Positions 1 to 64,000 of a stretch of 64,000 nucleotides of DNA are shown piece after piece. The DNA comes from Undaria pinnatifida. Its lineage: Eukaryota; Sar; Phaeophyceae; Laminariales; Alariaceae. The DNA lies in NCBI GenBank assembly GCA_012845835.1, contig JABAKD010000017.1, forward strand, positions 9,665,942-9,729,941, written 5' to 3'. A program made the translations under genes and the position numbers. Under the pieces are notes generated by a model. It was not told the DNA's origin. It did not search any database and saw nothing but the letters and a program-made list of their open reading frames with translations. Positions within the stretch are counted from its first letter, which is position 1. Each line of letters opens with the position of its first letter.

Positions 1-1509
1 TAACCGGACGGAGTGCTGTGATCGCAGAACGATTTAGAAGGAAACAAGTTATTGTCTTTCATTTTTTCACCATTTTGAGATCACTTGGACCAAAACACGC
101 GTCTCGTGACCCTCCGAAGGCCAGTTGGTGCTACCCCCATCGTGCGATCATTAATAGTCATGTAGTACCATGTGTCAATGTTCTGACTTTGCTGGGGTGG
201 TATCTGGCCTAAACCACGAAGCTGACCGCTGAATTTACACCGCGAACGTTTTACTATGCCATGTCACCAAATAATGACGAATTCCAGCAAATTCCAGGAC
301 TGTGTGCAGAACTAACGACACGCCACACGCAGTGACACACCACCAGCAGCTTCTCGAGGAGAAAACACACAACACAGCAACGAGGGCTGCTAGGCTAGAC
401 AACTACGCGCGATCGACGCCTCGCTCTATCATCAGTTGCCAACTTTGTGTTTGGTTTGTGGAACTACTGCTGGCGACGAGAGGGTCCCTAGAACCTACGA
501 GGTACATTTCCTGGGTCGAGTTGTTCCTAGAACCTAATCAGGATATATCTTCCTTGGGACAGGTTGTTGGTTGCTCACGATTTTTTGTGCTAAAAGCACG
601 TCCATTATAACATCAAGGTAAGGACGCAGACCGAACCCAACCTCTGAGCCTGACAGCAAACCAGACTAAAAAACGGCCAGATACGGTCAAGAAATGCGGC
701 TGCGCCGCTTTCGATTACTTTTCAACTGTTCTGATCTGCGGGCCACGATTACGGACGACGATTGCTTCCTCGCAGTAATAGCGAGAAAAATTTTCCTGGC
801 AATATTAAACCTTCCTGGAAAGCTCCCCTGCCTAGGTCGTTTCTAGGCATACTGGGCGACGACGGTTGTAATGGAATTGGCGTCGATTTTCCCCCGGGAA
901 TAAAAAAAAAAAACTGTGTGTAAACCAATGTCTCACTGTTAATGATAACGCCCAGACAGGTACACTCGTTTATGCAGGCCATGTATACGTCTACTGTGGA
1001 GACGCCCCGTACTATTAAGTAAATAACCACTGCAGCAGTAGTTAATTACTAAGCACGAAATGAAAACGGAAAACAAAAAAAAGGACAAACGAAGTACGGA
1101 CCCGACTCAAGAATCCGGCTTTCAAAGAGAGCACAACATTATCTCTTCTAGCTACTGAACAACAAAACATCGTACTAACTCCAACTATTTTGTAAAAAAA
1201 AAACACGGGAGCAGTTTTCAAGGGGCTACGTTCGCGGGTCGGGTTCGAATCCATATAATTTTACACAACCATCCCTTCCTTTATCGCGCCCTGTGCTGCA
1301 TTTCGCCAGACGCCCAATTTGCCGACTCTCCTATACCCGTTACTCGGATAATTTTTGCCGACCGTTCCTCAGAATGTTTTTGAGATAATTTCGCCGATCG
1401 TTCTTCAAATAGTTCTTCAGATTGGTGCTCAAAAACAATGCCCGATCTCCCCTCCTCCCCGTGCACTCATCTGACGGGAAATTGTTGTTTTTGGTGCTGC
1501 TGCTCCGGT
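1..1509. other. No gene recognised
   Basis: Both strands were read. Only short open frames without recognisable domains or convincing splice signals are present. The stretch lies downstream of the 3' end of the minus-strand coiled-coil gene. The only local structure is several A- or T-runs and a purine/pyrimidine-rich end near 1440-1700. Confidence 0.5.
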
Positions 1510-3768
1510 TTATCTACGATGCCAACACCACGCCTTCCCCCCGCCCCCTCCTGCTACAATGACCCCCCCCCCTCCCCCACCCCCTTTTCGCTCCAATTGG
1601 CCTCCACCCCGTGGGAGGGCGACATCCCTGCTACTTTCGAAACCCTCTGCTGTTTCTCCCTCTCCACCTTCTTTTGGGGGGGCAATATCCCTGCTATTTT
1701 CAAAACTCTCTGCATTTTCTCCCACGGTTGGTACGCTCCTCCCCCATCGCCACGGCCACAACATTCCGAGAAACAATCGCCCTTGGTTGGTGCCGGTGCC
1801 GCGAGGCACTTGAGCGGCGGTATCTGTATAACCATCACCGCCGCTGCTATCGGTTTCGTTAGATCTACCGGGGGGGATGGTGCGATGTAGCCCCGCTTTT
1901 CGCTCGGCTTCCTGGCGGGAAGCGATTGCTTCTAACTCTGCTAGACGATTGTTGATTGCCTGTCTCGAGAAGGGAAGGGGCGGGGAAGGAAACGTTGTAT
2001 CGGAAAAATGAACAAATTTCATGACACAGGAACATGACGCTCGTTATTGACGGTCACCGGATTGGTTAATTGGTTGATTGGAAGGCTGTATGATTAGTTG
2101 GTGGATTCGTTGGCTTGTTGATTTGGTTGATTGATTGCTTGAAGTGCTGCTAGCTCCGTCAGTTGACCGTTGATGGCCCGTCTCGAGAGGGGGAGGGGAT
2201 TGGGGAGATGCTGTGGCATTGACAGGTTGACAGGTTCGTTGATAGGTTGATTGCTTGGTAGGTTGGTCGGTTGGCGATTTTATAGGTTGGTTGGTTTGCT
2301 GTAGAAGAAGAGCAGGGAGGTAAAGAGGCGTTGTACAAATAATACTGGTTGGTTGGGAGTCGTTTTACGGTAGCCCCCCCAACTTTTCTTTCACGAAATC
2401 GCCTGTTTCAAAACCAACTCTCGGCCGTATCTCCTGAAATACGGTGTCCCGCGACACCCTCCCCGACGTCATCGATCGATAGGCCTTTGCGCTCAAGAAA
2501 ATATATGGATACTTTGTTTTCAATTGCATCCTTCCTTGTGTCGAGCAGCCATGAAACGTCCTTGAAAGAAAATCGCTGGTTTTGAGGGGAGCTATCGCAG
2601 AAGAAGTCTTGGATGGTTGGTCGATGAGTTGATTAGTTCGTTGATTGATCGCTCGGTTGGTTGATTGCTGGAAGTGATGGCGTGAAGCTCCGCGAGCCGA
2701 TGGTTGACGGCCTGGAGAGAGAGGAGGGGGGTGGGGGGGGCGGGTAAGGATACGTTGTAGCGAACAAAAAAACAAGTTCATAGCAACGTTCAACATTATC
2801 ATCACGACTCACAGTCACTGGACTGGTTGAAGAATTATTGGGTTGATTGGTTGATCGTTTGGTGGATTGAATGGTTGGTTGAGTGAATGAAGCGATGGCT
2901 TCTAGCTCCGCCAGCCGATGGTTGATAGTCTGTCACGAGAGCGGGGCGGACGCCCATTCGAAACTGAAACATACACCCCATACTAACCCCAAGTAAAACT
3001 CCCAAAACGTGGGGCATGTTCTAAACGGGGTGGTTAGTGGATTGAGTTCTTGATTGATTGGTTAACAGGTGTATTAAACGGGTTATAGCTTGACCACGAC
3101 CACTGCTATCGGTGTGTTTGGGTTTGCCGGGGGCATCGGTGCGTTTAAGTATCGCTTTTCGCTCGGCTTCCTGGAGGGAAACGATTGCCCCTAGCCTCGC
3201 CAGCCGATTTTTGATGCCCTGTTGAGAGAGAGGGGGGGGTGTTGTGGCGTTGTGGTGTTGGTTGGTTGGTTGATTGGTTGGTTGGTTGGTTGGGTGCATG
3301 GTGGCTTGACTGGTTGATTGGTGGGCTGTAATCATAACCTTAGGCCTACAGGAAAAAAAAAGGATCACGAACAAGAACAGGCGTACGGCATAACCTCCTC
3401 CCTCCCCACCTCATCTCTATAACTACGAGAGCACAAACTCCGCACGCGCGATCGATGTCTCATGTTGCAAAAATGAGTTTCCACGAAATTATGGAGCTCA
3501 CAGATGACTCGTACGTTTTGCTTTTTATGAAAACAGAAACAACAACACGGACAGACGGAAAGGTGACGCAACACCCCCGTAGCCACCTAAGCCTATAGGA
3601 GCATACCGATAATATGCAAAACTAACAAGCACAAGCATATGGCAACGGCGGCACAAACACTCACCTTAAACGCTGCCGCCAGCTGTTGTTGCTCCGATTT
3701 TTTCTTTGCCCTAGACACGGCCTCTTTCGCCTCTTTGTCGCGCGCGCTCGAAATATACTCCCAGACCA
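1510..3768 (-). CDS. Unidentified coiled-coil protein, 3' end of gene (two exons seen)
   Basis: Two minus-strand exons fit together in phase. Exon A (3768-3665) follows an acceptor ending GTGCAG and ends at the donor AAG/gtgagt. It encodes a charged helix containing VWEYISSARDKEAKEAVSRA and then a short Q/A stretch. Exon B (1959-1510) follows the acceptor CGAGACAG and begins AINNRLAELEAIASRQEAER, continuing the helix. It then runs into a low-complexity, glycine-rich tail up to a stop at 1510-1512. Heptad-like spacing of A/L/I suggests a coiled coil; no catalytic motif is visible and I do not recognise the family. Exons upstream of 3768 were not found: the region holds minisatellite and a retrotransposon, so the 5' end may be far away, lost, or disrupted. 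Both exons have several decayed copies in the adjoining intron. Confidence 0.5.
2040..3310. repeat. Exon-echo array of coiled-coil exon B with TTGG/TTGA minisatellite
   Basis: The intron between the two coiled-coil exons holds four degraded copies of the front of exon B, read on the minus strand at about 2190-2125, 2735-2655, 2945-2880 and 3225-3090. Each begins next to a CTCTC..CAG-type acceptor and encodes a variant of INxRLAELxAI. The copy near 3225-3090 is the longest and tracks exon B for about 130 bases. The spaces between copies are a degenerate minisatellite of GGTT and GATT units (2040-2345, 2610-2670, 2820-2890, 3020-3080, 3255-3330). Confidence 0.8.
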
Positions 3769-4834
3769 CTGCACAATTCGGTTTGAATTCGGTTTATAAT
3801 TGGGATTCGGTCTCAGTTTCAGTTTCAGCGTCACTTTCGTTTTCGATGTCACTTTTAGTTCTCGTTTCAGCGTTGGTGTCAGATTTGAGTTAATATTCGG
3901 TTTTCAGTTTCACTTCCAGCTCCGATACTGGATCTTGTTCGAGGCGATTGCCTTAGGCATGGCCTCCTTTCATTTATTTTCCCCGTGCGCTTGAAAAATA
4001 CTCCCAGACCGCTGGATACTTCGATTTAAATTCGGTTTCGAACTTTTTGCTTTACTCTGATTTTCAGTTTCGGTTTCAATTTCGGGTTCAGTTTTGATAT
4101 CGGACTACGGTTAGGATTCGGTTTCAGTTTCGATATCGAACTAAGGTTCAGAGACGGTTCCGGTTTCGGTTTCAGTATCAATTTCGACATCGGATCCGGT
4201 TCTGGGTTCGTCTATTCTTGGCCTTCGATACAGCCTCCTTCACCTTTTTCTCTCGTGCGCTTGAAAGATACTCCCAAACCGATGCATATTCTGTTTCGAT
4301 CCGCATTCGAATTCGCATTCGGTTGAAGCCTCAGCTTCAGCTTCAGTCTCGACTTCAATTTAGATACCAGATTTGCGGATTTCGGTTTAGATTTGGTTTC
4401 AGTTTCGACATCGGGGTTCGGTTTATATTCGGTGTCGGCTTCAGGCTCAATTTCGATCTCGAATTCGGTTCAATATTCGGTTTCAGATTCAGTTTCGGTT
4501 TCAAAATCGACATCGGATTCGGTTCCAGATTCGTGTTTTCGTTGCCCTGGATACGACCTCCTTCGCTTCCTTCTCTTGCGTGCTTGAAAGGAAATCCAAG
4601 ACACTGCACGGTCCGGTTTGGATTCGGGCTCGGGTCAGTTTCAAGTTCAGTTTCAGGTTCGGTTGCGGTTTTATTGTCGATATCGGATTTGACTCTACAT
4701 TCGGTTTTGGCTGCATCTTCAATTTCGGTAGTTTGATTCGGTTCCAGATTTGGGTCCAGATTCGGTAGTTCTATTCTGTTTTCAGAGTTGGTTACGGTTT
4801 TGGTTCGGTTCGGTTCCAGTTTCAGTTTCAGTGT
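3769..4834. repeat. TTTCRG hexamer minisatellite with three echoes of coiled-coil exon A
   Basis: The stretch is a long degenerate hexanucleotide array (consensus close to TTTCGG/TTTCAG). It is interrupted at about 3952-4013, 4219-4283 and 4537-4600 by copies of exon A, each read on the minus strand and each keeping the segment equivalent to S-S-A-R-E-K. This gives a higher-order unit of roughly 240-320 bases, exon copy plus hexamer spacer. The array resumes at 8448 on the far side of the retrotransposon, so the element inserted into it. Confidence 0.85.
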
Positions 4835-5089
4835 ATACTGACTCGCGCGACCGCGGGCCCGGTGGTATCAGCTCTGAGGACTTCCCCTCGTTGGCTCAGA
4901 GTGTGTCCACAATGCAATAGTTCGTTTGTCATCACACGGGGAAGTGCCATGCCTTCGGCCATGGACCTTCCCGTCCGTCTCTTAAGAGCTCACAAGAAAC
5001 GCCAACAGCGACAGTGGAATTCCCTGACATATGGTATCCAACAATTCTATGCACGGTAAGATGCCCAATGATACGACCACAGAGGTACA
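4835..5089 (-). repeat. Long terminal repeat (3' copy in element sense)
   Basis: This copy is directly repeated at 8185-8442. The shared core starts ACTCGCGCGACCGCGGGCCC and ends near ATACGACCACAG..GGTACA. It is the downstream LTR because the element's coding remnants read on the minus strand. Confidence 0.85.
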
Positions 5090-5582
5090 GCACCCTCCAA
5101 AAGCCCATCTCGGGCTACCAACCACAAGTTGGCTCAGACCGAGTAGATAAACATAGCTGTCCGTACGTTGGGCAATTATCAAGTCCAAGAAATCGTGGTC
5201 AGTTTCACCACGACCTAAGATCTACCACGTTTACTGGCCGTGAACAATGATTGTTCAGCAGCCGCGTCATCACCTATGCATCTTCAAGCAAACCGCGCAA
5301 ACACGCGTCACACCTCCAGTAGCGCAAGCAGCTTGCCGAAACCCAGACCACACACGGAATGTGTATTCCACTACAATAGTTCCGTAAAACGGCAGCATCA
5401 ACCTCTGGCATACTCCGTCCACACACAGCCTCGGCGATGAATCGTCAACTGTGGCTGCGTCAGATGTTATCAGCGCCCTGCGCAGAAACTCCACGTCAGA
5501 AAAAAGCTAGACATTCAAAATTCAGACAAAACCGAAATTTTGCTATTCACAATTCGGGACCCCCCCCCAAACCACAATATGG

Positions 5583-6047
5583 TCACAAACGCAACCCATA
5601 CCGCTGTACGAGCGCCCGCTTCTGCTCCGCCTTCAGCCGCAGCGCCTTGAGCTCTTTTCGCAGCACGGCCGGCGCGTCATGGAACACGCCCGACACCGGC
5701 TCCCAGGTGCTCTCCGCCTCCTCCAGCCCTTCCCAGGCCACCTCGACGCCGATTGCCGTCACCACCAAGTGCCAGTCGCGCCAAGACTGCCGCATTTCAT
5801 GGTAAGCGACTACGTTCTGGTGGAGGTTTCGCCCGCACCATCCTTGCATCTGGCTGAAGCCGCATCGCCATAGCCTCCACGCGTGCAGATGGTCGCCCGA
5901 ATACGCCGGATGGGATACGTCAAGAGGCGTGCGAAAAACGATATCGTGAAGCTTATTGGCACATTTCAGTGGGAAGCAAGGGTCAACAACGTTATCGGCC
6001 GCCGTCTCCAAATACGACCACACGATCCTGCATCTCCACCTCGGCAT
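5583..6047 (-). pseudogene. Retroelement chromodomain-like C-terminal remnant
   Basis: The minus-strand reading contains VEVAWEGLEEAESTWEPVSG, which fits the W-x-G ... S/N-T-W-E-P core of chromodomains found at the C-terminus of integrase in Ty3-like chromoviruses. A basic, leucine-rich tail follows. It lies directly next to the protease remnant with no room for a polymerase. It is a fossil within the LTR element. Confidence 0.65.
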
Positions 6048-6564
6048 CCTGGAATATCATGGGTCGTTGAGACGGCAGCATCAGTGTGACGTTATTGTCC
6101 GCATCACCTGGCGCATCGGCGCCCGGCCCGAACGCCGTGACAACCATCGCCGCCCGCAGCACAGCACCAGCGTTGGGCTCGCCCACAGCACGAGCTGTAA
6201 GCTCCACCCCAGCGCCATCTTGACGCGCGCGTGCCTTCAGTATAGATTCCTTGAGCTGCGCCATGACGTCTATGCCGAGTTTCTCTTGAAGCGTCTTCTG
6301 CCCGATGATGACCGCATCGCCTCCCCCAGGGAGCACGATAAACGGCATGGTAAACTGGACTGGTCCGCATGGTGTTTCGATCGTTAAGTGGAGCGGACAC
6401 GACTGCCTATTAATATCAAACTCCTGGCCGAACGACGTCACCACACGCGCATTACCAACAAACGCCCGCGTTAACGCAGTTTGCGCCATCCCCGGCTGTC
6501 CCCGCACGGCCTCTACCAGCTCCTCCGGCATTGCTGTAATGCCTGAACCAGAATACATGAGCAC
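5992..6564 (-). pseudogene. Retroelement aspartic protease-like remnant
   Basis: This minus-strand open stretch of about 190 residues has a retropepsin-like layout: a short S-G-S-G loop near its start, a beta-rich middle, and a later hydrophobic I-I-G-Q segment. It sits between the gag-like and chromodomain-like parts, as expected for a pol N-terminus. It is a fossil. Confidence 0.6.
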
Positions 6565-6640
6565 CTTGACCTCAGCAGCCGCGGAAGCGTAAGACGCCCC
6601 GCGAGATGCTGCGTCAGGGCCTCCAAATGCGGTCCGTTTT

Positions 6641-7846
6641 CTACCGAATCCACGCTCGTATTACCACATCCGCCAGGCTGCACGACCGAGACACGTGCGG
6701 AAGAAATGGTGCTGGAATTTCAAAGCCACTGCTTTGACTGTGACGCCGGTGCCGGCGGTTGCACCGGAACGGAGTGAAGAACTGGTGCTGCCTTCTGTGG
6801 CCCTGCGCTTTGGGAAACCTGGTGCTGCACCGTCTCGGTAAGCCCGTCATCCAAATGTGCCATCTTCTCCCGCGGCACGCGAATGTACACGTAGTCGTCG
6901 TCATTCTGCGTAGACGCTCCAGGCGCAGCAGGTTCGGTCTTCGTAACCACCGCTTTTGAGGCGGTCTTGTACCCACTAGCTCGAGTGGTGGCAGACGCAG
7001 GGGCCATCCCCGTTGTCTTGCTCCGGGTATGCAGGGCAGGACCTCGTGCGGAGTGCTGCTACTGTATGGGGGACTGGCCGTGGTTTTGGCCATCGACGCC
7101 TTTCCCCGCCTTACCCTACTGGCTTTGGGGGCAGTCCCGCTGTTTGTGATATTGCTTGCCACACAAAAACACTCGTTGTTGTCGTACCGACGGTTCCGCT
7201 CTGCTCTCACACCAGCAGCCTTGGCACTCTCGCGTGAGTCGTACCCGTCAGCAGCACTTCCCCGCGGCTTGGTCCCCGCAGCAGCCATCGACCTAGCGTC
7301 ACGCCGTTTCGCTGTTTGCCGACGTTCAGCATCGTTGGCCTCAACTACAGCTTGGTCCCGTTGCTGCTTGGCAATAATGTTGAACAATGCGTCAGGATCC
7401 ATGCTTTACGACATCGCATCGCATACTATTTTCCACCTTGCGGCGGAACTCGAATGGCTCGATTCCCGCCGCTATTGCCTCAACCAGCACCGGTCCATGC
7501 TTTAGCGTGTACTGCCGACCGTCGGGCTTCACCACCGTCGTGAACCCGCTGCCAGCAAGGTATTTCCGCAGGGCACGTTTTTTCATGAACACCCTACTAT
7601 CTACCGGCACGCTCGCATCCATCTTACCACACGGAATATCTGGCGGCAGAAATCCTCATCACTCGTCTGCTGTATATCAACGCCAGCAAACCTTTTGAGC
7701 TCATGCGTTAGCTCCTCGTCGGAGAGGTCGACCCAGGGCTTGCCATCGTGAAACTCAGAAGCCACCATCATTTGGGTCGCCGAATCTACCAGCTCTCGCC
7801 TCCTCGCGAGCACCCGGTTTCCTCCATCTTGGTTCGTGATATACAT
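6641..7846 (-). pseudogene. Retroelement gag-like remnant
   Basis: Several overlapping minus-strand readings between the upstream LTR and the protease remnant encode charged, arginine- and alanine-rich sequence without homology to the neighbouring host genes. Position and composition suggest gag. No zinc knuckle was identified. The region is broken. Confidence 0.5.
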
Positions 7847-8184
7847 TTGCTGCTCGTACTCCGAGTACGCAACAAGAAATTAGCGCATATTTCGACGGTA
7901 ATAACATCACCACCCAACCTAGGCGATCTATCTCCCCCGATCGTCACCTTGACTCCCGGCTTCAGCCGGCCGCCGGTTCGGCCTCCACCTCTCGGGTTGC
8001 CCCAACTTGCAGAGTGGACTTCGCCAGCGCCCTGCGCTCGCGCTTTTCCTGCTGGCGTACGGTGTTCCATTGCTTTCGGCTGGGGTCCCACACCAGCACG
8101 CAAAACAGTGCTTTTCCCGGCCTCCGAAAAGCAAATCAGTCACGTTTTGGGCAGTAAGCAAAACTTACCCAGTTCAATTCAATT

Positions 8185-8442
8185 GCACCGACTCGCGCGA
8201 CCGCGGGCCCGGTGGTATCAGCTCCGAGGACTCCCCCTCGTAGGCTCGGAGTGCGTTTGTCTACAACGCAATAGTTCGTTCGTTATCACACGGGGAACTG
8301 CCATGCCATCGGCCATAGACCTTCCCGTCCATATTTCAATAGCTCAAAAGAAACGCCAATAATGACAGTTGAACTCCCTGACAACATGTATCCAACAATT
8401 CTATGCACGGAAAATGCCCAATGATACGACCACAGCGGTACA
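8185..8442 (-). repeat. Long terminal repeat (5' copy in element sense)
   Basis: This is the partner of 4835-5089. AGTGT follows immediately at 8443 and also precedes the other LTR. Confidence 0.85.
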
Positions 8443-8447
8443 AGTGT

Positions 8448-8690
8448 CAGTTTCGGCTTCAGTTTCGGCATCGGATTCGGGTTCAGATTCGTTTTATAAG
8501 TTTCAATTGCGATATCGGATTCTGTTCAAGTTTCCGATTCAGACTACCAGTACCACCAACAGCACCAATACCAACACCAACACCAACAACCACAACACCA
8601 ACACCACCAACAACAACCACAACACCAACAGCGACAACAGGCACCGTCAAAAAGGCTGTACGGCCACAGTGAGGGCCCGCCCACAAGGAA
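8448..8690. repeat. Continuation of TTTCRG minisatellite, then ACC/AAC microsatellite
   Basis: 8448-8560 continues the hexamer array interrupted by the LTR element. 8550-8640 is a degenerate run of ACCAAC and ACAACC triplets. No gene was seen here. Confidence 0.8.
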
Positions 8691-8764
8691 CGTGTAATCT
8701 GAGTAAGGCTTCAAAAGGCTTCAAAACTGAATTTCTCACCAACTACGAGCAACCTCGAGCATGA

Positions 8765-8860
8765 CGCCTTCTACGATAGAGGTATACAGCACTTTTGTTT
8801 TTGGCTTAAACGTTTTCTGCATGACGGCGCTCTTAGCCCTTCTTGACCAAAAATGGTCGT
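8765..8860. repeat. Dispersed repeat, TACGATAGAGGT family
   Basis: The stretch from TACGATAGAGGT through the TTTTCTGCATG-like part to CTTGACCAAAA recurs in diverged form at about 42410-42480. Its opening also recurs at 42160-42190. The family is unidentified. Confidence 0.55.
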
Positions 8861-8984
8861 AATTCCATTCGGTTGTGGCAAAACGTTTCATTGTATACCT
8901 CGGCCATTGGGTTGTTTACCTCGGAGACTCTTCAATTTTCTCCGAATCAGTTTTTGGGTGAGGTACAGAGTAGAGGTGTTATCC

Positions 8985-9515
8985 TTTTACCAATTACCCG
9001 GTTTGCGAATACCCGTCACGGGTACGAGTAGCACTTCATACTCGCCGAGTATTTTGGCTCCCCCGTACCCGGGTACTTGTTAGATTACGTTCGAAATGCC
9101 GGGCATGGCAACTTATCATCCTGTAAAACACGTCCCCTGGGTACCACTGCGTACGATATTCTCCAGGAAACACTTTTGAAAATGAAAATGCTATCTCATG
9201 CCTCTCGCCTCACCCGCCTGTGCTTTGTACTCACAAACACATACTTCGATCATATCTACGATGCTTTTGCACTGCGTAGTCTGTTTTACTGGTGCACCCT
9301 TTACGTTACAAGTCTCCTAAAAGTTCATTCTTAGTAGCTAGTTCGAACCAAACTTTAAGGACCGAAGTTGATGAGAAATAGTGTCTTGGGTACCCGGATG
9401 TTATACGGGTACCCGGGTACCCGCCCAAAGTAGCCGTAAATACTCGCGAGTACCCGGGTATTTCCCCCCCGAAATTAGCGGGTACCCGTTTAAGACGGGA
9501 ACTGGTCGGGTAACA
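8985..9515. repeat. Cluster of GGGTACCCG palindromes
   Basis: Repeated, often overlapping palindromic blocks (CCCGGGTAC, GGGTACCCGG) occur at 8995-9075 and 9385-9515, partly inverted with respect to each other. The arrangement could be the ends of a foldback element about 500 bp long just downstream of the OPA3-like gene. No coding sequence was found. Confidence 0.5.
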
Positions 9516-9547
9516 TCTGTATTAATATATTAAAAGTATAGAGCTCC

Positions 9548-10112
9548 TCAAGCGAGGAGACCCAGCAAAACGTTTTCACCTCCACCGCATATTCCGTACT
9601 CGTCGGAATTAGTGTAGCGCTCGCCAGTGATCACGATTTCTGAATCCAATTTCTTTCCGTAGCGTCCCTCAAAACGCGAGCCTAATGTTCGTATTCCTAA
9701 TAGCATCTTATTCGTAGGCATATAGTGGACTCACTCAGCGAGATGCCGAGCGAGTAAACGAAGCCTTCCGCCAGAAGGTCTCCTCCTGCGCGCACTGCCT
9801 TGTCCTCCTCCAGAGGCTTGATCTGCAACGTCACACCAGACACGCGTTGTTAACGTCATGCAACGCACAATGCGTTGTTAAGGCCAAAAAGCCTCTGTTA
9901 GCCCTTGTACAGCCGCAAAAATATCCCACACGTGCGAGGTTTCATCTGTAAAGTTACGCCAGACACGCGTCATTCAAAGCAACACGCAATGTTAAGGCCA
10001 ATGAACCCTAACCCTAACCCTAACAACAACAACAACCACCACAATAACTACAACAACAACAACAGCAACAACAACAACAACAACGCCTACACCACCACCA
10101 CCACCACCAACC

Positions 10113-10167
<55 letters not shown>

Positions 10168-12491
10168 AAACAACAACAACAACAAAAACAACAACAACAA
10201 CAACAACAACAAAAACAGCAGGACCTACTGGTGTTGCGGCGCTCAAAACTGCTTTGTACTTGAAACGGCTGCAGTGAAGGCTTCTACGAAATACTCGGGA
10301 AACACTCCAAGCAAGGGAAAACGTGCGCTGAAAAGGGTGTAGGGCTGAGTGTTCCACTCGAAAACCTATTAGCTTCGTGTCAGGCAAGGCAGATTAAGGC
10401 AAACTTTGCAGTCTGTCGACGACAAAAAAGTGCTGCCTCTCGACATCTCTGCTCTCCGACCTCACCTTAGTCGTGGTGTGGCCTGCCATGCGGATGGAAA
10501 CCCTTGCCGAAAAGTTGTTTGTCGCTTGCCCCATCGAGCTCAGAACACCGCGGACGGTCGGGTGCCGCTCTCCCTCTGTTGCACGTCACGCGGCAGCATG
10601 CAAAGTTCGTACGTGATATCATGAACAAAATCATAATGCATCATACAAATCATACAAATCATACCCAGTGAGATATCCGATTTAAGAGCGCCCACAATAA
10701 GACAAAGCGGATATTAGAGCGGTTTAACGCGCTTGTCACGCCTTGTGGCGCCTACTGAAACCTATATTATACCCAACCCTAGAATAGAGCTGCTCGAAGA
10801 TAAGAGCGGAAACACTGGCCCGTTCCAAGGGCTTAGATTGGGCACCCCACTGGAATACAAATCATACAGGTCATTCGCATCATACGAATAATACAAATCG
10901 TATTGTACATGCTATGCAAAGCATACGCAGTGAGGTAGGGTTCGGGTTAGTCGCGCTCCGGGCGAAACTTGTTGGCAGTAAATGGGCAGGAGTTGGGGTC
11001 ACCCTGTATGTTCTGGTTACACGAGTACCAAGCTACACCACGCGCGGTCAATTTATCCAGAACAAGGCCCTCGCGGACTAAATATCAGCACACTGCTTGG
11101 TGGCGAGGTCGCCCACAACTTGGTAGGGTCTGGTGTTGTCGGGGGCCTCGGAGGGCTTCGCCTTCTAAGCAGAACTCTTGAGCGGGCCCATCAAGCCGGA
11201 GTGCGTGTGCGGTGTGCGTAGCAAGTTCTTCGTATCTAGTGCGCTAGATAGATCTGAGCGCACAGACATCCGCACAAACGGTGCGTATGACCCTTTTGTG
11301 GAAGCTGATCCTGGAATTGTTCGCCTACTTCTACCTTTACCACCACCCGCACGCCCATCTACTTTTCCAGCACTGTTACTACCCCTTCAACGTTTTCATC
11401 CACCGTTATGATCGCCTCCACGTCGGCGTGTGCTATCATGGGCTAGGAGGACCTGACCCTTCTCAGTCTGCCGATAGATCTCTATCGCCTCTGACCGCCT
11501 TTCCGTGGGGTTTCTTCGCCGAAGCATGCCCCGGCCTCGGCTGCAAAGGTGAGCGCTGCGGATCCGTCGGCTCAGCACCGTAGCGCCTGGGCGAGACTTC
11601 GATGGAGGAATCTACGACGAAATTTCCGAAAAATCATTCTCTGAGAATGGGTTGGCGCATGGCCTCACGACAGGGCCTACTTCTTCCGATATTTGTTTGA
11701 GGTGCGTCCTCTCTGGCCTGCAATCCGCGGGGGGCGTTCGCTAACCTTCCGGCGCCGCCGATGTGGGAGCCTGCGCGGGCGGCTGTGTGCTCAGATCTAG
11801 GACATAATGGGAATGCCACGAAAAAATTGCCATCCAGGCTTCGTGGAGAACTTGGACGAGTACGATCTACAGATCTACATGTACCAGCTATATTCGTACA
11901 CGTACGTGTGTACAGCAGCAGCTGACGTACACCGTTTTGCGGGGCTTCGTATGATATGTACGACAGCAGCTGTGGTGATCGCTTGCCTACGTACCTGGTA
12001 CGAAGCTCAATTGCGCCGCATTTAAAGTGGCGATTTGCGGTACTCCTACGATACATATGAATACCATGCCAAATCATACGTAGCAGAGGGTTACGGACAC
12101 ATCGGCGTAAAGCGCCGGCTCTAGGGCTCCTCTAAGGCAAATAAATGTTCTCAACGCAGACTGTCCACAAGCGACTTGTGTCGCTGGCAGCTGGGGGCTG
12201 GGTGTGTCCTGGACATGCAAAACATCAAACATCCACCAAGGGTGTGTATGATACTGTGCCGCGCATCAAAATATTCGGATATATAAGGAGTATATGTAAT
12301 TCATATTAATATTAAAATAATCCTTACATTTACGTCCATAGAGGTATACCATATCGCAGTGGTAACTTTTTTCTAACTGCGGAAGTATCAACATCCTTCG
12401 ACTCCATACCGAATTTAAGGCGTTTCGCGACGGGCTTGGCCAGCGTCTTGACCGTCAAGCTGAACAGCTTCATCATCGGAACAGCCACCAT
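9548..12491 (-). CDS. OPA3-like mitochondrial protein (four exons)
   Basis: The predicted protein has 137 residues. Exons are 12491-12410, 10575-10466, 9822-9735 and 9681-9548, with phases agreeing at every junction and a stop at 9548-9550. Exon 1 begins MVAVPMMKLFSLTVKTLAKP, the typical OPA3 opening of an amphipathic helix followed by a K-P-x-A-x-R-L-K motif. Exon 2 carries the family's HP..R....MGQA and S-I-R-M-A-G-H-T motifs. Exon 3 has IKPLEEDKAVRAGGDLLAEG, matching the conserved I/V-R-P-L-x-E-x-x-A ... G-E-x-F-x-F block. OPA3 proteins act at mitochondrial membranes and affect mitochondrial shape and lipid metabolism. The C-terminal exon is unusual: it is polar and lacks the usual hydrophobic end and E-Y motif, so its boundary is the least certain. 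It is tandem with the minus-strand gene at 14.5 kb. Confidence 0.85.
9905..10023. repeat. Echo of OPA3 exon 3 acceptor region, then CCCTAA repeat
   Basis: About 9945-10005 copies 9820-9880, i.e. the last bases of the intron and the edge of exon 3 (both contain CCAGACACGCGT and end GTTAAGGCCAA). It is followed at 10006-10023 by three CCCTAA units, an interstitial telomere-type motif. Confidence 0.65.
10024..10220. repeat. CAA microsatellite
   Basis: This is an almost uninterrupted CAA/AAC triplet tract with a short CAC block near 10090-10110, inside OPA3 intron 2. The long open frames across it are compositional artefacts. Confidence 0.95.
10576..12409. other. OPA3 intron 1
   Basis: No further OPA3 exon was found. 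10620-10935 holds degenerate CATACAAAT units. A plus-strand open frame at 10982-11221 has no supporting motif. 11850-12080 is rich in short GTAC-containing palindromes. The intron ends at the exon 1 donor G/gtatgg. Confidence 0.6.
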
Positions 12492-14456
12492 GCTTACAGC
12501 CGCCACCAGCACCACCAGGACAGAGGAGGAGGACTCGGCAACTGGCTACTGTCTCGAGAACGCCCCCTATCCCCTCCAACCCGCGCATTAAACATGAATG
12601 GAACCCCCCAGCTGAGATAACGTTTACACATGGGGTGGACTCGAGGACTACACTGCGTTGGACTTGCTCGCCGTTGACAGACGATGGAGACCCGAGAAAC
12701 CATGGGAATCTCTCGTGTAGAAGCTCTGTCTCAAGATCCTGAGATTGCCACCAGCGAGTGTCGTATAGAAGGACTGTACTGGGCGGCCGACGCCAGGCTA
12801 GAAAAGCAGTGCCATGGCAATACACGCAGCAGACGGCGTGAGGACGGGTCACCCCCAGGGCTAGCGGTGCTGCTGTTGATGTCGCTGTGGCTATGGCCTT
12901 GCAGTGCGTTTAGCCCTCGCTGGTCGGCAGGGGGGGGGTCATCGTTGCTAGGGAACCCCCTGCAGCAGTCGCAGCCACCGGTAAAGTGGCGCAGCAGGTG
13001 GCCAGGGTCAGCTGCTGGTGTGCAGCACCGCGGAGATTTGCTCGGGAGCGCGACGTCAGGTATACCAGTATGATTTATCATGAACGCGTGTCTAACGTCT
13101 ACCAGGCTGTAGATCAATAACATACCAGGTACGAAGTACGATCACAGGTGGCGTGTTGTTGACGTTGTGCCCATCGCCTTGACCTAATATATTAATAGTC
13201 CATGGTCACTACACGTAACCCTAACCCTAGCCGTGAGACAGGCTCCAATAACCGTGCCTGTCCGTCTGTCTGTGTCTAACTACAACGGGCACCGCTACGC
13301 TCGGTTTTGGTTGGCTGTGTGTAGATGCGGGGTGTGGGTTTGGCCGTAGCTATGGAGTGACCTGTGCTTGAATGTTGTGCCTTGTTAAGGCTCTATTGAT
13401 GGGTTGACTCGGCCGGCTTGGATGCTGTGCTTGGAAAGACTACCATAGGTTGTATTTCGATTACTGGGGCTTGGAAAGACTCTAGGTTGACTGAGCAACT
13501 TATAAGATGTCCCTGCTGGTAAATGGCTACCTGGTACCTTTAGAGGATTCACGATCTGCCTTCAATTACCACTGCCTGTGTGATGCGTTGCCGGTGTGAG
13601 GCTGCTCGCGTTCATGAAACATACCTGACTAGCGGTACGGCCGCGGCTCCACCCGTGGCGTTAGATCTACGTTGCCCGTTCTGCTGTAGTGGTATAATAG
13701 GGTAAGGTATATTAGTGCTCGTACTCGCAGCGTGCTGTGATGTAACGAAAGCGTCAGGAGCTTTGGGGTGGAGTCCAAACAGCCGTTACATTTCCGCGGT
13801 CACGCACGGCCAAGGCTCCGCCCGTGACGCTAAGTCTGCGTTGCCCATATAGGGGTAAGCAAGCGTACGGGTGGGTCACAGGATCACTCCAGAATACAAG
13901 GGCTTCGCTCGCGGGCGGCTGGGCGCCGCCCGCTACGCTTGCGGAAGGAGGAATGGACATTCAGTGGGAAGGCGGAAAAGAAGCACAAATGGCGCAACTG
14001 GCGACTTGAAAATGCCAAGAGGTCAATATATAGTTCAACGGTACAGGATAGAGACGATTATGATTATGAGTTCGTTATTATTATCCATTCGCCCAGTCCA
14101 TGATGGACACGTCGGAGGACTTGCTTGGCATATCCTTCCACCTCTCAGGTAGCACCTGTAAACTCATTAATAGCTCTCTCTAAGTCGATCATCAATAATA
14201 AATTATCGCAGTGCATAAACACCAGGCACGCGCTTGTCGAGGATAGAGACAGGAAAACTACAACTTAAGATGTAAAGGAGCGCAGTGCCAAAAAAAACAT
14301 GCTGGAAGCAGAAACTTGAACGCACACACCGCAAACATGTGAAGTACATTTGTATTCCTGAAAGACGAAGAGCACGCATTTAAATTTAGGCATAGTTCTT
14401 AAAAAACGATGCTGGTATAATAAACCACAACTCAACGTTCTATAAAGAACGTGCTG
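12492..14456. other. Intergenic: OPA3 promoter side and 3' flank of next gene
   Basis: No gene is supported. Features seen are two CCCTAA units at about 13216-13227, and an approximate duplication of a GC-rich segment (13640-13675 and 13795-13850, both containing GCTCC.CCCGTG.CG and CTGCGTTGCCC). The OPA3 5' end should lie just above 12491. Confidence 0.5.
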
Positions 14457-16790
14457 TCAACTTTGCTTCCGAAGGAGCATGCAGGCTTGCTTGGACTCTT
14501 CCTCCTCAGCGGAGGTACCCAGCACCTTGCACTCTTGTTTTTTGTCGATGATCTTGTGGATCTGTCCACAAACGTTGAAGCATGGCGGGAGGACGTCGAT
14601 AAGTATGTGTAAAAAAGTATTCGTACTTCTCTCCAGCAGACGTCGTAACCATCCAAATTATTGGAGCTCCTTTCGTTGTTAGTAATTGTTGTGGTATTGT
14701 TGTACTTGCTCTTGGTACTCGGAAAAAGAGCCGCACTTCATAGACTATATCCGCACGCCATCCCCTAGTCTTGAGCAAGAGACATGGATGTTTCGACTCG
14801 TGACACATAGGGCGCAAGATAAGAGTAGAACGTACCTCGATGTCGAACGCCCTCGTGGCACCGTGGAAATGGAATGCGGGATGTATATCGAGCAAGTGGT
14901 CGCCTGCCTTCTTCAGGAGGTCACCGACCTTGATGTCGCCGGTGAACTTCGTGTTTATGTCCTCGCCGACTTGGCGGCCCTCGGCGGCTGCTTCGCAGGG
15001 CTTCTGCAAACGACAACAACGGATGGGAATACCTTGCGGTCAGTGAATGTTCAAAATAGTAAGGCCACGTAGCTGTCGTCGATTTCCAAAGTTTGAAAGG
15101 AAGTCGTACAATTTAACACTGCTGTTGTAATGAAGGCGGTCGTTTATGGGCAAAGCCCTGCCTGGTACCACAACGTTGCTAACACCTATGAAACCACCAC
15201 TGGGACAGGAACGAACGGGATTCACAGTCGCAACTGGTAAGCGTAAGCCCCGGTATACTGCTATATAAGGCCTACCGGCGGAATACCGACAACGAAGGGT
15301 AAGAGACAGTACCTGCTGTATATATTGTTCGGTACTACTCTATTACTGCTGCTATCAACACTATTACGACCGACGTGTACTGCGATTCCTGAAGAGGTTG
15401 CGCACCCTACTTGTACTCGTTAATATAAAGAGTTAATGTGGTTGTATGAAAAATGAGTAACAACAGTAGTAGTACACCGCGTCACTACATGAACAACTCG
15501 CTAACCCCAATCACGGGACTGCTCTCCAGCATCACCCAGGTTAACTTCAGCTTCTGTTTACTGCTATATATCAACCTCCAGTGTGTACTGCGACTGGTGC
15601 TGAGGTATCATGCTGCTGTGTTATTCATCACTGCATGGACCACTTTTACAACCCTGGCTGACCCTCGTGATGAGACTTGCCCGTTTTCATTGCGTCTTAC
15701 ATGTATAGATACCACGTAGTCGTAGTCTTACATCCAAAACGTTGTTTATATCACAGCACAAAGCGTCACTGCATGGACCACTTGTCCAACCCCCGCTTAC
15801 CCCGATGACGGGACTGCCCCGTACTCGTAGTCGTACATACATGAAGTGTGTTTGGCTGTACGTATGAAAAAGAAATCGCATCACACAGCGTCACTGATAG
15901 GTCTACTCGTAGACCTGAGTACTTGCACAATTCCCGCTTATACCTCGATGACATGACTGCCCCGTACACGTACTCGTGCATGCAAAAGTGTGTTTGTATG
16001 CATGAAAAAGAAATCACAGCACACAACTGCGTAGACAACTAGTACAACATGCTTACCCCGACGACGGGACTGCCCTCCGTGACCACCAAGGCGAACTTGA
16101 GTTTGTTCAGGCTACGCGTCCCCAAGCACAGCTTCCACACCGTGTGGTAGTTCGACCACGCTGGTGTAGCACACACATGCTACAGCAGACGTTGCAGACA
16201 GGCACACAAGGTCAAACAATGTAAATTTCAATGTGCATCATTATTGGAAACAGGATTCGCTTGAGTTCACCAACACCCAAAACCACATACATGCATACTG
16301 GTAGTCTATTGCGCACAACATGCAGCACACAACTCTCAACATCATCAGTAGTATAGTAGCTGACAGCAAACATCAAATTCCAACAACACGAAGAAATGAA
16401 ACTCACGTTTCGTCAAGCTCTCAGCTCCTTCGTTAGGGACGCCGATCGAAGGTGAATCACAGGTGTCCGCGTCACACCAGTCACCCACACGAGGGTTGTC
16501 GCCGCTTCCCAAGTGCTTCTTGTTAAGGTTACATGAAAAGCTTGGCACGTGGAAGGCTCGTCACTCCTGCAGGTGTCGCAGACAGCGTCCTGGGAACTCC
16601 TGTTTTTCCTATTTCGTGCGATGAGGAAACCGTCACAACCCTTGCTCGGGCACGGCCAGTCAGGATTGCCAGAAGAAGCTGAGTCCCGTTCTTGCCCGAC
16701 CAGCTTCCACACGCCTGATCCTGAACCTCCACCACCCCCACTGCTGTTGGCGGAGCCTCCTCCCGCACTAGCCTTGGTCCGCTTCGCAAA
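14457..16790 (-). CDS. Unidentified protein, possible RanBP2-type zinc finger at N-terminus
   Basis: The 3' half is well supported. Exon 16160-16057 includes TVWKLCLGTRSLNKLKFALV and SPVVG and ends at donor GGG/gtaagc. Exon 15003-14836 starts KPCEAAAEGRQVGEDINTKF and ends DIE/gtacgt. The last exon, 14561-14457, runs from IHKIIDKKQECKVLG to a stop. These join in phase, and exon 16160-16057 also joins in phase to a donor at 16407 (AAAC/gtgagt). Upstream of that, 16548-16407 includes GDWCDADTCDSP. 16790-16550 includes DWPCPSKGC and VCDTC, a C-x4-C ... C-x2-C pattern that resembles a RanBP2 finger with a long middle. These two parts are in different frames, and their junction is not resolved. I do not recognise the rest of the protein. 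Copies of the exon at 16057 lie downstream in the intron. Confidence 0.5.
15490..15980. repeat. Three echoes of the 16057-16160 exon end plus donor
   Basis: On the minus strand, segments near 15550-15496, 15825-15795 and 15975-15945 repeat the exon end that encodes SPVVG, with the following splice donor region (plus-strand form CCCCGATGACGGGACTGCC or close). The longest also repeats the preceding K-L-K-x-x-x-V part. Confidence 0.7.
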
Positions 16791-16796
16791 TTGCAA

Positions 16797-17574
16797 ATTT
16801 CAACTTCAAATTGTTATTGCCGATCCGGCAAATTTCAAATTCAAATTGTTTGCAGCCGTCAACGGCAATTCCCTCCCAACAGCCAGCAATTGGCCAACTT
16901 CAAAAGTAAAAGTACAAAAAAGAAGTTGCTGAAAAAGCAAAATAAAAATATCAGAGCAAGCAGTGAAGATGAGAGAATGGCAGCTAAGTAAGAATGAGAC
17001 TAGGGAAAGCAAGGAAGGCAAGGAACTTCGGGACGGTTCTTTTCCCCAGCAACTAATTTTCTTTTCGGCAATTACGGGCTGAGAAGGGCTGAGAGGGGGG
17101 AGGATATGCCGAGCGAGACGTCCGACGGGGGCGAGGTCTAGGTATATAGTTGTATATGTATGACCTAAAACACTGACTGGCTAACTGGCCTTGCCATTAG
17201 GTCCCTGCATCTCCGAAAAGGAGGGGCTTTGGTGACAGAGGAAACGCGACCCAAAATCTATTGGCAGAGCCAAAGAATGCAGAGCCAACTAATGATGATG
17301 GGTTGGCACTTGGGTATGTCCGTGCACACCTGATATGTTGTATTTTACGTGTTTTTTTGTCTCTAGTGGTGTTCTCGCTGGCCGGGCCACTGGCCGGTCG
17401 AGAATGCTGTACACCATAGATAGGGCATGGTTGCTGAGGTGTAGGATGTGGCTGGCGCGTGCGTACGTGTCAGGTTTTGGCTGTACGTAAAGCACGTACC
17501 TACCTGGTACGTAGGTGTCATACCTGATGCCCTACTACGCGCACATATGATACTTTGCTCTCTTTGACCTGTCC
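16797..17574. other. Probable divergent promoter region
   Basis: The stretch lies between the 5' end of the minus-strand gene and the presumed 5' part of the plus-strand PRORP gene. It includes an A/T-rich part at 16790-16950 and no supported exon, although a 5' PRORP exon could be hidden here. Confidence 0.4.
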
Positions 17575-18136
17575 TTGTTTGTCACCAAGTACCAAGATGC
17601 ATCACTACACCGCTGTCCTAACGTGGCCTTTCCTGAAACGCTTGGAAAAACTTGGCTTCCGACTTTTACTGTAGATGCCACTAGGAAGACCAACACCGAC
17701 GCTGGTAGCCTAACAGGATTGGCGTCGTCGACACAAGATGGGGAGCAGCACGAGCCGCGTCTGCAACAAGAACACGAACGTGAACGACGACTTCTGGAAC
17801 GACCAATTCCGCAACGACCAACCCAGCAACGACCAGCTCAGCAACGACCAACTCAGCAACGACCAGTTCAGCAACCAACGCAACAACGACCAACACATCA
17901 ACTACAAGCCGATCAACCACCAACCCAACAACGACCTACCCAACAACGACCAACACAACAGCGAACAGCCCAGCAGCCACTATCCCAACGACGATCGCCT
18001 CAGCAACGACCACCTCAACAGTCACGTCCCGACGAAGTTGTGGCCATCTCCATAGAGTCCATAGCCACCACACTAGAGAGTGGTCAGCGCCAATCTACCC
18101 CCGCCCCCCCCTACCCTACTCTGCAGCAACAGCGGC

Positions 18137-18176
<40 letters not shown>

Positions 18177-21100
18177 AGCCTGGGAAATCTCTCAAGCTAG
18201 GCAAGAAGCGGCGGGCAACGGAGCGAGGAATCCACGAGAATTGGGAGGGGGGATGGGGGCGGGTACAGAAAGAGCGGGGAAAGCTATTGGGCAGCTGCAG
18301 GGAGCGGGCGGTGGCGGCGGTGGTGGCGGCGGCGGCGGGGGGGGGGGGAATAAGTGAGATGCGGTGTTTCCTGACGCGACGTTTGCATTGCGTATCATGC
18401 CATTCGTCTATTAATATCAAGTCGTGAGAAAACACTGTTCGGTGTGTAGGGTAAATATTTTTTTGCAGCGTGTTTGGGTTGAACTCATTGATCCGATTGG
18501 TCGTTTCGCAAACGGAGACGTTTTACGTACAGGTTTGACTGCTCGCCAGCTTTTTTTGAATGTTTTTTTTTCTTGAACGAGCTAACTATTTTGATTGGTG
18601 GTGGGAAGAAGTTTTCTCTGGTCTCGATTTGTTTTTGATGTGCCGTTTCTCAAAACGATAACGATTCGCTCATTGTTTTGATTAGTTGTATACTTCTCAA
18701 GTATACGATGTTTCAGTTGGTCGTTTTCGAGATGAATATTTTTTTCGCTAAGTGTTTTTGGTAGTGGCAGTGCTTTAATAATGGTTGGCCGCAAACTGTT
18801 TTGATTGGCTGCCTCTGAAACGAAGCGGTTTCGCTACTTGTTTTTACCTGTTTTGACAGGGTGTCGATGAAAAAGCGCCGGGCAAGGAAGAAAGACGAGA
18901 CGCCAGAGGAGAAGCGCTTGCAGAACGAAGTCGCACAGTGAGTCGCCCCGTGATGGCATTAATGGTCTTCTTTTTTTTCTTCATTTTTGTCTCTCCTTAG
19001 TTGTTTGCTCCCTAGCCGACTTCCCACTATCGAAATGAAGCGTATTTTGGGTACCATGCGATTAAATGTGGGTACCAAGCCACCGAAGTCGGTGCTCTGT
19101 ACTCGCCCCTTCTACAAAAGTACAGTAAATCGCTTTTTTTTAATTAGATGCAGTTGAGGTAGATTGGTGGCCTGGTATGCATTACTCCAAAGGGCATTTT
19201 AAGGTCGGCCAGCGACAACAATCGACCTTCCTGTAATAAAAACTGAGAGTTAAATTGTACGAAAAATGAAGAATGCGAAAATGCGAGAATATCCCTGGCA
19301 CCATTCGGGAACACCCCCACTGATGACAGGGTAAATGACACCCACTGCCTACCATTTTATTCTCCATTTCGTTCGCGTATTACTCCGAGCTCAAAAAATA
19401 ATTATCTGCGTAGAGCGCCTAACGGCGTGGGTAGGCGTTATTCGATACAATTCGCCGAGGGAAGAAGCGGCTCAAGTCTTCTCGCTGTTAAAACGAAGGC
19501 GCGTACCGTAGCGTGGAGGGGGGGGAAGAGCCTGCTTAATAGTGACCCTGTGGATCTAAGTAACGGCTAGGGAGGGAGAACGAGAAAAAATCTGCGTAAG
19601 ATAGCGTATGGGATGAGCAACAATAAAAATTGGTAGTCCGTTTGGGATCCAGATCCAGAGACAAAATATCGCAAGCGTGATCTCATCAACCGTCCTTCAT
19701 GTTATGAACGCGCCGTTCCAGTAGTATCGTGCAGCTCGCGTGTGGTGAAAATCCTTGCGTTGACGTTCGGATATTGCATCTGTTCACCTCTGCCCCAGCA
19801 GCCCGGGTTGGTGCGTATGGTCGATGCTCCGTAAGGTTCATTTAGTTTGGATACGTTTTCCCTGTACGTAAAGCATCGAAGGGGTCATTAGAGAGAAACT
19901 ACTCTTGAGTAGTGACGACTTCATTTTGCAGTGTTATGGTACTAACCATGCGTTTGGTGCTGACACTGCCGTCATTTCCCAGGGAGCTTAAGGCGGGCTC
20001 TGCCTCCGGCGCCCTAGATAAGTTTAACAGAGCTTTAGCGGCGGGTGTGAGTTTGCGGTCGAATCTATTGTGCGGCGTATTGAACGAGTGCGCTAAAGCG
20101 GGCTGGATGGATGACTGCATGAGGGTATGCAGCGAAATGAAAGGTGGGTTATATTACTGATTTCGATATTTGTTATTTCATTATTCGGAATTTAATGTTC
20201 GACGATTTTGTAGGGCTTATAACCACCGCTGTAGCTGTCGCTATAACGGCCTCCATCCTTAACGACAGCAAGGGGTATGTTGGTTGAGCAGAACACTCTC
20301 GTACCCCTCATCCGTGGGATGATTAACCGCTGGAACCGCCTTCATACCCGCCGCTATAACCGCCGCTGTAAACATCGCTGTAACCGCTGTAACTTCAGCT
20401 ATTATCGCTGTAACCGTCACTGTAACCACCGCTATATCGCCTCCGTACCGCAACAAGGGGTATGGTGACCGAGGGGAACACTTTCGTGCCCCTCATCTTT
20501 GGGAGGATTGGCCGCTTTGGCCGCCGCTGTAACCGTCGCGCTATAACCGCCACTATTTCTGCCGCCGTAACCGCCGCTGTAACCGTTGCTGTATTCCGCC
20601 GCTTTAACGGCTGTATCCGCCGACATAAAGCGATGTAACGGCCGCTATAACCGCCGCTGTAGCCGCCTCCACCCATGGCCACAGTAAGGAGCATGGTGAT
20701 GAAGGGGAACAACTCTGTGCCCCTCACCCGTGGGATGGTTAACCCCTGCATCTGCCGCTATAAACGCCGTTGAAACCGCTACAACCTCCCCTGTAACCGC
20801 TGTAACCGCGACTGTAGTCGCCGTTACAGTCACCTCCATAAACACGGCAGGGGGTGTGATTGAGGAGGATACCATCGTGCCCCTCATCCGTGGCGTGGTT
20901 ATCGACCTTGTCCGCAGACGTATCAAAATTCCGGTATTTCGATACGTCGAAGCAATCGACACGATATCCAACCTAACAACTGCCGCTGTACCCGCCTCTG
21001 TGCCCACAGCAAGGGGTATGGTGGTCGCGGAAGAAAACACCTTTGTGCCCGTCGTCCGTATCTGCCGCTGTAATGTAACCGTCGCTGTGCTAATCGCAGT

Positions 21101-24100
21101 AATAACCGCCGTAACCGCCGCTACATCTGCCGTTGTACTTGTCGCTACCACCGCCGCTATAACGCCCCCCATAACTGCAGCGAGGGGGATGGTCATCGAG
21201 GAGAACACCTATGTGCCTCTCATTCGTGGGATGGTTAGCCAGGGGGGTTGGCGGGGCGCGCTGGATCTTATCCGGGACATGGTGAAACAAGGCGTGCAGC
21301 CGAGACTCAGGTACGGACAACACTGCAGCACAACGTTTTTTATCCCCGTAGCAGTAGAAGTGCGCCCACAGTTTTGGGGTACTGGTGCTTGGGATTAGAC
21401 CGGTGACAATGGAAAGGCCAAAAGTTTGGCCAAAATGATCCCACACTTTTTTTCGGGGGGTCATTTGGTGAGAGATTCAGGGTAACGTCACTATGGGGAA
21501 GAACGATACAAATATTTTTGCTCTGGCTCTTTCTTCGGTCATGCGACCCAACAGGTCAATTTGTCAAGTTTTTCATCAAGCCTTGACCAACCTTATCCAC
21601 CAAACACGATTGACCTTCGATCTCGAGATAGAGACAACCCATGGTCACTCCTCTTCTTTCCGGACAAGGTCACATGAGTGTAGGTGACAGCGCTGAAGAG
21701 TTCATCTCGATTCATGCCCTAGGGCCTGAGAGGTTGCTTCTGTTGTCCTGTGGTCTTCCGTCAAATCGTCTCAAAATTCTGTTTTTTGTCCTTTTGGGAT
21801 ACGACAGAGTGCCTTTGTCTGTTTTCTACATGCCAGCCGCCTAATATTTTTTTTACAGAAGCCTGATCGGCGCCCGCCACAAATCACCGGCCGAAGAGTG
21901 AGCACTGTACACCAAGGGGGGGTCGGAGCCCCTAAAGAGCTCGCCACGTTCAGAGTTCACGACGCTGTCGTTGATTTCGTCTAACGAAGTGTGCGGAGAA
22001 CACGAAATCACGCTGCGTCTAATCCAAGATCTGCTTGAGAGTTTCTCAAGACGATGTTGGCCAAGATCGCCGCGAAAACTAGCTTTTCCCGGAATTCTGC
22101 AAAGTTGAAATAAAAAATCTACAAAATTGGGCCCATAGGCGACCGTTCAGGCAAAGTTTGGCTGGGATCTTCGGGAATTCCAAGCTTTTGGCCTTCCATT
22201 GCCACCGGTCTTAGCTTGTTTTGTTTTTTGCAAAAGTGGAGTCAACCCTGTTGAGACCCAGTTATGGCGAGGCGTACGCTACGGCAGAAGCATGATATCA
22301 CTTTTCTTCCTGGACGTTCTCTTTTTGGCGGGGCTCTTTAACGCAGAATCCTCGGAAGTTCGTTTTTTCTTTTTGTTTGCAGTATTTTTTGTTGCGTAGC
22401 TAGGCCATGGGATGGTTCATCGGGTATGTATGACGTCTATTTATCAGGAAGTCATTTTTTAGTAATAATAAAGGTGTAGAGCTCCTTAAGTCGAGTGCCA
22501 TGCAGGGAAAAAAAGCAACACTGGTTGGTGTAGCTGTACCGTAGCTTGCGTCTCATGGTTAGCTGTATAGCCACCTAAAACACCATTGCATTTTCGATTT
22601 TGCAAGTGTCTCGTAGGAGCGAGCAGCAGGAGTACTACGATAATGTTCCACGTGCTGCCCGTGTGTCGCATTGCTCCATGCATGGCAATTCGGATCAGGA
22701 CGTAAAACTGACGTCCATCAGCACAGCACGAGGCGGAGGCCATCCGTTCCGTTTTTTTAAAGCATGCTCGCGCCAATAAGCCCAAAATGTGCGTCTTCCC
22801 CATTTGTTTGTTCCTCTTGTAGGCGTGGTGCCGGCTGGCTTGAAATGGGAACGCGATTTTTCAAAGAAACAAGAAAAAAGTGACGATCATTAGACTAAAC
22901 ATGTAGTCTAGCCAGGTAACGACCAGACATATGGTGAGGTGCTGGCGTATACCGGTTTACACGCGTGCGTGTTGTGTATTGAACAGGACTCCGATGCCAC
23001 TTGACATTGCTTGTTGCGTAGCTATAGAAGAAGAGCAGCTTCGTTATCCAATTTCAGTTCTTAGATGAACTCTGGTCAAGCACTCGGCCCTCGCCCTAAA
23101 CCCGGAACAACGGCGCCCTTCTCTTTCCCAAAACGTCACCCTGATCTGCTACCGCGCAGGTGTCCCTGTGCCCTCTGGCTTTTTTTTCGGGACAGGGGTT
23201 TCAGTATTCGCGATGCGCTACGATCGCGGGGTTGTCCAGCGATTGTTTCTCATATGATGCACATGTGTTCCCTCCCATTTCGAGCCGTTTGAGGCCTGCT
23301 TCGCCTTCAGGCAGAGGAAAACGGCAAACTTGCGAAACGATTTCCCAAAGGAAGTGAAGTACTCTATGCGAAAGAAAACAGAACCCCCGGCGAATTTAGT
23401 GAGGACAAAAGACACAGCAAGGTCTAAGAAACGTTTTCGCCTGCAGCGAACAACACTCCGTTTTTTTTGCCTATGTCGAAACAGACCCTAATTGTTTTTT
23501 CGCCTCTTGCGGCGAAAGCACAGCCGCACCTTTTCTTTGGCCTACGACGACAAAAGGCGCGGCGCGCAAAAAACGTGGTGCCGAAGGGATTTCCAGGAAA
23601 AAAGTCCGCCAACGCAGCATGTCACCACCTATTTTACGGCCTGCTTCGGACACACACCCTACCCTAACCGCCCGGGCTGATTTGTGTGGCGTATGATCAA
23701 ATTATGTAATGGTGATTAGTGACCATGGTGGCGATAGCGATTATGGTTATGACGATGCCCTTGAGTCATCCCTCTTTTGTGCGGTAGTAACGGTAGGGGC
23801 TGCAGTTGTCGCACTAACTAAAGTCATCCCACGGTAGGGATTGCACTTTTTGTGCTAAAACGTTCCTGGCCAATTGAGCTCCTCATGTGAGGAACTGCCT
23901 GTTAGTGAAGCAATTTGACGACTACATAATGTTTTAGGACTAAGGCATAGAAGCGTGGTCAGGTTGGGCGAACGAATGTCTTCGAAGTCATTTTCCGGGT
24001 GAGATATTGAGTTCCTCATGTGAGGAACTAAGGGACTGATCTGATGATGCTGCACCCGTACCGTTTGATGGCTCACTAATTATGTACCTGTCCGGTTGAC

Positions 24101-24613
24101 CTCCTCAAGTAAGGAACTAGCGGTTAGTCATTGATCCAAGTCATTTCACGAGTATAATTTGTTTCGGGACTAAGGTGGTCGGGTTGCGCGAGCGAATGCC
24201 TTCCAAGTCATATTTCGGGTGATGGTGATACTGACCACCTCATGTTAAGATCTCAGAAACTTCTGCTGCATCCGTAGGGTGGGATGGCTCGATGATGAGG
24301 ATGGTGCTGATGGCAATGATGGTGGTGATAACGATGATGATCGTTTATGATCGTGATGGCGATGAGGATGAAAGTTGGTGCGGGTAGTGGTGATGGTAAT
24401 GGTGATGAGGGTGAAGGTGATTATGCAGTACTGCCGGAGCCCGACCCCCCCTCCCCCACATGTTGTTCGGCGTACCGGTACACCCTCGTCGGGTTATGAA
24501 CACCTAGGTGCTACGAGCCGGTGATCGCTGGGACCTGCCGCGAAGGTGATATGGACGGCGCAAGGCAGGTAAATGTGTCAGCTTGTCATCTTCATTTTTT
24601 AGATGGTACTCAT

Positions 24614-24650
<37 letters not shown>

Positions 24651-27600
24651 GGTGTTTTTTTTGTTCTTTTCTTCAGCCCTTCGCTCTATACCCCTTGCCC
24701 TTGTTTCATCTTACCTCAGACAGCCGATAGTGTTTTTTGCCTGTTCTGTGTGTTGGCTCCTCCCTTCGGCGTTGAGCTTTTCACCCTTACCTCACCTTCT
24801 TTGTACGTCATACAGTAGTTATGTTTATTTATTATCATTTTTTGCTTTTGGCTGGGCTCTTCAACCGTTTGTGCGTTACGGCTCAAACACGCACCGCTTC
24901 TTGCCGTACGTTCCTGGGTTAAACCGCGAGATCCGCTACCCTACCCCCCGCTTGCGCATACATTGCCCGCACCACCAACGCCCTTCCACACACACCGCCC
25001 CCACAACCTCCCCCCCCCCCCCCAACCTCCCCCCCCCCCCCCCACGCCCCTGCACTCTACACGACACATTACCCGCACGCGATTCACGGCATGGGGGATA
25101 GGCTTGGGAGCATATGGAACAGCAGGGTGTGATCCCTCGCGAGGATCAGTATGTTAACTTTTTGTGCGGGCTAGGAGTTGCGGGAGAGCTGTGGGAAAAT
25201 GCGCGGTCGGGAAAGCTGGACAGCTTGCTCACGGAGATGTCGTACCACGCCAGGTAGTGGTGGTGGCAGTCAGGGCAGTCAGGGCAGTCAGGGCAGTCAG
25301 GGCAGTCAGGAACAGGGGGAGGGGTGTTGGTGGTGTTGGTGTTGGTGTCGGTGTTGGTGTCGGTGTTGGTGGCGGTGGAGGGGTGGGGGGGCGGCGGGGA
25401 TGATGGTGGCGGTGATGGTGATGATGGGAATGGTGATGGTGGTGATTAGAGTGGTGTTAATGGGAGTGGTGGTGGCGGTTTGTCGGGGCCGGGGCAGTGG
25501 CGGGGGTGGGGGTAGTGATGGTGGTGATATTGGTGGTGGTGATATTGGTGGTGGCAGTCGTCGTAGTGGGCGTAGTGGCCGTGGTGACTGTAGTGATGGT
25601 GGTGGTGGTGGTGGTGGTGACGATGGTGATAGCGGCGTTGCGGATGGTACTGGTAGTGGTGGTGGCGGTGGTTCGGTAACGGTTCGGTAAACATTTTTTG
25701 TAATCACATCCCAACTCAACTCAACCCAACCCAATGGTGCCCCTATTTCGTTTTCATCCCCGACACTGCAGGAACCTGACGATGGAGCAAGTGGTGCAGC
25801 TGGAGACGCGGTTCAACGCCATCCCCTTACCCACGACCCCTCAAAGCGCGGCTGACGTTTCTGAAGTCGATGGCCACGAAGAGGGTGCGGATGGTCAAGA
25901 TGGCGTTGACGAGAAAGCAAATTTGCGACCTCTGGCCCGGAGGGTGAAGGTTAGTCTGCAGCCCTTTCCCAAGCTTTTCTCGACCTGACGGTTTCGTTGC
26001 AACCGGTCCACGCACCCTTCGACGAACTCCCATACTGACGTTTCGGGATGTGTCATAAGTCAACACAGCACTAGTCTCACCCTCGTTCCGCTTGGTCCCC
26101 TAATTCCATCCGGACGTGAACGCAAAAACTCACCCTGGGTATAGAATTAGCCGCCGCGCTGGCAGGTCTACGAAGCACCCTGGTCCCACGCCGACCAAAA
26201 ACTAGGGTCGACCACAGCAGATCGAGGTTCAGCTACAGTCAGAAGACAGATTTTGTCGAATATGTGGTAATCTGCCCTACGACTTATAACGCCTTCCGTC
26301 AATCTCTGTCTGAGTATTACGCTTGTGCGGATTCATTACATGTGTTGAAGCTTATTGTTTTCGTTTTTCGCCGCATTATATACTAATCCAGATTGTATCG
26401 ACACTGCTGTCCCGGGCCTTGCCCTCGTCGCGCCCTCTATCGTGGCCCTTACCTGCATCCTTGCCTAGAATAGCTGCTATTCGTTTCGACGGTTGCTTCC
26501 AACGGGTCTGTTCTCACCAGTGTTTCCACCGGCTAATTGTTATCAGTTGTTGCTCTCACATTAATTCGCATAGTCATGTCCACCGTCACAGGACAGACAG
26601 GCTCCAGCCCCTCTGGGGTGGCAGAGTACCCGTGGAAAAAGTAAAACAAACCAAAAGTGGTACTCGTATACGTAGATCATTGCTGGAGCATGTCGTACAC
26701 CCGCCGCAAAAAAAGGTCAAATCGAAAGTCAGCGTAAGTACGTATAAGGCCCATACTCGTACATGTTGGCACGTAACTTCCACCAGCTACGTATAGCTGT
26801 GTGTTTTCTCTTGATGCTTGCAACGGCTCTGGCTTGATCGGTATTTCCACCCGACACGTGTTCCTCGTAATTTTCACCAGAGATAGTTGACGTGTTACTT
26901 GCACCCGGTGTTTTCAACGGCTATATTCATAAGAAGCGTGTGCTTATGTTGTCGCGTGAACAGCTGGCATAGCGCCGACGACGAAGATTGGAGGCGGGGA
27001 CGGTTTGATGCGATTGGAAGAAGACCACATCTTGGACGGATGACGGTCTAGATCATACAGATCATATAGCTGCCGTTATGAGATGTTGTGCAGGATCTGT
27101 AGATGAGTCATCCCTTTTAGTGCGGTAGGGGTTGCAGTTGTTGGATTAACTAATATTGTACCTGTCCGGTTGACCTCCTTAAGTAAGGAACTAGCTGTTA
27201 GTGATTGACCAAGTCATTCCACGAGTACGATTGCTTTAGGACTGGGGCATAGAGGTGAACATTGGTCGGGTTGCGTAGACTAGCGCCTTCTAAGTCATAT
27301 TTTGGGTGAAATATTAATATAGAGCTCATGTTAGGAACTCAGAAAATTTCTGCCGCACCTCTGCGGTGGGATGGGTCCGATGTACAGGACAATGTCCAGG
27401 ACAATGTACAGGCCAACGTCGACTACAGGGGCAACCCCGGAGGGGTGTGCTAAATTGTGCAGATCGTACGGCATCCACCCGGCAACATGAGCTAGACCAT
27501 ACCTGGTACAGACCCTCCTGAAACATCTAGATCATCAAGTAGGGATCGATGATGTTCCCGGCGTGCCAAAGAATCCCTCCAATTGTCCACTTTCTGCATT

Positions 27601-30600
27601 TTGGTGGTTGTGTCCATCGGCAATAATTTGATCGTGAATTGGTAATTCCAAGGGCTATACCTGTACACAATGAAGTGTAGCTGTCGCTAGGACTCGCTTA
27701 GCAGGATGTTTGTTCCTATCGCCAACTCGTGGGCGTTGGTGTGTGTTGACTTTTGAGAAAAATACGAGCAACAAAAGTCGCCGGTCCCGGTTCTTTCATT
27801 TTGTCTCGGAGATTACGTCGCGGTCCGTCGTAGATTTATGCGACAGCGATCTCGAACGAAGTCGCTTTTCTTTTTGGGCCTTTTTTATTTTTGGAAACTC
27901 GTATGCGCTCGGAATTATATAGCGAAGAGCTTCCACAGCGCCGATATGTGCTTATGCCTTGACGTTGATTTGTCGTTGTTTTGATCGGTACCCCCATTAG
28001 CGACATTTTTGGCTGTGTTGTGTCCATTAGCTACAATTTTACCTTTGCCCCCAACGCCGGTTCATTCTGTCTCCGTTGGCTGTCCTTTTGCCGTTAATTT
28101 CAATGGATCTGTTGAGTCCAACGGCGGTAAATCGTGTGCTCGTTGGCTGTACTTTTATCGTTCATTCCGACGGTTATGCTGTATGCGACCAGGTGAAGAG
28201 TTTCCATAGCGCCGACGACGACGATTGGAGGCGAGGATGGTCCGACTCGGTTGGAAAGAATGTCACCACGTGTCCGGCATGCGGGGGGGCGCTAAAAGCG
28301 ATCGGACTCACGCCCGAAGAGAGAGCCAGGATTCGCGACACCTTGTTTCGGCTTGCCGGCCTGCAGGTCAAGAAGCACGCTAGGAGCAGGCAAGTTATTG
28401 CCAGCAATATACTGCTTTTTGCCGTATACTGCTGAGCGTTCTGCCTACTTTGAACTCCATCAGTGTACTCCTTTGCATTTATTCCAGTATTCAGGGCGAG
28501 CGAGGAGTGGACGTGGGTGGAAGGTACTTTACATTCCACCAGCATACTACTTTGCCCTGAAACAGTATGGTGCTGCGACAAGCAGAGCTGCAGACAGGTA
28601 CGTGGCTTTAATCGAGAATGTCCATCTTAAGTCTCGGTCCCTCACAACCGATAGAAAGACCGCCCCGAAGAAATTCAGACAACGACGCCAGAGTCTACAG
28701 TATCTTTAACCTCGTAATCACATGAGGAAATCTGGTATTCTCATATGGTGAACGTGCATCATACGATAGCTCCTGCTACGCACGGGGTCGAGAAACTCCT
28801 TGCAATGTTAGGGTTCGATGTCAAAAGCAGCACCCCTTGACACATGCTGCGGTAGAGATGCACTAATCGTTTTCTAGGGCACCGGTAATTCTCTTGAGAC
28901 TCGTGGCTTGAAACGGTTCATACCCCACCAAAAGAACGGATTTTGAGAGGCAATGAAACGGCAACCCGGTGGTCAAACGCACGGCCTAGTTCTAAAAAAG
29001 AGACGTACCAGGTATCATATTGCGAAAATAAGAGTTACATCCGGACGATTTTGGGTCAAGACGGGTTAAGGAGACCGGTCGATCAGAAACAAAAAAAATG
29101 GCAAAAACTGCCACTGCAATCGGAGCACGCGTCGTCACTTGAAGAGCTGTATACGCAAAATGCAAAAAAAGGATCAATCCCTGGGAGCGCGCCTAGCAGC
29201 GTGGGTAGGTGCAGTTCGACGCAAGTCGACGAGGGAAGAAAATGATGAATCATTCTCGCGATAACAATGAAGGCACGTACCGTAGTGGGGAGGGGGGAAG
29301 AGGGCCCGCTATGTAGAGCACGCGTCGTCACCTGAAGAGCTGTATACCAGGTACGCGAAATGCAAAAAAAGGATCAATCGCTGAGAGCGCGCCTAGCAGT
29401 GTGGGTAGGTACAGTTCGACGCAAATCGACGAGGGAAGAAAATGCTGAATTGTTCTCCCGATAACAATGAAGGCACGTACCGTAGTGGGGAGGGGAGAAG
29501 AGGGTCCGATGTGTGACCCCGGGTCTGAGCTACTACTGGGAGGGGGCATGAGAGTAGTGCGAGGATAATATATGGGATGAAGATGAAAAAATAAAAAAAT
29601 AAACCACCACCCAAAAACTGATTTGGAGGTGAGAAAATGGAACTGCAACCCGACGAACAATCTCGTATAGATCGTGCAAGCAATAACGATATATATTAGG
29701 ACGATTTTGGGTTACCCCCTCATGCCCGCTATCCCGCCGCTTAGCTGCTTCAGCGCCGCCGCCTGTTTCTCCCTCCGTCGGTGCTCCGTTCCCACCCCGC
29801 CGATGCTGCTGCTGCTGATGCTACTGCGGTTGTTACTGCACCGCGGCATCACCTCCTCGGTTATCTCCTGAAATATCTCCCTCGCCGCTTCCGCGCGCCG
29901 CGTTTTGGCACCGGCATAACCCATTTCCAACTGCTAAAAAAATCCCGTTCTAACTCCAACTGTTTTGTCCCCATGTCCTGTCACGTCGGGACTGCGGTGC
30001 TAAAAGAGCTAATTAATGGGCCCCCGTCTCCCAGAAAATAGTGCTGCCAAAAAGTGGAACTTCTGTCGTAGGAGGCGTTTAGTATCCAAACAGGCCTCGT
30101 CGATTCGCGTGACTGATGCTGTAACCGTCATTTACTTTTGATATTTGTTCTGGTATGCAATATGCTATTTTAAAGTCCTACCCTACGTTAAATCGACACA
30201 CGACGCGTATGAAAATACGTGGAAGTGTGGTGAGCTAAAGCTTTATTTTTCCCCATCCGCCGGAGCATAAAAAAAAAAAAAAAAAAACTAAAGTCCTACA
30301 AGGATTAAGCCTCTTCTGGAGTTCAGAGTCGAAACGTGTCGGATTTATTTTACACGGCGTTTCACGTGTCGGATTTCTCGCAAGTCGGGTCGGGTCGGGT
30401 CAGGGTCACCCAATCCGACCCGACCCGACCCGCCCCGTGATGTTTGGTACCCTCCTCATCCAACCCAACCCGATCCACGAGATTTCGAACACCTCCTGAC
30501 TGGCGATTCACTCCTGACTCGATCCGCGAAACCTTCAAAAGCCCCGGATCCAACCCGCGGGCCGGATCGTGACCCGTGAGAATCCCCGTTTTTTTTCCAG

Positions 30601-33600
30601 TACCTGACCCAACCCGCGGGCCGGATCGTGACCCATGAAAAATCCCCATTTTTTTTTCCAGTACCGGGCCCAACCCGCGGGCTGGATCGTGACCCGTGAA
30701 AAATGCCCGGTTTTTTCCAGTACCTGATCTAACCCGCGGACCGGAGCGTGACCGGTTTTTTACCAGTACAGTGTTGGCCACGAGGCGAAGAAGCAAGGGC
30801 TGCTGTGGCGGGGGGAATGTTGCCGCTCTACCGTATACATCGTGCCATGAAAGGAGCTGATCGACGGTTGCGCAGCAGCATGCTGATGTTTTAAAAAATT
30901 GTTTCGAAGACGTCAGTTGTCAGTTCGATCGATTTAAGGGTCGGCGATACTCGTCTTCGCAAGCTGCTTGGTGCCCCGGTCGCGCGTGTTTACGGATGTA
31001 TTCCTGTTTCAACACGTTAGACTCCCCTAGACGTTGCCAGGGTGAACAGGATAAGTTTGCCGAGGACGATTTCGGCCCATAGTATTACGTGTGTGCTGCT
31101 GGACGCGCACACTTGACGCTCCATAAATGGCATCGCAATGCATCGCAATGCATGGGCCCTGAAGGAGTATGGAACGTACATTGTTCACAGGTTTTTGTGC
31201 TGGTGATGTACGATTGCTGATTTCGCGCAGGGTGGCTCGAATGGCCGATCACGAACAAGAGGGTTGACCTCTTGAACGACGGTTATTCCAGCTGTACAGA
31301 CGTGACATACTTTATTTTATACTTTGAAAATGTTTGTTCAGTGATCGCTGCCTAAGAAACGAAACTTGATTGTTTTACGTCTTTTTAAAAACATGTACAT
31401 GTGCTTTTGCTGTAAATAAGTTTTAATCCGGTATCTTGTAGGTGGACGCAAATAGTCCACAAGAACAAGAGGATGTACGGCATGGACGATGGTTGCTCTA
31501 GATTTACGGAAGCGACAATACTTGATAGCATACTTTCATTTTATTTGCCTCGTTATCGCCTACTATAAACACAAAACAATTGTTTATTTTATAAAAATAT
31601 ATCAAGGACGTCAGCCGTGAGTTAAACAATTGTTTACTTGTCCGTCCCTTTTTATCCTTATTTAACATATTTCTGCTGCTTACGCTATCGCTCCGGTACC
31701 TTGCAGGTGGACGCGAATGGTCCACAAGAACAAGAGGATGGACGGCATGGACAACGGCTACTTCAGCTTTACGGACGAGGACCAGAGGGAGCAGCTGCAG
31801 ATATTCGTCGACTGGCTCAATGCTCAGAAGGCAAGCCTGCAGTGGTTCGAAAAGACGAAGTGGACGAATGAGTGGAGTCTTGGGAATATTTGAGCTTCCC
31901 GCGCTAAACAATGGGGTGTCCGATTCAAGAGAGTCCATACAAATAATAAGAGAAACGGGCTTAAGAGCCGTCCAGTCTGCATGTCACGCCTGCGTTTCGT
32001 CTGTTCCAAAACCTGTGTTATTTCCAATCTGAGCTAAAGCCATCTCTTATAATTGACTGATTCTGAACACCGAAAATCGAGGTTTCTGCACCTTCGCAGG
32101 GGTGTTTGACCCGGGGAACGGGAGCATCGGGCCCGTTTTTCTCAAAGTTCGCCGAACCAGTTTCGGATATGTTACAAAGATGAAAATGCACTCCAGCTTT
32201 GAGATCGAAGATTTTGTCGAATATGTATAGCAGTTTCACCCGAAAAAATGGCCTAGTTTTCAAATAAATGGCTCCCGAAACTGATTTTGCGGAAACTGCG
32301 GTGTATCGCACGAAGCCCAAACTCCCATCCAGAAGAAACGGCAAACATCGTTGGATACGTCTCGCAAAAAGGCTAGTCGGACTTTAAGAGGAGCGGGCTC
32401 GATTCTCCCATTCCGCCGGGTCAAACTCGCAGAAACCTCCATTTTCGGTTTTCAGAATCAGTTTATTGTAGGAGATGGCCTAAAAGCGGCACAGAGATGC
32501 CCGGTAACACTTGTTTGTCCCGAGGGGCTCTTAAATCGGGTGCCTCGCTGTAATACGCACACAGCAGTCAATGCCATGGTGCACCGGCCACTTTTCTCGA
32601 TCATAACAGTAGGGCTGTCGCTTGACTATAAGTGACTGCTAAAATAAGTCGCCGACTAGCCAGTAGTTGGCTAGGTGTTATAATACATAATGCATTACAG
32701 TTACTTGCGGTGGTGCTACCTCTCCGGCTATTTGAACAGCTTCGGGCATTCGTCGACTGGCTCGATGCTCAGACGGCAACCCACTTTCCTCGAAAACGAG
32801 GACCATCACTTAGTATTCTCCTGCGTCGGTGCGACAATTGTTTCTCGATCACGCAGTATTTATTTTTGTAATACACTATTTTCTCTCCCCCTTTTTGCAC
32901 TGCCCTATCTCGTGGTCTCGTGCTTGCAGGCTGCTGGCAAGACGTATACCGCAGTTATCGACTCCGCCAACGTCGCCTACCACAAGGGAAACCCCTGGCA
33001 CTTCAGGTACACAACATTCACACGACAGATGTTTCTGTTGACAGTATTACGATTTGCAATAGTGCAACGGCAGCAGCAGTATAACTAGTAGGGCCTGCTC
33101 GAACCTACGTGCGTCGTCGGCGATAACGCCAGCAATAGCCCCTACCCGAATAGGCCTCGTTGGTAATCACATGCAAGAGTATCGGCCTTTTCTTTGACCC
33201 GTCACTTTTTTTTCCTCTTGTGACGCCACCATCTTTTCAGTTTGCCACAAGTTGACCTGATGGTACAAGCTCTGGAGGCGAAAGGAGAGAGGCCGCTGGT
33301 CGTGATCGCCGAGAAATACATCGACCGAGTTGGAGACACTGCCGACCCTACGTAAGCCATAACCCTCGCAGGATGCGCATAACGCGTATGATAGCACTTG
33401 AAGAAAAACGACCCTTGACACTTGACAAGCAACATTTTGCTGGTACTTCGCTCCATTCATCATGCGCATATTACGACATTAGCCCCACAAATATGATGAT
33501 TACATCAGGGGTCGATATCGAGCCAACACCAGCAACAGCAACAACTCGATACGCGACTAGCGAGATTTGACGCTCAAGTCATCCCACGCTAGAGGTGCAG

Positions 33601-36600
33601 CAGGTTCTAAGAACTTTCGGTTCTTCTAGCATGAGGAACAACTCAATATCAACATCATCAACATCATCAACATCATCATCCATCATCCATCATCACCCGA
33701 AACATGACCTCGAAGATATTCGTTCGCGCAACCCGACCAACCATTCTATGCCCTAGTTCAAAAACATAATACTAAACTGCACTATGGAGGTCGCAAACCT
33801 TTGGCCTAATATTAACAACTGCACCCCCTACCGCACTATACCGCACTATAGAGGGATGACTCACTTGACAACCGTCAGCTGACGCTCGGCAAGCGAGTAT
33901 TAACACTAGTAATAGACACGTCGCACTTGGTACGCCACGCGTGACAAGCGACATATTGACGGGCAACACTCGACAAGCAACACTAGACACAGCCAACACG
34001 CGACAAGTGACACTCGATCTTGGTACGTCGTAAGCGACAACGATAACTGACGCGTAAAATGACACTCGATACGTGAGAAGTGACAAACGATAAAGCGATA
34101 AACGTGACCCCCGATTGGTGACACGCCATGCGTTACACGCGATATGTGCTATGCTCCAACCGGCCTGCCGCATTTGCCTCTTGAAGCATCGACACCCAAG
34201 TTGATGTCAGTCCCTTCCGCAATACACAATTTAATGCAAACCCTTTGCTGTTTTTTTTTGCATTGTTGCATTTTTGTGTTGTCCTGTAGTACAAACCTCC
34301 CGTTCGGGATGGAGTTGAAGTCATATAACTTGATGTCCCGGGGCGTCGCAAGCCCAGAAGGGGGAGCATGGCGAGGGACTGTTTCATTGATATGAATGAG
34401 CTATTGCTTTTGCCACTGCTGTATGCTTCGTGTACGTGGTATGAGGTCCGACGATGTGTGTTTGATCGTTGCATTGGACGTGAAAATGTTGTCGTCGTTC
34501 GATCTCTTGCTGTGCACCAACCACACACACATATATCGTGATTACTGGCACCAAAGCAAGGGCTCGAGACACGGCTGCCGCTGTGCGGCTGTTGCTGTGC
34601 TGCTGCTGTTATGTACTGAGTTTGTGATAGCACACTCCACGTACACATACCTGGTACATACAGAAGCGCACAAATATACATACACGCACAGAGGCACCGT
34701 CTGTGGCTGTCACAAAGGAGAGAGCTCACAGCGCGGCTGCTGTACCGTGAATGCCACTTGTACTGAGCCTGGATCATATGTGATGCAGTAGCACAGCAGC
34801 GGCAGAGGGAGAAGGAACGTGGACGTATGGGTTTCTATGGGCTCTGCGCGCCTCGGCGAAACGAGGCGGGCGGCAGTATGGGCCTTGCTCTGTGGGTCTT
34901 TCCCGGTGCGATTGCCTCTCAGATACGGCATGGGGAGCACAAAAACTCGAGAAACAGTAGCTAGCTGCCAATCTTCCAGGTAGACAGGCGGAGGGAGGCA
35001 GTTTTGTCGGGCGAGGTGCGTTACATGTTTAGTGCGAGGTGTACAACATGAGTCACAGGGCAAAGTGCAACAGATTCGTATGATGTGCTGCTGCTGTTGC
35101 TGCTGCTGCTGGCTTTACGTAGCTGCGTCGTAGCAGACGGCGGAGAGGATGGAATATATTGGACTGATGACGTCGCACAGCGGACGGGAGAGGGGAGCGA
35201 GAACTAAAATGTTAAGACCGAACTATTTTCGAAAACAGCGAAACAGATGTGCGGGCTATTTGAAAAGAAAACATATGTGGGGTTCTCCATGCACCTGCTC
35301 GGCTCAGCGAGGCAGAAGACAACCTTTGACGAAAAGCGCCTGCTCAGCAACGTGGAATGCTCAGAGAACCGCCACGGAGCTCGGCCGCTTGGCCGGGATC
35401 CAGACATGCGTCATAATGTACTGACGCTCCCCTTGCTTGCCCCCCAGCCAAAAGTACGAGAAAAAAAACTCGGCTGCCGGAGAGCACCATGCCGAAACAA
35501 AAATGCATATTTCTCATATACACATACCAATAGTTAAACGACCGACCGACCCCCCCCCCCGCCTCATGCTACCCGTGCATCCGCCCGGTGCTCTAGGCCT
35601 ACCGTACATGGAAAGTTTAAGTACATGACGAGCAATCTCAACAAGGCCATCGTCAAGCGATGGCGTGCTAAATCTCAGGTGAATTTTGTCACGTTGGTGA
35701 TGCTCCCCAGGAAGAGTAATGTTTTTGTTGCTTTGGTGGTATTGGTAGTAGATAGTGGTAGTGGTGTTATTGACGTTCGTTGTTGACGTTCTTGTGGCTC
35801 TTGTCGTTTTCCTTTTGCTTGGTTGTTGTATTAGTGCCCATTAATTATATCTCCGTATCATACGTCGTTGTCTTTCCTTCATCCGTTCGCTTTTTATCTA
35901 GATCTACGAATGCTCCGACGAAGCTTCCGACGACTGGTACTGGCTCTACGCCGCCGTTGCATTCGACGACATCCCCATGACCGTCATCTCCAACGACAGA
36001 ACCAGGTACTGAATGTGTTTTTTTAGTGTTCTGCTGTAGTTGTTGCTGTAGTTGTTGCTGTAATTATTGCTGTAGTTGTTGCTGTAGTTGTTGTTGGTGG
36101 TGTTGGTGTTGGTGTTTTTGTTGTTGGTGTTGTTGTTGGCATTCCTCGTGTGATGACGGAGCAAAGCACTAGTTACAAGTGCGATGTTGTTGGTGTGCCC
36201 TGAGCGCTCCTCAGCTCTTCTTTGACATGTGTACACACGTAGGACAGATCACGATCTAGATTATACAGATCATATAGACCATATACACCGCCTTTACCGC
36301 AATACTGGAGTATTTTATAGGATAACATATGGAAATCGGGGAATTTGGTTTGGCCCACGTGTGCTTCCAGTATTATGAGAATGAAAATATCAAAAACTGC
36401 CCGAAACATTATACCTGTAATAGTGTAGACCCTAATCCTAGCCCTAACCGTAACCCCGACACCCAACCATAACCATAACCCCTACCCATACACTTTTGTC
36501 CGGAAAAATTGGTCGGCCACATCGAAAGTATATATCCAAACATTCCCCAATCTCCATACTTTATCCTAGATAACAATCTAGACGTCTCTTAAAAGGCTAC

Positions 36601-39070
36601 GGATCGTATTGATCATGTAGATAGTATAGATCATATACGGTGGTTATAACATGCGGTGCGGGATTTGTCTAGTATAGATCCAACTCAGAAGACATGTGCT
36701 AGGTCATCTAGATCATACGCTCCCCACTAGACAATATTATCTATAGGCCATACAGATCGTACAGATCAGGGATCCGTCTGCCCCGACAAACACAGATAGT
36801 CTGTAGATCAACTATAGATCAATAGGGATCTCATCTGTCCGGCATGTGCATATTTTTTGTAGTTTGCTTCGTGCTTGCTAGCGATGAGGTTGGCCTCTCC
36901 GTCTGCAAGATCGTCGTCGTGCTCGCCGACCCCGACTGCACGGACTGTCCCGGGGACGACCTTGACCGTGCTCTTGCCGTGTCACGGTGCTGCACTCATT
37001 TTTTTCTGGTCGCGGGGCGGACTTTTTTTTTTGTTTCGTTCCGGCGACCCCTCCTACCCCCTAGATGGTACCGCCTCATTATCATTGTTGTGTGATGTTC
37101 AGAGCTAAACATCTTCAGCAGATCGATCAGGCTGCGATATTGTTGCGTTGCCGATGCTCGAGAGTATGGGCATGACACCCATACTGCTGCTGTCTGCCAT
37201 ACATACTGCTGCTAGTGCTGCTAGTGCTGCTAGCTGCTCGCTGCTCGCTGTTGCTTGTCGGTACGGTAACTAGATGGTATGCATGTACTCGTGCAATCGG
37301 GATCGTTCTGGTCGTAGTTTAATCAACGAACGAGCGTATGATATGACATAATTCGAGTACTGGACTCGTGGTAGTGCAGCTGCTGTGGGCGAACGAGTAC
37401 CACTTTCAACTAGACCTGAAGGGGGGAAACGGCAAATGCACTGGATGAGAGCGCTAACTGGCGATAGTGTTCGAAGCGTTTGGACAGGCTTCTCTCCGTC
37501 GCTTTACATCCGAGTAGTCAACCGCTGCTCTAGTTTTTTGTGGGTCAACTTGCACATTGTGCCTGGCACATGATGGAGTTATTGTTTTGCAGTATTTTAT
37601 TTCTCGCTCGAAGATGGTTTGTGTTTAGTGCAGCTTTTGGTAGTACTCTTGTCACATTTCCGGCCTATGATACTACATTGTCGACCTCTACGGCAACGCG
37701 CGGAGCTCGGGCAGGCGTCAGCCCGGCGCGGCGAAGCCCACTTGTACATTTTGAGTGTTTTTCTAACGAATGAGCAGGAGAGGTCGGTGCATTAGCATCA
37801 TTATTTTTTCGCTGTTGTTAACATGCCTTGCCGTATGACGATGCAATGTAACTTTATCTATCTATTTGTTGCTGTTTAAACCCCTGTCTTACAGCCGTCA
37901 TCTCCAACGGTCGAACCAGGTACCAGTGCGACAATAAACAAAAGCTCGATATGAAGAATACTTGAAAATGTGCGAACTTCGAGATTTTAGGTAGGGGGTG
38001 ATAATTAAACGTCCCGGGACAATGATAGTTTTAATCCTTGATCTATCTGCATGGAGATACGATTGTTACCCATTCTGAGGTGTATGATACTAGGATCGCA
38101 TGGCCTCAATTCCATATCGAGCTATTTTATTGCCTTTCCCATCGAGCTTATACTTTTTTACAGACTGGTAGTGGTCAAGCAAAAGTTGGTGTTGCAATGT
38201 CTGTCAGCTCATCGACGGAACTGGGTGGCGAATATCAGGCATGGAGCATGCAAGGATGTCGGGGCAGTATCTTTTTCAAGGTTTGGCTGTTGTTGACACC
38301 CCCTTGGCTTAGGGCTGCGCATTGCGTCGTGTCTTTTTTATTCTTGTATTGTTGTTGACACCCATTGTCGTATGACGGTCCAATACCGCTTGTCATTGTT
38401 GTTCACCCCCTTATATACAGCCCCTGTCGTGCATCGTCCGGATACACTAGAGTTGTCGCAGTATCTGTTTCCCCATCGACCGAGCCAGGTAACAGGCGGG
38501 TAACATTTGCCGCTGCTGCTCTAAAATGTTTGAGAGTAACACCACGTGCGGCACTGTTCGAGGACAACCTGATTTAACGATAACGCCGTTGTTGTGTTCA
38601 TCCTCCGTCCCACGTATCTGCTTCATTTGGCGGTTGTTTTTTCTTCAGCCATTCCACACTCGCCGTATGATATTTTTATGATCTCTTTATTGATTATTAC
38701 TTTACGTATTTTACGACGACACTATTGTCTTGTTAATCGTTCGCCCCACGCGTCCGCTTAATTTGACGATGACGCTGGTGCTTTGTTCATGAGCCTCGTG
38801 CGTCCCCCAATTTTGATGGTACTTGTATTGTGTAGCTCCTCAGCCATTCCACGCGACCGCCATAATTGATGGTGACTTCCTTTGATGATGCCACCGTTGT
38901 TGTGTTGCTCGCCCTCCCCGCGCCTGAGGACAGAGATCACCGCATGTCTTTGGCTGAGCCGGTACCTTTTCTGAGGTGGAGGACAACGCAGCTCGCCAAG
39001 TTCGAGCTCAGTTGGGGCCTCATGCATCTTATGGCCAGGAAGGATAATACCGAGGCGTCAAAGGTAGTGG

Positions 39071-39123
<53 letters not shown>

Positions 39124-39184
39124 GCTGCTGCTGTTGGTGTTGCTGTTGTTGTTGTTGTCGTTGTTGTTGTTCTTGTTCTTGTTC

Positions 39185-39216
<32 letters not shown>

Positions 39217-42090
39217 GCTGCTGCTGTTGGTGTTGTTGTTGGTGTTGTTGTTGTTGCCGCTGTTGCTGTTTAGGATAAGGGTCCCAGCAGGACGCCAAAG
39301 GCGCCGCTTCTTATTCTGCTTTTGCTACGAAGTGTATACCTTGTATATATTTTGTCATTTTTCGTCATTTCGGTCTTCTTGTTTTGGTGTTTCGTGCCTT
39401 GTTTTTGTCCTTGTTATTTTTGTTCCTTTGGATAGAGTGCAGTACATGAATACCCTTACGGCCAAACGACTTGAAATTCGTGCGACACGTTTTTGCAGTA
39501 GTAAAAAGGGTTAACTAAGGCTTCATGACCTCTTCCATTAAATGTCTTGTCCCTCCCGACCCCCCCGATTGGTGTTCCCCACCCAGGGCCTGAACTCCCA
39601 AGGATGGCCCAAAAGGCCCCCTTCTGTGGCAATACAGGCCCCTCCACCTTTCACACGCGACATACAAAAGAGTGACCAGGTAAGCTCTTGCGCTGTGTTG
39701 CGATGTGTTGTGTTGCGTTGTGTTGTGTTGTGATCTGTTGTGGCGGGTTGGGTTGGGTTGGGTTGGGTTGGGTTGGGTTGGGTTGGGTTGGGTTGGGTTG
39801 GGTTGGGTTGGGTTGGGTTGGGTTGGGCTGGGTTGGGTTGGGTTGGAATGGGTCGTGTTGGGTTGGGTGTGTTGTGTTGTGTTGTGTTGTGTTGTGTTGT
39901 GCTGTGCTTTGCTGTGTTGTAGTGTTTGGTTTTCGACGCGCAAGACGGCGTGTTCCATTCCAGCGGGCCGTGCGATATGTGCAGTTTTTGTGCGTGCTGC
40001 GTGCTGATCGTCTCTGGGTGTGTTTGTGCGTGTCTGTGCATCTGTATTCGTCTTTGTGTGCCTGTGTGCGTATGCGTCTGTATGTACCACCGCTGCCTCC
40101 GCCGCCGCCCTTTTCGTTAATATTTTTCAACTCCCACCGCACTATGCCCATTCAGGGTTGCTGGCACCTGCCCGCGGGAGGGGAAGACGACTGGCTTTGT
40201 ATCGACGTCCCTAGGGGTTTGGAGATGGGGTTGGACACGTTGCCGGTCCCGCGAAGAAAGACGCCGCCTAATGGCGCTCAGACCCCGCAGGGTGTGGGCG
40301 ACGGTCACGTATCTAGCAGTTCAGCGGGAGACAATGCTCCTAGTACTGCTGTCGCTGCTGAAGTTGTTGCGGATTTGGAAGATGGGGAGGTAGGGGAAAG
40401 CGGGGCCCGCGAGGAGAAAGGGGGCGCGTCAGATGATAAGATGCGGGAGGTGAGCTTGGTCTTTCGTTGGAAAAAGTGTTTTGTGATTATTCAACTGTCC
40501 TTACATTTGTTTTTCCACGTCAAATTTTCGTTATCTTCGCGTTTTTTGTCCATCTTCCCCCCTTTTCGTAACCCAGATACGGGGTCGCATGGCATCCCCC
40601 CTCGCATGGCATCCCCCCCCCCCCGCCGCGCGCCCCAAACCGCGGTGCTTTCCTTCACTTTCTTCCGACATCTACTAGTTTTAGACTCTTTTCCAATTGC
40701 GACAGCTTGCGGAATCGGTTTTTCGGCAAACAAATACTATTGACGTTCCTCACTCACTCGCCGTTGTTCTCGACCATATTCGCTATACTGGTGATGGGCG
40801 AATTTTCGTGCTCGCTTTAGCCTCGGGTGGCTTAAACCGTGCACTAGTTGCCTCTAAGAGCAATACGAAAGTAAAACATGATAAGCGCCACTTTCACTAA
40901 AAGCGATGGCTCAGTACCCCATATTTATTGCGTTCGCAAAGTCCGCAAGACGCCTCCCCCCAAAGCCCCCTCAACTCCCCTTCCCCTTCCCTCTTCCTCC
41001 CCATCACCCTCCCAATCACGCCCACCGTCCCCCTCCATCACGTACTCTTGTGTTTGCCCCCCCCCCCCCCTCCCTACCCGCAACTTGCAACGCCTTCACG
41101 TGGTGTGCTGCCGCTATCACGGTTATCGTCCTCATCGATAGTAATCATTATTTTCATCACCATCACCGCTATAATCCTTACCCTCACTGTTCTCGTCAAC
41201 CCCCCCCCCCCACGCCCTCCTCACCGACCACCCCCACCCCGCAGCACCACCACTATGAACCACTACCCCCTTCCCCCATCTCACCCCCCACGCCCCTCCG
41301 ACTACCCCCCACCAACCACCACCAGGTGGGCGGTTTGCTGCAGTCCATGCGCGTGAAGCGGAGAGCCTCATCCGGCTCCCGCTACTCCACCCAGGGTACC
41401 GTCGAAGAAGCGGCCAAGGTGGCAGAAGCGGTAGCCGCTAGGGCAAAAGTCGCTGCGGCTACCGCCGCCGCAGCCGCCGCTACCGCTCCAGGTACTGCGC
41501 CGCGAAAATCGTCATCCAAAACCACGGTCACAGACACCGCGTCGAGGAAAAAATGGTCCAACTTGAATGGAAACCCCGAAAACGATGGGGAACCTACCCC
41601 TAGGTCTAGCTCAGACTTTCCCGAGGGGGGAGGCGGTAGAACTAAAGCGGAGGCGCGAATAGCGTCACCCCAAAACAATGGGAACGTCGTGAATAATGAG
41701 GGGGCTGACGTTAACTCTAGCGCAGGTTTTTCAGAGGGAGAAGGCGTTATAACTTCCGGGGACGCAGTGGATATGTCCCCTGTGGGGTTGGAGAATGTTG
41801 AAGCGCCTTTAGATGGTGATAGTAGTGGTGTTGCCGGGGACCTGGGAGGCGTTGTGAAGGGAGCAGATGGGGGGTTGGGGGATAGTGGGGAGGCGTTGCG
41901 AAGAGGGGGAGAGGAGTTGCCGATAGGATCCCCACCTGATGAAGGCGATGCGGCGGTGGGGGAGGGGGTTGGTGAAGGGCGGGAGTGGGCGTCGATGACT
42001 GTGGTCGCTCTTAAGGAGGAGCTTAGGAAGAGGGGGCTCAAAGTGAGTGGCAGAAAAGCGGAGCTGGTGGCGCGCTTGTTGGAAACGTGA
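17575..42090 (+). CDS. Protein-only RNase P (PRORP) with C-terminal SAP domain
   Basis: Seventeen phase-consistent exons: about 17575-18353, 18860-18937, 19983-20143, 21181-21310, 24508-24568, 25102-25253, 25772-25949, 28193-28389, 31707-31830, 32930-33006, 33241-33351, 35597-35678, 35902-36005, 38934-39063, 39638-39679, 40156-40449, 41326-42090 (stop 42088). The enzyme removes 5' leaders from pre-tRNAs. Exons 3-6 carry PPR repeats (ALDKFNRALAAGV; ALDLIRDMVKQGVQP; EHMEQQGVIP). Exon 8 has the zinc pair CPACGG. Exons 10-14 form the NYN nuclease: VIDSANV, PLVVIAEKYID, SDDWYWLYAAV and SNDRTRDH retain the four metal-binding Asp. Exons 15-16 give PPPF and the second zinc pair GCWHLP...WLCID. Exon 17 ends in a SAP motif, MTVVALKEELRKRGLKVSGR. 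Exon 1 (Q/R/P-rich with polyQ) and the true start are uncertain. Confidence 0.88.
17738..18350 (+). repeat. CAACGACCA tandem repeat, CAG tract and GGC tract in PRORP exon 1
   Basis: 17800-18010 is a degenerate 9-15-base repeat translating as QQRPT or QQRPA units. 18128-18178 is a CAG/CAA run (polyglutamine). 18305-18349 is a GGC/G run (polyglycine). If exon 1 is coding, PRORP has a disordered N-terminal extension. The coding claim rests on an open frame of about 260 codons and a phase-matching donor at 18353. Confidence 0.6.
18430..18859. repeat. TTTTGATTGG-type degenerate repeat in PRORP intron 1
   Basis: Imperfect repeats of TTTTGATTGGTN followed by a CGTTTC/GAAACG block recur at about 18490, 18590, 18680 and 18800. 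They end at the real acceptor, which reads TTTTGACAG. Confidence 0.45.
19415..19560 (+). repeat. Dispersed repeat (SINE-like family), body fragment
   Basis: GCGCCTA.CGGCGTGGGTAGG ... GAGGGAAGAA ... GGCGCGTACCGTAG matches the units at 29125-29510 and, inverted, at 51430-51600. It is diverged. Confidence 0.65.
20262..21180 (+). repeat. Array of five echoes of the PRORP PPR exon (21181-21310)
   Basis: Units near 20267, 20453, 20690, 20845 and 21010 each carry an AG acceptor, then AGGGGTATG or a variant, then codons equivalent to E-x-N-T-x-V-P-L-I-R-G. The real exon at 21181 is the sixth unit and the only one that continues into the second PPR helix and a donor. The spacers are made of CCGCTGTAAC units. 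Several echoes remain open in the phase of the real splice junction, so each could act as a decoy or alternative acceptor. Confidence 0.88.
21398..22210 (+). mobile_element. Non-autonomous DNA transposon (PIF/Harbinger-like MITE)
   Basis: Terminal inverted repeats of about 26 bp (GACCGGTGACAATGGAAAGG at the left, its near-complement at the right) are flanked by the trinucleotide TTA on both sides (21395-21397 and 22211-22213). A TTA duplication is typical of PIF/Harbinger elements. No transposase frame was found. It lies in a PRORP intron. A truncated relative in opposite orientation is at 61774. Confidence 0.85.
23755..24065 (+). mobile_element. MITE-like repeat, GAGTCATCCC family, copy 1
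   Basis: It starts GAGTCATCCCTCTTTTGTGCGG and contains the palindrome TCCTCATGTGAGGA twice. It shares the middle block GGTTG.GCGAACGAATG.CTTC.AAGTCAT with copies at 24066, 27103 and 33573. It sits in tandem with the next copy, in PRORP intron 4. Confidence 0.65.
24066..24300 (+). mobile_element. MITE-like repeat, GAGTCATCCC family, copy 2
   Basis: It shares CCTGTCCGGTTGACCTCCTC, GTCGGGTTGCGCGAGCGAATG and a terminal GGGTGGGATGGC block with 27103-27378. It is followed by a GATGAT/GGTGAT microsatellite to about 24425. Confidence 0.65.
24600..25101. repeat. GTT microsatellite and C-rich tract in PRORP intron 5
   Basis: 24612-24650 is (GTT)n. 24945-25050 is a cytosine- and CA-rich tract with runs of ten or more C. 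The next exon starts at 25102. Confidence 0.9.
25254..25730. repeat. CAGGGCAGT tandem repeat and GGT/GAT-rich satellite
   Basis: 25269-25310 contains five units of CAGGGCAGT. 25320-25690 is a strand-asymmetric array of GGTGTT, GGTGGT and GATGGT. Long open frames on both strands here are compositional. Confidence 0.9.
26965..27950 (+). repeat. Echoes of PRORP exon 8 with MITE-like copy 3 between
   Basis: 26973-27020 repeats the start of exon 8 (AGCGCCGACGACGA.GATTGG at both 26973 and 28204). 27916-27935 repeats GAAGAG.TTCCA.AGCGCCGA. 27103-27378 is a third GAGTCATCCC-family element. The rest of intron 7 shows no gene. Confidence 0.65.
28390..28391 (+). promoter_or_regulatory. GC-type 5' splice site, PRORP intron 8
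   Basis: The exon ends GAGCAG and the intron begins GCAAGT, the strict consensus for GC-AG introns. Phase is correct into the exon at 31707. Confidence 0.7.
29125..29510 (+). repeat. Two tandem copies of a 193-bp SINE-like repeat body
   Basis: 29125-29317 and 29318-29510 are near-identical tandem units, each from AGCACGCGTCGTCAC to the GGGGAG..GAAGAGGG end. Related bodies are at 19415 and, inverted, at 51430. A CTACTACT piece near 29530 matches the CTA tail of the 51-kb copy. Confidence 0.85.
30373..30775. repeat. 60-bp minisatellite in PRORP intron 8
   Basis: Four units of about 60 bp (CAACCCGCGGGCCGGATCGT, then GACCCGTGAAAAATCCCC, then a T run and CCAGTACC) lie at 30540-30765. They are preceded by CCGACCCGACCC-type sequence. 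The minus-strand frame of 144 codons across it is a repeat artefact. Confidence 0.9.
31225..31515 (+). repeat. Two upstream echoes of PRORP exon 9 (5' half)
   Basis: 31227-31297 and 31438-31507 repeat the start of exon 9 (31707), including the preceding TGCAG- or TGTAG-like acceptor and a block matching CCACAAGAACAAGAGGATG. The 31438 copy is closer. Downstream T-rich intron sequence is also partly repeated. Neither stays open. Confidence 0.85.
31831..31832 (+). promoter_or_regulatory. GC-type 5' splice site, PRORP intron 9
   Basis: Exon 9 ends CAGAAG and is followed by GCAAGC. It joins in phase 0 to the exon at 32930. This is the second GC-AG intron in a row. Confidence 0.7.
32039..32479. 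mobile_element. Foldback MITE with CTAAA target duplication
   Basis: This is a 441-bp unit whose ends are inverted repeats of about 110 bp (left end GCCATCTCTTATAATTGACT, right end the near-complement). CTAAA flanks it on both sides (32034-32038 and 32480-32484). It is non-coding and lies in PRORP intron 9. Confidence 0.8.
32690..32800 (+). repeat. Downstream echo of PRORP exon 9 (3' half)
   Basis: 32737-32776 repeats CAGCT.C.G.ATTCGTCGACTGGCTC.ATGCTCAGA from the exon end at 31793-31830, together with the GC-type splice region. The real exon thus has front-half echoes upstream and a back-half echo downstream. Confidence 0.8.
33573..33864 (-). mobile_element. MITE-like repeat, GAGTCATCCC family, inverted copy
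   Basis: The inverted ends are TCAAGTCATCCCAC at 33573 and GGGATGACTCAC at 33853. The interior shares the GCGCGAACGAATATCTTCGAGG block with the copies at 23.8-24.3 kb. An internal CATCAACAT microsatellite is at 33648-33700. Confidence 0.7.
33865..35596. other. PRORP intron 11 remainder
   Basis: 33900-34110 is a degenerate minisatellite of GACAAGCGACACTCGA units. 34585-34615 and 35085-35110 are GCTGCT tracts. No exon is supported, although several open frames of 60-130 codons occur. Confidence 0.5.
36006..36840. repeat. GTTGCTGTA microsatellite and CATACAGATCAT satellite
   Basis: 36035-36135 is a TGTTGCTGTAG/TTGGTG repeat directly after a PRORP donor. 36240-36330 and 36590-36830 carry degenerate GATCATACAGATC units, also found at 27040-27070 and 61480-61760. 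36428-36450 has CCCTAA-like units. Confidence 0.75.
37890..38510 (+). repeat. Echoes of PRORP exon 13 end
   Basis: 37892-37921 repeats CCGTCATCTCCAACG.C.GAACCAGGTAC, the last bases of exon 13 (35975-36009) with its donor. Weaker related segments ending GAC.GA.C.GGT occur at 38170-38230 and 38425-38495. Confidence 0.75.
38570..38933 (+). repeat. Repeated acceptor regions before PRORP exon 14
   Basis: Three units of intron end sequence (38573-38620, 38757-38810, 38878-38933) share GAT.A.GATAACGCCGTTGTTGTG-like text and a C-rich stretch. The segment CTCAGCCATTCCAC is also duplicated (about 38645 and 38838). Only the last leads into coding sequence. Confidence 0.7.
39064..39275. repeat. GTT microsatellite
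   Basis: About 200 bases of GTT with GCT, CTT and GTC variants lie immediately after the donor of PRORP exon 14. The polyvaline, polyleucine and polyglutamine frames are artefacts. Confidence 0.95.
39690..39905 (+). repeat. GGGTT pentamer array (G-quadruplex-prone) flanked by TGTTG
   Basis: 39744-39870 is a run of more than twenty GGGTT units on the coding strand, flanked by TGTTG units. It starts about 65 bases after the short PRORP exon 15. The transcript would be able to form stacked G-quadruplexes. Confidence 0.9.
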
Positions 42091-43000
42091 CCCCTGTCAA
42101 GCGTGGGTTTGCTAGTGCTAGTGGCGTTTTTTTTGTTAAGGAAGGGGATAGGTACGGGTCCTACGATAGGGATAGCACTCTTCAGCCACCACATCTGTCA
42201 ATGTCACAGACGACGCTCCTCAAATGAGGGACTATGAGGAACTGCTCGATTTCGTTGGAATATTTGTACCGTTTTTTGTTTTACGATATTGTTGCGAGGG
42301 AATATGAGTTTGTAATTCGTTGTCCACCCTGGCCTCGGGATTGCGCTTAGGGCTGCCCACTCGTTGTTTCTCTAAAGAGAGTTTTGAATGTGTGAGGTGT
42401 GACGCGGGGTACGATAGAGGTGTGGATATCACTTTTCAGCTAAAACCTTTTCTGAATGCCGGAGCTTCTTGACCAAAATTCGTGGTAAAACGCCATTGTT
42501 TTTTGCAATATCAAATATTTTTGTGCTTAGGCCATGAGTCTGTTCAACGAGTTGCACTTTTGGTTCACTAAAAAATAAGAAGCGGTTTTGTGGTGGGGTA
42601 TAGAGCTCTTCAGGTGAGGACGCTCAGCCAAAATATGGTACACCTCTGCCGTAGTATGTGTCGTATAGAAGCCCTCAAGTCAGGGGTCTCAGAAAGTTTA
42701 TTTGCATCCCTACCGCGTCATGCGTCGGTACGGGGAACGATGGTTGGAACCCTTGTGTGTGAAGAATGCTAACGGCATGGGTGGGTTTGTATGTTATTAA
42801 TAGGGACAGCCGCGATTAGGGTGTTGTGGCAGTGCTGTGTGCCAAAGGCACTATTTAAATATCATTACGTGTCATTTTCATGGTGTTGAGTTGAAGATTA
42901 TATATTCAACATAGATAGTATAATTATTAGTGGCAGCACACAGCGTTCTACATCTGGCTCATTAGTTCGCTTTGCAGCCATCAACGATGTTTGCCTGCTT

Positions 43001-43240
43001 AGGGCCGTTCCTAACGAACGAACCCAACAGATGTCAGGGGTCGTGACAACAAAGGAAAACATCCGCGAATCGTGACATTTATCAGGAATCCGGACTTAGA
43101 ATCATTTCAATATTTTCCTTGAAAAATGATGTCAGGATTCCTGACGGAAAAAGTGTTTTTTTTTTTCAAAACGTGACGTTTCGGAATAACAAGATGTCGG
43201 GAATAGTCGTGTTTTGTCAGGATTCGTTAGGAACGACGCT
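43001..43240. mobile_element. Short MITE with CGTTCCTAACGAA inverted ends
   Basis: The left end AGGGCCGTTCCTAACGAA and the right end TTCGTTAGGAACGACGCT are inverted repeats of about 18 bp bounding 240 bp. Inside, TCAGGA.TCC.GAC motifs recur in both orientations. No frame with domains was found. Confidence 0.8.
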
Positions 43241-44205
43241 TCATAACCCGGTTGGGGCTAAAAACTGGCAACGAAAAGTGAAGATTACAGCAGTATCGGT
43301 ATATGGCACGAATCTGACCGGGCTGCTGGAGTAGGGTGTACGCCCGGAGTGCAGCGGAAGGGATTGTGCGATAGGCGCGCAGCATGCTGATAGTACGATA
43401 CTTGCGTTGCTGGAGGCTCTAGCTGGACGCTTATGCTAGGTTGATTGTACCACACTTCTCCATTTTTGTACGTTGCACCAAGGTCCTAAAAGACCTATGA
43501 ACCAACTATTATGACTAAATGTTGAGGCGGTTTGGGGCTGCAGAAAGAAATAACTGGATGAGAAATATGACACCTCAATTTGTATGGACCATTGTTGCTT
43601 GTTTGGATTTGCTTTGCTGTGTTCCCCCGAGGCCAAAACAAATGCTTGCGCGGGTGTGGGTCTCGTTATAACCGAAATCATAGGTACATGTGTAAGTTTC
43701 TCGCCCGACCGCCGAACCCCATACCAAAAACAACACGCCAGGGAAAAGCATGCCAAATCCGGTTTTGGCGCCACACTGTTGGCCGCCACCCCCTTTCACA
43801 TCGCCATAAATCCGTACGTGGAGCGGCGGTAAAAAGTTCATCAAGGGAGTTATGCCTCGGCTGGGCAATTCCGACCTCCCCGTTCATAGCAATCAATCCC
43901 GAAGCTGCCCTCGCCCGCGTCAGCCGCCCCCTCGTCAGTGTGCAGCGCGCACCTTGCATGGATTGTCCCGCCATAGCAGATGAATCTGTCGTTTGCCTCC
44001 ATATTCTCGCCATGCGAGTAACGTGTTTGGAGATACCAAATTTGGTTGTGTAGGAAGACGTATAGTGACAGTATTGAAACCGGTGCGTATCACGACCGAC
44101 GGCCAACTCATTCCACGAAAAAACTAGGTTGGCAATTACAAAAAACGGTGAGTTTTTTTTTTCCAACCAAACTTTTCGTTGTGACCTTCGTCGGGTTCAA
44201 TTGTG

Positions 44206-44573
44206 AAGGAATTAGTGGGGTATTAGTCCGTTTGACCACTTGCAAAAGGTTGACCAATAGCTTACCCAAACTAAGCCTTATAACACTCTCCCCCCCTGAA
44301 ACGGCGGGATAGCAGGTCGGCCGGATATACGGCGGACCTCTGTCAATATCCAAGCCGTTTCATTTCCTGGGGATACCAGGAAGAGTATTTTTCAAGTTCG
44401 CCATGGGAAAATCTGAAAAAGTTTATTATGATGGATGTGGGGATTGAACCCACGACCCAAAAACCCATGGTCTGTCGACGACGCCATTTGTTAAGGAATT
44501 AGTGGGGTATTAGTCCGTTTGACCACTTGCAAAAGGTTAACCAATAGCTTACCCAAACTAAGCCTTATAACAC
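44206..44573. repeat. 81-bp direct repeats around a tRNA-like insert
   Basis: 44206-44286 and 44493-44573 differ at only one base by eye. Between them is a 206-bp insert whose minus strand contains GTGGGTTCAATCCCCAC, a T-arm with a Pol III B-box-like core, near its start. The surrounding sequence (44050-44205 and 44574-44700) resembles the repeats at 52620 and 63492, so the insert split an older element. Confidence 0.75.
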
Positions 44574-44825
44574 AATGGTGTTGTCGTGTGTTTTCCTACC
44601 CAAACCAACCTTTGGTGCCCCGCAAACACCCCATCACCCCACATGACGCCCGCGCGTTAACACGTGGTGGGGCAGACGTGCCAAGCCGGTTCCCATCAAC
44701 ATCCCCCTCTACCTTAGCATCCTTTTAACTCATGTCATGTCTACCATGTCCTGCGCCGTGTTTGCCACCGGAAGGAGGCTCCAGTAGAAAAATGAATTAA
44801 GAGTGGGAAACCAGGTGAAACACAC

Positions 44826-44995
44826 CTTTCTTAATGAAGAAATCCAGTCTGGACCAGTATCCCGACTTCTAAGGGGTGGGCAAGTACTACTACTGGCAGT
44901 ACCATAAGACGTAATTTTCTCGCATTCTTGGGGACTGAGAACGGCGTCGATAGCCGTGGGGTCCAAGGCATCTGACGCGGAGGTTCGACTTGCTC
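44826..44995 (-). CDS. Possible exon of a 2-oxoglutarate dioxygenase-like protein
   Basis: The minus-strand frame between acceptor CGGCAG and donor AAAG/gtgtgt encodes IDAVLSPQECEKITSYGTA. This resembles the entry of prolyl-4-hydroxylase-type 2OG-Fe(II) domains (V-L-S-x-x-E-C-x-x-I). The iron-binding His/Asp motif was not found on either side. It could be a gene relic or one exon of an unresolved gene. Confidence 0.3.
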
Positions 44996-46085
44996 CTGCC
45001 GTTGTTGCCCACGCTAAGCCCAAGGCTCCCCCTTATTTCTGTTGCTTGCTGCGGCTGCTCTTTTCCGGTGTACGAATACAAATGAAGTGCACACGTGCTC
45101 CAGACGCTACGAGCTTCGCACACACTGCTATGTAGCTTTCAAACAGCATCACACCATCAATCAGCAATGGCCATCAGTCAGCAATGACCCGCCATAGTTC
45201 AGCAAGCTCCTATCCGGTGATGTGGGGTTATGCTGGATCTTGGTGCTTCCATCCGCGGTTGGTGCTGTAACGCTTATACTTGTGTGCAACTTGTCGGACC
45301 CGGTGCTGTAACGCTTAGACTAGACTAGACTTTACTTGTATGTAACTCGTCGGACCCGGCGGGCCCGTTGGGATATTATGTGCGCGGGATCTTTTTCACC
45401 TGGCAAGTACGTGTTATGCACTATAGAATTTTTGTGAATATCGTCACGGGTTCTCGTGGAGCATCGCCTTTCCTGTCCGTCCTGCTTCGATAAACACAAG
45501 AAAAGCGGACAAGGCACTCCTTTTATGATATGGACGCATTCTGATGCGCTATATCGTAGAGCCACCCCAGTGAGCTGCTCGTGCACGTGGGCTGGATCCA
45601 TGGGCCACGCCCACAGGCGCGGAAAGGGGGATGCGTTTATGCATCCCAATTTTCATTTCGAGCACACTAAGGCTTACAAAACAGCAGGTTAGTTACTCGC
45701 GTGAGTGACTCTAAGCCACTGCAAATAGCCCCTTAAAGTTCTCTCCTTGGCGCAACCTTCGCCTGTTGGCGTGGGCATGCATGTGTGCTGCCCGAGGCCC
45801 AGGGAGGACATGCGCGAGATATGAACTTTTGATCACTCCCTGTTGTAAAACGCCTGCGATACACGGAAAACCCACTTTTTTTCGTCTCGGCTGCCCAGTG
45901 CCCTACAGCGATCACAGCCCGCACAACTTCGCAAGGGGGTGAGAGGGGGTTTCGACGAGCTAGGGGAAGGAGCCCAACAACTTGCCGCGGCGGATACGCA
46001 GCGCTCTCAGAACACAAGGCATCGCTCGGTTGTGACTGTGCAGTGTCTGAGAGACAGGAGACACGTGTAGGTGCCCAAAACGCTC

Positions 46086-49000
46086 ATGATTCGGGCCGGG
46101 GCAGTGCTGCTGCTTGCGGTGGACCAGAGTTCTGGCTTCGTCGGCACCAGTCGCCGGCACAAGGCCCCGTCGAGCAGGTATGGGTGTGCCTCGCGTTGTG
46201 TCTGCATATGTCCTTGGGCCCGGGTGCATCTGGATTTGATGGCGTTGGCGTTGGTAAGGCAACGGTCGTGGGTTGCTGTTGCTGTTGGGTACTGCTTTGA
46301 TACCTTTGGTATCATATGTTATAAGAGTACAAGCAACAGGGATTGATTAGTATGCAGGCTCCATGTTGACATGTACGGTCTACAGAGGGCGGGACTCGTC
46401 GCCTGCTCCTCCAACGCCTTCCAGCAAGAGGCTTGTCACGCCCAATTGATACGAAGTACCCCGTAGGGATAGATTGTAGTATAGGCACATCATTATTGTG
46501 AGTTGCAGACTGTAGCATTACAGCAGCAGTAGCTTGGACTACCCGCATCAGTTACTTGTTGCCATCGCGGGCGAGCATCTGTCTGCTGCATGCAGTTGCT
46601 GCAAACCAGTTACCCCTGGGTACCTACTACTGCTGTGCCTGATAACGCAACGAGCCTATGATATTCGTATGTGTAGGGACTGATTGACTGGTTGACTCAT
46701 CCTTGAAGCCTCGTATAGCGCTTGCAGCAGCGTCCTATTGGTGCAGCAGTAGTCGTAGTTGTAGACTACCTGGTAGTATGTACCGCAGGAGGATGGCACA
46801 CGGAAACCCACGACCTGCACGCACACCATCATCACGAGAGCAGCGATCGTCTTTTTTCGTTTTTTTTTTACGAGGCAGTAGTACAACATGTTACTCACGT
46901 CACTGATTTTTGTAGAGTTGGTAGAGTTGTATACCCTTCATGGGGAACGACCCCCCGCAATTTTCAATTTTCAGGCACGGGCGTCGTAGCTGCGCTGCAA
47001 CCTGTCAGATAACCCGGGAAGACATTGATAGTTGTAAGGTGGTTTTTGGTTCGATTGCTCGTTTTTCACTACACGTCCGCGGGTCGTCACTCTGATAGCA
47101 CTCCAGACAGCAGGCGCGTTCGTCTGTGCTCACGATTACCGTGCGGTTCGTACGGTGCAGGCAGCCAACCGCTGTAGTTTGTAGCCGCGAGTTGGTTAGT
47201 TGTGGGAACGGGGGAACTCCATGCCGTAGTTGAGTGGATACCCGCGGCCATGTGAGTTCAGTTTGCACATTGGATCATTTCACTTGTGCGCCTTCTTCGT
47301 ATCGTGCGTTTTTAGGCGGGAAAGCATAGTATTCCCCGGACGAATGTGATTTCATTTGGTTTTTCGGATCTTCCTCGGGCTCCAGCACCTTTGGGTGACC
47401 ACGGACTCTAGATGTTTGACACGAGTTAATGTGAGACAGCAACAACAACAACGGGCTGTGCGAGTGTAGGTTGTAGCCTTGGCGGCCTGCACGCACGGAG
47501 CTTAGTTTGCTGCCGCAGTGGGCGAGCATTTGTTGCGTGACCATGCTGCATCGCGAGCCTATGAATGATACCACTATTACTACCATTATACTGCTGTATG
47601 TACTGCTGTTACACATGACAACACTACTGGCAGCGTTTTGTGTGCCTGAGACCTGCACCTACGCAATGCACGCTACAGTTTTACCAGATAAGTGCTCATC
47701 AGTTATCCTACTGGGTACTGAGTATATATTGCCCAGTATGCTGCCATACTACAGCAGTAGGCTGGCCCAGTAAACAATACTCTCAGGTATCATGGAGCCA
47801 GTATTAATTAATACCTGGTAGCTGCTAGTCTGGCAGCAACGGAAGTGCCTTGCGCTGGTTTACTCCTCTATATCTTCTCCAACGTGAGCTCATCACGCTT
47901 GTTCACGATGCTTGATGTAAGCACTGCCTACAGGGGGCCACCATCGCGCTTTTGAGACGTACCTTTACGCTTGCCATCGTATATTTATCAACATCGAAAG
48001 GTTATTGGAAGGATCAGTTCGTACGTACCCTGAGTGTGTTGGACGTCTTACGTTGCAGCGTCGTGTGATTGACAAACGTAGCAGCAACAGCATTAGCAAA
48101 GTTTTTTTAGAAACTTCGGTGTAGTTTGGTAGACAACAGCAACAACGGCAGCAGCAGCAACAGCAGCAACAACAGCAGCAGCAGCAGCACCAACACCATC
48201 AAATTGCTGAATGACCCCCCCCCTCGTCGTCCGCGGTTTCAGGTTGTCGGCCAGATTTCCATCCGATGGGACTATCGGGGCCGGGACGGGACTGTCCCCG
48301 ATGACCATCCATCTCTCTCGTGAGGCCACCGTTAACAGGTAAATGCATTCCGTGTACTACATGTTGTAGTTCTTGGCTATTGGCTCGTCTACAATAGGGC
48401 TATACCCCTTATTGGCCAACTTTTTTTCGACTGATGGGGCTCCTCAGCTAAAACAACTACACACTACAAAACCCGATACTACACATTACAAAACCCGATA
48501 CTGTCGGCACTACAAAACCCGATACTGTCGGTACTACAAAACCCGATAGTGTCGGCATGCCATTTGTAAGTCTTACTGTACTCTCCCTCTGTACCTAATA
48601 GTACCTTAAGTCCGGTGCTCGCTCTCTAACCCTGAGTGACCTATCTGTGTTTTGTGTTGTTTGTTTTCCGTTCCATGATTTTGCGTCGCCGGTTACAACA
48701 GCTTGCGAAGTTTCACGACGACGAACGATGGCTTCTTCCATGGGCTGGCTAGAAAATGTCCCGAGGGATCTGCCAGGCGTTCTGGGAGAGGGGGTGCCGT
48801 CGGGACACGCAAAGGTGTGATGTTTTCCGGTATATAGATCGTTGTTGTATCGTAGTGTTAGTGTTAACTCTGTACCTGGTATAATGATGTTTGTTTTCCA
48901 GTTACGAACATAGTAGATATTGCTGAATGCATTGGGAGGGTGCGATCGGCCCTTCTCGAGGTTTTTCTAAGCGATTGCTAATGCGCTCCTCACCCCCCCC

Positions 49001-51353
49001 CCATCCCCACCCCTTCTTTTCTGCCCGCCCCTCCCCAACTATGCCATACGACTACGGCCATGCACAAACTGAGTGCCCTCACCCCCACCGCTCACCCCGT
49101 CCCCTTCCCCTGTGCCTCAGGGATGGTGACGCAGCTAGGCGGCTGGAGCTACGCTCGCACTGTGTTGTCGAACGTCAACAAGGATAGCGGAGATGGGGGA
49201 TCGGGAGGTGATATGTGGACAACCTTGAAAAGCTTATACAGTAGTACACGACACCCTTTCCTAACGGACAAAAACACAAACATTTTTTTCTTGTAAGCAT
49301 TATTTGTGTGTGTTTGTAAGCAGTTTGTCCCCTGAAACGTGTATTGAGCTATAAAGTGGTTGAGGGCGTGCGTTACCGCCTGGGTTGGTGAATTGGAACT
49401 TGGTGCTATTATTCGTAGCTTGCGCGATTGCGTACTTTTTCGGTGGTTGATGGAGTAGTGTTTCCGACTTGGCCACCCGTTACCAGTACCGTTACTATTG
49501 CCGCTACCGCCATCGTTACCATTTACGGTTACCATCGTCATCATTAACGCTACCGGTACTAATACCGTTATGGCCATCGTTACCGTCATTGTTCCCATTT
49601 ACCGTTACCACCATCGCCATAATTAGCGCTACCGGTACCGTTATCGTTACCGTTACGACTACCGCTACCGCTACCGTTACTGTTACTGTTACGGTCAACA
49701 CCGCCATCGTTGCACTTAACGCCACCGCCACCGGTAACATTACCTCTACCATTACGTCTACCACTACCCCTACCGCTATCGTTGCCGTTACCGCTACCAG
49801 TACTACTACACTTTTCGCCACCGTTACCACTACCGTCACCGTTACCTCTACCGTTACCTCTATCCTTACCGTTGTTGTCAAGGTTACCGCCATCATTACC
49901 GTTACCGTCACCATTACCGTTACCGTCACCTTACCCTTACCTCCGCCCTTGCCTCTTCCCTTGCGACTACCACGTCCTTTTCCGTTATTACTGTTACCAT
50001 TGCCATTAACGTTGCCATAACTCAGCCGACGCCAACGGCAACCAGGCAGGCGCATCAACCCCAGCAGCAAGCCACCACAGTCAACGTCATTCAGGAGGGG
50101 ACGGCAACGGCCACGCAGGTGCCCAGGGGGATAGCTCCAGCGCTAAGAAAGGGGGTTCCAAGAGCGGAGGGGTGAGGTTAGGTGGAGGTGGAGGCGGTGG
50201 AGGAGGGGGGGGAGAAGACGGTGGGGATGATAAGGATGGTGACGGGGAGGACGAGGAGGAGGAGGGGTTCTATGCCGCCGCTGATTCGTGGGACCTCGAT
50301 TCGCACCACTCGGACGAGGGTGTGCTGGGCGGTTTTTCAGAGGAAGAGGTGCGTGAATGCTTGTTGGTGCTTCGAGTGCGTTGTGTTTTTGTCTCCGCAG
50401 CACCCGCTCTTTACGTACGGCTACCCCGCTTTCCAACATTCATCCGCCCTCAAGCATTACCCGCCAACCAACCCCCCCCCTCCCCGTCCTTCGCAAATTC
50501 GCTCGCTCTCCCTTCACATCGACCCGCTGTTCAACATTCGCTTGCCGTTCGAAACTCATCGACCAATGAATAAATAGCATTCCGCCGCCATTGGATAAAT
50601 CACCCGCAAATCGGCGTTCATCCGCTGTTGCGTCACTCACCCGCAAACGAACATTATGCTGCCCATGAACGCTTTCAGAACCGGGTTCACGGTGGTGGGA
50701 ATATCCTCGTACTTCCAATTTGTGTGGAATAGTGATTGCAGTTCTTATCGGGTTGGAGCAAAAATAGTTGAAATTCGTGCGTAATACTTAGTGCAGTTCT
50801 ATACTGGTTGGGGAGCAACTACTCGGAATTTGTGTGGAATATTTGTTGCCGTTTTAGACGGGTTGGGGAAAAATATTTGGAATTGGTGTGGATTGTTTCG
50901 TGCAGTTAAGAAGGGAGAACCCTATCACTGCCGGAGAATTTCCCACGCCAATCCTAGTTATCCCCCCCCTCAAAAAATGTGGGAATACGTAAGGGGATGG
51001 CGTTCATGCCTTCCATTTTCCACCCTCCTTTGGTTATCCACAGGCCTGTCAACATAGTTTTCGAGGTTCACCCGCTGATCAACACTAAGCCGCTATTTAA
51101 GATTCAGGCTCTTTCAACTTTTCGTTCGCCCTTCGTTGTTCGCCCTCCGGTGAACATGTATACCAACTCACACCCGCCATTGAACGTGGACCCGCCCTTA
51201 AAAGTTCACTCCGGCCAAACTTGGACTCGCCCGGAAGTATTCACAGACGAATGGACACGAATTTCACCAGCCGATCAACTTTCTCCAGCCATCATTTTTT
51301 TGCCATCTCATTTATTGTCCTCGCCCTCTTACTCTCGCCCTCCCTCTCAGTAC

Positions 51354-51400
<47 letters not shown>

Positions 51401-51401
51401 C

Positions 51402-51436
<35 letters not shown>

Positions 51437-54400
51437 TAACTCAGATCCGGGGTCATACAGCGGGCCCTCCTCCCGCCTCCCCGCTACGGTATGTGTCTTC
51501 ATTTTTTGTCGCGAGGAGAACCAGGATTTTTTTCCCTCGTCGACTCGCGTCGATTTGTACCTACCCACGCTGCTAGGCGCTCTCAGAAGTTGGTCCTTTT
51601 TTGTGTTTGTTGCATTTTTGCAAATAAGGTCAAAATCTCACCACGGTGGTAATCGAACTCAAGGACCAACGCCAGTGTTAATATGTATTCGAGGGCCATC
51701 ACTAGACCACCAGGGCGACCAATACTGAGTCATAGGTACCGTAATTCAACGTGAAACTCGTCCTTTTTAAGTTCACGCCCTCCAAATTTGACCCTCCCTT
51801 CACTGGTCACCGGCTAATCAGCGCAAGGTTCGATTTGTACTCGCCAATCAACCAAGCCCAGCAATTGATGTTTATTGTTAATGCAGCATTATCCCTTTAG
51901 CGCTGTACCCACGTTTCTTTTGGGCAATTCTACTTCGAATTGGACATGTGGTTGTTTGTTTTGCTCTGAGTTTTATCCTGTGACCCGATATTTGCCCGAT
52001 ATTTGCCTGCAAATGCGGCATTAACCCGGACGTTTACCCCGAAATGGCCGTTATCCCGTGAGTCAACATTAATACACCAATCAACACGATCGGCGTTATC
52101 CCGTATTTCAGCTTTTCCCCGCCAGTCAGGGGGAGTTCGAGGTAGTGCGTGGTGGAGACGTGTGCGCGCGGAGGATTTGGAGTCCTAACGTGGTGCACGC
52201 TACCGCCACCACCGACATCGACTGTCCCAGCAACCAATATTTATATTTACACGTACGGTCGAAGTATCACGCGCACCTTGCAAAGAAGAATCTTGATTAA
52301 TATTTTGATCTCACAGCTGTAGTGTAATTTTCATATTGTCTAGTTTAGTGTTTCCAAATTGAAGATTATCCCGTGATTCAATCCTCCCCAAAATTCGACT
52401 TTTAACTTCAAATACGACATAACCCGCAATTTCGACATTATTTCGCAAAGTTCTACATTTTCCCCCACCGACCAGGAGAAAATCGAGGTAGTGCGCGACG
52501 GAGACGTATGCGAGCGCAAGCCTGTCTAAATAGTGGTGCACGCTACCACCGCTACCGACATGGACTAACAGGGCAATCATTAGCGTGTTTGCGAGGCGTG
52601 TTTGCGAGATGCCAACCATAGGAGTTGGGTAGGAGTTGGGTAAGAAAACTTATTATCCTATTAATAGTATTGAAACGGTCGAACGTCACAATCCATCCAA
52701 GGCTAAGCCAACCCACGAAAAATCAGCGAACAACTAGGTTAGAAATGTGTTTTCCTACCTCTTTTTTTTTTTGTAACCTTTTTTTTTTTCTTCGTGGGTT
52801 GTTTGGCCGTGGGTTACGACGTTCGTCGCTTCCAACACTATTGTTGTAATTTTTCCAACCCAAAGTAAATTTGGCAAGCCCAAACACCGTACAACATCAG
52901 TCATACAGTCATGTTCAATTCCCTGGTATAACGTAATTTAATGTTATCCCGAAAAATCGGCACTGACCCGCAATTTCAACTTTCACCCGTAAAAGACAAA
53001 ATGGACTAAAGAATTCGACATTGACGCCCCTAGTCAAAGCTAATTGGTAAATTCGACAACGTTGGTCCGCAAATTCGACATTAAGCCGCAAATTCGGTGT
53101 CATCCCGCAAATCCCGAAGTCGATGTCAACCCGCATTCGATGCCATCCTCTTATTCCCAAAATCGATGTAATCCCGCAATTCTACATTATCCCGCCAATC
53201 AGGAGGAGTTCGAGGTGGTGTGTGACGGAGACGTATGCGAGCGGAAGCCTGTGGGCCCTAAATTAGTGCACGCTGCCACCACTGCCGACATCGACACCGT
53301 CGGTGCTGGTGCTGATGCTGCTCCTGCTTCTCCTGTTGCTGCCGGAGCTGCTGCTGCTGTTACAGCGGATAATGGGGAGAGCGGCGAGGGAGGAAGCAGC
53401 GACAGCGGCGATTCTATCGCTACCGACAACGCGAGGAAGGATGAGGAGGAGGATGGGTTTCCTGGACTCTCAGACGAGAAGGCGGCGGAGGGGGCGGAGG
53501 ATGGGGGCGGCGTGGTGGCGGAGCAAGAGGAGGATCCTGGCCTTGCTCAATTGGTGAACAGTTAATGAACGTTTTGATTTTAGGTCTTTTTCAGGGTTTT
53601 CCCAACAGCTTGTTTTTTCATACTTGAGAGCATTTATTTAGTAGATACTATTAATAGATACACTTGTTTGACACCCAGTGGGTGATACCTGTTGTGTATT
53701 GTAATGTGGATGCATAAAAACGACAAACTATTTTTGCTCATGCAGTCGTTGCGTCTTGACACCCTGGACGTATGGTGACCTGGCACCGTATACCAGGCAT
53801 ATCATAGCATGCGACACCTTTACCCTGCCGTAGCTCTCTCTGTGTGGTGCCTTTTAATTTTACGTTTGCTGTATAGAATGAAGGTAATGACAAGTGAAAG
53901 TAAACGGAGGGGAACGAAAAGTGACACGAAACGAAACAAAACGTGAAACAACGAGAAACAATACATGATGATGAAACGGTTTCGTCCTTTCGGCCAGCTT
54001 TCTATGAGATAGGAGGCCGGACGGGTCTGCCTAACCCTGAATCCTTGCACTAAACCTCTACACAACAAAAAATAAACGGAAAAAAAACGAAAAGAAACAA
54101 AGCCAACCGAAACGAACGAAACTTGAAACGCATATTGAAATGAAAATTGAAACGAGTAGAAACAAGGAGAAACGGACAGAAACGAAAAGAACCGACACAT
54201 GAAACGGTTTCGTCTTTTCTGCCAGGTTGCTATGGGATGGGAGGCCGACGAGGCTGCGGTAGCGCTTGCGGAAGCGGGAGGGGACGTGGTTACTGCTGCG
54301 GAGGCCCTTGCTGAAAGGGAGGAGGAGGACCTAGAAAGGTAACGCTGGAACCTGTTGTTGTTGTTGTTGTTGCTGTTGTTGTGTAGACAGGTTCCAATAA

Positions 54401-55121
54401 TGCTCGAGTCGAAGAGTACATCCCAGGCAAAATAAAACACAATAATGCACCTAGCTGGAGGTAAACCGCATGCCTTAGACAGGTAATGTGAACTCAGTTT
54501 TTAGTGTAAGTTCGTAATACAGTAGTATGACAGTAGTGTGATACGAAGTATTAATAGTATGATACGAAGCATCAGTAGTATGATGTATCCTGGTGCATAC
54601 TACTGTAGGTATTTTGTACTGGTTCTACTGGTTCTACTGTTTGTACTTTTTGCGCCAGGTACGCGTTATATATGGGAAGATATGCAATAGACACAGCCAT
54701 GTGTTCGTTGTCCCGTTAATGGCTGAGGGCGCCAGCTCTTCGGAGGCGAAGAGATTGAGGGTGTGGACTAGGCTGTAAGCTGTAGGCTGTATGTAAACGA
54801 AGTACTGTGTCGTTTTCGCGTACCGTGGTTTTCTTTTTTTCGATATATTATCACAAATTGAAATACACTCCAGCTGTGAGATCGAAGATTTTGTTGAAAT
54901 TCATCGTTGCAAGCTGTGTGTGATACTCCTACCGCCCGTATTACTGGGTGACGGGTTGTGTGTCCTCATTAAGGATAGAGGTCGGCGACGCCCCTTAGGA
55001 CTACAGTGTAGCTTTGTGCCAGGGTCAACTTCGGGTCAACAGCGAGATATACATGTGGCGATCGTGACGATGACGAAAGCGGTGGTAATGTTGGTGGTGG
55101 TGGTGATGATGATGATTATGG

Positions 55122-55157
<36 letters not shown>

Positions 55158-58100
55158 GATGATGACGATGATAGTGATGATGATGATGATGATGATGGTG
55201 ATGATGACAATGATGATGACGATGATGATGAGGATGATTATGAGGATGTTGACGATGGTAACGATATCTACGGTGACTGTAATGGCAGGTACAAAGAGGG
55301 GCTAGCTGACCTGCAACAACGAGGGTGGGACGAGGAGGTGGCAATGTCAGCAATGCGCGAGGCAGCGGGCAACAGTACGGCGGCCTTGCTCGCGCTGGAG
55401 GAGGAAGACAGGTGAACTTGGTGACTCGGATCTATGTTTATTTGTTCCAATCCAAATATTGCATTCACTCATTGCATTTATTCTGACTTCCATTCAGTTC
55501 ACTCCTTTCTTCATATGCATTTCGTCGGAATCCTTGGCAGAATGCTGTGGGAGCAGTTTGACTACGGTATAGAACATCTTGGGGATGGTGGATCATAACT
55601 GAGACGGGGAGGTAGCCCGGAAAGCTTCGCTGATGCAGTTTGATCCGCTTTATTAACTGCATCCATTGCGTTCATATCGTCAAATGATTAACACTTCTGT
55701 CATTTTTATCTTGCACCGCTCTCCTTTTTTATTATTTGTCGGCAGGATGCTGTCGGAGCAATTCGACCAGAGCGTCTTTGAGATGGTGGAGCATGGCTGG
55801 GACGAAGAGGTGGCCCGGAAGGCTCTGCTGATGCAATGGCAAAAGGACATCGAGGGGAAGGGAGGCAGTCGCAAGGCGCAGAAGCAGTTCGAGAAAACCG
55901 TACAGGTATAGCATAGGAGACGGGGAAAACAGTTGATCGTGTTATTTTAATACGACAATGACATTCGATAATCATTCGATAGCGACCGTCACAAACAAAT
56001 TCGCCTTTGACAACGAGTGTAATTTTTTTTACGAGATCGACATTCGATGGCAACAGTGACACCAGTATTCGATGACAACAATGGCAACTTTTTTAAATTC
56101 GCCTTTGACAACGAATGTCATTTTTTTCACGAGAACGACATTCGATGGCAACAGTGACACCAGTATTCGATGACAACAATGGCAACCATTTTTTTTTTAA
56201 CGCTTGCTTCAAAGATAGCGACGTGCGATATCGACCACGATACCGACATCCGGCACTGATTTCTCTCCAGCACGCCGTGAAGCCGTGGGGCGCGATAGCG
56301 ATGACATCATTCCTTGACGATATATCCACAACAATATCCGATACTCGATATCAATGACGATAACGATATTCGATGAGGATAAAGATAACGATATTCAATG
56401 ACAACACCGATAACAGTATTCGATCACGACAACGGTAACGATGTCGACTGTCGATGATGGTGTCACTCCGAAGTCCGGACTTGGCACGGAGTGAAAACGG
56501 TGGGTACTGAATAGGGCAAGGGCAGTGGCGGGAGGCGGAACACTCGCCGCCCACTCTTATAGCGATAGCGATAGCGATGTTCGATGGTGACAAGCGATAA
56601 CGATGTAGACTTTTCGCTGCTGATGCCCCTCTGAACTTGGCCGCCCCCCACTCCGACAAACACAGCCCAAACGATACTGATGCTCGATGGCGACAGCGGT
56701 TTTACGGTAGCGATATCGACGTTCGATCATGATTTCGCTCCGATCTGGACAGGGAGTGAAAGCGCAAGGCAAGAAAGAGGGTAAGGATAATGCGGTGAAA
56801 GGGGGTTCAAGCAGTGGTAAGCAGGACAAGAAAAAGGACGAGCCTCCAGCCCCCACCCCGGCGAAGCGCGAAGATGTGGTGTTCGACGTCACGGACAAGA
56901 CGCTGCAGAAGGTCGGTGAACGATTACACCTGTTTTTGTATCGGTTTCGCTTGCGGAAGGGGGGGGGGGGGCGGGGGTCGATTTTGTCCCCCCTTCCCCG
57001 CCCGTTGGGTGACGTTGCATTTTAGAGACTTTTGAAGTCGTGTTGGTGTTGTGAGGTGTCGCGTGATGTTGCTTGGTGGAGCTCGGTGGCGCTTGATATC
57101 GCTTGGTCGTTTACGTTTTTGCTGTTGTGCGCGCTATGAATTGAATTTTTGCTCCTTCGGTGTTTTGTTTTTTTCTCTCTTTTACTTGTGGTTGTCAGAC
57201 CCTGACGCTCTTTACAACGTTTTCCCCACCTTTTTTCTGTTCATTGTTGATTTGACTTTGTTGGCAGGTGGTGCTCGAATCTCCAGTCCCGGTTATCCTT
57301 GATGTCTACGCCGAGTGGTGCGGTCCCTGCAAGCAGCTCACGCCGGCGCTCGAAGAGGTAAATGCCTTCGTCTAACTTGTAGTTTTTTTTCTGGGGCCGG
57401 ATGCTGTTCGTAGCACAAGCCAGTGTTTTGCGAAGCCTCACGATTTCGGGCGGCCACGGACACGTTCGCGTCAATCGTTGAAAACGTCGATCAAGTCTAT
57501 CAGCAGTCTCACAAGAGGGACAGTATTGCTATCTGGGGATAATGACTGTTTTAGACCATAAGCAAGTCCGAGAAATTCAGTGACGATCGCACTTGGGTCA
57601 TGCGGTTTTGTAGATCCCTTGAGGGGCTTCGATGGTCCAGTGGCCGCAGAAATGTGGTTGTTCCTCAAGTCGGGTCGCTGTAAGGATGCCGTCGATTGTG
57701 CGTACTTCTGTGGCAAAACTCTTACTTTTTTTTTCAAGAGGAAGTTGGTCATTGGGTCTTCCGGCAAGCACGAAAACTGACAGTTTTTTTTTTCAATTTT
57801 TTTTTTTTTTTAGAAAGTCTCATGTACTCCCTTAACCAATCAAGACACCAGCCTATGAACCAAATGAATAGCTAGTCAATCAACCTATCAATCAACCTAT
57901 CAATCAACCAATCAACCACTCATTTGATTAACCAACCAATCAACCAGTCCATAGATTGATTTACTAACCGGCCAAGTTTACCCAACCAACTACCCCATCA
58001 ACTACCCCACCAGCCAACCAATGTAAATACAAGACCACGCACCACGAACCAATCAATCAACAGATCAATCACTCACTCAACCGATCAAACACCTATTCAA

Positions 58101-61100
58101 CCAGCAGTCCAATTAACCAACCAATCCATCAATAAATTAAGCACTCAACGAACAAACAAAAAACAACTACGCACTACATAACCGCCCAACTAAGCAACCA
58201 ACGAACTGACGCCAATAAAAAACAAACGACACAACATGGTGAACCCAGGCGGCGATGCGATCGGGAGGCATGTTCCGGGTTGCCAAAGTGGATGCCGACA
58301 AGCAGCGAAGCCTCGTGGAGGTGCTCGGTGTTGCGGCGTTCCCCTCCATCTTTGGCCTCAAGAACGGCATCATCATCGACAACTTTGTTGGTATTCTTCC
58401 GCAAGATGAGGTGAGAGTTCCTGCGATATTTCCGCAGTATTACCGTAGAATTACCGTGAGATTCATTTCCGGTTACCAGAGTATTGCCACCATGACACCG
58501 CAGGGTTACTGTAGGTTATGCCCAACTAGTATTGCGTTCCATTCCATCGCCGGCCTCAAGAAGGACATGATCGTTCACAAGTTTGTCAGCATTCTTTCGC
58601 AGGATGAAGTAGCAGTTACGACGGTATGACGGCAAGGTTCACGCGGTATTTCCGAAGTAGTACCGCAGCAATGCAATCGGGTTACCGTGGGGTAACGGTA
58701 GAGTTACCGTGGGGTTAAATTAGGGTTCCCGTGGAGTTGCTTGGGGCTACGGCGTTCCCCTCCATCTTCGGCCTCAAGAACGGCATCAACGTCACCTTTT
58801 CGGTTTTTCTCCGCAGGATGGTGTGGGAATTACCACGGTATTACCTCAAGATTACCGTGGTATCACCGAATTATCACGGCAGTACCTGATATTACGGCGG
58901 GGTTACAGTGGAATGACCACAGTGTTACCGTAAGGTTGCTGCAGCGTTAACTAGTGTCGCATTCCCCTCTATCTTGGGATTCAAGAACGGCATCATCGTC
59001 GAATAACGTTGTCATTTCTCCGCAGGATGAGGTGGGTTTTTTCGCTGGTACTTTTGTTTGCGTTCAATGACGCTGTCGCTTTTGTTGCGATGCCATTGTT
59101 TTGAAGCTGTTTTTTTTCGTGATGAATAACTTTTCCGTTTGTTTCGTAGTCCGTTCATATGCAGCCGTTCATTATGGGCGTGATACTGGAAGAACTGCCG
59201 CCCGGCAAGGAAAAGAGCTGACAGAGCTGCTTTGCTATTGTAACAGAACATACTTTTTGTTTTGACGTCATTGTTGAGAATCTGGTTTTTTTAATGTGTG
59301 TGTTTTTCACACTCCGTTCAGATGCAATCGTTCATGATGGGCGTAATCATGGGGCTGCCGCCAAGCAAAGACAAGGAACTGAGGGAGCACCAGAGGGGAC
59401 AGGTCGAGCTGAGGGGAATGAGCCGGAAACTGGCGCACGTGGCCGGTGCGTTTCGATGTTTTTGTTTTTCATGCGAGTTGCTGCTACTAAGTGCACCGAC
59501 TTTTTGGCAAAGCTCTTAGGAGACAGCTTTTTCGCGGGGCGCGTCAAGGCCTATAACAGGTATCACTGTGGACGTAAATATAGCGGCCGATTGGGTATTC
59601 ATATGAAATCAAAACGTTCGTTATATTTCCGTCCAGATTGGTACCATTTTTCACATTTCATTGTAGGGAAGCGGTCAATCAAGCAGCCAACCCGCGGTTT
59701 CCTAGCGCCCCCCCCCCCCACCCTGCCCCTTCTGGCATCGTCTCTACCGCTTAGACCTGACTGTGCTCAGTGTTCCCGAATTATTTCCCTCTCCCCGTGT
59801 TTTCTCGTTGGCATTAGGTATACCGCTCAGCCTGCCTGTGGTTGCTTTTCATTGAGCGCGGAGGGCGATGTCTGCCTGGTCGGTGAAAACCTGACATGCT
59901 CCGTCGCAGCATTGTAGGGAGCGACGGTCATACCATATGGTAATAGCTACTACACCATATTCTCACGACTACTGCTATGCCTGAAATGAATTCACCTCCC
60001 GTCCCCCTTCCTTGTCCTTGTTCCCTCTCGCGTCAATCGTACCGCTTAGGCCTGGCTGTTCTTGGTTCCCGCAAGAAGGAAAACCTGTGTCTTAAGGTGG
60101 ACAAGGCTCTCGGTGGGATGCTGCCCGATCTTCCTGACGGGAGACCTGCGGCAGACGACGCTGTCGCCGTGGTCAACGCTAAGAAGGCCGCTAGGACGGT
60201 GGTCACCGTCCTCATGTCCGCCTACAAGTTTCCTGAGGTAACGAAAGGGGCATTATTGATCGATGATACATACCACTGCTGTCGTGCGTTGTGTTGCTTG
60301 ATAAGTGTGTGATCGCTATTCGATTATATGTATTGATTGTATTGCTTTCTGCATTGAAGCCATGAAACGTGCTGGTAGCTGGGACGCGTTTGTGCTTGGT
60401 GTGATGCCCAACGCGGAGCATGCGGCTAGGAATGCGGTCATCTTCCTCATGGCCGCCTATAAGTTTCCTGAGGTAAATTTGACGAAAGGGGTGGGCTTGC
60501 GCTAGCGTTGGTTGGCCTTTGCGGCAGGTGAACCAGACGGAAGGGATGGTATCTTCGTTTTTTTGTGGCATTCGCTGATGACTTTTTTTTTTTTTTTTTT
60601 TTTTAGATCCTCCTGGGGATCCGGGTAAAAAAAGCTTAAGCTCCATACACTTTCGTTTGTGTACCAGTTTTCGTCCATCTGCAGAACGCAGCGCTGCTGT
60701 CTTTTGTGAAGCTTTGAGACGTATTTTTGGAATGATAACCCAGTTCAACACTAATAAGGCCGCTAAGACGGTGGCTGCCGTCCTCGTGTCCGCCTACAAG
60801 CTCAGTTTTATTCGGCATTTATCATAAAGTTTCTTTCGAGGCCTTTGACTGGAAAAGGGCTCTTCCGGACCAAAATTCGAAAAACTTGGTCTTTCGTAGG
60901 TTCTTGTGCTGGTTCGGGTCCGATATATAACCCATGAAAGGAGTACCTCGTTGACTGAGTGAAATAATGCCGTTAAAAATGCCGATACTTTTCGTTTTTT
61001 TTTCCGGTATTTCCTTTCGGTAGTTCCTTTTGGTATTGTCGATATTCTCTCGGTATTCTTGGCTATTGAGCATTCTTCATTTGTATCGCTCGACTCCGGC

Positions 61101-63957
61101 GAAGGCAGGGGTAACAGCGTTATTGGATCGTATTAATTATGATATTGTGCGTGTTCCAAGGCATTTTAGGCGGGTTAGTGGTAAACGATGACGTTGTACC
61201 GCAACTATTAAGGCCGACTTGGCGGGATTGAGGCCACCATGAGACTTTTCTTATCCGAAAATTGACATGCAGATATGATAGCTCCGTAGCCAACGCCAAG
61301 AAGGTCACTTGGACGGTGGTGACCGCGATCAATGCCACCTGCAAGTTTCCTTAGGCGATTCCAACGAAAGGGGGTGGTAACCTCACTATTGGAGTACTGG
61401 TGACTGTGCTCGTGTCCGACACAACCGTCATGTGGCCGCTGCCTACAAACGTTCACACCTTGGGCAGATCAGATCCCCGTTGATGATCTGTACATGATCT
61501 GTGTCTTTCAGGGAAGACAGATCCCTGGTCTACACGATCTGCATGGCCTACAGATCATGTTGCCGGGTGGGAGACAGATGATCTGAATGTTCTACCACGT
61601 GTTTTCTGGATTAGATTTGTACTATATGTGCAAATCCTGCAAAACATACCATGACGACATATATCGGATCTGTATGATATGTATGATCTAGATAATGATC
61701 TGTATGATCTGTATGATCTAGAAGATGATCTGTTCGATGTGAGCAAACTTTTCGATACGGTATCGAACTCTTAGACCGGTGACAATGAAAGGCCAAAAGT
61801 TTTAAATCCCCGAAGATCCCAACCAAATTTGCGCGAACGGTCGCCTATGGGCCCAATTTTGTAGTTCATTTTTTGGAGCTTTCCAATTTTCCGGAATGTG
61901 ATTTCTTGCAGCGACCTTGGCCAACATCTGCTTATTCTCAAGCAAATATTGGATTTGACGCGGCTTGACTTCGTGTTCTCCAAACACTTCGTTCGACGAG
62001 ATCAACGACACGTCGTGAACGTGGCGAGCTCGTTAGGGGCTCCGACCCCCCTTTGGTGTCCAGCGCTCGCTCTTCGGCGGGTGATTTGTGGCGGGCGCTG
62101 ATCAAGCTTCTGTTAAAAACACATTTGGCGGCTGGTGTGCAGAAAACTGAGACAAAAAATTCTATCGTCTCTCAACGGGGAAAAAACAGAGCTTTGGGAG
62201 GATTTGACGGAAGACCACAGGACAACACTAGCAACCTCTCACGCCCTGGGGCATGGATCGAGATGAACTCTTCAGCGCTGTCACTTACACTCATGTGACT
62301 TCGTCTGGAACGAAGAGGAGTGACCATGGGTTGTCTCTATCTCGAGATCGAAGGTCAATCGTGTTTAGTGGACAACGTTGATCAATGTTTGACGAAAAAT
62401 TGACGAATATACCCATTGGGCCGCATGACCAAGACAAGAGCCAGAAAAAATATTTTAATCGGAATGTTTTGGCAAATAACCCCCCTAAATAGTTTGGAAT
62501 TTTTTAGCGACACTATGGGCTTTCCGTTTGCATCGGTCTTACTGCTGTGCTATCTCATGCGCGTGAACAGGACCCCAAGTTCCGGAAATTGTCAACTTCT
62601 AGCAAGGTCTACGAGGAGGTACTGTCGACGCATCCTCCGATGCTGGAAGTCCTAAGGCTCGCTGGTTTCAGGCAAAAGGAAGGGGACGAGAGTCACTTAC
62701 ATCTCATGCACAGGTGCTGTTGTGCAGGATATGATCACCCAATAGAGGAGAGTTGATACCAGACAAAACGTGTATAACCTGGCGACCCGCAGCCCCGGGG
62801 GGACAGATCCGACCCATAACCGACGCCGACTGTCGACTGACAGACGACCGATGAAGAACTGGCCGACCCGCAGCCACGGGGAGACTGCTCCCGACAGACC
62901 ACAGACCGCGGGGAGACCGCTTGACCACGGCCTGACTGCTGTGCGCGATGATCTCAGAGCAAGTAGCAGTATCCGTTTTACCATCAAGACGTAAAACCCA
63001 AATGATAGGAAACCCGGGGATGTATCCCGAGTGTCCTTTGACGACCACCAGTATCATAGGCGCGATACCAATGGTGCAGAGGTCGAAGTATATTACGTTC
63101 AATAGGTTCTCGGGCTATCTTACGAATGCCTTCTTTTCGGGTGTAAATGATTCAGTAGTGCAGTAAGTACGGTAGTTCAGTAGATGCAGTATGTGCTTAC
63201 GGAAGAGGTTATGACGTATTGTGAGACGCATCCTCCGATGCCGGAACATCGAAGGCTCGCTGGTTTCAGGCTAAACGAAGGGGACGACGGTCACCTTACC
63301 CTCTTGCACAGGCACAAAGCCAAATCATGTCACCGCATAGATCTGATTGGCCAAGCTTGTTCCGTGCGTGCAAGACACACTCTTGAACATGGCGGACACT
63401 GCAGTACGTTTCGACATAGAGCTCAACAGCAAGATTGGGCAGCTGTGAATTCGCCAGAATTGGCCGTTGCTAGGGTGTTTGCAATGTACCAACGTTGGTT
63501 GGGTTAGGGGAAAGAAGCATATTATACTATATTAATAGTATTGAAACCGTCAAACATGACAGTCGAAGGCCAACCCAACCCACGAAAACATCACAGTCAA
63601 AGGCCAACCCACGAAGCACGTTTTCCTACCAGTTTGTTGTTTTCTGACGTATGTTTTTCGTGGGTTGGTTGACCTTGGGTTGTATGGCACTCATCGGTTC
63701 CATTTCCATTTCCATTTTTTTTCATTTTTTTTCATTCTTTTCAACCCAACAACGATTGCTAATCGCAAACACCCCACTCATCGTGACTATTGCCGTTAAA
63801 ATAGCGTTACAAGTGCGGTTTCAAATGTCGTTACAAACGTTGCGGCGCATGCTGTTGTTTGCGAGCAGGAACATGGCGGTGCTGGCCTCTGTTCAGGACA
63901 GGGTGGAAGTGTGGAACAGGAGCGTCAAGATGCCTGAGGTCGAGGATGATGGCATGG
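46086..63957 (+). CDS. Predicted plastid-complex-targeted UBA-thioredoxin-PUB protein, incomplete at right edge
   Basis: Sixteen phase-consistent exons: 46086-46177, 48243-48338, 48702-48814, 49121-49207, 50026-50348, 53203-53553, 54226-54338, 55289-55411, 55746-55905, 56753-56911, 57268-57357, 58249-58410, 59322-59445, 60050-60237, 62571-62713, 63869-63957; about 804 residues so far. Residues 1-20 ([20 protein letters not shown]) read as a signal peptide with a transit-type SGF junction, then an R/S/T-rich stretch. A Gly/acidic linker follows. UBA-like repeats start near residue 350 ([56 protein letters not shown]). Thioredoxin has WCGPCK at 556-561 and [15 protein letters not shown] spans exons 14-15 ([39 protein letters not shown]). 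PUB binds Cdc48/p97 and UBA binds ubiquitin in known proteins. Exon 16 ends at a GTGAGT donor. Confidence 0.82.
48457..48560 (+). repeat. 22-bp tandem repeat
   Basis: Four to five units of ACTACAAAACCCGATACTGT-CGG type lie in the intron before exon 3 of the PUB-domain gene. Confidence 0.9.
49465..50015. repeat. TACCGT hexamer array in PUB-gene intron 4
   Basis: This is a degenerate ACCGTT/ACCGCT hexanucleotide array of about 550 bases, ending ten bases before the acceptor at 50025. Long open frames on both strands are artefacts. Confidence 0.9.
51352..51722 (-). mobile_element. tRNA-derived SINE with CTA tail
   Basis: Read on the minus strand: a tRNA-like head at 51722-51630 with an A-box-like TGGTCTAGTGATGG and a B-box-like GAGTTCGATTACC about 40 bases on. 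A body at 51600-51440 is shared with 29125-29510 and 19415-19560 (GCGCCTAGCAGCGTGGGTAG). A (CTA)n tail follows (51435-51352). It lies in a PUB-gene intron in antisense. Confidence 0.7.
52115..52590 (+). repeat. Two echoes of PUB-gene exon 6 (53203)
   Basis: 52125-52235 and 52481-52575 repeat the exon start from the CAG acceptor (variants of GAGGAGTTCGAGGTGGTG.G.GACGGAGACG) through GTGCACGCTACCACC. Flanking intron sequence (ATTATCCCG and TTTTCCCC.CC.ATCAGG) is repeated with them. Only the third unit, at 53203, stays open. Confidence 0.88.
52620..52870. mobile_element. MITE-like element, TATTAATAGTATTGAAAC family
   Basis: It shares TATTAATAGTATTGAAAC, CCAACCCACGAAAA and its inverted TTCGTGGGTTG with 63492-63754, and more distantly with 44050-44700. 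The internal inverted repeat around a T-rich loop would fold into a hairpin. Confidence 0.7.
52900..53200 (+). repeat. AATTCGACATTAACCCGCA minisatellite before PUB-gene exon 6
   Basis: Imperfect units of about 20-26 bases (CCCGCAAATTCGACATTA) run up to the acceptor at 53202. Similar units occur before the echoes (51970-52110, 52350-52460), so exon and minisatellite were duplicated together. Confidence 0.8.
53975..54040 (+). repeat. Echo of UBA exon 7 with its acceptor
   Basis: GAAACGGTTTCGTCCTTTCGGCCAG..TCTATGAGATAGGAGGCCGG repeats 54202-54250, the intron end plus exon start. It is surrounded by AAACGAAA-type repeats. Confidence 0.8.
55080..55280. repeat. GAT/GTG microsatellite
   Basis: This is a near-continuous GAT/GAC triplet tract ending at the acceptor of UBA exon 8. 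Confidence 0.95.
55535..55635 (+). repeat. Echo of UBA exon 9
   Basis: GGCAGAATGCTGTGGGAGCAGTTTGAC ... GAGGTAGCCCGGAAAGCTTCGCTGATGCAG tracks the real exon at 55746-55840 for about 90 bases but is not open. Confidence 0.88.
55906..56752 (+). repeat. GATATTCGATGAC minisatellite with an echo of exon 10
   Basis: Units of GATAACGATATTCGATGACAAC type fill the intron, including an 80-bp duplication (56050-56090 and 56117-56185). 56465-56500 (CACTCCGAAGTCCGGACTTGG-CACGGAGTGAAAACGG) echoes the acceptor and start of exon 10 at 56735-56775. Confidence 0.7.
57358..58248. repeat. CAATCAACC minisatellite in PUB-gene intron 11
   Basis: 57835-58210 is a degenerate array of CAATCAACCAACC units, the complement of the motif in the coiled-coil gene intron at 2.0-3.3 kb. 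57358-57830 is unremarkable apart from T-runs. Confidence 0.85.
58525..59035 (+). repeat. Three echoes of the thioredoxin exon (58249-58410)
   Basis: 58530-58615, 58738-58830 and 58955-59033 repeat the part encoding [20 protein letters not shown] through the donor GCAGGATGAGGTG. The first still reads as [20 protein letters not shown]. Spacers are ATTACCGTGGGGTTACCG-type repeats, also found after the real donor. Confidence 0.92.
59145..59225 (+). repeat. Echo of PUB-gene exon 13
   Basis: TCCGTTCATATGCAGCCGTTCATTATGGGCGTGAT repeats the acceptor and start of exon 13 at 59314-59350, followed by a diverged CCGCCCGGCAAGGAAAAGAG. Confidence 0.88.
59740..59855 (+). repeat. Two upstream echoes of exon 14 front
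   Basis: TACCGCTTAGACCTGACTGT (59747) and TACCGCTCAGCCTGCCTGTG (59821) match the acceptor and start of exon 14 (60040-60062). Each lies in a repeated block with CCC-rich sequence and TTCTGG or TTTTCTCG. Confidence 0.8.
60355..61360 (+). repeat. Three downstream echoes of exon 14 back half
   Basis: 60375-60480 (reads [18 protein letters not shown]), 60748-60803 ([16 protein letters not shown]) and 61290-61356 ([14 protein letters not shown]) copy the exon 14 end that forms the first PUB helix. The first two keep the reading frame for the whole helix. Confidence 0.9.
61480..61765. repeat. GATCTGTATGATC satellite
   Basis: Degenerate GATCTGTATGATC/CAGATCATG units occur here. The same motif occurs at 27040-27070, 36240-36330 and 36590-36830. 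Confidence 0.75.
61774..62450 (-). mobile_element. Truncated relative of the 21.4-kb PIF/Harbinger-like MITE
   Basis: It begins with TTA and GACCGGTGACAATGAAAGGC and then follows the complement of 22210-21530 of the first copy (shared blocks near GGGCCCAATTTTGTAG, GGTGATTTGTGGCGGGCGCTG and ATCTCGAGATCGAAGGTCAATCG). The far inverted repeat is missing. It lies in PUB-gene intron 14. Confidence 0.85.
63175..63320 (+). repeat. Echo of the PUB exon 15
   Basis: 63205-63312 repeats the back of exon 15: ACGCATCCTCCGATGC.GGAA, GGCTCGCTGGTTTCAGGC, GGGGACGA, CTCTTGCACAGG. The frame stays open from 63184, so this is a plausible cryptic exon. Confidence 0.9.
63492..63754. mobile_element. MITE, CGTTGGTTGGGTT ends
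   Basis: The left end AACGTTGGTTGGGTT and the right end CAACCCAACAACG are inverted. The interior has TATTAATAGTATTGAAAC and a pair of inverted CCAACCCACGAA/TTCGTGGGTTGG blocks. It is related to 52620-52870. Confidence 0.75.
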
Positions 63958-64000
63958 GTGAGTAACAGACCGTGAGAATATCCTTCATGGGGTCATACCA

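What the first reader, a model, noticed from the sequence alone, without database searches (positions are those of the whole stretch)
1510..63957. Exon echoes: introns packed with decayed partial copies of the neighbouring exon
In all five host genes, introns contain diverged copies of the adjacent exon's front (with its acceptor) or back (with its donor), separated by minisatellite. Examples include coiled-coil exons (2125-3225 and 3952-4600), OPA3 exon 3 (9945), the 16057 exon (15496-15975), and PRORP exons 4, 8, 9, 13 and 14. In the PUB-domain gene, exons 6, 7, 9, 10, 12, 13, 14 and 15 are affected. Copies span exon-intron borders and often carry the flanking minisatellite, pointing to repeated local tandem duplication of short genomic units, not retroposition. 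Decay of different degrees suggests an ongoing process. The result is dozens of decoy splice sites and cryptic exons. I know of no described system in which this is the rule across unrelated neighbouring genes.
Basis: seen in the sequence. Interest (0 to 1): 0.95.

Follow-up and report, generated by a model that had tools for sequence, protein, structure and literature searches.

The report
Introns carrying copies of exon edges
In this kelp genome many introns contain old, decayed copies of the edge of the neighbouring exon, most likely left by small side-by-side DNA duplications that splicing ignores, a hidden way for introns to grow.

Summary
The window is kelp-like nuclear DNA in a 511-Mb assembly. 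Of 28 exons set in two genes with brown-algal homologues, 9 have copies in their own adjacent introns at E<=1e-3: 19 same-strand matches against 1 low-complexity opposite-strand match. The side is strict. All 13 upstream copies start at the exon's first bases; all 9 downstream copies end at its last bases (E<=0.3). Of 22 Pfam-found exons on other contigs, 5 show the same: 11 same-strand copies, 0 opposite, all 11 on the predicted side.

Local direct duplication is about as common in introns (57/391 tiles) and in sampled genomic regions (360/2437) as at exon ends (10/53), so exons need not be targeted. The copies drift like neutral DNA.

Best reading: general tandem duplication seen through a filter. 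Events across one splice junction leave the protein unchanged, so their fossils survive. Ten literature searches (listed in the report) showed no such genome-wide description, but the kind, intragenic tandem and partial exon duplication, is known. There is no evidence here for an exon-specific machine or for used decoy exons.

The parts
18860..42090 (+). PRORP (protein-only RNase P) gene, 16 exons set here
   Evidence: tblastn of Scytosiphon, Laminaria and Ectocarpus homologues; splice sites; Pfam PRORP 9.8e-19
50026..63957 (+). UBA-thioredoxin-PUB gene, 12 exons set here
   Evidence: tblastn of P0007-P0013; splice sites
20269..21059 (+). five copies of the front of PRORP exon 21181-21310 (four end at exon base 60 or 61) with upstream minisatellite, period 160-233
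   Evidence: the copy at 21010 alone has E 0.012
26956..27046 (+). copy of the front of PRORP exon 28193-28389
   Evidence: E 8.7e-10
31232..31514 (+). two copies of the front (bases 1-73) of PRORP exon 31707-31830
   Evidence: E 6.2e-12 and 5.5e-7
32734..32775 (+). copy of the back of PRORP exon 31707-31830 with its GC donor
   Evidence: (E 5.8e-5)
37895..37919 (+). weak copy of the last 25 bases of PRORP exon 35902-36005 with GT donor
   Evidence: E 0.05
52130..52565 (+). two copies of the front (bases 1-93) of PUB-gene exon 53203-53553
   Evidence: E 2.1e-12 and 2.8e-12
53971..54038 (+). copy of the acceptor and front of exon 54226-54338
   Evidence: (E 1.7e-10 with flank); exon part alone E 0.082
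55542..55639 (+). copy of the front of exon 55746-55905
   Evidence: E 2.5e-10; spacer not homologous when tested alone
56107..56533 (+). minisatellite array holding a possible copy of the front of exon 56753-56911
   Evidence: E 8.2e-10 but 56% identity and partly simple sequence
58458..59031 (+). three copies of the back of exon 58249-58410 with donor
59159..59227 (+). copy of the front of exon 59322-59445
   Evidence: E 1.6e-5
59701..59780 (+). copy of the acceptor and front of exon 60050-60237
   Evidence: E 1.2e-4
60405..61354 (+). three copies of the back of exon 60050-60237, irregular spacing
   Evidence: E 2.6e-9 to 7.1e-9; spacers not alike
63211..63311 (+). copy of the back of exon 62571-62713
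   Evidence: E 1.1e-15
9910..10010 (-). stretch with a copy of the acceptor and front of OPA3 exon 3 (exon about 9735-9822)
   Evidence: z 14.1; OPA3 by Pfam
15480..15990 (-). four copies (two weak) of the back and donor of the exon that ends at 16057
   Evidence: z 13.8, 3.7, 10.2, 5.0; spacers
3930..4640 (-). three copies of the front of the putative coiled-coil exon about 3665-3768
   Evidence: z 18.0 to 21.2; gene itself unsupported
2110..3240 (-). four copies of the front of the putative coiled-coil exon that begins near 1959
   Evidence: z 10.2 to 27.6; gene itself unsupported

Best explanation
Short stretches (about 100-500 bases) of this kelp genome are duplicated in tandem widely, at a rate that does not clearly single out exons. 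When such a duplication spans one splice junction, the result can be splice-silent. A duplicated acceptor plus exon front leaves a partial exon in the upstream intron while the inner acceptor still makes the normal exon. A duplicated exon back plus donor leaves its extra copy in the downstream intron. The protein is unchanged, so these events can fix, be re-amplified by slippage or unequal exchange into small arrays, and then decay without constraint, lengthening the intron. Duplications inside an exon, or of a whole exon, alter the protein and would mostly be removed by selection. Shown: local, same-strand, border-spanning copies; strict side rule; loss of coding constraint; related spacers in most arrays tested; presence in other genes of the genome. 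Inferred: fixation by drift, the molecular cause of the duplications, the selective filter, and that the outer splice sites are not used.
For: Same-strand excess in adjacent introns, 19 vs 1 HSPs. Side rule: 22 of 22 same-strand adjacent hits at E<=0.3 and 11 of 11 in the independent sample (relative to the ends of the Pfam match, not of verified exons); the minus-strand genes agree. Alignments continue into the intron across the junction. In 5 of 6 arrays at least one pair of spacers is related with z above 6 (mononucleotide shuffles, and simple sequence raises z). Several copies of one exon share an inner breakpoint (exon base 60-61 four times, 73 twice, 93 twice). Neutral decay over 22 echoes: mismatches at codon positions 1/2/3 are 118/555, 98/557, 148/549; 38 of 40 indels are not multiples of 3; 15 of 22 keep the splice dinucleotide. 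Exon parts are better preserved than intron parts, 1383/1816 vs 643/919, as expected if only one copy drifts in the exon part. Similar local direct-repeat rates in exon ends, introns and 20 sampled regions. A clear tandem case elsewhere: L040, offset 111 bases.
Against: Spacers of the exon 60050 array show no homology, nor does the spacer of the exon 55746 copy when tested alone (130 of 500 shuffles as good), so tandem structure is not shown there. Two intergenic stretches of the window have few local copies (0/60 and 3/44 tiles). The genomic rate is uneven: 71 of the 360 direct tiles lie in one region (L021), and near-inverted tiles (102/2437) are not rare, 69 of them in three regions. My counts leave room for a two- to three-fold excess at exon ends. 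No window echo is younger than JC 0.13, although a steady process should leave young ones that are easy to see. One near-identical local pair is not adjacent (44198-44286 and 44485-44573), so not every local copy is a simple tandem event.
Confidence: 0.83

Rival explanations
1. Exon ends are preferred targets: chromatin, R-loops or transcription-linked breaks at splice junctions make duplication start at exon borders, so exon echoing is a process of its own.
For: Exon-end tiles with a near direct copy 10/53, against 57/391 for introns, of which 27 overlap echoes themselves; few local copies in two intergenic stretches of the window (0/60 and 3/44); echoes in all five window gene regions.
Against: Sampled genomic regions show a similar local direct-repeat rate, 360/2437. 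Simulation shows that exon-anchored events stay visible longer (at 0.25 substitutions per site 44% against 10% detected), which inflates the exon count.
Confidence: 0.12
2. Echoes are functional decoy or alternative exons kept to regulate splicing.
For: 15 of 22 echoes keep the splice dinucleotide; copies in L040 keep GT after the copied exon end (sequence printed).
Against: Codon positions 1 and 2 drift at 21% and 18% against 27% at position 3, and 38 of 40 indels break the frame; retention of the dinucleotide is about what drift gives.
Confidence: 0.05
3. The copies are a dispersed repeat or transposable element that captured exon pieces, or retrocopies.
For: Dispersed repeats do occur in these introns (21504-22214 with 61770-62461; 29123-29514 with 19412 and 51459).
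Against: At E<=1e-3 the nine exons have no copies outside their adjacent introns in the window; copies include intron sequence; strict local position and orientation. A whole-genome search with an echo unit did not complete.
Confidence: 0.02
4. Assembly artefact: misjoined reads or haplotypes create false local copies.
For: None seen; raw reads were not available.
Against: The 22 window copies are 70-88% identical to the exon, many with indels, far from read error, in a 68-contig assembly.
Confidence: 0.01

Closest known systems
Tandem and partial exon duplication catalogued by Exonize (PMC12343006; passages and the Results section seen)
   Different: The passages seen do not describe the side rule or a comparison with non-exonic DNA; the table of species and numbers was not held, so no rate could be compared and I do not know whether a brown alga is included
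Novel intron positions by tandem duplication in Drosophila (PMC2891723; passages seen) and in a potato RdRp gene (PMC4974935; title and abstract start in a listing only)
   Same: Local tandem duplication involving splice sites changes gene structure
   Different: Those events create new introns from duplicated exonic proto-splice sites; here existing introns hold partial exon copies
Brown-algal exon shuffling in ROCO/LRR receptor genes (PMC11378527; passages seen, parts of the abstract among them)
   Same: Brown algae, intragenic duplication of exons
   Different: There LRR exons are shuffled, used and alternatively spliced; here partial copies decay in genes such as PRORP and tRNA synthetases
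Intron and transposon survey of Ectocarpus (PMC12477816; 12 passages seen)
   Same: Long introns (median 524 bp on autosomes) of which 20.1% is TE sequence, so most intron sequence is not called TE
   Different: Tandem repeats there were called with TRF and RepeatMasker; TRF missed these exon-edge arrays in this window

Membership tests
Intragenic tandem duplication | copies local and in the same orientation | tested here: met
Intragenic tandem duplication | copies adjacent, so the spacers are copies too | tested here: inconclusive
   related spacers in 5 of 6 arrays, not in the exon 60050 array; not shown for the single copy of exon 55746; clear in L040, offset 111 bases
Whole-exon tandem duplication | complete exon with both splice sites copied | tested here: not met
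   hits are fronts or backs; nearest to whole are two copies of exon 58249 (bases 15-161 and 22-162 of 162)
Intron gain by tandem duplication | a new intron position is created | not tested
   intron positions in relatives' genes were not available; the copies lie inside introns of this genome
Dispersed repeat or transposon | copies at unlinked places | tested here: not met
   within the window only: no hits at E<=1e-3 outside the adjacent introns for the nine exons; whole-genome DNA search of an echo unit unanswered
Retrocopy | copies lack intron sequence | tested here: not met
   alignments cross into introns
Minisatellite as called by Tandem Repeats Finder | array detected at the echo period | tested here: not met
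   for the six arrays, one search lists only 12-25-base periods inside the 20220-21240 array, one 22-base period in the 58249 array, and none at an echo period
Alternatively spliced exon | used in mRNA | not testable with these tools
   no RNA data; coding constraint absent

The most novel reading that the evidence does not exclude
Splice-silent border duplication is a main engine of intron growth in brown algae. Much of the intron DNA that passes for unique is decayed tandem copies of each intron's own edges, and exon conservation reveals events too old for intron-only comparison. In extreme cases the spans of these units make up most of an intron, as in PRORP intron 20144-21180 and intron 58411-59321 (spans, with spacer homology only partly shown).
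Probability: 0.35. Interest if true: 0.8.

Novelty: new variant of a known kind. Interest (0 to 1): 0.6.

Why it matters
How introns become long is often explained by transposons (general knowledge). Here 9 of 28 exons in the window and 5 of 22 elsewhere carry fossils of another route: small tandem duplications that splicing hides. Because the exon stays conserved, an echo can still be recognised at ages where intron-only copies mostly cannot (44% against 10% at 0.25 substitutions per site in simulation), so the rate, age and selection on local duplication become measurable. It also warns annotators that partial exon copies with intact splice dinucleotides could be called as exons.

Tried and rejected
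Retroposition, dispersed repeats, assembly artefact and used alternative exons were considered and disfavoured (see rivals).

Intron-coverage estimates were dropped as a headline. They put 6374 or 5946 of 32,399 intron bases, and up to 100% of single introns, into echo arrays. But gapped BLAST ran through spacers that are not homologous when tested alone (intron 55412-55745: 130 of 500 shuffles as good), and some chained arrays are simple sequence. Real exon-intron pairs had coverage in 14 of 26 introns, swapped introns in 11 of 104 pairs (5.7% of bases), shuffled introns in none.

Searches for kelp DNA in viral contigs and genome contigs found nothing usable. An attempt to read an exon excess from simulation stayed inconclusive. 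The identity figures counted some alignments twice; one search replaces them. Two opposite-strand hits of exon 41326-42090 (E<=0.3) are from low-complexity sequence. The whole-genome requests (echo unit; PF00005; PF00443) did not complete, nor was any request for PF00271.

Full report
Identity. Proteins spliced from the window match brown algae. For PRORP, Laminaria digitata P0002 is 96% identical over 41% of the query and Scytosiphon P0001 60% over all of it. For the UBA-thioredoxin-PUB gene, L. digitata P0007 is 88% identical over 77%. When the genome tool answered, the window was placed at G000:C23:9665942-9729941 in an assembly of 511,146,479 bases in 68 contigs. I call it kelp-like nuclear DNA; no call names the species.

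Exons. tblastn of homologues and splice sites read by eye give 16 PRORP and 12 PUB-gene exons. Two PRORP introns start with GC. OPA3 is supported by Pfam. For the gene around 14.4-16.9 kb two unnamed homologues cover 14748-15225 only, so the 16057 exon itself is unconfirmed. The coiled-coil gene has no Pfam match.

Observation test. Each of the 28 exons was compared with the whole window and the hits were classified. At E<=1e-3 the adjacent introns (64.8 kb summed over exons) hold 19 same-strand hits from 9 exons and 1 opposite-strand hit from a low-complexity exon. Non-adjacent introns of the same gene (406 kb summed) hold 1 and the rest (1.32 Mb summed) holds 1. At looser thresholds chance and simple-sequence hits appear everywhere (E<=1).

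Geometry. All 13 same-strand upstream hits at E<=0.3 begin at exon base 1-5, and all 9 downstream hits end within 7 bases of the exon end. The minus-strand genes agree, though two of the 12 pairs there are weak. That is what duplications across one junction must give if the protein is to stay unchanged. The alignments continue across the border into intron sequence. Copies of one exon often share an inner breakpoint, which suggests re-amplification of one unit. In 5 of 6 arrays spacers between copies are related; in the exon 60050 array they are not, and the spacer of the single exon 55746 copy is not recognisable.

Decay. Over 22 echoes, mismatches at codon positions 1, 2 and 3 are 118/555, 98/557 and 148/549; 38 of 40 indels are not multiples of three; 15 of 22 keep the splice dinucleotide; JC distances run from 0.13 to 0.38. 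Exon parts match at 1383/1816 positions and intron parts at 643/919. This fits a copy that drifts freely beside a conserved exon.

Is it about exons? Probably not. With 80-base tiles, near same-strand copies (within 1.5 kb) are found for 10 of 53 exon-end tiles and 57 of 391 intron tiles (27 of the 57 overlap echoes), against 4 of 391 intron tiles near inverted; two intergenic stretches gave 0 of 60 and 3 of 44. In 20 regions of 10 kb that I picked at round coordinates on 12 contigs, the figures are 360 of 2437 direct and 102 of 2437 inverted, uneven between regions: 71 of the 360 lie in L021, and 69 of the 102 in L009, L016 and L024. Simulation shows that exon-anchored duplications stay detectable longer than intron-only ones. 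Exons are best seen as passengers that make old duplications visible, but a modest real excess at exon ends cannot be excluded.

Beyond the window. Pfam searches of the whole genome gave 7 exon matches for PF00587 (all used) and 57 for PF00118 (the 15 best, delivered as loci, used). None lies on the window's contig; several share a gene, and two run over a stop codon near the edge of the match. Of these 22, 5 (L032, L033, L034, L040, L043) have copies within 1.5 kb: 11 same-strand, 0 opposite, all on the predicted side of the match. Identities reach 94.2% and 89.4%, so younger events exist. In L040 the end of the match and the sequence after it recur at an offset of 111 bases. Among 18 ORFs that I picked by eye from a codon-score list of the sampled regions, 5 have same-strand copies in their 10-kb region and none opposite-strand; those ORFs are not verified exons.

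Literature. One search, for duplicated splice sites together with intron growth, listed no paper holding 4 of its 6 terms. [quoted passage not shown] Tandem duplication is a known route to new introns (PMC2891723, passages seen). Ectocarpus introns are long and 20.1% TE (PMC12477816, passages seen). In what I saw there was no description of splice-silent exon-edge arrays in brown algae, but most subscription papers are not in this library.

Verdict. The pattern is confirmed in the window and found again in other genes of the same genome. The mechanism is most likely ordinary tandem duplication seen through the filter of splicing and selection. The novelty is the density, the strict side rule and the value as a record of intron growth.

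Noticed in passing
4837-8442: A 257-base direct repeat pair, 86.8% identical (4837-5089 and 8187-8442), brackets about 3.1 kb with long open frames: looks like an LTR-type retroelement.
   Followed up: no
21504-22214 and 61770-62461: A dispersed element of about 700 bases, 83% identical, in opposite orientations in introns of the two genes.
   Followed up: no
44198-44286 and 44485-44573: An 89-base direct repeat, 96.6% identical, whose copies lie 198 bases apart, so a recent local copy that is not a simple tandem duplication.
   Followed up: no
28389 and 31830: Two consecutive PRORP introns begin with GC instead of GT, and the echo at 32734-32775 keeps the GC.
   Followed up: partly
18860-63957: PRORP and the PUB/thioredoxin gene may share one contig in Scytosiphon promiscuus: P0001 and P0008 both list a longest contig of 109607 bases.
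   Followed up: no
window echoes: None of the 22 window echoes is younger than JC 0.13, although young ones would be easiest to detect.
   Followed up: partly
10022-10217: The long AAC array region gives 75 matches in the genome (71-100% identity, own place included), many in tandem clusters.
   Followed up: no
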